NCBI GenBank assembly: GCA_947034885.2
Contig: OX344750.2
Span: 5,766,001-5,830,000, forward strand
Origin: Thuidium tamariscinum
Lineage: Eukaryota > Streptophyta > Bryopsida > Hypnales > Thuidiaceae
Length of the DNA stretch: 64,000 nt
Direction of reading: 5' to 3'
How positions within the stretch are numbered: position 1 is the stretch's first letter; the number at the start of each line of letters is the position of its first letter. A program made the translations under genes and the position numbers. Shown here piece after piece: positions 1 through 64,000 of the stretch. The notes under the pieces are model-generated. The model worked only from the letters and a program-made list of their open reading frames with translations, had not been told where the DNA came from and did not search any database.

Positions 1-1029
1 GGAAAAATGTACCAAGGAAGCGTCGAATTTCACGAGAGTGAACAAATGCCTCAACCTGTCCCTCCGGGAAACTCTAAATGAACAACACCACGCAAACTCC
101 TAACACAGATCGGGTTCCTCGGACCCTCAGTGCTCTTAAAGATATTGCAAAACCGGTATCGTCGATGATGCGAACAAGCACACAAGCACGGTTCCACAAG
201 GTGAATGCCCGATCTTGAAAAAACCCTCTTGCCTGCAATGTGCACCTGCTGATTGTAAAGCTACCTTGGAGGCCCCCCCGAGTCGCGAAAATATCCGCCC
301 CTCCGCCAGATTGCTCCTCGATGCCGACTGCACTGCCGGAGAGCTGTCCATGCACTGGCCCATGTCCGGAGGGCTCTCAATCCTCTCCATCGCAAAGGCT
401 CAACCGACGCCACGGAAGGGCCCCGCGAAGCCAGTTCTGTCTACGTTTGCACAAGCAATCTGATTTTGTAGTCCAAAGAGTGCGCGTCAAATCCTTCCTC
501 ACGGCGACGATTCGAGCCTCGGCTCGGCAATCCAGTCCTGAACCGCCCCCGCTGAAATGTCCACAGCTTTGTGTCGAAGAATTCGTTTGAGGCCGAGCTG
601 GTGTCTCGCATCAACACATCATGCGGGAGCCCGCAATCCGGAGGGTTCTGGCCAGTGTCACGCAATTTGAAACTCGTCGGAACCCAGACCACCTCTCTGA
701 CCTAAAAACAAATAATTGCGCTTCACCGGTCTCCGACACCCTAAACCGATCCACGACCACCTCCCTCGTGTCGGGAAGAAGCCATGCGACATCTCAACCA
801 CAAGCACACCAATCGTGCGCGGACCCTGCAAGGGAGATCCGCGAGGAAACTGCCGATCCGACACGGATTCTCGGAGCAAGGGAGAAAGGAAGGGACGGAC
901 CTTGGCGAGCGTCATCTGAGGAAGTCCCGCGCCCTGGAAGAACCCCACCGCCTCCTGCCCGCTGATGCGCCCATCCTTGTCCAGATCCGCTCGCCGGAAG
1001 AAGGAGTCGAACACCTCCGCATTGGCCAT
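1..1029 (-). CDS. EH1/Pan1 (TPLATE complex) second copy, 5' part only
   Basis: Mirror copy of the 5' end of the complete gene at 38295-46118. The start codon is at 1029-1027 and exon 1 is 901-1029 (43 codons), containing the first EF-hand loop of EH domain 1. A GT donor follows at 900-899, and the rest down to base 1 is intron 1. The window ends before the exon 2 that the other copy has, so whether this is a full second gene or a truncated 5' fragment cannot be told. Exon 1 is identical to the other copy. The two copies point away from each other with their promoters toward the palindrome centre. Confidence 0.85.
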
Positions 1030-2094
1030 GGCCGCCTACTGCTGCGGAACGACTGGCCGGCTACCACCTGAAAACGGAAGAGGCAGAGATGAGTGCGATC
1101 CGATTCGCGCAAGCCGCCGGCACAGAGGCGGAACCGCGCAGAAATTGCACGGTTGGAGAAGGAAACCCTAGCGGGCACGAAACGACGGAGAGGGTGGGAT
1201 GGACGGCACGACGGAACACGCACGGGTCGATTGCTGCCGGTACCCTAGAAAATGCGTGAGACGAGGGATGAGAGGAAGATCACGATGGCACAGGAGAACG
1301 GGAAAGCGTTGCGAATGAGGTAGCGTCCGTCCACCAACGCCCTCGACCAGCAGCAACGACCAAAACAGCGACAGCGACAACGAGGGAGTTGCACCGTGTG
1401 GATGCTGCGCCACGGAATGCGAAGAGGAGTGCCGGAGCAGAAGAAGCGACGATGCAATTGAAGGCGAAGAACGCATCGTACCTGGTCGATTGGCTGGGCG
1501 AGGGAGAGAAATTCGTGCCTCCTCGCTCATCGCAATCACTCCGCAGCGGCAGCGGCAACGACAACGACATCGAATCACGAGAAACGTCGACCTGGCGAGA
1601 GTGCGACTGAAGACGCGAAGGCGCGGAAGACGGAATCCAGCCAGCGAGCCTGCCTGCAGGCTCATCATTGTATCCTACGAGTATGTATCTCGGGGAATAC
1701 GTTGAGCCAACGTACCGTAGCATTCAGTACTAACAAGTGTGAAAAAGATTAACCCCTTAACGCCAGCAGCGCCAATTCGTGGCTTTTGGATGACCGGAAG
1801 GTGATCTGGACGGAGACGGAAAGCATTTTTTCATCCAGTTTTGGCTTGTTGGCCTTTCATGGAGGGTTATGAAGGGTAAAGCCTACCTTGTTATTGAGTT
1901 TGTAGTCTTGTTGGTGTTTGTTTTCACATGAATGAGGAGTTAGTAAGAGAAACAGATCTCAAAATATGCCATTTTAGTGTATTAGGGGAGGTTGCTACTT
2001 TTTGCTCTAAATCTGAAATTTCTCCACAAAAATGATGTTTTTTGAATTTGAGCCCAACTTACATAGTGATAGTGAAGTTCATCTCCTAGAGTTT
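1030..2094. promoter_or_regulatory. Upstream region of the left EH1 copy
   Basis: Mirror of 37230-38294. The part next to the gene (to about 1720) is GC-rich with runs of CGACAACGACA-like units. A telo-box-like AAACCCTA lies at about 1163-1170, roughly 135 bp upstream of the start codon. Beyond about 1740 the sequence turns AT-rich. Several open frames here are low in complexity (Arg/Cys alternation) and I do not call them genes. Confidence 0.5.
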
Positions 2095-2758
2095 CAGTCA
2101 GACCTCAATAAGTGTTAGGGGTTGGGAGCATACTTTTAGTTAACACATAGACACTAGTAACACATAACACTTATAAAGGGTGATGCCGATGATTTGTAAC
2201 ACTTATAAAAAATAACACTTAGAAGAATTAAAAAGGTAAATACACAAGATTTATAGAAAAAATGGATGAAATTACAAAATATTGATTCATTATTCATCTA
2301 AGTCCGTCGAAAGAATGAATCAATAGTACTTTGGTGAGTTTTTGCTACATGCCAAGATTCTACTTCTTTTTCTAGTGCTTCAATATTCCTAATAGATAAC
2401 ATGGTGTCATTAGGTCTTTGCTCCAAAAACTTCTTCAAAGTTTGAAGAGCACTACCTACATCTTGAAAGCCTACAACCTCTTCTACTATATAGTTTCTAG
2501 AATGGACATCTAGAGTCACTTTGCAACTAGAAACTATTACTTTACCTCAGAAGTATCTCCCAAATTATCTCCCCCCAAGCAATGGCTCTTATGAAAAGCC
2601 TTTTTTTGGAAACTTATCACTTACCAAGGTAAAATTAACAAAGTCGGGAGCGCGACATTGCATAACACTTCACACATAACACTTACTAGTCTTAATTTTA
2701 AGGGAGCGGAAATCTCCATAACACATATAGAGTTTTAACACTTATCGAGGTTTGACTG
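2095..2758 (-). mobile_element. pogo/Lemi-like DNA transposon, internally deleted (left copy)
   Basis: Mirror of 36566-37229. The ends are 23-bp inverted repeats starting CAGTCAGACCTC on one side and CAGTCAAACCTC on the other. CAGT-ACCTC ends are typical of pogo/Tigger/Emigrant-Lemi elements of the Tc1/mariner superfamily. The only coding remnant is a 73-codon frame at 2298-2519 (-), described with the right-hand copy. Internal copies of AAGTGTTATGTGT-like motifs lie inside both ends. Confidence 0.75.
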
Positions 2759-4449
2759 TACTCCAATTCCAATTTTGAAAAAATCCCCAAAACTCAAATT
2801 TTTATTGCCATTTGAACTTTAGATGTATTTTCAATGTCTATCAAATTCTAATTATAAAATGACATGGAAATTGAGTTTATACCATATGCACAGGTCAAAT
2901 TTGGCAACTTGTTGCCAAAATATTTTAATTTTAAAATTTTGACAACTCAACAACTTGCTTTCCTTTTCTTGGATTTCAACACTTTGTTCTTTCTACTTTT
3001 TCAACACTTCCAATTTTAGATTATTTTTTTCTATTAATGTGTAATAATTTATAAAATTTTAGACATGTTCAAAATTTTCTCTAGTTATTTCCAAAACTAG
3101 CCTACATACATAGTACACATACAATGGTGTTGGTTAGCATAGTATACACACATGGTGAAATTTTTAGTTTATTTGAAGTAATTTTTCATTTGATGTTTGA
3201 TGTAATTTTTCTTCATTTTTTCTTCAAAATTCTCAAAAAAATCAATTCTCAAAAAAAAGGTCTAAAATTTTTGTGATGTACTAAAGACATGTAATTTTAT
3301 TTTTGAAAAATAAATTAAAAAATTTTCATTCATATTTAGTTCAAAAATGGCAACAAATTGGGTGATAGGCAATGGATTTTAAATCAATGGTTGTAGGTTT
3401 GTCTTTCAAGGGTTCATAAGCAATTTATTCATGGCAATTTAGAAAACAAGAGTTGGAGACACCTTTGATTTACTACCCTACATGAGGGGCAAATTCAAAC
3501 ATAAACAAAATATTTTTTGAAATGTCCAAAGTTTTTGAAATATTATGAATGAAATGTCCAAAAAAATGCAAAAAATTTTCTTCCATATTGCCTAATTTTT
3601 GGAATACTTTAAAATTTTGTAAAAAATTTCAAAGGGTAACATTTTCAAATATAAAACTCTAGAATTTTCATGTGCTCTATCCTTTGGAATAGAGACCATG
3701 GCATTTACTATGGATTTTAGAGCTCTATTTCTAAATCTTATCTACAACCCTATTAAGACTATACAATGACGTGAGCAAACCTTTGCTTGGTTCAAAGGGG
3801 GTTACCTTTGCGAATCCCATTTTAGTCAAGGCTGCCTAGGCTCACTCCTCCTTTGACAAGGGGGCCATTCTAGAGAGACTTTTGGCTAGCTAAGGGGGCC
3901 ACTAAAGCAAACCCGACTAGCTGCAAAGGGCTATCCTAGACAAATCCCTAGCTAGCCAAGGGAAGTTGTTTAGAATATATCCCTAGTTGTTCTTTTAATT
4001 TTTTAATTTTCAAATATTGAGTAATTAATTAATTGAATTTAAAATTTAAAATAATAATAATTTTATTTAATTTAAAAATTTTGGACTTTGGATTTCAAAT
4101 AATAATTGAATACTTAATTAAATTAAAAAAATTTATTAGATGCATTGATTTGAATGTCCTGTGTTTAGGTTCAAAGTAGCCACTTTTGGTTCAAGAAGGC
4201 CATTTCATTGATTTTGATTTAACGATTTTAACCTTTGAAAGACCAACTTGCTAAATTTGACAACATGACAATTTCAAGTAAGTAAGTGTGACTAGAGATT
4301 TCTATATTTTGGGTCTAAACTTTAATAGGAGGGGACAAGGAATATCTTTCATGTGTACTAAAAAATAGGACATCTGAAAATATGAGTAAAAAATTATGGC
4401 CTAATTTTCCTCATAAATGGACAGTTTGGGAGATCCAAAAACAAAAATT
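2759..4449. other. AT-rich stretch with one short G/C-rich degenerate repeat
   Basis: No gene seen. From about 3770 to 3990 a more GC-rich island holds roughly five loose copies of a 40-50 bp unit built around AAGGGGGCCA and CTAGCTAGCC. The rest is A/T homopolymer-rich DNA. The mirror copy is at 34875-36565. Confidence 0.55.
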
Positions 4450-7126
4450 TGAAATTGATATTCTTCATGTATATACTCAAGGGTAGCTTTGAATCATTCC
4501 ATTTTGATCAATGAGTCAAAAATTGCAAGGATTTTTTGTTTGCAAGTAGTTACGATGGAAACACCCAAAATCGTCCAAATAAGGAATTTTGCGTAATTGG
4601 AGGCAATTTTTTCTAGTATTAGTGAGTGAAAATCATGAATATTGAAAAAAATAGATTTTTTGGATGTCGTATGTAATTTCTATGATTTTCCAAAGTGTTG
4701 GCTCTCTAGACCACTGAAATTGTTCAGTGGATGCTCCTGAATCTGAACTTTGCTAAAATCAATAGTGAGCCAAATTAGATTTTAGTATGTGTCCTTAATA
4801 TGCATTAGCAAATAAAAATCAAGCATTTGGCAAACACATTAACTGCAATTTAGGAATGGTTTTGGATGAATTTAGGGTCCAATGCAAGGTACAAGTGTGG
4901 GATTGGGTGTTTCTCCCTTATGAATAATCTAAAATAAACTTTGAAGTCCTTTATTTTATTCAATTTTTAGTATTTTTTGAAAAAATTAAATTGTAGGATG
5001 TAAATTGTTTATTATAACATTGCAACCATTGGGATTGGCATTTTTCAACTCCATAAATAACACCTATAGGTTTTTGACTCTATTTTTGCCAAAAATGTTC
5101 GAAATTGCCCTTTCTAATACAAATGCCAATTTTTTTTTCAAAACATTTTAGACACATGTGACCATAGGATCTTATAGTATTTTGGTGTGAAAAGATGTGA
5201 AAAAAATTTCAGAAATTTTCACCATGTATATTGCAAGATATTAGCATTTGAATTAAGAAAAATCATTTTTTTAACCCCTATGAAAAAACAGGCAACTACA
5301 CTTCACAAGCTCATTTTTGTATGAAAAAATGTCCAAAATGGTAGTGTGTCTTTGGATTCATTCTTCAAATCAAGTTGGATACGTGTTGGATACATGCTTG
5401 AAAATTTTTAGACCATTTGAAATCATAAAACATATAGGAAAAAGTAGTAAATAGAAAGAAGTAGAGAATGATTCAAAATACTAAATTGTTAAAATTAAAA
5501 AATGCCAACTCCAACGGTTACAATATTGTAATAATCAATATTTTTTTATTTTTTTCAAAAATATTGAAAATTGAGTAAAATAAAGGACTTCAAAGTTTAT
5601 TTTAGGGTAGAGATTCCATAAGTGCCCACAAACTAAAACTCTTCATAACTTTTGACTCATTGATCAAAATAGAATGATTCAAAGCTTTCAATATACATAT
5701 AGATCTAAAGAACCAATTTCAAATTTTTATTTCTTCAAAAAATGATTTTTTTCAACTGTCCAAGCTACCCGGGCTCAAAAGAAAACTACATATTATACAA
5801 TAATTTTTCAACCCCTAAGCACTCAAACAACCATTTTTGGTCATTGCCTGACTTAGGGCAAAAATTTTGGGCGAAAATGAATACTTTTTTCAATTTATTT
5901 ATTCTATTGTTTTGAAAAAACTGGATTGCCTTTCAATACTTGTATTCAAAACTAGGATTGATACAGTCAAACAAAAATTATACGTGAAATACCATAAAAT
6001 GTTTAGAATTGCCTAGTGTTGAATAATTTATTATTGTAGAAAGTTTTGATGCTCTCATTACTAGATCTTTTTCATGTATTCTCAAATTAATAAAAAACAC
6101 AATTTTGATTAATTAAAAAAAATTCACATACCAAAGATAGAAATTGTATTTTAGGTGAATTTTTGAAGTTATATCTTCAAAATTCATTTGAAGAGAATCT
6201 AAAAATAATTTTATAATTTTGACCATAAGGATCTTTTCTACATTTTGTACTTTATACAATCATCTTTGATGCTAACTTCAAAAAAATTATAGAACTTATA
6301 TTTTATAATGCATTTGTGTTTTGTCCTAACTCCTTAGGCTTTTAGGGGTTAACCATTAAGTCAAAAGTTATGCAAATTGTTACGCCTTAAAGCTACTCTT
6401 CAACTACATGTTGTGTGAAAAATTTAGAGAAACAAGATGAAAATTACACTCGTAGTGAGCTACCCAAAAAATCTATGTTTCTAAAAAACATGCCTTGGGA
6501 CTTTAGGGGATAAATTCTTAACAATTTTGTACTTTGACTCATTTGCTACTTTTTCCTACTTACTATTTTTTTCCTATATATTGTTCAATTTCAAAGAGTT
6601 TGAAACTTTTTAGGTAGGTACTTTATTTGGCTTCAACAATGAATCCAAAGAAGCACAACCGTTTTGGACCAATTTTTATATGATTGTTGCCTTTTGAAGT
6701 GAAATTGCCTTTTTCTTTTGTAGGGTGAAAAAAACTATTTTTGAGCACTCAAATGCTAATATCTTGCAATCTACACGGTGGAGAACTCAACTAATGTTCG
6801 TGTGTGAGTATGAAAATGGAAGCATTCTTAACAATTTTGTATTTTGACTCATTTACTACTTTTTCCTATTTACTAATTTTTCCTATATATTATACAATTC
6901 CAAAAGATTTGAAACTTTTTAAGCAGGTGCTTTATTTGGCTTCAACAATCCAACAAAGCACAACCATTTTGGACCAATTTTTGTATAATTGTTGCCTTTT
7001 GGAGTAAAATTGCCTTTTTTTTGGTAGGATGAAAAAACTATTTTTGAGCACTCAAATGCTACTATCTTGCAATCTACATGGTGGAAAATTCAACGATGTT
7101 AGTGTGTGAGTATGAAAATGGAAGCA
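4450..7126. repeat. R1 repeat family tract (left copy)
   Basis: AT-rich dispersed repeat. About 4450-5750 is itself an imperfect foldback: segments around 4490 and 4930-5070 reappear inverted around 5480-5720. Blocks match the single-copy side: 4551-4915 resembles 58571-58985 (shared AAACACCCAAAA and CGTCCAAATAAGGAATT). A direct duplication of about 310 bp lies at 6515-6824 and 6825-7126, about 10% diverged. The mirror copy is at 32198-34874. No protein domain is recognisable, so it is a non-coding element or a very old one. Confidence 0.7.
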
Positions 7127-9577
7127 TGTGAGCTTTGAGTATGCATACAAGTAGATATACAACAATCTATATTATAAATACCTATACCATAGTTATATAA
7201 TCTTCTTAGTTCATGGTCTCACATCGTTGTATTGCAAATGCAAACATTACGTAAAAATATGTATATGTGTTATTTTAGTGAATTTTGATCATTATAAAGT
7301 AGTAAGAAAAATAACATCATTTAAAGTGCCTTTGCGGTGATGCTTTCTCATCGTCGTGACATGCAAACTATAAAGAAGGAGGTTCATTTAAGAACTTCAT
7401 TGATTTTGATGTTGTTTTTCTTTGCTTTTCACTCTAAATTACAATGTGTCAAATTGGAGGGGGGGTTTTGAGTCTCAAGGTAAAAAATCTCAAACAAAGC
7501 GTGAATTTGAGTTTTCTTTGTTGCAATTGCCGGATTAACTTCTATTGTCATTGAGTCTTTTATTGTCAATTGATCAATCACTAGATGAAGTTGAGCCATC
7601 TTGACCGCCAAAGCAACCTTGCGTGAAAGAATAATGATATGAAAATCTTCAACGTGACACTCAACTATTAATAATATTGTTTTAAGTTGGATGCGTTGAG
7701 TTTGACAACTATGAAGTGACGTTTCAAAAATGTTTTGAAGGTCTACACGGCGATCAATATTATTGTATGGTTAGGTCTATAAAGAAAAGTCATGATCACT
7801 AATGATGGTTAAAGGGATTAGTCGATTGTGGGTGCTCTATTCTCACCCTTAGAATAAAGTGTACACAACTAGGTTTTACTATTTTTGTGAACAAATCCTA
7901 ATGGATGTTTAACCTATGTGGAATCCACTTACGCCTTCTAAGCAATGGATCTTGCTAATTTTCCTACTCCTAATTGGTTCACTTTACAATTGCTTGTTTG
8001 AAATAATCACTTACTAAGGTTTTGGCTGGTTTTGATGATAATAGTCCACACTAAGGCCTACTATAATGGCGATCAAGGAAAAAGAAAACTAGATTAAGTT
8101 GTAGAACTCATTTCACTCTTTTCAAAATGATGAATATTTCTAAGTTTGACCTAATTCCCTAGCGGATAACTATAGATGAAGTTTGACTACAAAAACTAAC
8201 CTCTAAAATTTCATCTATTGATTGCAAATGTTCTAATTATCGGAATTGAGTGTTTGTTTTTCTATTATTTTTTATTTTTAATCTCTACTGGAGCTAAAGT
8301 TTAACTTGATTTGGTCAACTCTAGTTGACTTTCATCCAAGTGATCACTACTTTTGGCTAAAACTTCATTCTACTCTAACTCCTTCACAATTTGATCAATT
8401 TGTAAATAAATTTGGGGTTTTGAGCTTTAAGATATTTTCTCTAAGATTATATTCCTAACTTGTCTTTTGGTTTCCTTTTGACCTAGTTGGTGAATTGTTA
8501 ACCAATTCTTACTAATTTGATGAAAAATCCAAAAGGTGAATTGAGTTTTATCTTAAAAAAAGTTTGATTTTACCTTTCCAAAAGTAAAAATCTTAAACTT
8601 TGACTTTTGGATAAATGTAGATTTTTATGGTAAATTTTGACCATTGACCGGTTCATCAAGATTTACCTACTAATTACTTTCCTTTAAAAATACTTTTGTA
8701 TTTTGACTTTTACTTCTACTTTCAATCAAAATTCTAAATTCCTTGTCAAAATTACTTCAAAATAAATTCTAATTTATCATCCAATTTGTGGATAATATTG
8801 TCCGATTATAACTTCTAAGATTCTTGTCCAATTTTTGGGCTTAATATTATTTTGAAAAGCTAATTAAATTAACTAACTACTTCTATTTCTAATTTTGTGA
8901 ACTCCTACTAGTTGTAGTGTATGATTTCAAATCAAATTTCAACAACTAAAGGCTAATTTTAATTCTAATGAAACTATAGAAAAAATTGAAAAGGAAGGGA
9001 AATTCACAAACTTACCTCCATCATGACTACTTTGAGATCTTCGTGTACTCCCAAGACTTCTCCACAATGCGCCAATTCCACTTCCATTTCGACAATTTCG
9101 TATTTACATGTCGTGTTTGGCACACTCATGCAATATCTTGGTCTTTTTGTATTTTCCTTCCCGATTGTCACTTCTTTTTTTTCTATTTATTTTTGGATTT
9201 AAAAAAAAATTATAATTTTCTTTTTTTCCAATGGTTTTCAGAGTCAAAACATGTAAAAATTCCAATATAATTTAATTTCAAGATTAATTGCTAAATGGCT
9301 TCTAAAGTCAAATCCCACTACAACTAAGTTCTTCAAACCTTTTTTTCATTTAGCAGCCCCTAAAACTTCCCAAAAGTCAAACTATTTTTTTCTTTGTTTT
9401 TTTCTATTTGTCTTTTTTATCGAGCTTAAACATGATGCAAAAGTCAATGATTCTCTACTTGAGGCCTAACCTCTCTTCCCTAATACCAATACTTGTATGC
9501 CATACCAACTTCTATACTCACTTAATGAACTAGTAGTTGAAAGTTTGTTAGTTACTGGCTTAAATGCAATTGTGCTG
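7127..9577. other. AT-rich non-coding stretch, nothing assignable
   Basis: I see no conserved gene, tRNA or terminal repeat. The longest frames are 60-94 codons, rich in Phe/Ile/Lys as expected by chance in AT-rich DNA. The mirror copy is at 29747-32197. Confidence 0.5.
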
Positions 9578-9828
9578 AGAGCATCTCCACAGCTGACTCG
9601 CCAAACAATTCAAAATTAGACCCTTTGGAGGGTGTTGGAATTTTGGCCGTGTCGTGTGAGAGAGGTTTGCCCCACAGCTAATCAGTGAAGACAACCCTCG
9701 AAAAGGAACAAACACTCCTACCAAAGTTTCCAATTTTTTTTGTTTTAAATTTGAATACCAAAAAATCTGGTTTTCTATTGTTTGAACTCTCTTTCTCTTA
9801 CCATAAAAAGAACTCAAAATGATTTGAA

Positions 9829-10087
9829 TTTGCAATTGCACAAGGTTCCTTATATCCCCATGGGGTGGTGGGAGGAGCCCCAACCCATAAGGGATAATTA
9901 TATGATTTTCAACAAGTTGAAACTAAGAATCCAAATTTAAAATTTTGAAAAAAATTTCATTAAAAATTTTGAAAAATTTAAAATTTAAATTCTTAGTTCC
10001 AACTTGTTGGAAATCATACATCCCTCGTGGGTTGGGGCTCTTCCCACCACCCCATGGGGATACAAGGAACCTTGTGCAATTGCAAAC
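9829..10087. repeat. Hairpin H1 (left copy)
   Basis: Imperfect palindrome centred at 9958 with arms of about 125 bp. Both arms contain GCAATTGCACAAGGTTCC, CCCCATGGGG and AGCCCCAACCCA, with only scattered mismatches. The mirror copy is at 29237-29495. Confidence 0.9.
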
Positions 10088-10147
10088 TCACTTCTTCCTC
10101 CATTCACTTCATGTGGATGGAGGAAGGTATGTGTTTTCATGAGGAGT

Positions 10148-10305
10148 GGAGCTCACTACATCCTCTTGGAGTGGAAGAAGGTGTCCCAATCCATGTGGGA
10201 CAAATGTGAGTATGAACTTGAAGGAACTCCTTCAAGTTCATACTCACATTTGTCCCACATGGATTGGGACACCTTCTCCCACTCCAAGAGGATATAGTGA
10301 GTTCT
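10148..10305. repeat. Hairpin H2 (left copy)
   Basis: Near-perfect palindrome with arms 10148-10225 and 10228-10305 and a two-base loop. Arms include TCCTCTTGGAGTGG and TGTCCCAATCCATGTGGGAC. Frames through it read well only because of the palindrome; they are not genes. A transcript would fold into a stem of nearly 80 bp. The mirror copy is at 29019-29176. Confidence 0.93.
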
Positions 10306-13093
10306 ATTTCTCACATAGAAATTCAAGCCAAGTCTCATTTTCTGTGAGTGAAATTGCTTTTTAGCATTTCATTTAAAAAAAAAAATTCAAATTGGAGGGA
10401 CAGCTGGGATGTCAACCCCGATTTTTAGGTGCAAAATATAGTCAACCTCATGTTATCTAGGTTTTGCAATTCCACAAAACCCAGGAAACAATAGTATAGG
10501 GATTCTTCGTTTTAGGGAAAGGTTAAATCAGTCTAACGTTTTGTGACTAAAAGTCAGTTACAAATAGATCTATGTTTACAAATTTAGGATAATATTATAG
10601 CACTCTTATTCCAATGTATAAAATTTGTTGGCCAGTCCATTACCAAAGTATGTATAAAGTCCCAGTCCTATATAGTGTTCTAAGGGATGTCAAATCATTC
10701 TTTGTCCAATAAATCAGGTTTGGTTAAATGAATCTTATATGATGCATGCTCTAGGACTTAGTCATAACACAATAGTATTTATAAAATAATACACATAATT
10801 CATTAATTATACCTTTTTATGTTTAGGTCAAATTTGTCCAATCAATCTACAACTAATTTGATTCATGCAAGTATGACTAGCGTTTCCGTAGTCTATGTCA
10901 AATGAGTCTCAGTTGCAATGTATGATGATGTCAAATATTTCTTATTTCTGGTGGTTTCACCAAATTATGTCAAATGAGTCCAAACCACATTATTAATCTT
11001 TGAAAATATACAAAACATACATTGGAACATTTTGAAATTTGAACCAAATATGTAGAACCTCTGACCAATCACAATTTATTCTAATATAATTTTGAAATCA
11101 AGAAACTTGGGAACAATCAATTTCTAACATACAAATCCAATGACCAAGACTTAAACGAACACTTTTAACCAACCATGCCAATATAACAATTACATATGGA
11201 TCAAGCATAAAACTTATAAATCACATAATAATTACTTCTAAATAAACAAATAAACAAAAATAAATAAAAAACAACAAAGATCTAAATCATAGCTTAACAA
11301 CAAACATATGTATATATATTAAAATTAATAATAATTAAATTAATAAAAATAAAAATAAAAACAAAAAAAACAGGGACCTAACCAACTGCCACAACCTAGC
11401 TAATCAACCCAGCTTAATTAGATCTGTAAACGCTGAAATTTGGTCAAAGGACCTATAACCAAAAATTGCATCCCCTATGGCCGTGTGAAAGGACCCAAAA
11501 CCGTGGGTCAAATCCCTAATTCGACCTCAAGCAGCTCGTCGAAGAAGTTTGCAGACTACTGCAATCGCAATTTCTCATAGATTGGATGAATTTCAATATC
11601 GATTTCTCAACTTGACCCAATTTATTGATTCAATCCATCAATGTGATCATCACAATCCCCACACAATTGGATTCAAGAAAATTTCAAGAATTTGATGATT
11701 CGGTGGAGTGGCCACAGTTGCCGTGCTGTCTGCTTTGAAAATTTGATCCAGTTTCATCAATTTGGCAATTTCAATCGGACAATTTGATCCTCACGGCTCA
11801 TGCGCACTCAGTTTCGACGAGGTGTTTGCACAATTGGATTCAAAAATTGCTCCGATCGGAGGGAAACAATCCAAAATTCGAAAATCTCCATAGCACCAGA
11901 TGTAGCGACGAAATTTTGCAACGGATTTTGATACCAATTTGTCAATTGAGCCTTATTTCAATCTCTCAAGCCTGAGGTTCACAATTGACTAAGCAATCAG
12001 TGAAAATTGAAATAAAGAATTCTCGATTTTGATTCTGTACCTGGCAGGCTGGTGTTTTGATCTCAGGCTCCTCAGCGCTCCTTCCCGCTCCAACCTTCCA
12101 ATCTTTACTACTCTTGATTCATCACGTCCTTTGCACCCACAATTGTGCTTCCAACTGCAAGTTCTCAATTCTCCGTTCCAGCTTTGAATGCTGACTTCGA
12201 TTCTTGTTCACAATGTTTGGACATTGATCACGCTTCTCGTTCGATCAGGCTCAAAACTCCACTGTAATCAGTCAATGCTCTCCCCAATGACTAAAATTGC
12301 TCGCTCAACTACTGCCCAATCAACCGCGCCTTATCCAGTGTTCCATGTAAATTTAGATTCAAATTTTTTTGACATTTAAAATTTTACTGATCTCACAGGG
12401 TGCACCCAAGCTTCACGAATCACAAACACCACTTCCCGCGTCCATGAACAGACAAACAAGTAGTGCCGCCTTATTTCCCTCAAATGTTTTTTTTTAATTA
12501 TTTGATTTTTATTCACAGACTCAATGAATTTATACGACTCTCACAAAACAATAATAATAATCAATATAGCTCACAACACAACCATGCAATTTGCAACATA
12601 CAAAAACATACACGACAATAAATTTATATATAAATAATATGGGTCTTACAATTGCCGTAGGATTTCAATTTTTTAATCTATTTATAGGCTTAGAAAATGA
12701 GGTGTCACACCTCTTGGGAAGGGGTGAGACCTCATTCATACCCCATTCATCCCTATTTATTTTTTTATTTTTTTCATCCATCTATCCTACTAGCTCTATT
12801 TACACTTCGAACTAGTTTTAGACTTAAAATTATTTTTATTTCTATTTTTTAACACTAAAGGGGCCCTAATTAGTCTTTTTTTAAATTTAACCATTATTCC
12901 AAAAAACTTATAGGTCTACACCTTCGTTCGCGGGCGCGGCCAACCACCCTCCATTTGGCCGTGTACTCACTAAATTTGGCTGTGGCCGGTCAAATTTTGA
13001 GCTGAATTATGCATGCCGTGGGGAAAAGATTTTAACCTGGCCCACCCTGATAGCCAGTGTGCGCCTTTTGGTGAGCAGCAGTGGAGATGCTCT

Positions 13094-15092
13094 AAATTGC
13101 CACAAATCAGGTGGTTGGAGTTTGGAGTGAGTTCAACTAAGCAAGTGAGTCAAATTAATTGACTTTTGTGTTGAACAACAATTGTAATTTGTATACCCCC
13201 TCTAGCCTGATGGGTTGATATACTCTAAGTTTTCAAAGTTTGGATTTCAATCTGTGAGGGTGCTCACATAGGTTGAATGGCTGATTAGCTTCCCTCAGAT
13301 TCTAGCTACCTAGCTTGTTGGACAGTGAACTTTGAAAATATTTGGCGGTTGTTGCCAATATTGATTTCTTACACTAGAAATGGGGGCTCCTTGAGGGACC
13401 CTTTAAACCAAAACCAAACACGAAAAATAATTGTTAGTAAAGCCAAAGCTTTGCTGTCTAGGGGTTATAGGCCTGAATTTTAAAAAACAAGTTGACAAAT
13501 TTTTTGGTTAAAGAATAAAATATTTAGAATTTTTGTGATAGCTTTGCCGTATTAGAGGGATTACCTCAAATTTTAGGACAATTTTGCCAAAGTTCCATTA
13601 CTCATGGACTTAAAGAAGTTTTGAATCCTATCCAAATTCCTAAAGAACAAAAATTTGGACCACAATTAAGTGGTTAAGCCTTAGGGATCCTCAATAAGCC
13701 AATTCAAGCTATGAATTCCTTATCAAAAAGCTTAATCAAATAATTTGGTATCAATACTTAAAGAACAAGACCACTACAACGTGCAAATGGTTAGTGTACT
13801 TAAAACATAAAGAAACTTGTCAAGCGCTCCAAAGGTACCTCCAACATTCTTTGAAAGGGCTCAAAACATAAGAAAGCTCAATAAAATACAATGAAAATAA
13901 AATTATAATGAAAAAAACAAGAGTTTTGAAAAATACAAAAAATCTTTAACAACATGGCTACGTATAGCACAAGTACAAAATGCATAAAAAATGTAATAAG
14001 GGGTGTGAAGTGAGGGGAGGGGGAGGACTTTTATACTTTTCTAAGGCCTCCTCCCTCAAATTACTTTCTAAACTACTTAAGAAAAACTAAATTAACATTT
14101 AAAAAATCTACTCCATTGTTGCAATCATTTTAACTTTTGGAGAAATGGTCCAATTGCCAAATGAATAGTGCCATTGGCTTTAGAAGACCCAAATTGGTCT
14201 AGGGAAATTCCTTCTCCACACTCTCAGACCCTAATTGCGCTCAAAATCTAATAATTACAAACTAGTGAAAAACGTAGAAAATTTAACTTTTGAAATTGAT
14301 TTTTTTCCAAAAGTTTTGACGGGCCAAAGTTGTTGGGAAGGCCCAAGAATGTAAGGAAAAAGTTCAAGTTGACTCAAATTGGACACCGTATGCCCCTCGA
14401 CCCTCGTACGCCAGTCAACTCACAAAGAATTTAGTAAAACTGTCAAAAGTTGTTGTTGTTGCTGGTTCTAGTACATGTCAATGTCGAAATGTTTTGAAAT
14501 TTGGCGAGGCACTTATTTATGTTAAAACACACTATCCTAAATTTTAGTGGGATTTTACCATTATCATGGAATTTATATGAATTTTCAATTGCCGATAAAA
14601 GTGGTTGATTTTCTATGGAATCATTTTTGCAATTCAAAAAATTACAAAAAATTTGGGGGATTTTTTAGGAAGCCTTATAAAGTTAAGTGCAAAGTTTTGC
14701 TAAAATCTCACATTTCTAAATAAAGTAGAAAATAAACACTAGTGAAATTAATTCCTTTAGGGAGGAATCATTTTTATACTAGGGAATCTTCACAATCCGA
14801 CTTTGCCATTGCGCTTCGGGCATGTTTATATGTTAGAAACGCTTATCCTTACTCCTTGGTTGCAAATCGTTTTTGGCCATGAGATGCCACTTATATGTGT
14901 ATATATGTGTGTATATCATTTTTTCCAATTTTGTTATTAGAATATATGTGGGGGATTTCTCTACAAAGTGTCCCAAAGTTTTATTAGACTCCGTGCATCT
15001 TTATTGGATCCGAAGCAAGTTAGGTTTTTTTGTGAGAAAATTCCAACAAGGACCTATATTTAGTGCTTTTGCACTAATTTTTTCTTAGAATG
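13094..15092. other. AT-rich non-coding stretch next to the LTR-like insertion
   Basis: No recognisable gene. Frames of 64-71 codons at 14443-14637 and 14873-15088 show no known motif. The mirror copy is at 24232-26230. Confidence 0.45.
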
Positions 15093-16639
15093 TGTGAGCC
15101 CTCGAGATGGCACTCAATACTCTGGGTCCATTTTTCGCGATTAAATAGCGAAAATTATCCAAAATATTCAAGAAAAAAACATAAAAGGAGTGTTGAGGGA
15201 GTTTTGGTATCAGTTTATGCCAAAATGGTGGAAAACCAACTTAGAAGGTGAAAAATTCCTAATCTTAGAAATTTGAATCATTCTAAGTCTCTAAAGCAAG
15301 TTTAAGTGAAGATTTAGTAATTCCGAGAGAAATAAGGAATCGAGAGTTAGTTAGTCTGAGTGATTGTCAGTGCAAAATCAACCTTTTAAGGATGCGCATG
15401 ACATACTGACTAAGCTGAAAGAGTCTACTACGAGCCTAGAAGAGTTACCAAAGCTTAAGTTCAATTTTAAAACAAATTGGATTTAAAAGTAAAACTACTG
15501 CAATGGGTTTGGAGAATTCGAACTTCACGAGATAAAAGATGGAGGATTGGAGATTGAAGACTACAGAGAGGTGTTCCAAGGGTAGGAGCATGCCAGGAGC
15601 GAACAAGAATCAAACAATTGTCCAAGATTCCCGGGCATCGGGAATTAAATTGTCCAATTGGGCAAAGTAATTCCAAATTACTAAAATTAGAATATTGTAA
15701 GGTTGCATGGGACTTGTACTAATAATCTAGGAGTGCCCTAGATATTACCCAATTTATTTCGGATATTTCCAAAATTCCACGTTGACTCCATGGGAAGTCA
15801 ACCGCACATAGAAATGTTCGTAAATTCATAGAAATTACGTATGATGCGGTAAAATTTCACTAAAAATTAAGATAGGTTTTTGTGTGCTTAATAAGCCTCC
15901 GGTCAAGTTTGAAGACATTCTGACATTCCCAACTACCAGAACCGGCATCGACATTGAATTTCATTGGAAGTTACAAGTTGGCGGCGGGTTGACCGGCGTA
16001 TCAGGAGCGAATGATGTCCGATTGTCGCAAATAAGGAGTCATTCCTTACTCTCACGGACATTCCTAACAACCCTGGCCTGACAAATTCATCAAAATGCGC
16101 AAATCCTAGAAGTTAGATTTTTAACTTTTATTTGGAGTTACCGTAATTCTAATTTGGGCGCGCAAACAGCCTAGGAGTGAGGGATAAAGGGTCTCTTAGG
16201 CTAATTGGGGTCTTCTGAAGACAATGGCACAGACGATTTTCTGTTTCGGGTTGTTCCCTAAAAGATAGAGAGGGTCAGCTCTTAGTTTGACTTTTTAATC
16301 GTTAATTGCGGTTAATTAGAAGTGATTTTGAAAATATCTCTTGGAAAATCAAAGATTGGATTTGGTCAAGATTTCTTTCTTGCATAAAAAGCCATCTTTG
16401 GGCTAAAGAAAGACAATTTTCAAAATGACTTTTGGTTAATTTGCAAAATATCTACGTAAATTAGGGTTAATTCCAAAATATTTTGGGTTAAGATCTTAGA
16501 TTTGATTTGGCCAAGATTTCGTTTGCCAAATGGGGATGTTTTTAGAAATTTCCACCATTAAACAAATATTATTTTGGAATTACATTAGGGTAGTTTAGGG
16601 TAGGAAGTAACAAAGTGTTTTCACTGGCAATTACCGAGA

Positions 16640-16700
16640 GGGGCCCAGCCACGGGTATATAAGGGCCCCCCTCGAGGTTGCTAGTACCCTTATTTCTCGC
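16640..16700 (+). promoter_or_regulatory. TATA-box promoter inside the LTR-like element
   Basis: GGGTATATAAGGGCCCCCC is flanked by GC-rich sequence in otherwise AT-rich DNA. Transcription would be expected to start about 30 bp downstream near 16685, running rightward into the palindrome spacer. This is inferred from the motif. Confidence 0.5.
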
Positions 16701-17299
16701 ACCGACACTTTGTTCTTTCCACGTGCTACCAACATAGTTGGAGCACCACTTGGACCAAAAGACTTTGGCCAAGTTTTGTATTGTTTTGGAATTTTGAAGG
16801 CTTAGGGCCCCTTCAACTATCTTTCTTTCATTTCTCATTTGGCATTAGGAACTTAGCATCAACATTTTGCTTGAACAACGTTTGTGAAATTTCAACATTA
16901 AGCACCAAAGTTCGGTTTAAACACTGTCATGTGTACCTCCTTTGGCAGCAAGATTTTGAAATACTAAGAAATTTTGAGGATTTAAAGTGAAAGTTCGGTT
17001 AAACACTGTCATGTGTACCTCCTTTGGCGAATAAAATTCCCAAAATACCGTTGAAGAGCTCCGTGTCACGGAACCAACAAGATCATACGGCGAAGCTTTG
17101 ACCCTCTGAAAATTAGGAATCATTAAAGTGCAAAACCTTGAACAAATAAGGTTAGCACCAACTGCATTTAAACTTCCATTGAACTAAGTACTTTCCTTCA
17201 CCCACTAAGTGGGTAGCATAATTTTATCAAATATACCAAATATTTGACAAAAAATTAGAAAATAAGGGAAGCCCAACACCTGACTTTAAAAGCCAAAAG

Positions 17300-17530
17300 A
17301 GCCAGACAGTTAGCCAGTTCGGAGAGAAGGCAGTCACCTACTTCGGAGAGCCCAGGCAGCCGGGAGTGACGGGGCAGCCCGGGGGGTCCCCCCAACCGCG
17401 CCTCGCCACGTGGCACGGCCACGGCGGGGGGAAGGGGCCGGCAACGGGCCGGCAGTCAACAGTTCGGAGAGAAGGCAGTAGCCAGTTCGGAGAGCCAGGC
17501 AGTCAACCAGTTCGGAGAGCAGGCAGACAG
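17300..17530. repeat. GC-rich TTCGGAGAG repeat in the LTR-like element
   Basis: About five spaced copies of TTCGGAGAG, mostly preceded by CCAG or CAACAG and followed by a GGCAG unit. They surround a very GC-rich core (17370-17450) unlike anything else in the palindrome. Confidence 0.75.
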
Positions 17531-18872
17531 TAAGTGACTGGATACTCAAAAAATTGATTGGTTTGGTAGTTGGAGCCACAAACCATTTTGTCAAATTTTG
17601 ATAAAATCTATTCTTCGGGTACCAAAAATTCTTCATCACCTTCATAAGCATCTCTCAACCGCCATAGCCAAAACTCTCTACAAAACTTGCAACAAAGAAT
17701 TAGAATGAAATGAGAGCGCAAGAGTGGAAGGAAGAAGGTTGAGAGCGGATTTGTGAAGGATTACCCATTAAAAAATCGATTTCCTAAGAATCTTACTATT
17801 GAAAACTAATTCTTTATTCTCGACGTTGACCCCACGCCCTTTTAAAACTAATTGTTTTAGAATCTTACTATTGAATTGGCACTTATTCTAGGGAGTCTTT
17901 GGTCGGTAGTTCTTAATTAGATTCTTAGAAGGTTTGGATTTTGTTGGCTTTGTTTTATTAGGCCTAATAAGCCAAAAAGGAAACAAACAAATTGACAACT
18001 ATTTTCTTTATAAACTGACGCAAATTTAAAATTAATTAGATTTGAAAAGATTTGATGATAGTTTTTCGATTAAAATATTCTAATAAGCCAAAAAGGAAAC
18101 AAACAAATTGACAACCAATTTCGTTAGAATTAAAATAATTTCGAAAATCAATTGGATTTGAAAAGATTTGAAGGGAATTTTCCATCCAAATTAATTTAAT
18201 TCAATTGGAATTTCATAACATCAATTTAGAACTAAAATAAAAACTAAAAACAACAAATAGTGAATCATTAGATTTCCATTGATTTCTTTAGAATAGAACC
18301 TTAACAACTTAGGTAGACTAATTAAATTGCAGTATTTTTTAATTACCGGGGATTTAGGAACTAAAGGAATTACGCAATTAAATTAACGCTACATAACATT
18401 TAGTTTCTTTTTAAGTAGGACAGAATTAATTGACCAACAACGTGAGAATTATTATGGATTAGATGGAGAGCCAGGATGATCTCGATGGCGAGGTTGTGGG
18501 AGAATATTTGCACATGATGATGTTTGACGACGGGACTATGGAGATTTACGCAAAGGAGGTAAACCGCTCACATTTGATTTTCATTCTCATTGTTTTACTG
18601 TTAAGTTTCTTTTTACCAAATGCTTGGAATTAGATTTAGGCACAATATCATTTGATAGAATAAAGCAGAGTAGGATCGCTTGGTTGACTTTTAGAATAGA
18701 ATAGACAGAATTATAACCACAAAATTAGATTAAAAACACTTAACGATGTGACTAAAAGAGTTCATTGCTTGGAAGGCTTTCTTTTAACACCCAATTAGAA
18801 AGAAAACTCAATTAGATACAGGACCCGTGTGAAAAACTCTTAGCTCGAGGATGGAGTTAGGAGCGCTCACAG

Positions 18873-19603
18873 AATGTTGTTTGCTTCAAAATGCTTCTAG
18901 ACTGCTAAACCACATTCTAATAGTAAATAAAACCTTACAATCCATGCTTGAGTTCTAAAAACACTCTTAGACAATTCTAACTAATTCTCCATAGTTATAG
19001 GAAATTCCTTGAAACCGTCTAGGAATAAGTTTTTTAGTTTTTTTTTGGAATTGTAACAACTCTAAAAATGAGCAATAAGCAAAAAAAAATTTGAGGCCTG
19101 GGTGACAACTATGGGATTCACATCAATCCTTTATCAAATGCTAATTATGCAAATTATATTGTTCTTATCATTAAATGCATTTTAAAATTTTTACAAATTG
19201 AATGATATTTGAATTGGAACTTATTTTTTACCTCTACTAAACATAAATTAATTTTTAATATTTTTTATTCTATACTTACAATCATTATCTACTTTAATTT
19301 TGTATATAAGAAGTTGTAGAATGAAGATATACCAATAGTTTGCCTTTTAGAATTTTTAGGGGTGATTTGTCTTCTAGTTAAGGATATAAAATTAATTTAT
19401 GGTCAAAATATATAATCAACGAATAATAAGAGAGCCATATAGTCAAGATATGGATTGATGTTTACTTGACTTGTGTGATTAAGATAGGAGATAAGGTTAA
19501 AAAAAACGAGGGCATTATTCATCGTTTCTTTCATTGTTATGAAGAAGGCTCGAATGTTTGAGAGGCCATTGTATGTTGAGTCTTGAGATTTTGATAATGA
19601 AAA
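18873..19603. repeat. Left inner segment of the inverted repeat, diverged
   Basis: Pairs with 23505-24235 (positions sum to 43108) without net indels. Reading the two copies against each other I count about 20 differences in 731 bases, about 2.7%. That is far more than in the outer arm, although it is the direct inward continuation of that arm once the LTR-like insertion at 15093-18872 is removed. The match stops near 19603. Confidence 0.93.
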
Positions 19604-19632
19604 TTTGGCATTATGTTTTTCTATTCTTTTCC

Positions 19633-19941
19633 TTAAAAAGTCAAATGCATTTTTAAGTGCTTATAGACTATATCAATTATAGTATTTGCAATGTAATCTA
19701 AAGTTGTAGCACTAGAGGATTGTTTTTTGAGAAGACATTCACTATTTGAAGCTTTTACATATGGCTTATATTGATCAAATTTTTCATTAAAAATTTTAAA
19801 GCCAAATATGAATAGATAGTTCATTTTGAATTTATTAAACCCTTTTATATTCCTAGATTTTTTACATAATTTGAACAAAATAATTATTAGACTTTGACTT
19901 TTGTGAGGACCAAAAAGATCAAAATTAATAAGACCCATCAA
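19633..19941 (-). mobile_element. Possible Ty1/copia retroelement fossil fragment
   Basis: The minus-strand frame starts with an INFDLFGP stretch like the xxxDLFGP motif of copia integrase cores, and further on reads FGFKIFNEKFDQY, which loosely resembles the FGCKxFxLN...KFD region after the integrase. It is a short, clearly broken and compressed remnant with no flanking LTRs seen. It could be coincidence in AT-rich DNA. Confidence 0.35.
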
Positions 19942-20049
19942 TTCATTAGCATCAACAAAAATGTAGGTCTCCGTGATTTCATGAAAATCTAAACATTTAA
20001 AATTAGTTATTTTATTATTCCATTCTACATTAAAATATAGAAAAAATTT

Positions 20050-20052
<3 letters not shown>

Positions 20053-20112
<60 letters not shown>
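20053..20112. repeat. (TA)n microsatellite
   Basis: About 29 uninterrupted AT/TA dinucleotides, 30 bp from the tRNA-Tyr sequence. Such tracts can extrude as cruciforms and are fragile, notable at the centre of a palindrome. Confidence 0.97.
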
Positions 20113-20115
<3 letters not shown>

Positions 20116-20141
20116 TTATGCTTATAAATATAAATAAAGTT

Positions 20142-20223
20142 TGGGCCGAGCTGGATTTGAACCAGCGTAGGCATTGCCAGCGGATTTACAGTCCGTCCCC
20201 ATTAACCACTCGAGCATCGACCC
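20142..20223 (-). tRNA. trnY-GUA: Plastid-type tRNA-Tyr (GUA)
   Basis: Reads on the minus strand from GGGTCGATG to the acceptor strand TCGGCCC plus discriminator A. The acceptor stem pairs over 7 bp with one G-T. The anticodon loop has CTGTAAA with GTA, there is a long variable arm (class II), and the T arm contains GGTTCAAATCC. Sequence and fold match the chloroplast trnY-GUA gene rather than the nuclear or native plant mitochondrial tRNA-Tyr. The D arm reads GCTCGAGTGG where I recall typical plastids having GCCCGAGCGG. No CCA is encoded and no run of four T follows closely, so efficient Pol III termination is doubtful. Flanks are not recognisably plastid, so this looks like a short plastid insertion; activity is unknown. 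Confidence 0.85.
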
Positions 20224-23200
20224 AAAAAAAGAAAGGATGTAACTTAGAATGAAAAATGTCTTTAGTCTTAAATGATTTGATAGTTCTTTTATCATTAAAT
20301 AAAGACTATTCCTCCATATTTTTGAACAATGCAGTGTTCAAGTTCATGCCAAATTCATTGGCCACGTTTATATCTCTCACAACATCAAGTGCTTCATTTT
20401 GAATTGCAACCTTTAACTTCCTTTAAACTCCATTGTTCACTTTCTCTTCACCAAACTAAACTCCATTCTTCACATCCTTTCCTCTAAAGTGAATTTTGTT
20501 ATTCACCTTCTCTCTTTCAAAATAAATACATTTCTTCTCCTTGACTTTCACTCAAGAGACCTTAGTTTTCAAGCAATAACATTTGAATTCTCTAGTATGG
20601 CAACCATTTTAGATGTGAAAATCCCATTGAATGGGACATGAAAAATATTCTTTACATATTAAACAATTGTCATGAAAAGGTATTTTCATAAGTTTCAATT
20701 TCTTAAATCCTATCATCCTAAGAAACATCAAAAAAATGAATAATTTTACAAACTATCTCACAAAATACTTTGTAAAATTCAAAAAGAATACTATCACATA
20801 GTAATACACTTAGCACTTACATAAACAACCTTATACTTCAAAAATAATTTAAAAAAATGAACACATAAATAAGAAGCAACACTAAATGGGATACTTAATT
20901 ATGATACTCTCACTTCCATAAGCGAGGTCCCTGACTAATTGAGGTCAATTCTGATTTGTGAAGTATGGTAAAAAAATATCATTTGTTTATAGTAACATAA
21001 ACACACACTTCTTTAAAATTCTTAAAAGAAGTAATAGAATTTGTAATTTGAAAATAGATTTTCAGCAATCAAATCTATTCTTCATCATTAATTACAAAAG
21101 TGACAATTGTATAGGTGTCAATTTTCAAAAATTGATTGTTTATTGATGTTATGCACAAGTGCTTGAATATCACAAGCACACATTCTCCATCATTGAATTT
21201 TTTTATTGAATCTTTAGATATTTCTTCTGAAATGCAAAGATAAAATAATTTATATTATGATCATCATAAGTGACATTGTCAATACAAACTATTTGAAACA
21301 TGTCTTAAAAATGATCTTGATTATGACTACAACTATAGTAAATGTAGCCATTGAAAAATTCTTGTGACAAATTTTCTTAATATCTTTGATAAATTCTTTA
21401 AATATAAAAAATAAAAAAGAATCTTGAGACAAATGATGGAAGAATGATAATACAAGTAGTAGATTGAACAAAAATGATACACGACACATCTCGTTTTTAA
21501 AATCCACCACCACTTTTGAGATTTATAACAAAGTTATTTATCCTTACGTAGGGCCCGGGTTGCAATTTCATTTAATGGTGTTTTAATAAAGGTGTACAAA
21601 TAGACAACGTTATAATTATTAATTGTTTTTTTATCTATTATATCACAATGTAAATAAGTATAATTACAACTTTTACTTTTGTATGCATAAATATAATTAA
21701 AAGAATTGTTGTGGTTATAAATCTTTCCTTCAAACACTATCTCTCATATATCTATATATTCTTGTCTATTAGTAAATTACTAATAATACCATTTTATTAT
21801 GAATCATTTGCTAATGAAAAAAACTTACGATTTAAAGCACAAGAAAATAAACAAGCTTAAAAAAATAAAGCGCAAGAGATAGAAAATTACAATTTAAACA
21901 CAAAAATGAAGAAACATAGGAAATAATTTTAAAGTATTTTTCTACCACTTCTTGCAATGACATCTCTCTTCATCAATCACCGCTAATATCACTTAATCTC
22001 TCCGCCGTCCGCATCCACATGTCAAAAATGTCACCTAGCATATTCCATTATAAATAGCTTCTCCAGCTCTTCACATGAACTAGCATCTTTATTATTTTAA
22101 AAAAACTTCTTTAAATTTATTACAAAAAATCTCACCTAACCTTGAATTTAACATATGCAACTTATGTAAGTTTAACTTGTTAATAAATTAAACCTATATA
22201 AGTTTAAGGTATGCAAGCGTAACTTATACAAATATAATCTACTAAAGCCTAAACTATTTACAAAACTCTGTCCAACTTTGTCCATTGACTTTTAGTTGCT
22301 TAAATTTTTTAATGTTTTAAAATTGCTTGTAAGCATAATAAAATCACAACAATTAACCTTTTAAATTCTTTAACTGTATTTATTTTGAAAACGGTAAATA
22401 ACTACCATTTCTAAAACCAATACCAATTTTTTAAAACTATTTTGAGATTTGTAATTGTAGAATCTTGTAATAAATTGTTTTAAAAACATGTCAAAATTTT
22501 TTTAGAGTTTTCCATGAAAGTTACTATTATATGAGTCTAAAAATGTTATTGTGTAAGAAAAATTTGTTTTGAAAAATCACAAAGATTTTGGTTGCAACTA
22601 GAGATGGCTTAAGAAAAACAACAACTTGTAGTATTATAGAAGTCTTTGGTCTCGATTGTTGAGTTTTTTACTCCAATGTAAAACTGCTTCTTGTTGCTCT
22701 ATTCTGTTTGAGCTTTAGGGTGATTCACAAATTAAAGTAGGGATAATAGACCACAAACTTTGAATGAGTATAACAAGACGCCAAAACACAAGTTGAATTG
22801 TTCGAAAGATTAACTTTTAAACTTTAAACTCATGGTCTACTAATCATCAATCTAGTCACGAGAACAAAGCAAGTTTTGAACATATAGGCCACTAATCCCA
22901 CTTTGTCACCACGATACAAAATGAAGTTAGGCATTGGTATGATTTATGTCACCCGCAACAACAAAATTTTCAAAGAAATGAAAGCCACAAGCTACAACAT
23001 AGTGGACGTACAAGTTTTCAACTTCAACTCCAAATCCAATTCCAACTCTTTGGGTAAACTTTGAATTGATGCCACCTTTGATTTAAAGGTTCAAACAAGA
23101 TGAATAATAATTATTTGAAAAGCTAACACCAACTTTTATCTTCTTTTTAAATATTAATTCATATTAACACTTTGTTCAACTTTTATGACTTCTCAAAGTT

Positions 23201-23504
23201 TCACCCCTAAAAATTGAGAATAACAAACCCCTTTTCACTTTGACGCTCATGACTTACTCATATAAACTCTAAATAGGATGAACTATAGGTTTATAAAAAT
23301 CTGAAAATATTTTTCTCAATGCCTCTTATTTTCAAAGAAAATAAAAAAATTGTCCATTTTCTATATTTATGCAAAATCTCAACCATTTGTCATAAAAGGC
23401 AACATATCTTCTTCCACTCAAACTAATACTATTTTTGAATATTAGCTTCAAATTAAGCAAGTGAAAACTTTTTAAAAGCACAACATATTACACAAATTTT
23501 CAAA

Positions 23505-24235
23505 TTCTCATTATCAAAATCTCAAGACTCAACATACAATGGCCTCTCAAACATTCGAACCTTCTTCATAACAATGAAAGAAACGATGAATAATGCCCTC
23601 GTTTTTTTTAACCTTATCTCCTATCTTAATTACACAAGTCAAGTAAACATCAATCCATATCTTGACTATGTGGCTCCCTTATTATTCGTTGATTATATAT
23701 TTTGACCATAAATTAATTTGATATCCTTAACTAGAAGACAAATCACCCCTAAAAATTCTAAAAGGCAAACTATTGATATATCTTCATTCTACAACTTCTT
23801 ATATACAAAATTAAAGTAGATAATGATTGTAAGTATAGAATAAAAAATATTAAAAATTAATCTATGTTTCGTAGAGGTAAAAAATAAGTTCCAATTCAAA
23901 TATCATTCAATTTGTAAAAATTTAAAAATGCATTTAATGATAAGAACAATATAATTTGCATAATTAGCATTTGATAAAGGATTGATGTGAATCCCATAGT
24001 TGTCACCCAGGCCTCAAATTTTTTTTTGCTTATTGCTCATTTTTAGGGTTATTACAATTAAAAAAGAAAACTAAAAAACTTATTCCTAGACGGTTTGAAG
24101 GAATTTCCTATAACTATGGAAAATTAGTTAGAATTGTCTAAGAGTGTTTTTAGAACTCAAGCATGGGTTGTAAGGTTTTATTTACTATTAGAATGTGGTT
24201 TAGCAGTCTCGAACTATTTTGAAGCAAACAACATT
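23505..24235. repeat. Right inner segment of the inverted repeat, diverged
   Basis: Partner of 18873-19603. It joins the outer right arm with no insertion at 24232-24236, and so preserves the empty site of the element found at 15093-18872 on the left. Confidence 0.93.
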
Positions 24236-26230
24236 CTAAGAAAAAATTAGTGCAAAAGCACTAAATATAGGTCCTTGTTGGAATTTTCTCACAAAAAAAC
24301 CTAACTTGCTTCGGATCCAATAAAGATGCACGGAGTCTAATAAAACTTTGGGACACTTTGTAGAGAAATCCCCCACATATATTCTAATAACAAAATTGGA
24401 AAAAATGATATACACACATATATACACATATAAGTGGCATCTCATGGCCAAAAACGATTTGCAACCAAGGAGTAAGGATAAGCGTTTCTAACATATAAAC
24501 ATGCCCGAAGCGCAATGGCAAAGTCGGATTGTGAAGATTCCCTAGTATAAAAATGATTCCTCCCTAAAGGAATTAATTTCACTAGTGTTTATTTTCTACT
24601 TTATTTAGAAATGTGAGATTTTAGCAAAACTTTGCACTTAACTTTATAAGGCTTCCTAAAAAATCCCCCAAATTTTTTGTAATTTTTTGAATTGCAAAAA
24701 TGATTCCATAGAAAATCAACCACTTTTATCGGCAATTGAAAATTCATATAAATTCCATGATAATGGTAAAATCCCACTAAAATTTAGGATAGTGTGTTTT
24801 AACATAAATAAGTGCCTCGCCAAATTTCAAAACATTTCGACATTGACATGTACTAGAACCAGCAACAACAACAACTTTTGACAGTTTTACTAAATTCTTT
24901 GTGAGTTGACTGGCGTACGAGGGTCGAGGGGCATACGGTGTCCAATTTGAGTCAACTTGAACTTTTTCCTTACATTCTTGGGCCTTCCCAACAACTTTGG
25001 CCCGTCAAAACTTTTGGAAAAAAATCAATTTCAAAAGTTAAATTTTCTACGTTTTTCACTAGTTTGTAATTATTAGATTTTGAGCGCAATTAGGGTCTGA
25101 GAGTGTGGAGAAGGAATTTCCCTAGACCAATTTGGGTCTTCTAAAGCCAATGGCACTATTCATTTGGCAATTGGACCATTTCTCCAAAAGTTAAAATGAT
25201 TGCAACAATGGAGTAGATTTTTTAAATGTTAATTTAGTTTTTCTTAAGTAGTTTAGAAAGTAATTTGAGGGAGGAGGCCTTAGAAAAGTATAAAAGTCCT
25301 CCCCCTCCCCTCACTTCACACCCCTTATTACATTTTTTATGCATTTTGTACTTGTGCTATACGTAGCCATGTTGTTAAAGATTTTTTGTATTTTTCAAAA
25401 CTCTTGTTTTTTTCATTATAATTTTATTTTCATTGTATTTTATTGAGCTTTCTTATGTTTTGAGCCCTTTCAAAGAATGTTGGAGGTACCTTTGGAGCGC
25501 TTGACAAGTTTCTTTATGTTTTAAGTACACTAACCATTTGCACGTTGTAGTGGTCTTGTTCTTTAAGTATTGATACCAAATTATTTGATTAAGCTTTTTG
25601 ATAAGGAATTCATAGCTTGAATTGGCTTATTGAGGATCCCTAAGGCTTAACCACTTAATTGTGGTCCAAATTTTTGTTCTTTAGGAATTTGGATAGGATT
25701 CAAAACTTCTTTAAGTCCATGAGTAATGGAACTTTGGCAAAATTGTCCTAAAATTTGAGGTAATCCCTCTAATACGGCAAAGCTATCACAAAAATTCTAA
25801 ATATTTTATTCTTTAACCAAAAAATTTGTCAACTTGTTTTTTTAAATTCAGGCCTATAACCCCTAGACAGCAAAGCTTTGGCTTTACTAACAATTATTTT
25901 TCGTGTTTGGTTTTGGTTTAAAGGGTCCCTCAAGGAGCCCCCATTTCTAGTGTAAGAAATCAATATTGGCAACAACCGCCAAATATTTTCAAAGTTCACT
26001 GTCCAACAAGCTAGGTAGCTAGAATCTGAGGGAAGCTAATCAGCCATTCAACCTATGTGAGCACCCTCACAGATTGAAATCCAAACTTTGAAAACTTAGA
26101 GTATATCAACCCATCAGGCTAGAGGGGGTATACAAATTACAATTGTTGTTCAACACAAAAGTCAATTAATTTGACTCACTTGCTTAGTTGAACTCACTCC
26201 AAACTCCAACCACCTGATTTGTGGCAATTT
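24232..26230. other. AT-rich non-coding stretch (mirror of 13094-15092)
   Basis: Same content as the left-arm stretch. The junction to the diverged inner segment at 24232-24236 is the empty target site of the LTR-like element. Confidence 0.45.
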
Positions 26231-29018
26231 AGAGCATCTCCACTGCTGCTCACCAAAAGGCGCACACTGGCTATCAGGGTGGGCCAGGTTAAAATCTTTT
26301 CCCCACGGCATGCATAATTCAGCTCAAAATTTGACCGGCCACAGCCAAATTTAGTGAGTACACGGCCAAATGGAGGGTGGTTGGCCGCGCCCGCGAACGA
26401 AGGTGTAGACCTATAAGTTTTTTGGAATAATGGTTAAATTTAAAAAAAGACTAATTAGGGCCCCTTTAGTGTTAAAAAATAGAAATAAAAATAATTTTAA
26501 GTCTAAAACTAGTTCGAAGTGTAAATAGAGCTAGTAGGATAGATGGATGAAAAAAATAAAAAAATAAATAGGGATGAATGGGGTATGAATGAGGTCTCAC
26601 CCCTTCCCAAGAGGTGTGACACCTCATTTTCTAAGCCTATAAATAGATTAAAAAATTGAAATCCTACGGCAATTGTAAGACCCATATTATTTATATATAA
26701 ATTTATTGTCGTGTATGTTTTTGTATGTTGCAAATTGCATGGTTGTGTTGTGAGCTATATTGATTATTATTATTGTTTTGTGAGAGTCGTATAAATTCAT
26801 TGAGTCTGTGAATAAAAATCAAATAATTAAAAAAAAACATTTGAGGGAAATAAGGCGGCACTACTTGTTTGTCTGTTCATGGACGCGGGAAGTGGTGTTT
26901 GTGATTCGTGAAGCTTGGGTGCACCCTGTGAGATCAGTAAAATTTTAAATGTCAAAAAAATTTGAATCTAAATTTACATGGAACACTGGATAAGGCGCGG
27001 TTGATTGGGCAGTAGTTGAGCGAGCAATTTTAGTCATTGGGGAGAGCATTGACTGATTACAGTGGAGTTTTGAGCCTGATCGAACGAGAAGCGTGATCAA
27101 TGTCCAAACATTGTGAACAAGAATCGAAGTCAGCATTCAAAGCTGGAACGGAGAATTGAGAACTTGCAGTTGGAAGCACAATTGTGGGTGCAAAGGACGT
27201 GATGAATCAAGAGTAGTAAAGATTGGAAGGTTGGAGCGGGAAGGAGCGCTGAGGAGCCTGAGATCAAAACACCAGCCTGCCAGGTACAGAATCAAAATCG
27301 AGAATTCTTTATTTCAATTTTCACTGATTGCTTAGTCAATTGTGAACCTCAGGCTTGAGAGATTGAAATAAGGCTCAATTGACAAATTGGTATCAAAATC
27401 CGTTGCAAAATTTCGTCGCTACATCTGGTGCTATGGAGATTTTCGAATTTTGGATTGTTTCCCTCCGATCGGAGCAATTTTTGAATCCAATTGTGCAAAC
27501 ACCTCGTCGAAACTGAGTGCGCATGAGCCGTGAGGATCAAATTGTCCGATTGAAATTGCCAAATTGATGAAACTGGATCAAATTTTCAAAGCAGACAGCA
27601 CGGCAACTGTGGCCACTCCACCGAATCATCAAATTCTTGAAATTTTCTTGAATCCAATTGTGTGGGGATTGTGATGATCACATTGATGGATTGAATCAAT
27701 AAATTGGGTCAAGTTGAGAAATCGATATTGAAATTCATCCAATCTATGAGAAATTGCGATTGCAGTAGTCTGCAAACTTCTTCGACGAGCTGCTTGAGGT
27801 CGAATTAGGGATTTGACCCACGGTTTTGGGTCCTTTCACACGGCCATAGGGGATGCAATTTTTGGTTATAGGTCCTTTGACCAAATTTCAGCGTTTACAG
27901 ATCTAATTAAGCTGGGTTGATTAGCTAGGTTGTGGCAGTTGGTTAGGTCCCTGTTTTTTTTGTTTTTATTTTTATTTTTATTAATTTAATTATTATTAAT
28001 TTTAATATATATACATATGTTTGTTGTTAAGCTATGATTTAGATCTTTGTTGTTTTTTATTTATTTTTGTTTATTTGTTTATTTAGAAGTAATTATTATG
28101 TGATTTATAAGTTTTATGCTTGATCCATATGTAATTGTTATATTGGCATGGTTGGTTAAAAGTGTTCGTTTAAGTCTTGGTCATTGGATTTGTATGTTAG
28201 AAATTGATTGTTCCCAAGTTTCTTGATTTCAAAATTATATTAGAATAAATTGTGATTGGTCAGAGGTTCTACATATTTGGTTCAAATTTCAAAATGTTCC
28301 AATGTATGTTTTGTATATTTTCAAAGATTAATAATGTGGTTTGGACTCATTTGACATAATTTGGTGAAACCACCAGAAATAAGAAATATTTGACATCATC
28401 ATACATTGCAACTGAGACTCATTTGACATAGACTACGGAAACGCTAGTCATACTTGCATGAATCAAATTAGTTGTAGATTGATTGGACAAATTTGACCTA
28501 AACATAAAAAGGTATAATTAATGAATTATGTGTATTATTTTATAAATACTATTGTGTTATGACTAAGTCCTAGAGCATGCATCATATAAGATTCATTTAA
28601 CCAAACCTGATTTATTGGACAAAGAATGATTTGACATCCCTTAGAACACTATATAGGACTGGGACTTTATACATACTTTGGTAATGGACTGGCCAACAAA
28701 TTTTATACATTGGAATAAGAGTGCTATAATATTATCCTAAATTTGTAAACATAGATCTATTTGTAACTGACTTTTAGTCACAAAACGTTAGACTGATTTA
28801 ACCTTTCCCTAAAACGAAGAATCCCTATACTATTGTTTCCTGGGTTTTGTGGAATTGCAAAACCTAGATAACATGAGGTTGACTATATTTTGCACCTAAA
28901 AATCGGGGTTGACATCCCAGCTGTCCCTCCAATTTGAATTTTTTTTTTTAAATGAAATGCTAAAAAGCAATTTCACTCACAGAAAATGAGACTTGGCTTG
29001 AATTTCTATGTGAGAAAT

Positions 29019-29176
29019 AGAACTCACTATATCCTCTTGGAGTGGGAGAAGGTGTCCCAATCCATGTGGGACAAATGTGAGTATGAACTTGAAGGAGTTC
29101 CTTCAAGTTCATACTCACATTTGTCCCACATGGATTGGGACACCTTCTTCCACTCCAAGAGGATGTAGTGAGCTCC
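29019..29176. repeat. Hairpin H2 (right copy)
   Basis: Mirror of 10148-10305; near-perfect palindrome with arms of about 78 bp. Confidence 0.93.
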
Positions 29177-29236
29177 ACTCCTCATGAAAACACATACCTT
29201 CCTCCATCCACATGAAGTGAATGGAGGAAGAAGTGA

Positions 29237-29495
29237 GTTTGCAATTGCACAAGGTTCCTTGTATCCCCATGGGGTGGTGGGAAGAGCCCCAACCCACGAG
29301 GGATGTATGATTTCCAACAAGTTGGAACTAAGAATTTAAATTTTAAATTTTTCAAAATTTTTAATGAAATTTTTTTCAAAATTTTAAATTTGGATTCTTA
29401 GTTTCAACTTGTTGAAAATCATATAATTATCCCTTATGGGTTGGGGCTCCTCCCACCACCCCATGGGGATATAAGGAACCTTGTGCAATTGCAAA
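29237..29495. repeat. Hairpin H1 (right copy)
   Basis: Mirror of 9829-10087; imperfect palindrome with arms of about 125 bp. Confidence 0.9.
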
Positions 29496-29746
29496 TTCAA
29501 ATCATTTTGAGTTCTTTTTATGGTAAGAGAAAGAGAGTTCAAACAATAGAAAACTAGATTTTTTGGTATTCAAATTTAAAACAAAAAAAATTGGAAACTT
29601 TGGTAGGAGTGTTTGTTCCTTTTCGAGGGTTGTCTTCACTGATTAGCTGTGGGGCAAACCTCTCTCACACGACACGGCCAAAATTCCAACACCCTCCAAA
29701 GGGTCTAATTTTGAATTGTTTGGCGAGTCAGCTGTGGAGATGCTCT

Positions 29747-32197
29747 CAGCACAATTGCATTTAAGCCAGTAACTAACAAACTTTCAACTACTAGTTCATT
29801 AAGTGAGTATAGAAGTTGGTATGGCATACAAGTATTGGTATTAGGGAAGAGAGGTTAGGCCTCAAGTAGAGAATCATTGACTTTTGCATCATGTTTAAGC
29901 TCGATAAAAAAGACAAATAGAAAAAAACAAAGAAAAAAATAGTTTGACTTTTGGGAAGTTTTAGGGGCTGCTAAATGAAAAAAAGGTTTGAAGAACTTAG
30001 TTGTAGTGGGATTTGACTTTAGAAGCCATTTAGCAATTAATCTTGAAATTAAATTATATTGGAATTTTTACATGTTTTGACTCTGAAAACCATTGGAAAA
30101 AAAGAAAATTATAATTTTTTTTTAAATCCAAAAATAAATAGAAAAAAAAGAAGTGACAATCGGGAAGGAAAATACAAAAAGACCAAGATATTGCATGAGT
30201 GTGCCAAACACGACATGTAAATACGAAATTGTCGAAATGGAAGTGGAATTGGCGCATTGTGGAGAAGTCTTGGGAGTACACGAAGATCTCAAAGTAGTCA
30301 TGATGGAGGTAAGTTTGTGAATTTCCCTTCCTTTTCAATTTTTTCTATAGTTTCATTAGAATTAAAATTAGCCTTTAGTTGTTGAAATTTGATTTGAAAT
30401 CATACACTACAACTAGTAGGAGTTCACAAAATTAGAAATAGAAGTAGTTAGTTAATTTAATTAGCTTTTCAAAATAATATTAAGCCCAAAAATTGGACAA
30501 GAATCTTAGAAGTTATAATCGGACAATATTATCCACAAATTGGATGATAAATTAGAATTTATTTTGAAGTAATTTTGACAAGGAATTTAGAATTTTGATT
30601 GAAAGTAGAAGTAAAAGTCAAAATACAAAAGTATTTTTAAAGGAAAGTAATTAGTAGGTAAATCTTGATGAACCGGTCAATGGTCAAAATTTACCATAAA
30701 AATCTACATTTATCCAAAAGTCAAAGTTTAAGATTTTTACTTTTGGAAAGGTAAAATCAAACTTTTTTTAAGATAAAACTCAATTCACCTTTTGGATTTT
30801 TCATCAAATTAGTAAGAATTGGTTAACAATTCACCAACTAGGTCAAAAGGAAACCAAAAGACAAGTTAGGAATATAATCTTAGAGAAAATATCTTAAAGC
30901 TCAAAACCCCAAATTTATTTACAAATTGATCAAATTGTGAAGGAGTTAGAGTAGAATGAAGTTTTAGCCAAAAGTAGTGATCACTTGGATGAAAGTCAAC
31001 TAGAGTTGACCAAATCAAGTTAAACTTTAGCTCCAGTAGAGATTAAAAATAAAAAATAATAGAAAAACAAACACTCAATTCCGATAATTAGAACATTTGC
31101 AATCAATAGATGAAATTTTAGAGGTTAGTTTTTGTAGTCAAACTTCATCTATAGTTATCCGCTAGGGAATTAGGTCAAACTTAGAAATATTCATCATTTT
31201 GAAAAGAGTGAAATGAGTTCTACAACTTAATCTAGTTTTCTTTTTCCTTGATCGCCATTATAGTAGGCCTTAGTGTGGACTATTATCATCAAAACCAGCC
31301 AAAACCTTAGTAAGTGATTATTTCAAACAAGCAATTGTAAAGTGAACCAATTAGGAGTAGGAAAATTAGCAAGATCCATTGCTTAGAAGGCGTAAGTGGA
31401 TTCCACATAGGTTAAACATCCATTAGGATTTGTTCACAAAAATAGTAAAACCTAGTTGTGTACACTTTATTCTAAGGGTGAGAATAGAGCACCCACAATC
31501 GACTAATCCCTTTAACCATCATTAGTGATCATGACTTTTCTTTATAGACCTAACCATACAATAATATTGATCGCCGTGTAGACCTTCAAAACATTTTTGA
31601 AACGTCACTTCATAGTTGTCAAACTCAACGCATCCAACTTAAAACAATATTATTAATAGTTGAGTGTCACGTTGAAGATTTTCATATCATTATTCTTTCA
31701 CGCAAGGTTGCTTTGGCGGTCAAGATGGCTCAACTTCATCTAGTGATTGATCAATTGACAATAAAAGACTCAATGACAATAGAAGTTAATCCGGCAATTG
31801 CAACAAAGAAAACTCAAATTCACGCTTTGTTTGAGATTTTTTACCTTGAGACTCAAAACCCCCCCTCCAATTTGACACATTGTAATTTAGAGTGAAAAGC
31901 AAAGAAAAACAACATCAAAATCAATGAAGTTCTTAAATGAACCTCCTTCTTTATAGTTTGCATGTCACGACGATGAGAAAGCATCACCGCAAAGGCACTT
32001 TAAATGATGTTATTTTTCTTACTACTTTATAATGATCAAAATTCACTAAAATAACACATATACATATTTTTACGTAATGTTTGCATTTGCAATACAACGA
32101 TGTGAGACCATGAACTAAGAAGATTATATAACTATGGTATAGGTATTTATAATATAGATTGTTGTATATCTACTTGTATGCATACTCAAAGCTCACA
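29747..32197. other. AT-rich non-coding stretch (mirror of 7127-9577)
   Basis: Nothing assignable. A 60-codon frame at 31713-31895 has a somewhat protein-like composition but no known motif. Confidence 0.5.
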
Positions 32198-34874
32198 TGC
32201 TTCCATTTTCATACTCACACACTAACATCGTTGAATTTTCCACCATGTAGATTGCAAGATAGTAGCATTTGAGTGCTCAAAAATAGTTTTTTCATCCTAC
32301 CAAAAAAAAGGCAATTTTACTCCAAAAGGCAACAATTATACAAAAATTGGTCCAAAATGGTTGTGCTTTGTTGGATTGTTGAAGCCAAATAAAGCACCTG
32401 CTTAAAAAGTTTCAAATCTTTTGGAATTGTATAATATATAGGAAAAATTAGTAAATAGGAAAAAGTAGTAAATGAGTCAAAATACAAAATTGTTAAGAAT
32501 GCTTCCATTTTCATACTCACACACGAACATTAGTTGAGTTCTCCACCGTGTAGATTGCAAGATATTAGCATTTGAGTGCTCAAAAATAGTTTTTTTCACC
32601 CTACAAAAGAAAAAGGCAATTTCACTTCAAAAGGCAACAATCATATAAAAATTGGTCCAAAACGGTTGTGCTTCTTTGGATTCATTGTTGAAGCCAAATA
32701 AAGTACCTACCTAAAAAGTTTCAAACTCTTTGAAATTGAACAATATATAGGAAAAAAATAGTAAGTAGGAAAAAGTAGCAAATGAGTCAAAGTACAAAAT
32801 TGTTAAGAATTTATCCCCTAAAGTCCCAAGGCATGTTTTTTAGAAACATAGATTTTTTGGGTAGCTCACTACGAGTGTAATTTTCATCTTGTTTCTCTAA
32901 ATTTTTCACACAACATGTAGTTGAAGAGTAGCTTTAAGGCGTAACAATTTGCATAACTTTTGACTTAATGGTTAACCCCTAAAAGCCTAAGGAGTTAGGA
33001 CAAAACACAAATGCATTATAAAATATAAGTTCTATAATTTTTTTGAAGTTAGCATCAAAGATGATTGTATAAAGTACAAAATGTAGAAAAGATCCTTATG
33101 GTCAAAATTATAAAATTATTTTTAGATTCTCTTCAAATGAATTTTGAAGATATAACTTCAAAAATTCACCTAAAATACAATTTCTATCTTTGGTATGTGA
33201 ATTTTTTTTAATTAATCAAAATTGTGTTTTTTATTAATTTGAGAATACATGAAAAAGATCTAGTAATGAGAGCATCAAAACTTTCTACAATAATAAATTA
33301 TTCAACACTAGGCAATTCTAAACATTTTATGGTATTTCACGTATAATTTTTGTTTGACTGTATCAATCCTAGTTTTGAATACAAGTATTGAAAGGCAATC
33401 CAGTTTTTTCAAAACAATAGAATAAATAAATTGAAAAAAGTATTCATTTTCGCCCAAAATTTTTGCCCTAAGTCAGGCAATGACCAAAAATGGTTGTTTG
33501 AGTGCTTAGGGGTTGAAAAATTATTGTATAATATGTAGTTTTCTTTTGAGCCCGGGTAGCTTGGACAGTTGAAAAAAATCATTTTTTGAAGAAATAAAAA
33601 TTTGAAATTGGTTCTTTAGATCTATATGTATATTGAAAGCTTTGAATCATTCTATTTTGATCAATGAGTCAAAAGTTATGAAGAGTTTTAGTTTGTGGGC
33701 ACTTATGGAATCTCTACCCTAAAATAAACTTTGAAGTCCTTTATTTTACTCAATTTTCAATATTTTTGAAAAAAATAAAAAAATATTGATTATTACAATA
33801 TTGTAACCGTTGGAGTTGGCATTTTTTAATTTTAACAATTTAGTATTTTGAATCATTCTCTACTTCTTTCTATTTACTACTTTTTCCTATATGTTTTATG
33901 ATTTCAAATGGTCTAAAAATTTTCAAGCATGTATCCAACACGTATCCAACTTGATTTGAAGAATGAATCCAAAGACACACTACCATTTTGGACATTTTTT
34001 CATACAAAAATGAGCTTGTGAAGTGTAGTTGCCTGTTTTTTCATAGGGGTTAAAAAAATGATTTTTCTTAATTCAAATGCTAATATCTTGCAATATACAT
34101 GGTGAAAATTTCTGAAATTTTTTTCACATCTTTTCACACCAAAATACTATAAGATCCTATGGTCACATGTGTCTAAAATGTTTTGAAAAAAAAATTGGCA
34201 TTTGTATTAGAAAGGGCAATTTCGAACATTTTTGGCAAAAATAGAGTCAAAAACCTATAGGTGTTATTTATGGAGTTGAAAAATGCCAATCCCAATGGTT
34301 GCAATGTTATAATAAACAATTTACATCCTACAATTTAATTTTTTCAAAAAATACTAAAAATTGAATAAAATAAAGGACTTCAAAGTTTATTTTAGATTAT
34401 TCATAAGGGAGAAACACCCAATCCCACACTTGTACCTTGCATTGGACCCTAAATTCATCCAAAACCATTCCTAAATTGCAGTTAATGTGTTTGCCAAATG
34501 CTTGATTTTTATTTGCTAATGCATATTAAGGACACATACTAAAATCTAATTTGGCTCACTATTGATTTTAGCAAAGTTCAGATTCAGGAGCATCCACTGA
34601 ACAATTTCAGTGGTCTAGAGAGCCAACACTTTGGAAAATCATAGAAATTACATACGACATCCAAAAAATCTATTTTTTTCAATATTCATGATTTTCACTC
34701 ACTAATACTAGAAAAAATTGCCTCCAATTACGCAAAATTCCTTATTTGGACGATTTTGGGTGTTTCCATCGTAACTACTTGCAAACAAAAAATCCTTGCA
34801 ATTTTTGACTCATTGATCAAAATGGAATGATTCAAAGCTACCCTTGAGTATATACATGAAGAATATCAATTTCA
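32198..34874. repeat. R1 repeat family tract (right copy)
   Basis: Mirror of 4450-7126. In this orientation 32815-34050 resembles 57655-58390 in the single-copy region, for example GTATTTTGAATCATT and TACTTCTTTCTATT near 33845 and 58205, so the family exists outside the palindrome. Confidence 0.7.
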
Positions 34875-36565
34875 AATTTTTGTTTTTGGATCTCCCAAAC
34901 TGTCCATTTATGAGGAAAATTAGGCCATAATTTTTTACTCATATTTTCAGATGTCCTATTTTTTAGTACACATGAAAGATATTCCTTGTCCCCTCCTATT
35001 AAAGTTTAGACCCAAAATATAGAAATCTCTAGTCACACTTACTTACTTGAAATTGTCATGTTGTCAAATTTAGCAAGTTGGTCTTTCAAAGGTTAAAATC
35101 GTTAAATCAAAATCAATGAAATGGCCTTCTTGAACCAAAAGTGGCTACTTTGAACCTAAACACAGGACATTCAAATCAATGCATCTAATAAATTTTTTTA
35201 ATTTAATTAAGTATTCAATTATTATTTGAAATCCAAAGTCCAAAATTTTTAAATTAAATAAAATTATTATTATTTTAAATTTTAAATTCAATTAATTAAT
35301 TACTCAATATTTGAAAATTAAAAAATTAAAAGAACAACTAGGGATATATTCTAAACAACTTCCCTTGGCTAGCTAGGGATTTGTCTAGGATAGCCCTTTG
35401 CAGCTAGTCGGGTTTGCTTTAGTGGCCCCCTTAGCTAGCCAAAAGTCTCTCTAGAATGGCCCCCTTGTCAAAGGAGGAGTGAGCCTAGGCAGCCTTGACT
35501 AAAATGGGATTCGCAAAGGTAACCCCCTTTGAACCAAGCAAAGGTTTGCTCACGTCATTGTATAGTCTTAATAGGGTTGTAGATAAGATTTAGAAATAGA
35601 GCTCTAAAATCCATAGTAAATGCCATGGTCTCTATTCCAAAGGATAGAGCACATGAAAATTCTAGAGTTTTATATTTGAAAATGTTACCCTTTGAAATTT
35701 TTTACAAAATTTTAAAGTATTCCAAAAATTAGGCAATATGGAAGAAAATTTTTTGCATTTTTTTGGACATTTCATTCATAATATTTCAAAAACTTTGGAC
35801 ATTTCAAAAAATATTTTGTTTATGTTTGAATTTGCCCCTCATGTAGGGTAGTAAATCAAAGGTGTCTCCAACTCTTGTTTTCTAAATTGCCATGAATAAA
35901 TTGCTTATGAACCCTTGAAAGACAAACCTACAACCATTGATTTAAAATCCATTGCCTATCACCCAATTTGTTGCCATTTTTGAACTAAATATGAATGAAA
36001 ATTTTTTAATTTATTTTTCAAAAATAAAATTACATGTCTTTAGTACATCACAAAAATTTTAGACCTTTTTTTTGAGAATTGATTTTTTTGAGAATTTTGA
36101 AGAAAAAATGAAGAAAAATTACATCAAACATCAAATGAAAAATTACTTCAAATAAACTAAAAATTTCACCATGTGTGTATACTATGCTAACCAACACCAT
36201 TGTATGTGTACTATGTATGTAGGCTAGTTTTGGAAATAACTAGAGAAAATTTTGAACATGTCTAAAATTTTATAAATTATTACACATTAATAGAAAAAAA
36301 TAATCTAAAATTGGAAGTGTTGAAAAAGTAGAAAGAACAAAGTGTTGAAATCCAAGAAAAGGAAAGCAAGTTGTTGAGTTGTCAAAATTTTAAAATTAAA
36401 ATATTTTGGCAACAAGTTGCCAAATTTGACCTGTGCATATGGTATAAACTCAATTTCCATGTCATTTTATAATTAGAATTTGATAGACATTGAAAATACA
36501 TCTAAAGTTCAAATGGCAATAAAAATTTGAGTTTTGGGGATTTTTTCAAAATTGGAATTGGAGTA
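34875..36565. other. AT-rich stretch (mirror of 2759-4449)
   Basis: Contains the GC-rich degenerate repeat at about 35334-35554; nothing else recognised. Confidence 0.55.
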
Positions 36566-37229
36566 CAGTCAAACCTCGATAAGTGTTAAAACTCTATATG
36601 TGTTATGGAGATTTCCGCTCCCTTAAAATTAAGACTAGTAAGTGTTATGTGTGAAGTGTTATGCAATGTCGCGCTCCCGACTTTGTTAATTTTACCTTGG
36701 TAAGTGATAAGTTTCCAAAAAAAGGCTTTTCATAAGAGCCATTGCTTGGGGGGAGATAATTTGGGAGATACTTCTGAGGTAAAGTAATAGTTTCTAGTTG
36801 CAAAGTGACTCTAGATGTCCATTCTAGAAACTATATAGTAGAAGAGGTTGTAGGCTTTCAAGATGTAGGTAGTGCTCTTCAAACTTTGAAGAAGTTTTTG
36901 GAGCAAAGACCTAATGACACCATGTTATCTATTAGGAATATTGAAGCACTAGAAAAAGAAGTAGAATCTTGGCATGTAGCAAAAACTCACCAAAGTACTA
37001 TTGATTCATTCTTTCGACGGACTTAGATGAATAATGAATCAATATTTTGTAATTTCATCCATTTTTTCTATAAATCTTGTGTATTTACCTTTTTAATTCT
37101 TCTAAGTGTTATTTTTTATAAGTGTTACAAATCATCGGCATCACCCTTTATAAGTGTTATGTGTTACTAGTGTCTATGTGTTAACTAAAAGTATGCTCCC
37201 AACCCCTAACACTTATTGAGGTCTGACTG
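36566..37229 (+). mobile_element. pogo/Lemi-like DNA transposon, internally deleted (right copy)
   Basis: Inverted ends of 23 bp (CAGTCAAACCTCGATAAGTG at the left; inverse of CAGTCAGACCTCAATAAGTG at the right). The left flank is TA, the target dinucleotide of this superfamily; the right flank reads AA. At 36805-37026 a 73-codon frame ends with HQSTIDSFFRRT after a Leu/Glu-rich helix (LQTLKKFLEQR), resembling the C-terminal tail of pogo/Tigger-type transposases, which often end in TxxSFF. The DDE core and the DNA-binding domain are absent, so the 664-bp element is non-autonomous and would need a transposase supplied in trans. Confidence 0.75.
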
Positions 37230-38294
37230 AAACTCTAGGAGATGAACTTCACTATCACTATGTAAGTTGGGCTCAAATTCAAAAAACATCATTTTTGTGG
37301 AGAAATTTCAGATTTAGAGCAAAAAGTAGCAACCTCCCCTAATACACTAAAATGGCATATTTTGAGATCTGTTTCTCTTACTAACTCCTCATTCATGTGA
37401 AAACAAACACCAACAAGACTACAAACTCAATAACAAGGTAGGCTTTACCCTTCATAACCCTCCATGAAAGGCCAACAAGCCAAAACTGGATGAAAAAATG
37501 CTTTCCGTCTCCGTCCAGATCACCTTCCGGTCATCCAAAAGCCACGAATTGGCGCTGCTGGCGTTAAGGGGTTAATCTTTTTCACACTTGTTAGTACTGA
37601 ATGCTACGGTACGTTGGCTCAACGTATTCCCCGAGATACATACTCGTAGGATACAATGATGAGCCTGCAGGCAGGCTCGCTGGCTGGATTCCGTCTTCCG
37701 CGCCTTCGCGTCTTCAGTCGCACTCTCGCCAGGTCGACGTTTCTCGTGATTCGATGTCGTTGTCGTTGCCGCTGCCGCTGCGGAGTGATTGCGATGAGCG
37801 AGGAGGCACGAATTTCTCTCCCTCGCCCAGCCAATCGACCAGGTACGATGCGTTCTTCGCCTTCAATTGCATCGTCGCTTCTTCTGCTCCGGCACTCCTC
37901 TTCGCATTCCGTGGCGCAGCATCCACACGGTGCAACTCCCTCGTTGTCGCTGTCGCTGTTTTGGTCGTTGCTGCTGGTCGAGGGCGTTGGTGGACGGACG
38001 CTACCTCATTCGCAACGCTTTCCCGTTCTCCTGTGCCATCGTGATCTTCCTCTCATCCCTCGTCTCACGCATTTTCTAGGGTACCGGCAGCAATCGACCC
38101 GTGCGTGTTCCGTCGTGCCGTCCATCCCACCCTCTCCGTCGTTTCGTGCCCGCTAGGGTTTCCTTCTCCAACCGTGCAATTTCTGCGCGGTTCCGCCTCT
38201 GTGCCGGCGGCTTGCGCGAATCGGATCGCACTCATCTCTGCCTCTTCCGTTTTCAGGTGGTAGCCGGCCAGTCGTTCCGCAGCAGTAGGCGGCC
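37230..38294 (+). promoter_or_regulatory. Upstream region of the complete EH1/Pan1 gene
   Basis: AT-rich to about 37600, then GC-rich. A telo-box in inverse orientation (TAGGGTTT) lies at about 38154-38161, and TTTTCAG at 38250-38256 could be the acceptor of a 5'-UTR intron. No clear TATA box. It is duplicated in the left arm, so both EH1 copies share the same proximal promoter. Confidence 0.5.
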
Positions 38295-41200
38295 ATGGCC
38301 AATGCGGAGGTGTTCGACTCCTTCTTCCGGCGAGCGGATCTGGACAAGGATGGGCGCATCAGCGGGCAGGAGGCGGTGGGGTTCTTCCAGGGCGCGGGAC
38401 TTCCTCAGATGACGCTCGCCAAGGTCCGTCCCTTCCTTTCTCCCTTGCTCCGAGAATCCGTGTCGGATCGGCAGTTTCCTCGCGGATCTCCCTTGCAGGG
38501 TCCGCGCACGATTGGTGTGCTTGTGGTTGAGATGTCGCATGGCTTCTTCCCGACACGAGGGAGGTGGTCGTGGATCGGTTTAGGGTGTCGGAGACCGGTG
38601 AAGCGCAATTATTTGTTTTTAGGTCAGAGAGGTGGTCTGGGTTCCGACGAGTTTCAAATTGCGTGACACTGGCCAGAACCCTCCGGATTGCGGGCTCCCG
38701 CATGATGTGTTGATGCGAGACACCAGCTCGGCCTCAAACGAATTCTTCGACACAAAGCTGTGGACATTTCAGCGGGGGCGGTTCAGGACTGGATTGCCGA
38801 GCCGAGGCTCGAATCGTCGCCGTGAGGAAGGATTTGACGCGCACTCTTTGGACTACAAAATCAGATTGCTTGTGCAAACGTAGACAGAACTGGCTTCGCG
38901 GGGCCCTTCCGTGGCGTCGGTTGAGCCTTTGCGATGGAGAGGATTGAGAGCCCTCCGGACATGGGCCAGTGCATGGACAGCTCTCCGGCAGTGCAGTCGG
39001 CATCGAGGAGCAATCTGGCGGAGGGGCGGATATTTTCGCGACTCGGGGGGGCCTCCAAGGTAGCTTTACAATCAGCAGGTGCACATTGCAGGCAAGAGGG
39101 TTTTTTCAAGATCGGGCATTCACCTTGTGGAACCGTGCTTGTGTGCTTGTTCGCATCATCGACGATACCGGTTTTGCAATATCTTTAAGAGCACTGAGGG
39201 TCCGAGGAACCCGATCTGTGTTAGGAGTTTGCGTGGTGTTGTTCATTTAGAGTTTCCCGGAGGGACAGGTTGAGGCATTTGTTCACTCTCGTGAAATTCG
39301 ACGCTTCCTTGGTACATTTTTCCGTGGACAGTAATCAGAGTGAGGCAGGGAGAGCCCTGGAAACCAGGTGTTAGATGTCCGGATCGAACGTTTGGTAGGT
39401 GCTTACTACGATGGCTCTTCCTTCTGGCGAGGGTCCAGGCTTCACTGAAGAAGTTGACGTCTCCCTCTGGACTGGACGTGGCCCTTTCGGCATTTCCTGG
39501 ATTGGTTCTGTAGCTCTTCCTGAAGAGCAGCGAACGTGAGTCCCACATTGGGATTGATGGAGGGTTGGATGGACCCATTGCAGTAAGCGCACGGCACTAG
39601 TGCCACATGGTCACGTGGTCGTGGTCGAGGTCGGGTTGTGATGTCGTGGCTTGTGTGTGGAACGTGTTTGCGGGACTGAGGTGTTTGTGGGGTGCTTCAG
39701 ATATGGCAATTTGCCGATCAGGGACGGACCGGTTTCTTGTCGCGAGTGGAGTTCTACAACGCGTTGAAGCTGGTGACGGTGGCCCAAACCGGGAGGGAGA
39801 TCACTCCCGAGCTGGTTCGGGCGGCGTTGACGGGTCCCGCCGCGGCCCAGATCCCTCCCCCTCGAATCAACAGTCCTGCGGGGCAAGCCAGCGGAGGCAA
39901 TGGAGCATCTGCAGCGGCAGCGAGTTCGCAGGGGCCTGTTCCGGTGCAAAGTGCGGGTCCTCCACCGGCTCAGGGCGTGGCCGGCGTGCAGGGTAGCAAC
40001 GGTGGTGCTAGCGCCAGGCCAGCGGGCGTGCAGGGCAACGGTTCAGCCGGTCCCCAGGGGGCGCCTGATGGGGCTCCCGCGAAGCAGTTCTCCCCGCAGA
40101 CGAACAGTGCGCCCAGTGCCCCGATCGCCCAAGGCGGACACGGAGGTCCCGCGAAGCAGCTGGCTCCGCAGACGAACAGTCTGTCGGCGGGCGGTTCGGG
40201 AGTTCCGCAGCTGACGTCCCAGACGAGCAGCCTGTCGCGGTACCCTCCGTCCGCGGGTCAGGTGCAGGTGGCTCCCACGGGATTCTCCCAGCAGGGTTGG
40301 GCCAGGCCTCCTGCCGCAGGCGGCCAACCCGTGCGACCGTCGCTGGGGAGTTTATTTACCACGAACTCGTCCTGGCCGGCGAAGGAGTCGAATCCTCCTC
40401 CTAGGACAAGCCAAGAACGTGGATCCAGCGGCGGGTCGACGGGCCCCAGCCCCGTGATGACGACCCCGAGCTCGGGTCAATCCAGGCCCGTGACGCCCGC
40501 TTCTGCGGCGTCGATGGCGAGCAATGCGAATGCGGGATCCTTGACGGCGACGACAGGCCAGGGACCGGCGACGAATGAGAGGCCTGCGGAAGCAGGGTTC
40601 AATGGCGGGGTGGACCTGTTCAGCGGCGGTTTCAAGGCCAGTGCTACGAGTGGTGCGGTGAGCAGTGCGGCGGGATCCGTTTCGGGCGTGGACGTTTTCT
40701 CGGGGAGCCAAGCTCCGAAGGCTGCCGCTTCCGGGCCACCTCCGGGCCAGTCCAAGCCGGGTGCTCCTGTCGCTGCTGCTGCTGCCGCCGGGGTGAAGCA
40801 GCTGGACGAATCCTTATTCAGCGGTCCTGCAGTTCCGTTCATGCAAACTCCGGCGCAAGCGGGTGGGAGAGGTCCTGATGGCGGTGCCATCCCTCCGGGT
40901 CGGGGTCCCTCTGGCAGTGGTTCGATGAGTCTGGGGCCCGGATCCGGGGCGAGGTCGCAGGGCGGTCCCGTGATGGGGGCGTCGTGGCCCCAAATGTCCG
41001 GAAACGACGTGGAGAGGTACAGCCGAGTGTTCACGAAGGTGGACACGGACAAGGACGGGAAGATCACGGGGGAGCAAGCCCGAGAGCTTTTCCTGAGTTG
41101 GCAACTTCCGCGAGGTAGTGTGGATGGCCATGTTGCGAGTGTTTTGGGCGTGGGGGGCATGTTGGTGCATTCGGACATGGTTGGCTGATGTGTTTCGGTG

Positions 41201-44200
41201 GGCAATGGGTTATGTGGTTGTTTCAGGTGTTTTGAAGCAAGTTTGGGATCTTTCGGACGAAGACCACGACAGCATGTTGTCTCTGCGCGAGTTTTGCACC
41301 GCACTGTACTTCATGGAACGGTTCAGGGAAGGGCGGGCTCTCCCATCCACAGCGCCTCCTGGCATCCACCCGGACCACTTGCAAGGGGCTTCGGGATCGG
41401 CGGTTCAGGGTCCGGGTGGGCAGAGTCCTTCCGTTTGGCGACACATACCAGGTGTTGTAATCTGCGAAGCCTTCCTTGGTGGTGGCGTGCCTTGGCGTCG
41501 GGATTCAGGAGCTTGTGTGAAGGATCGTGGTTGTCTGACATTGTGGTTTGCGGTGGCGAGCAGGTGGTCCGCAGGCGGCGGTTGGTGGTCCGGTGACGGG
41601 GCCTGTTGCGGTGGCCGCAGCACCCCAGTTTCAGCCGCTGCAGATGCCCGAAAGGGCCGTCCCTGCACCGGGCGAGACCGGTCCCGGTGTGGCGGTGGAG
41701 GATGGTTACAAGTCGAAAGTCCCTGCGTTGGAGGATAATTTGGTGGATCAGCTTAGCCGCGACGAGCAAGAGATGCTGAAGACGAAGCATAAAGCTGCGG
41801 AAGAAGCGGACAAGAAGGTAGTGAGGGATGGGGTGGGGGTCGTGGGGTTCGTAGAGCGTGCGAGGGGTTTGGGCTGGGAATTTGGTGTGATGTATGCTGT
41901 GCGGTTGTCGGAGTTCACATTAGTGTTCGCACGGTTTCTGAAGGATGAACGGTCGGCTTTGTGTTGGACGTTTGAGAATGTCTAGGATTTGTGTCGTACT
42001 GGACGCGCGTTGACGTGCAGTGGGATGTCGACGTTCGTAAGTGGGCGAGTGCTGGGGAATGAGGGCTAGGGTTGGAGTTGTCCTGACTGTGTGTGTGCTC
42101 TGCTTGGGACTGGACGATGTGAATCCTGCATGTAGATTGGTGTGGTGGTGCAGTGGATGGTGTTTGGTTACGTTTCGTGCGGCAGCGTTGTGACGGTGGA
42201 TTTGATCTGAACACGTTTTGCACTTGTTTTGTATTGTGGGGCCAGGTGTACGAGCTGGACAAGGAAATTAAGGATTACAAGGAGAAGATCGAGTTGTACC
42301 GAGCCAAGTTGCAAGAAATCGTGAGTAATTGTTGGTGAATTCGCTCGTTTAGTGATTCGATGATCTCTTGAATGGCTTGCTGGTGCACGTGGTGAATCGT
42401 TTAGTCAAGACAGGTTGGGTGTGGTTGTGGGTTTGATGGTAAGGCGTCCTCGACCTCGGACGGTTTTGTGGTGTTGGGGACTGATGTTGCGGAATGGGTC
42501 CGTGGTGGCAGATTTTGTTCAAGAGTCGGTGCGACAATCAGCTCGACGAGGTGAAGGAGAGGGTGGCTTCGGAAAGGAGGGAGGTTGGTGCACTGAGCGC
42601 TCCGTGTCTTTGAGATGCTTTGTGGTGGTGAGTGTCGCAGTGCATTGCACGTGCCGAGAGGGGTTGGACACTTATTTGGCGATGTGGTTTGTGTCTCAGA
42701 TGGACACTTTGGGCAAGAAGTACGACCAGCGTTTCAAGGCAGCGGGTGAAGTGAGTTCACGGTTGCAGGCTGAGGAGGCAGCGTTCCGGGATATCCAGGT
42801 TTGCTACCAGTTCGTATATGCGTTCGTATGTTCGAACTTGTTTTTTTGCTGGATTTGAGTTGAGTTTATTCTCGAGAGGTGTAGGACGGTTGCGCTGTCG
42901 GTGAAACGTTTTTCTTTGTTAGCCGGGTTGCTTCAGAGTAGAGTATGTATAATGAGCCAAACGGTGGATTGGATGAATGCGGATTGTTTCGTGATCTTCT
43001 TTGGTAGTGAGGTGTGGGTGACGGTGGAGTGTGTGGTTGAGAATAAGTCCGTGAAGCTGACGATGGACGTCATGTCCAGGGATTGAGAATTTTGGAGGGT
43101 ATTGACGTGCTGTCCGTTTGTGTTCCAGGAGAAGAAAATGGAGTTGTACACGGCGATCGCGAAGCTTGACAAGGGCTGTGATGGCAACGAATCCCTTGAG
43201 GTAGGTTTGGCTTGACGAGATGTTTTCCTCTTCGTTGTGAGTTCTGGCTGCCGATCCGGGTCCGCAGACGCGATCCGCCGGATGGACCTTGTCTTAGGAA
43301 CGTTTGGACGTGACGGGTTATGCACAGAAGAAGTGGGCTTCTCAGCACGGAGAAGGAAGTGTGGTTCGAGTCCAGGACTGTAGGACATGGTTTCCAATTC
43401 GGAGTCCGTCGTTGTGACCCCTTCTCCTCGTGGGAATTTCAGAATCGTGCCAATCATCTTTCAGCCACCCTGGACGACTTGAAGAAGACTCTGTACGAGC
43501 GGGGCAGGGCTCTTGGGGTCAAGCCAAAGTCTGCAGTTCCCATCGAGGTGTCCACTGGTACGTTTTGTCGGCGAGCGTCTTTTTCCGCGGGTGTGGCGCA
43601 GATGCAGTTTTCACGACTATCACCTGTCGTTGTCCTTCAGATTGTAGTGGCCACGGATTGTTGTCGAGCTGTGTTGAGGTGTACGAGTGAGTAGATTGTG
43701 GGTTTTCCGCAGCGACATCTGGCTTTCATAACAACGAGAGTGGTTTTGGCGGTTTGTGTTGCCAGGTTTCGAAGGTGTTCCCAACAACGCCATGGAATGG
43801 GTGGAAGACTGGGATAGGTTCGATGACGAAGGTTCGTGGACTTGGGACTCCTTAGAGGGTTTTAGAGGGTTTCGGGCACTCAGTGGCGCGTTGTTGTTGT
43901 TGTGGCTGTGAGTGGAGTCCTGTGGCGCGTTGAGGTTTCGATGAAGCTCGTGGTGACAGGTTGAGGCGTTGTGAAGCCGCAATTGGCATGGCGAAGAGGC
44001 TGATTTGCGGTGTTCGCGAAGCTTTTTTATGGCGATGTCCGTCACTGACGAGTCGTGGATTTGGCCGGGTGCAGGATTCACAAACGTCCGCGACATCATG
44101 GACGATTTGGGAGACGACGTTCCGACTTCGACCAAATCAGGATACTCTGCCCCTTGGGGCAACGGCGAGAGCCTGTTCGATGATGGCTTCGACTTCTCAT

Positions 44201-46118
44201 CGGATCCGACTCTTCCGGGCGATCCTTTCCGAACGGAGCAGGATGATGATTCCGACAAAGCTGGTACGGGCCTGGGATCCGCGGGAGGAAGCGCGGACAT
44301 GAAGAGAACCTTCGAGGATAGTGGCGACCCCGACACGTCTACGTCCGATTCTCGGCACAAAGACTATGCCTTCAACGCAAGTCTTCCCAGTGGGAGGTGA
44401 GTGGGAGGATGGGATGCTTTGACAGCAATGGTGTGATGTTCGCTGTGGTTCGCAGAGATGGGCACGATGGCCTGCGACTAAGCATGAGAGTGATGCAGGT
44501 TCTCGGGTGGATTCGACTCGGAAGCTGACAGTGGTGTGGACGCGTTCCGCGGCGAAGCTACTTTCGATTCTGTGAACGAAAGGTCCGGTCCTCGCGTTTC
44601 CTTCTCCGTTGATTTCGTCTCGTCTCTGATCCGTCCGGGTTGGCCCGCTTTGTATGCAGCACGAGTAGGCGGGAATGGGGAAGCACGTATCTTGACGATG
44701 TGGGAGTTGTGCGATTGTGGCATTTTGAGTCCCATGATGCGTGGTGTGTAGAGTTTCACGATTTTGTGACGGTGTTTATTGCAGCTTTGGGCAAGGACGG
44801 AGTACCTTCGATTCAAGGGATCCGTTCGGTGACAGCACATCAGCGTGGGGCTTTCACGACGAAGATTCGAACGCAGATTTCCGTGCTTCTTGGGGGCAGG
44901 CTGGGAGCGGCGGCTTGAGCACTCAGGTACGATATTTTTGCTGCGTCCTTTCCGCTGTCGTTGATGGAGACGGTTGCAGCAGCTTCAGCAGTCTTTGACA
45001 TGCGTGAATATTGTAGTTGGCTCGTCTTTTTGTTATCCTGTCAGACTGCTGGTGTAAGCAGTTTATTTGGGAAGATCATTCCGACTTGAGAGTCCCGTGC
45101 GTTTGAAATGATTTTGTATGCTGTGCGAAGGTGTTTTAGCCGGCGCGTGTGTCTCTGGTTATGAAAGTGTGACGTCTTGATTGCAGACGTCAATGGAACT
45201 GTCTAGCGTGCGAGGGCAAACGCGGTTCGGAAGAGAACGAGGCTCTGTTGCGGACTCTCTGGACATGGATGCGCTGAGAGTGTCCAGCCCCAGGGGAGCG
45301 CTGTTCGACGGATCGATTCGGATATCCAGTCCGGGAGGGTTCGACAGCTCCATCAGGGAGTCGAGCCCGGGAACCAGAGGATTCGGCGGGCTGGGTAGCC
45401 CCGGGTGGACCTTCGACCGGAATGGAAACGGTCACGACGATTACAAGAACGCGTTCGGGGCGTTCGACTCGCCCAAGTCGAACGCGTTTGGATCCCCCAG
45501 GAATGCGTTTGGTTCTCCCAGGCACTCCTTTGGCTCTCCCAAGAACGCTTTCGGGTCTCCGCGAGATTCCAAGACTTCGTCGTTTTTCGGGAACTCGAGT
45601 TTTGACGCGACCCCGTCCCTGTTCGGCGGCAGTCCAGGCGCTTCGAAGAGAGACGACCCATACCGAGATGGGGGCAGCTTCTTGCGGTTCGATTCGTTCG
45701 GTCCAGGAAGCTCTGCAACGCCGGCCAGAGGCCTAGGTTTGGCTTCTCCCAGAAATCTCTGTCGGTCTTTGAGGGATGCATTCAGTTGGAATCTGTACTA
45801 GGGAGCTGGAATGTTTGTCCGACTTCAAGGGAAGGTGGTATACCGGTTTTGCTGTGCGATCGAAGTCCATTTCGTGAACGTGCCCTCTTGTTTTGTTTTG
45901 ACTCAGGTGGGAGCGGGGAGCTCAACGGACTCGGTCACAACGGAGAGAAGTCGTTGCAAAGATTCGACTCGTCGAACAGCATGAAGCCGGACAGGGACCG
46001 CAGGCGTGGGTTCGGTTCGGATGACGATTCGGACCCTTTCGGCCCATTCGGCAGCTCAGGACCGTTCGGTGCAGGAGCTCAAACAGCGAAGCAGAGCAAC
46101 GTGTGGAGTGCATTTTAG
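38295..46118 (+). CDS. EH1/Pan1-type endocytic protein, TPLATE complex subunit
   Basis: Fifteen exons: 38295-38423, 39701-41114, 41227-41451, 41564-41817, 42246-42320, 42512-42583, 42700-42798, 43129-43200, 43443-43557, 43766-43831, 44075-44396, 44499-44582, 44785-44926, 45187-45736, 45907-46118. All introns are GT-AG and the frame closes at 1,276 aa. EH domain 1 spans about residues 1-95 with a calcium-type loop (D15-LDKDGRISGQ-E26). A Gly/Pro/Ser/Gln-rich linker follows to about 470. EH domain 2 is at about 475-575 with loop DTDKDGKITGEQ at 491-502. A coiled coil lies in exons 4-9, then WVEDWDRFDDEGF like the plant AtEH1/Pan1 family. The acidic, disordered tail holds DPF motifs and four tandem FGSP units near 1120-1150. 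The family binds NPF cargo adaptors and membrane, and recruits actin and autophagy factors at plasma-membrane endocytic sites. Promoter, exon 1 and part of intron 1 are duplicated in the left arm. Confidence 0.9.
38424..39700 (+). other. EH1 intron 1, containing the end of the visible inverted repeat
   Basis: 1,277 bp, much longer than the other introns (roughly 80-430 bp). The visible palindrome boundary (39323) falls inside it only because the window begins there, so it is not necessarily the true breakpoint. A long first intron in a widely expressed plant gene can hold enhancing elements, but none is identified here. Confidence 0.8.
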
Positions 46119-47522
46119 AGCGCGTCAGTCCTGGTGCGATGCCTCGCATCAGAGGACGTGCTATCTCCAGACTCTGGATATAATGGGGTCGCAGGGCCCT
46201 CGATGAGTTAGGTTGTGTATTGGTGCAGATCTATCTATTTTTTGAGCTTGCGAAGAGCGATTGGGTCAGTTTGTAGGATTTTTGTGATTACCTGGACCGC
46301 TATTCCCCTCCCCGCGTTGGTGCCTCTCCAGATGCGCATACATTTTGAGCCATGTAACAGTAGGGTAAATGTAGAGCCGACCCTCCATAGAGGTGGCCTG
46401 ATGATTCTGATTTGTACTAGCACTTGCAGTAATAATGGCGGATTTTTGTGAGGAGTTGAAGCCTTCCATTCCACCTGGCTGGGAGTTCTTTATCCACTTT
46501 GCTTCTGTGCTCTTCCTTGTGCGTCGGCGTCTGTTACTCTGGAGGGACTCACCACATCCTGTCGAAGTGATTTGGCATCTCCATGTTTCTATGAGTGCAT
46601 CACTTTATCTGGTCGAACTACTGTGACCTCAACATCTTTGACCGCTGGAGAGACTGTCACAAGGCAGTCTTATTATGTTCGTGAAAGGTCCTTCAATTTG
46701 AGACTCGCCAATGCTAGTGCGGCAGGTGTGCAGCACATTCCACACTGTCTGAACAGGCTGGTCTACATTTGAGAGGTTCACTGTTTCATATTCTACACGT
46801 GTTCAATCTAAAATTCAGCGATTAGTGAAGTAGGAATTCAAGGCTACTTTGTGCTTCGATCTGATGAGCACTCTCAGCGTTGAACTCTGGGAAAACGTGT
46901 CTCATGGCCAGGGTAGCCAAAAGCGACGAGACTCATGAATGACGCACATAGGCAACTGGTATGCACTTGGCTAGGCCCGGAGACCATCTCTACAGGGTCT
47001 GTAACGGTGCTTGCAACCACGACACAATGTATTCAACCATACACGGAACTGACTGAACCAGTAACTGAAAGAAAGAATTCCAAACTCCTCACAGTTTAGA
47101 AAGAAGAAATCATGCCCCAACAGTGGTTGACTTGGGCCTCTTTCCTTTCAGGGCAAGCACAAAAATGTTATGCAATTCGATGTAGTAGACTTCCGAAACC
47201 ATGCTCAGTGGTACCCAGAAGCTCGGTACAAAAAACTTAGTGCTCTTCGCTATTCGAAAGTTAGTTGCAGACAGGGACCAGCCCGAAGAAACAGGAATGC
47301 ACGACACAATTTCTCGTGCTCCTGTGAAGCAGAAGTGACAAAAAACACCAAAATCATACCAGCTGCCACACGTACGTGGCACTCCATCAAATCCCAGCGG
47401 TCGCTAAATTGTCACGCACTCCAGTAAATTGGAGTTCAGTTTGCACGAAAATTCACAGCCCGCCTACAATCCTTCCAAGAACGGAGGACTGAGACTTCGA
47501 AACGTGCAACGGATAAAAACAC
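46119..47522. other. Intergenic region between convergent EH1 and RPL11 3' ends
   Basis: Moderate GC, no credible frame, no tRNA. It should contain both 3' UTRs. EH1 (+) and RPL11 (-) are transcribed toward each other here. Confidence 0.6.
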
Positions 47523-49261
<1,739 letters not shown>

Positions 49262-49512
49262 TGCGTTCAGGAAACAGGAGACGAGCCTAAGCCGAGCGAA
49301 AGGATGGCAGAGGAGACGGCTTCGTCTCCTTCACTGGCTTTCCACATTTGGATGAATTATCAATCAATTGGATGAATACCAATCCACATTTCAATCATTC
49401 ATCCAAATTGGAAAGCCAGTGAAGGAGACGAACCCTAAACTGTCATCGCCCTTTCTTTCGGCTTCGGCTCGTTTTCTGCTCGGCAGCGACCCCGGCACCC
49501 TCCGACTCCGCT
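49262..49512. promoter_or_regulatory. Bidirectional promoter between RPL11 and RPL19
   Basis: 251 bp separate the two start codons. An inverted repeat with 36-37 bp arms (49321-49357 and 49397-49432, one-base offset) occupies its middle. The right arm runs directly into AACCCTAAAC at about 49431-49440, a telo-box element common in plant ribosomal protein promoters. The inner 39 bp contains further GGATGAAT-like copies. Confidence 0.8.
49321..49432. repeat. Inverted repeat in the RPL11/RPL19 promoter
   Basis: Both arms read TTCGTCTCCTTCACTGGC then TTTCCA and ATTTGGATGAAT, with one extra base in the left arm. It is either a symmetrical pair of promoter modules or a small foldback insertion. 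I see no clear target-site duplication. Confidence 0.93.
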
Positions 49513-50418
49513 ATGGTGTCCCTCAAGCTGCAGAAGCGCTTGGCCGCCAGCGTCCTGAAGTGCGGCGAGCGCAAGGTATGGCTTGACCCCAATGAGGTCA
49601 ATGAAATTTCCATGGCCAACAGCAGGCAGAATATCCGCAAGCTCGTCAAGGACGGTTTCGTTATCCGGAAGCCTCAGAAGATCCACTCGCGGGCCCGTGC
49701 ACGTCGTGCTCTGGAGGCCAAACGCAAGGGTCGTCACTCCGGTTACGGAAAGCGCCGGGGGACCAGGGAGGCCAGGCTTCCCACCAAGGTACCACCACCG
49801 GCTTGAGCTCTGGATTTGGGGTTTAGGATTTCGTGACTGTGTGTGGCGAACCGATTGTAACCCATTAGGAGAGCTGGGTGTTGAGGCGAAGAGTTTAACT
49901 CTGTTTTTAGGTTAATTTTGGTTTGAAATTTTCTCGTTAGCTTGATTGTGTCTTCTTTGATGGTTATTATCTCGTTGGATTGTAGTGTTTCTGAATTGAT
50001 CTCGTAGTAACTGCAGGGAGTTTCCCAGATCACGCCTTGGATTAATGAATCAGTGGTTGTGTAGGTGTTGTGGTTGCGGCGCATGCGGGTGTTGAGACGT
50101 CTCTTGCGCAAGTACCGTGATGCCAAGAAAATCGACAAGCACATGTACCACGACATGTACATGAAGGTCAAGGGTAACGTCTTCAAGAACAAGCGTGTTT
50201 TGATGGAGAGCATTCACAAGTCCAAGGCTGAGAAGGCCCGTGAAAAGACTCTGTCTGACCAGTTCGAGGCCAGGCGTGCTAAGAACAAGGCTACGCGGGA
50301 GCGCAAGATTGCCAGGAGAGAGGAACGTCAGGCTCAGGGTATTCCTGAGCCTGCTGCTCCCGCTCCGGCCGCTGAGGCTCCAGTGAGTGTTGCTCCAGTG
50401 AAGAAGTCGAAGAAGTAG
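49513..50418 (+). CDS. RPL19: 60S ribosomal protein L19 (eL19)
   Basis: Two exons, 49513-49788 and 50065-50418, with a 276-bp GT-AG intron; 209 aa. The protein starts [20 protein letters not shown] and has [40 protein letters not shown], then [40 protein letters not shown] and [20 protein letters not shown]. The basic, Ala/Pro-rich tail ends in KKSKK. It is full length and closely like plant eL19, a large-subunit protein that forms an intersubunit bridge with the 40S subunit. The start is fixed by family homology. The 5' leader is short, about 80 bp from the promoter inverted repeat. Likely co-regulated with RPL11. Confidence 0.97.
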
Positions 50419-51513
50419 ATTGTGATCGATTTTTTTGTAATGCAAATTCTCTTTGTTCTGAATCAACATGGAAGGAGGTTGCTTTGCCTCAATATTCGTC
50501 ACCTGTGAGCTCTGTAATGGTTACTGTCGAAGTGCTTTTGCTCTGCAGGCTCCTTAGGTTTAGTATTTGGTGTGTTGGATGGTGTGTTGGAATGGTTTGT
50601 CTACCACCCGCTTTACAACTGTGGTGCTATGGTTTCAATATGGAGTGTATTGTCTGCATTTCTTGAAACAATATTTTTTGATACAGAGAACTGAGAATTT
50701 AGATTCCCAATTATTTGCAAGTGAAGGGCATAGCAGGGAACCATTCCTCATGTTCTGACCAGCTCAAGACATATAACTTTTCATTGTGGACCTTAGGGGA
50801 CTGTAATTCTCATCCTCTTGGAAGTTAATGTAGCTTTGGAACTGAGTACCGTTTTAGCTTTTGTTGTTACTGCATCAAGAGGAGGAAGGGGAGGACACCT
50901 TTCATCAACAGAAAAGCCTGCCGAAATTTGAGTAGCTACCTTACTCTAAAGCGAAACAGTCTTACAAGGACACATTGGATGTTGTTGAAGGCTTGTATGG
51001 CTATTTGATATATACTGAGGTGATTTCTTGGACTATTTGGTAGTGCCGACGTTTTGGAGTTAGTGAATTGAATGTTGCTGGTGTTTAAAAGTTGATTTGT
51101 TTCCAATGAATTCGCCAGTAAAAGAAGGTCGACGTCTGTTTGATTTCCGAGGAGTGATTATGTATGTACCTCGTAGAGAGTGAGGTGATTTGTGGGACAT
51201 TTTGATCAATTTGGTACTGACATCAAGGAAGGTGACATTTGTTTGTATTGAGTGTTGTTGCCAATATTCAATAGTTTGTGGGATTGGATTTAATTTGCAG
51301 TGATTATTGAGAGACCTGTTCCTTATTTTGTTTTGTGATTGTTAATGCTTGAGGTTTTTAGTCTCACTTGATTCTGAAGCTAGACTCTCTGCATGGATCG
51401 TTGCATGGAGTTTTTTCTGCTGTAGGTCGCTCGTCCTAATCCTGGTGATTGAACAAGTGTTGGCTAAATAATTGTTTGTGACTTGTTTGGAGGGTTGGAT
51501 GCCCTTTGACTAT
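50419..51513. other. RPL19 3' flank and intergenic DNA
   Basis: RPL19 3' UTR followed by mixed-composition DNA with no credible gene or terminal repeat. Confidence 0.55.
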
Positions 51514-52130
51514 CAACCCTTAAATGCCCAAGGCACCAAAATATGTTGTTTGCAAAACTTTGAAGCTAAATAAAACTTAACCCCAAGTTGCTATTTTTGG
51601 TAGTTTGTATCTTTTTGAAGTCTATTTTAAGCATTAAAACCCCAATCTTGAAAATGATTGACTATGATTTTTCTATTGAGATTGCAATCTTGACTTTTTC
51701 TAGTGTTGAGGGCTCTTGGAAATGAGCCTCAAATGCATTAGATTTTGGACATCAAAATTCTTTAAAACAAATTGTAGAGTAGATTTTGAAGAGCTATAAA
51801 TTGATTAAGGTCATGGATATTAGGCCCTGTCACCTCATATTTTTTTAGTCACCAACTTTTTAGATTTGACTTATGAAAAAAAGATTGAAAGACTTCACAT
51901 TACTTTTGCAATTTTAACACCTTTATGATTAAACATTTTTATCTTTCAATCTGTAAGTGATATTGTCGTGTGTGTTTTTTTCCTAAATGATTTTTACTAT
52001 GTCTAGTTTGAATTTGTACAGTTGCATTTCTAAAAAAAATTGATAAAACTCATCATGAAGTTGACATTTTATTCACTTTAGACCAAAGTCCTTCAAGCAT
52101 AAAAAAAGGCCTTGGGCATTTAGGGGTTAA
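51514..52130. mobile_element. Small element with AACCCCTAAATGCCC-type terminal repeats
   Basis: The left end reads AACCCTTAAATGCCCAAGGC and the right end is its inverse (GCCTTGGGCATTTAGGGGTT). About 617 bp, AT-rich, no frame. Related TTTAGGGG-type ends also occur within R1 tracts (for example near 6500), so it may be an R1 relative. Confidence 0.55.
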
Positions 52131-53448
52131 AATCTTTTCAAGAATATGGTCAAATCATTTGTCCTTTCACCTACTTCCAACCTTATCTCTTCTACCAATT
52201 GATATGGTCAATTTTTATAAATCTTGTTTTGGATAACAATTTGATTGCAATGAGTTCCACAAGGTTTGAATTTTGGTGAATATAGGTTGGGCACTCAAGG
52301 ATTAAATTATCGTACACTATTATTTCTTATGTTATCATTTTAGAACTTTGCTATGAAAGTAGATCAACATGTTACAATGACTTTGGAGGTAATGTTACAT
52401 GTTAATCTTTGGTTAGTTAGTGGGTAGGTATGGAGTCTTTAAAAACCATACTTACCCACAAACTAAAACTCTTCATAACTTTCATTTCATTAATCCAAAT
52501 GGAATTATTCAAAACTATACAAATCTATATAAACCTAAAAAATTAATTTGAAGTTTTAATTTTTTTTTAAATGTTTTTAAAAGAAGTATTTTGAAAAGTT
52601 ATGAAAATAGTTGAGTCTTTCAACTACTTCTTGGGCACATGTTGTGTGAAAATTTCAAAGAAAAAAAATATAAACTCCAGCTCTAGTAAGCTACCCAAAA
52701 CTGTTGTGTTGCCAAAAAATGTATTTTTTACATTTAGTAGTTAAGAGACATTTCTTGTTTCCATTTTTTATCTCAAGTATTTTCTATAAACATTGAAATA
52801 TTGGTGTTGTATGAATTTGTGATAATCATGTATTAACCTCTTCAAAATGACCTAGGATTCCAAAACTTCAATTAAGCAAATCATTGACAAGGTAATGAAA
52901 TTTATCCTTCTTTAGATGGCCTATGCATCTATCAAAACTTATCAAACAACATTGTGCTTGCTTAAATACTTACAAATTAAGCCATGTTAAATTTGGAGGA
53001 ATTAATGAATTAGTAGGAGGTGATCATCAAAACTTATATGAACAAATGATTTAACCAAAGTTAGAAGACACACTTAACAGAAATGAAAATCTATACCTTT
53101 TGACTAGAACAAAAATCACCATTTTAAAATTCAAGTTAGATTTGATGAAATTTTGTTTCTTTAGATTTTTTTTCATTTTTTTTCATTTTGTTAAAATTTG
53201 TTAAAACTTATTAATACCTATGAAGTTTAGTAAATTTTAATAGAAAATTGTCGAAAATACTCCATTAAATTTTTTATTCTCTATCTTAATAGATCTCTTT
53301 TGAAATTTGTTAAAAAAATGTATATGTAGTAGTCATGTTTTAACAAATATTAATAAATTTGAAACAAAAAAAGACAAAAAAAAACTCAAAAAAAATACAA
53401 GAGAACCAAATTTCACCAAATCTAATTTAAATAAGAGAGGTGATTTTA
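52131..53448. repeat. AT-rich DNA with partial R1 copy
   Basis: About 52400-52700 matches one half of the foldback at 55735-56445 (GGTAGGTATGGAGTCTTT, then ACATGTTGTGTGAAAATTTC). The rest is AT-rich without features. Confidence 0.55.
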
Positions 53449-54094
53449 CACTACACTAAATAGGGTATTTAGTGTTGGCAACACTATTTGCGAACCATGA
53501 CACTAAATATCATTTACCCTACTAAAGTAAGTAACACTAAATGTAATTTCTAACACTAAAAGTACTCTATGGCAAATCTGAAATATGAAGAGGTTTACAT
53601 TTAGTGTTAGAAGGTAAAAAGTGACATAAGAGGATTTTCAAGATTGTGAGTTCCCAAACGCTAGGAACGCATTGGGAACTCTGAGAACGCAGTGCTGATG
53701 TGGTAGAGCGACTGCCATGTCAGAAAATATTAATTAATTTAATTAATTAATATTTTAAAAATATTGTCTTGAAATTTTATTTTTTTTAAATCATTTTCTT
53801 TATTTCTTAAACATTCTGAAAAAAATTTAAAATTTAAAATTTTAATTTTTTTTTCAAAATTCAAAAATCCAGATCAGTAGGGAGCTGGTCTGCAACAATG
53901 GGAACAGTTTCTGGGAACACCCCTGAAACAGTCTTCTTCAGGGCCAGAAATCTTCTTATGAGACAACATGAAGGCGGCGCATTGAAGTTTAGCACTACAC
54001 TAATCATCCTAAAATTGACATTTAGTGTAGGGTCAAGTAGGGTGGTAATTACACTAAATGTAATCCAACACTAAATACCCTATTTAGTGTAGTG
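53449..54094. mobile_element. MITE-like element with CACTACACTAAATAGGG ends
   Basis: Inverted ends of about 30 bp beginning CACTACACTAAATAGGG. Multiple sub-terminal copies of AACACTAAAT or ATTTAGTGT lie inside both ends, a pattern like CACTA (En/Spm) transposons, whose ends start CACTA. No clear 3-bp target duplication and no transposase; 646 bp, non-autonomous. Confidence 0.65.
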
Positions 54095-55418
54095 AAACTA
54101 TATAGACCTCTTTTTCTAAAGTTATACAATAGAAAAAGCACAAGCCATGGTTTATATTATACTACAACAACAACAACACCACCACAATTTATAATTAGTA
54201 AAGAATGAAGGTGTCATTAGATGTTTTTCAACCTTAGAAGAGATAGTTTTGGAATTATTCCCCAAAATTGTTCCCTGTGAAGTGAACCAACTACTAGTCT
54301 AAATTTTTGAAAAAAATTAAAATAAAAAACTTTAATTATTTAATATTATCTGATGTGGCAATCTCTTAACCATGTCAAACTATCTATGTAGTAGTGTTCT
54401 TAGAGTTTTTACAACTTGAAAACCCGTAATCTTCTAAATGCCCAAAAACCATTTATTTTTTGATTTCAAAGTAGGTGTCCTAACTTGTGGCAATTGCAAG
54501 TAGCTAGTTACTTTGAACAAGCAGTAATGAGTTCATGTACAACTTAAACAAGTGATATTTGGCTACGTTTCTAGCTTTTAGTGAAGATATATATTGAAAT
54601 ACTTCATTTCACTCTAATTTCAATCTATTAGAATTTTGGATCATCCAAAAGACACTCAAGCAAAAAAAAATCTTCTTTGTAGATGATTTTTAAAAAAATG
54701 CAAAGGAATTTATTTAGCTATTGTTTCTACAATGTTTTTTGCCAACTTATTGATGTATTTTAGAAAACTTCATAAACATATGTTTATTTTAGTACAATAT
54801 ACAATGTTGTTGTTTTTATTGGCTATGACCTATTTCATTTCACTTACACCAAAATAGAATTCTTTTCTAAAAGCACACAACCACTTGTCACCAACTCAAA
54901 TAATCATTCAAAAATAATCAAATTTCAAGTTGAACATATATTTTCTTTAATTATTTCTATAGTGTCTATAAATGTCATTAATTAGACACTTGTAGTCTTT
55001 AGTATCCATATTAAATTAAATTATGTTGTAAATACAATTCAATTTCATTGACGATGGATTCACATAGCTTCCTTTTTTTAGCTAGTAAATGGAAGTCTAA
55101 ATAGCTGATAGTGATTATTTGTCACTCTACAATAAGATAGCAATTCCATCATTGTAAAGGGGTCACAAATATGAAAAATCAATATTTGCAGGGCACATTC
55201 TTCACATTTGTAGCTAATGACTAGGTACGCAAACTTTAGAGTAATTGCTTTTAAATGCATTCTAACCAATAATTGAGTATTGTTTATATTATAAAATTGT
55301 TTGATTTTTTTGTGAAATGTGTTGGAGGTCAGAAATTGAATTTTAGCCCTTTAAGGATGAAAGATGTCAATTTGTATTTATTGTAAAGTCATGCAAGTTT
55401 TGCTGACGTTATGATTTA
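54095..55418. other. AT-rich non-coding stretch
   Basis: A short CAA-type run near 54165; otherwise nothing recognised. Confidence 0.5.
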
Positions 55419-55663
55419 TGGTCAATTTTGTTAAATTGGCGGTACTCCAATAAAATGGCATGATATTCCATTAAAATGGCACAACATTCCGATAAAATGG
55501 CACATTTTCTTCCTCTATCACTAAGCTTTTATGTCAAAATGGCACTTGAAATTTGTCAAAGTGGCACACAGAATATATCAAAATGGCACTGGAATATGTC
55601 AAAGTGGCACTAGAATTTGTCAAAATGGCACTTGGAATACCGCCAATTTAACGAAATTGACCA
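55419..55663. mobile_element. Tc1/mariner-like MITE with internal TGGCAC repeats
   Basis: 245 bp. The ends are inverted repeats of about 32 bp (TGGTCAATTTTGTTAAATTG with two mismatches to the other end), flanked by TA on both sides as in this superfamily. The interior holds eight copies of AAAATGGCA or AAAGTGGCAC at about 20-bp spacing: three in the left part and five in the right, in the same orientation. No coding capacity. Confidence 0.8.
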
Positions 55664-55734
55664 TATTTGGAATTCTTGCATAAAATTCTAATCATCCTAA
55701 TCTATATGTGAAGTATTTTTAACCATAAAGGATC

Positions 55735-56445
55735 AAGTTGCATTTTTGGCAACATAGTGATTTTGAACAAGTCACTACAACTAGAACTTTTATTTTTCAT
55801 TTAAAATTTTCTTACAACATGTGACCAAGGAGTAGCTTTAAGGTCCAACGATCTTCATAACTTTTGACTTTGTGGTTAAAAAGTCATTGCATGATATGTA
55901 ATTTTAGTTGTTTGGCGGGCAGTCTGGGCAGCTTAAAAAACTTTTTTTTTACTTTAAAAAAAATTTGAAATTTGAAATTGGTTCTTTAGATTTATATAGA
56001 AATGGTTAGATTTGAATCATTCCATTTGGATTAATGAGATGAAAGTTATAAGGAATTTTAGTTTGTGGATAGGTATGGAGTCTTTGAAAACCATATCTAC
56101 CCGCAAACTAAAATTCGTGATAACTTTCATCTCATTAATACAAATGGAATGATTCAAAGCTTCCCATGTCTATATAAATCTAAAGAATAAATTTTAAATT
56201 TTCACTTTTAAGAAAATGTTTTTTTTAAAGAAGTTTTTTAAGCTACTTGGAATGCTTGCCAAACAATGAAATTCACATATCATACAATGACTTTTTAACC
56301 ACAAAGTCAAAAGTTATGAAAATTGTTGGGCCTTAAAACTACTCCTTGGGTACATGTTGTGTGAAAATTTCAAAGAAAAAAAGAAAAAACTCCAACGGTA
56401 TTGAGTTGCCCAAAATTGCTATGTTGCAAAAAACAAAGTCTTTGC
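55735..56445. repeat. R1-type foldback
   Basis: Imperfect inverted repeat centred near 56090. Left half: GGCAACATAGTGATTTTG, CATGATATGTAATTTTAG, AGTTTGTGGATAGGTATGGA. Right half: inverse versions of the same blocks. The arms are about 350 bp. Related single-orientation copies lie at 52400-52700 and 57660-58000. Confidence 0.75.
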
Positions 56446-57654
56446 ATTTAGGGTTAAGATCACGATTACCATAGTACTGCAAAAGTAAGTAAGGTTTTTA
56501 TTTTTAGATGTCAAAAAGAGTTGTTAAAAAACAATTCTAAAATTGATTAATTAATTTTATTAGATTGTAAAGATTGATACCTACTCAAAAAACATTTGAA
56601 TTCTCTTGGCTGATTCCTAGGCCCAGTTGTTGTTTCTTGGTTGTTTAATGCAAAGGGCTTTTTCATTTGTTCAAAATAAAAACAATATTTGAACCATTCA
56701 ATTCTAAATACTAATATGAAAGTAATGAGGAGTTTTATTTTGCAAGCAATGAAGGTTAGAAAAACATATAAAGTCTTTTTTTAAACTCAATTTTCAAAAT
56801 TTACAGATAAAATTCCCCTATAAGGTTATTAATTACCTAACAAAACCTTTTCACTATAGTAATTAAGAATTCTCAATTTTTATAAAAGTAAATGATAATA
56901 AAAAATTTCTTTCATTCAATATCACCTTTCACTTAATAGTTTTTTGTAAAGATGAATATGAAAGTTTTTTTGGTTGAATATTTTTAAATATGTTCTCAAT
57001 TAATTCTCCAACCAATACTAACAAAATGCACAAGTCATTGAAGATATGTGCTTTTCTCCAAAAATGTTGAAAAAATAAACTTCATCTTCTAGAAGGTTGG
57101 GCAAAATACATTAAAAGGGATTTGAGGGCAATTGGAGATTGTAAGTTTTTTGTGTTCTTGGATTGTCGGAACATGCCACATCAATAGTCTAACGTGGTCA
57201 AAAGAATGCTATGTTAGAAAATATATATTTTTAAATTTTACAATTAATTTTTAAGAGAAATTGGAAATTTTTAAATTCTATTTTAGCTTTCTTAACACTC
57301 TTTAGAAATTTTAGAAATTTTATTCTTAAAACTTATTTTTCAAAAATTCAAAAAATTGAGCCAATAGGGCTAATTCACACTTCGCAATTTTCTAATAGTA
57401 CAAGGAATGAGCTTGAGAAGAACAACCCAAAAATAGGCTTCTCTTGCCTTCGAATCCCTCCTAATGAGCTTATTGATTTTGAAGTTTAAGTACATTGAGC
57501 TTGCAATCAATGTAGATATATTGATTCTAATATTTAAAAGGACATGCTCGAACAAGTTAACACCTAAAGCCCTAAACTACATTTTTTGGCAACATAGCAA
57601 TTTTAGGGAGCTCATCACAAATGGGTTTTTTATTTTTATTTTTTGAAAATTTCA
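56446..57654. other. AT-rich non-coding stretch
   Basis: No gene or terminal repeat recognised. Confidence 0.5.
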
Positions 57655-58990
57655 CAAAACATTAGCAGCTTAAACCCCTAAAGGACCAACTTGTGTTTTT
57701 TTGGCAACATAGTAATTTTGGATAGCTCACCATGCATGGAGTTTTTATTATTTTTCTTTGAAATTTTCACACAATGTGTGCCCAAGGAGTAGCTTTAAGA
57801 CCCAACAATTTTCATAACTTTTTAGTACATGGTTAAAAAGTTATTGCATGATATGTCATTTTCTTACTTGGTGGGTTGCTCGGGCAACAAAAAAAACTTC
57901 TTTAAATTTCTTTTTTAAAGAAATAAGAATTTGAAATTTGTTTATTACTTTAATATCTATGTGGAAAGCTTTGAATCATTCCATTTTGATTTATGAGATG
58001 AAAGTTATCAAGAGTTTTAGTTTGGGGTAGTTTGCAGGTGGTTATTAAATTTCTACTGTACAAAAAAGTTTGAAATCCTTTATTTAATTCAATTATTGAT
58101 ATTTTTCAAAAAAAAATCATTAGATGAAGATTGATTAATACAATATTACAACCATTGGAACTTGCATTTTTCCATTCCATAAATAAATTGTTCACAATTT
58201 AGTATTTTGAATCATTTTCTACTTCTTTCTATTCACTATTTTTTTCCCTATATGTTGTACAATTCCAAATGATTTGAAATTTTTGAACATATAACCAATT
58301 TGCATTGAAGGATGAATCCAAAGAATAACCACCATTTTGAACATTTTTTCATACAAATGTGACCTTGTGAAGTGCAGTTGCCTGATTTTTCACATAGATA
58401 GAAAAATGATTTTGTCAATTCAAGTGCTTAAATCTTGCAATCTACATGGCAGAAATTTATGAAATTTTTTTCCACATTTTTTCAAACCACCTATAAGAGC
58501 CTATAGTTACTTGTGTCAAAAACCTATTTTTAATCTAAAATTTTGCACATGTATTAGAAATCACAACTTTGAAGCGTTTTTGATAAAAGCATACAGTGGA
58601 AACACCCAAAACCGTCCAAATAAGGAATTCAGCATGGTTGGAGGCATCTTTATCTAAAAATGATATTTTTCTAGTATTAGCGAGAGAAAATAATGAATAT
58701 TCAAAAAAAAAATTAAATTTTTTGGAATCAGTATGTAATTTCTACAAATTTTCAAAGAGTTGGCTCCCTAGACCACTGGAACTGTCCTATAGGTGTACCC
58801 TAAACTGAACTCTGCTGAAATCAGTTGTTAGTGAATGAAAATTATACATGTGTCTTACAACTGCGTCAGAAAATTAGAGTTAAATACTTGTCAGACACTT
58901 TAATGAACACTTGTGGACAAATTTAGTGACACTGTAGGGACTAGGAATAGGTATAGGGACGGAAATGGGTGTTTCTCCCTTAGTTAGAAA
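57655..58990. repeat. R1 repeat copy outside the palindrome
   Basis: Two blocks: 57655-58390 resembles 32815-34050, and 58571-58985 resembles 4551-4915 and ends with GGGTGTTTCTCCCTTA as does 4908-4921. It is more diverged from the palindrome copies than those are from each other, so it is an older copy. Confidence 0.7.
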
Positions 58991-59628
58991 CCTTCAAGGG
59001 TTAACTAGAGGATCCTACTAAATTTTTTTATTTATATCTATAATACTATATGTGTATGTATGTGTGTATGTATGTGTATATGTACAAGTGTATTTATGTA
59101 CATATATTGCTTTGGATATTTTGAGAATATTTTGAATACAGGCCGCTGATTTAAAGGCAGGTTCAACTTTAAGAATGTGGTCAGAATTAAGCATCAGCCA
59201 CCTTATGTGGCAAGAGTTCCACAATCCACAACCTCTTCTCTGCGCAGTGCCGCCTCTGTGCCACAGTTTCATCATTACAAAGTGTTATATAACATGTTTT
59301 CTTTATTAAAAGTTTACAGTTGTCGTATAAAATACGATTGAAGCCATACTCGTGCTCCGATTCTTCGCAGAACATGACAGTCACTTTCGGGGCCTGATCA
59401 TTCAGTCACCACCAAGCTTTGGAGCCGATCTCCCCAAAAGCATGTCAAGCAGCCACCTCAGAGCCGAAAGCTCCACACATTTTTTGATGGGAAACTTTCA
59501 TCCGACAGTTATAGCCAGGAGCCCTTGAATACAGCCATGGTGGTGGTGGCCATGTTGCCACTGAATTTCATGTCCATTTGTTTCCGACAGATTGGTTGGA
59601 GGTGGTTTTGCAGCGGTGAGGCTCAGCG
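58991..59628 (+). promoter_or_regulatory. Upstream region of the GH1 gene
   Basis: Contains a TATG/TG microsatellite at 59046-59090. From about 59130 the composition becomes balanced, as expected for a promoter and 5' UTR. No specific core element is assigned. Confidence 0.4.

Positions 59629-64000
<4,372 letters not shown>

Follow-up and report, generated by a model that had tools for sequence, protein, structure and literature searches.

A large palindrome, probably from a plant nuclear genome, with a sharp change in arm identity at a solo-LTR-like insertion

The 64-kb stretch of DNA that we analyzed (hereafter the window; it contains no N) carries a large palindrome whose outer arms are nearly identical up to an insertion in the left arm, whereas the inner arms, between that insertion and the spacer, have diverged. 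The reading that we prefer, at a probability of about 0.45, takes the structure as a genuine large palindrome that probably belongs to a plant nuclear genome and whose outer arms are homogenized by gene conversion as far as the insertion.

The palindrome is confirmed in the sequence. Base i is complementary to base 39324-i over i = 1 to 15093, with two exceptions (9769/29555 and 13481/25843), and BLAST aligned the outer arms (1-15093 against 39323-24231) with 99.987% identity, two mismatches, and no gaps (E-value 0.0). Toward the center, a second pair of inverted arms follows another register (coordinate sum 43108) and aligns over 737 bp with 97.15% identity and no gaps (E-value 0.0); its mismatches comprise 13 transitions and 8 transversions, and it looks older than the outer pair. 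Based on these E-values, a chance origin of either pair is excluded. When the insertion is subtracted, the arm measures at least 15,823 bp, given that its outer end coincides with the window edge at base 1. The structure is thus a palindrome in the sense of two long inverted arms with >99% identity (15,093 bp of outer arm) around a short spacer, with a further 737 bp of less similar inner arm.

The original prediction described near-identical arms with a constant coordinate sum of 39324 and only isolated mismatches, separated by a 3.9-kb spacer. This description holds for the outer 15,093 bp, with their two mismatches, but not for the inner pair, which keeps its own sum; the diverged inner segments that it also mentioned are present, with 21 mismatches in 737 bp. 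The spacer length is correct (3,893 bp) only after the inner pair is counted as arm and the insertion is set aside, as in the record 9,137 bp separate the two outer arms. The predicted junctions match those of our reanalysis to within about one base.

Table 1. Positions of the palindrome components and of the gene copies in its arms
Feature	Position in window	Strand	Remarks
Left outer arm	1..15093	+	Reverse complement of 24231-39323; may extend past the window edge
Target-site duplication GAATG, left copy	15088..15092	+	Read from sequence
Solo-LTR-like insertion, left arm only	15093..18871	+	3,779 bp; ends TGTGAGC...GCTCACA (TG...CA)
Target-site duplication GAATG, right copy	18872..18876	+	Read from sequence
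Left inner arm, diverged	18871..19607	+	97.15% identity to 23501-24237
Spacer	19608..23500	.	3,893 bp
Right inner arm, diverged	23501..24237	-	97.15% identity to 18871-19607
Empty insertion site, single GAATG	24232..24236	-	Right arm reads straight through
Right outer arm	24231..39323	-	Reverse complement of 1-15093; further mirror would fall left of base 1
AtEH1/Pan1-like first exon, left-arm copy	901..1029	-	Mirror by sum 39324; same frame within 661-1035 (-); any remainder lies left of the window
AtEH1/Pan1-like first exon, right-arm copy	38295..38423	+	Exon end at a GT donor, placed by eye

When the left half of the spacer was compared with its right half, no continuation of the arms was identified inside it; the best other inverted match is 19 bp long (E-value 0.003) and out of register. 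ARAGORN and Rfam both identified a tRNA-Tyr (GTA) in the spacer at 20141-20224 (-), with a long variable arm that we take to be of bacterial or plastid type, and this tRNA may be a plastid-derived fragment. It is adjoined by an (AT)30 run at 20053-20112. An open frame at 19636-20115 (-) has no Pfam match at E-values up to 0.1; by eye it looks like a decayed Copia-type integrase.

The insertion is solo-LTR-like in its anatomy: it has TG...CA ends, a 5-bp target-site duplication, and an empty site in the opposite arm. Self-comparison of the insertion identified no terminal direct repeats and no second LTR, only short internal repeats. In the right arm, outer and inner arm are continuous through GAATG, which is the pre-insertion state, and this empty site indicates that an uninterrupted arm preceded the insertion. 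A single-arm LTR-like insertion had been predicted, and the target sequence agrees, occurring twice in the left arm and once in the right. Visual inspection showed, near 16664 inside the insertion, a TATATAAG motif that is compatible with an LTR promoter.

A diverged relative of the insertion is found in the arms themselves (65% identity over 427 aligned positions in BLAST). This old relative occupies 24503-25262 (+), with its mirror at about 14062-14821 (-), within several hundred bases of the insertion, and the local alignment over this longer stretch scores 342 vs a best score of 91 in 60 shuffles. No match was found to run on across the border of the inner arm: all three alignments of the first 640 bp of the insertion fell short of the highest score among 60 shuffles. 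A search elsewhere in the window found no copy spanning the border between outer and inner arm.

Divergence between the arms changes sharply at the insertion, from 2 mismatches in 15,093 bp (0.013%) outside it to 21 in 737 bp (2.85%) inside it (Fisher's exact test, p about 1.9e-26). Along the 15,823-bp ungapped arm, the best change-point is at index 15108, with a 95% interval of 14965-15108 that includes the insertion at 15093. Because this interval covers 0.9% of the arm, an insertion placed at random would fall within it with a chance of 0.009, in a test that is post hoc and concerns one event. The arm directly outside the insertion has no mismatch over 1,612 bp; nearness to a heterology alone therefore does not lower conversion, and any effect must be one-sided. 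On the inner side, mismatches are clustered beside the insertion, where the first 190 bp hold 11 of the 21 (permutation p 0.044); some of the 21 affect neighboring positions. Neither feature is predicted by plain drift, and the clustering is not predicted by a simple barrier either. Gene conversion between the arms, which the original prediction had raised, gains at most indirect support from the coincidence of change-point and insertion, a post hoc observation of a single event.

From these patterns we infer that the structure is physical, that its parts arose in a certain order, and that conversion produced the step. Arms of at least 15.8 kb would flank a 3.9-kb spacer and bear the 5' part of an AtEH1/Pan1-like gene head to head. 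The palindrome would have formed first; an LTR retrotransposon would then have entered the left arm, at a point about 737 bp short of the spacer, and would later have been reduced to a solo LTR. Arm-to-arm conversion would since have kept the outer arms identical as far as the heterology, while the inner segments between LTR and spacer, cut off from conversion, would have drifted apart. Repair synthesis begun in the outer arm may be usable only while homology lasts, so that tracts would stop at the 3.8-kb heterology, and the 737-bp stretch from LTR to spacer may be so short that it is rarely converted. A barrier to conversion would explain directly why the identity step coincides with the insertion. 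We tentatively propose, as a possibility that falls short of an even chance, that in this plant palindrome the solo LTR forms a sharp and one-sided barrier to conversion between the arms, that it released the inner arms, and that their divergence dates the insertion. If a plant substitution rate of 7e-9 per site and year is assumed, 2.85% would represent about 2 million years, and 0.013% about 10,000 years; the error is wide because the outer differences number only two.

An assembly artefact, the false head-to-head join of two haplotypes, is a rival that we consider less likely. In its best version, a heterozygous inversion lies between the 737-bp inverted repeats, a natural inversion site, and the shared 3.9-kb spacer was collapsed, so that the assembly passes from haplotype A, which has the LTR, to haplotype B, which lacks it, in reverse complement. 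In that case the two outer arms would be allelic, and two SNPs with one presence/absence difference of an LTR are an ordinary allelic contrast. However, the switch in divergence could coincide with the LTR site only by chance (0.009), and a haploid plant body, should that be the source, would have no alleles. The complex core between the outer arms (15093-24237) spans about 9.1 kb, which one modern long read could probably cross, and a core of this size in a window without N also argues against a false join. A simple read fold-back is not supported, given the 3,893-bp non-palindromic spacer and the insertion in one arm; the original prediction had likewise argued against this artefact, in part from the insertion.

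The outer arms could instead be identical because they are young rather than through conversion, although we regard such a recent fold-back duplication as less likely still. An old 737-bp inverted repeat with a 3.9-kb spacer would have annealed as a single strand after a break, the non-homologous flap would have been cut back as far as the repeat, and the outer arm would have been copied by synthesis. Such an origin predicts that the inner repeat is old (97.15%), that the edge is sharp, and that the outer arms are near-identical, all as observed, and it explains both divergences as well as the barrier model does. Precedent exists in yeast, where repeats with a 5-kb spacer, or with 94% or 86% homology, are reported to have yielded inverted dimers (PMC10164571); that report thus resembles our case in that widely spaced, imperfect inverted repeats can seed such dimers. 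The background was, however, a telomere-capping mutant with long single-stranded DNA, and the products described were dicentric dimers, not a stable internal palindrome (PMC10164571). Moreover, the LTR must have entered afterward, become solo, and landed in the change-point interval by chance, again at 0.009. A transposon with terminal inverted repeats ending at 18871 and 24237 is not favored, as in the right arm the target site of the LTR lies across this boundary, and only chance could have brought the LTR to the end of the transposon. Conversion up to the insertion remains our preferred reading.

The arms carry the beginning of an AtEH1/Pan1-like gene. Translated pieces from the window (n = 10) were compared with Pfam at E-values up to 0.1; six gave matches (two EH/EF-hand, two L19e, and two glycosyl hydrolase family 1), and four gave none. 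In the right arm, the frame at 38289-38663 has EF-hand matches below the Pfam cut-offs, and the next frame, which lies beyond the mirrored part, matches AtEH1/Pan1 EH1.1 (PDB 6yeu, E-value 2.9e-20) and part of EH1.2 (PDB 6yet, E-value 1.2e-16), domain names that follow PMC8144573. The gene has a Pfam EH match (4.2e-05), and it has the two N-terminal EH domains expected of AtEH/Pan1, a subunit of the TPLATE complex; Pfam analysis of two frames downstream gave no match. The right-hand gene reaches at least about 41.1 kb, beyond the part that is mirrored in the window. The left copy points outward, and the two gene copies would therefore stand head to head.

Outside the palindrome, a ribosomal protein L19e gene at 49513-50415 (+) consists of two exons without stops and a short intron. 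Its best matches are nine chains with 337-369 bits, followed by the next at 264; we take the nine to be from plant ribosomes. Based on the AtEH1/Pan1 match and this presumed identity of the L19e matches, the source is probably a plant. A plastid inverted repeat or an extrachromosomal rDNA palindrome is not supported, as the only match above the Rfam gathering threshold in the 64 kb is a tRNA and the neighboring genes are of nuclear type (EH; L19e with an intron). A glycosyl hydrolase family 1 gene was identified by Pfam in two pieces at 60594-62264 (+); the second appears degraded by eye and is possibly a pseudogene. The G+C content per 2-kb bin is 26-39% over 2-38 kb, except for 41% at 16001-18000 (inside the insertion), and 52-63% over 38-46 kb. 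Two stretches are self-reverse-complementary, 9825-10090 (85%) and 55743-56433 (80%), and the latter has related pieces near 52.4 kb, at 57.6-58.0 kb, and in the arms; both are possibly fold-back or MITE-like elements. A short open frame at 36778-37023 (+), with its mirror at 2301-2546 (-), has no Pfam match at E-values up to 0.1 and ends in QSTIDSFF, which we take to be PIP-box-like.

If the palindrome is real, it offers a natural experiment on how far conversion reaches and where it stops, with a homogenized part and a released part split by one insertion, and it adds a probable plant palindrome that holds part of an endocytosis gene. If it is false, it illustrates how a giant palindrome could be mimicked when a heterozygous inversion is bounded by short inverted repeats. 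Among the literature matches listed, we recognized no report of an insertion-bounded identity step in a palindrome, which is no proof of absence.

A real palindrome at this locus would probably work like those of willow, mammals, and Caenorhabditis. For the W chromosome of willow (Salix purpurea), W.P1 is reported to have arms about 20 kb long, separated by a spacer given as 2.6 kb in the text and 3,586 bp in Table 2; four related arms average >99% identity, gene conversion was inferred, W.P2 has LTR retrotransposons that are missing from the opposite arm, and the authors stated in 2020 that no earlier description of such structures existed for plants (PMC7023750). Our case shares with that account a probable plant source, an LTR insertion in one arm, and arms with >99% identity; it differs in having two arms at 99.987% and a step at the insertion, whereas the willow report describes four arms, female specificity, and gene families (PMC7023750). 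Palindromes are apparently not general to plant sex regions, since the authors of a study of the W region of octoploid strawberry found no large ones there (PMC9339316). In the account of mammalian X and Y palindromes, arm identities >99% are attributed to gene conversion, and spacers are structurally unstable; arms there can exceed 1 Mb, with a median of 37 kb in 12 conserved X palindromes, and conversion was studied across species, whereas here it is only proposed (PMC8981503). Opposed gene pairs in near-perfect inverted repeats are described from Caenorhabditis, including one locus with 2,207-bp arms, a 126-bp spacer, and 99.7% identity; these arms and spacers are much shorter than ours, and their maintenance was deduced by comparing three species (PMC1803023).
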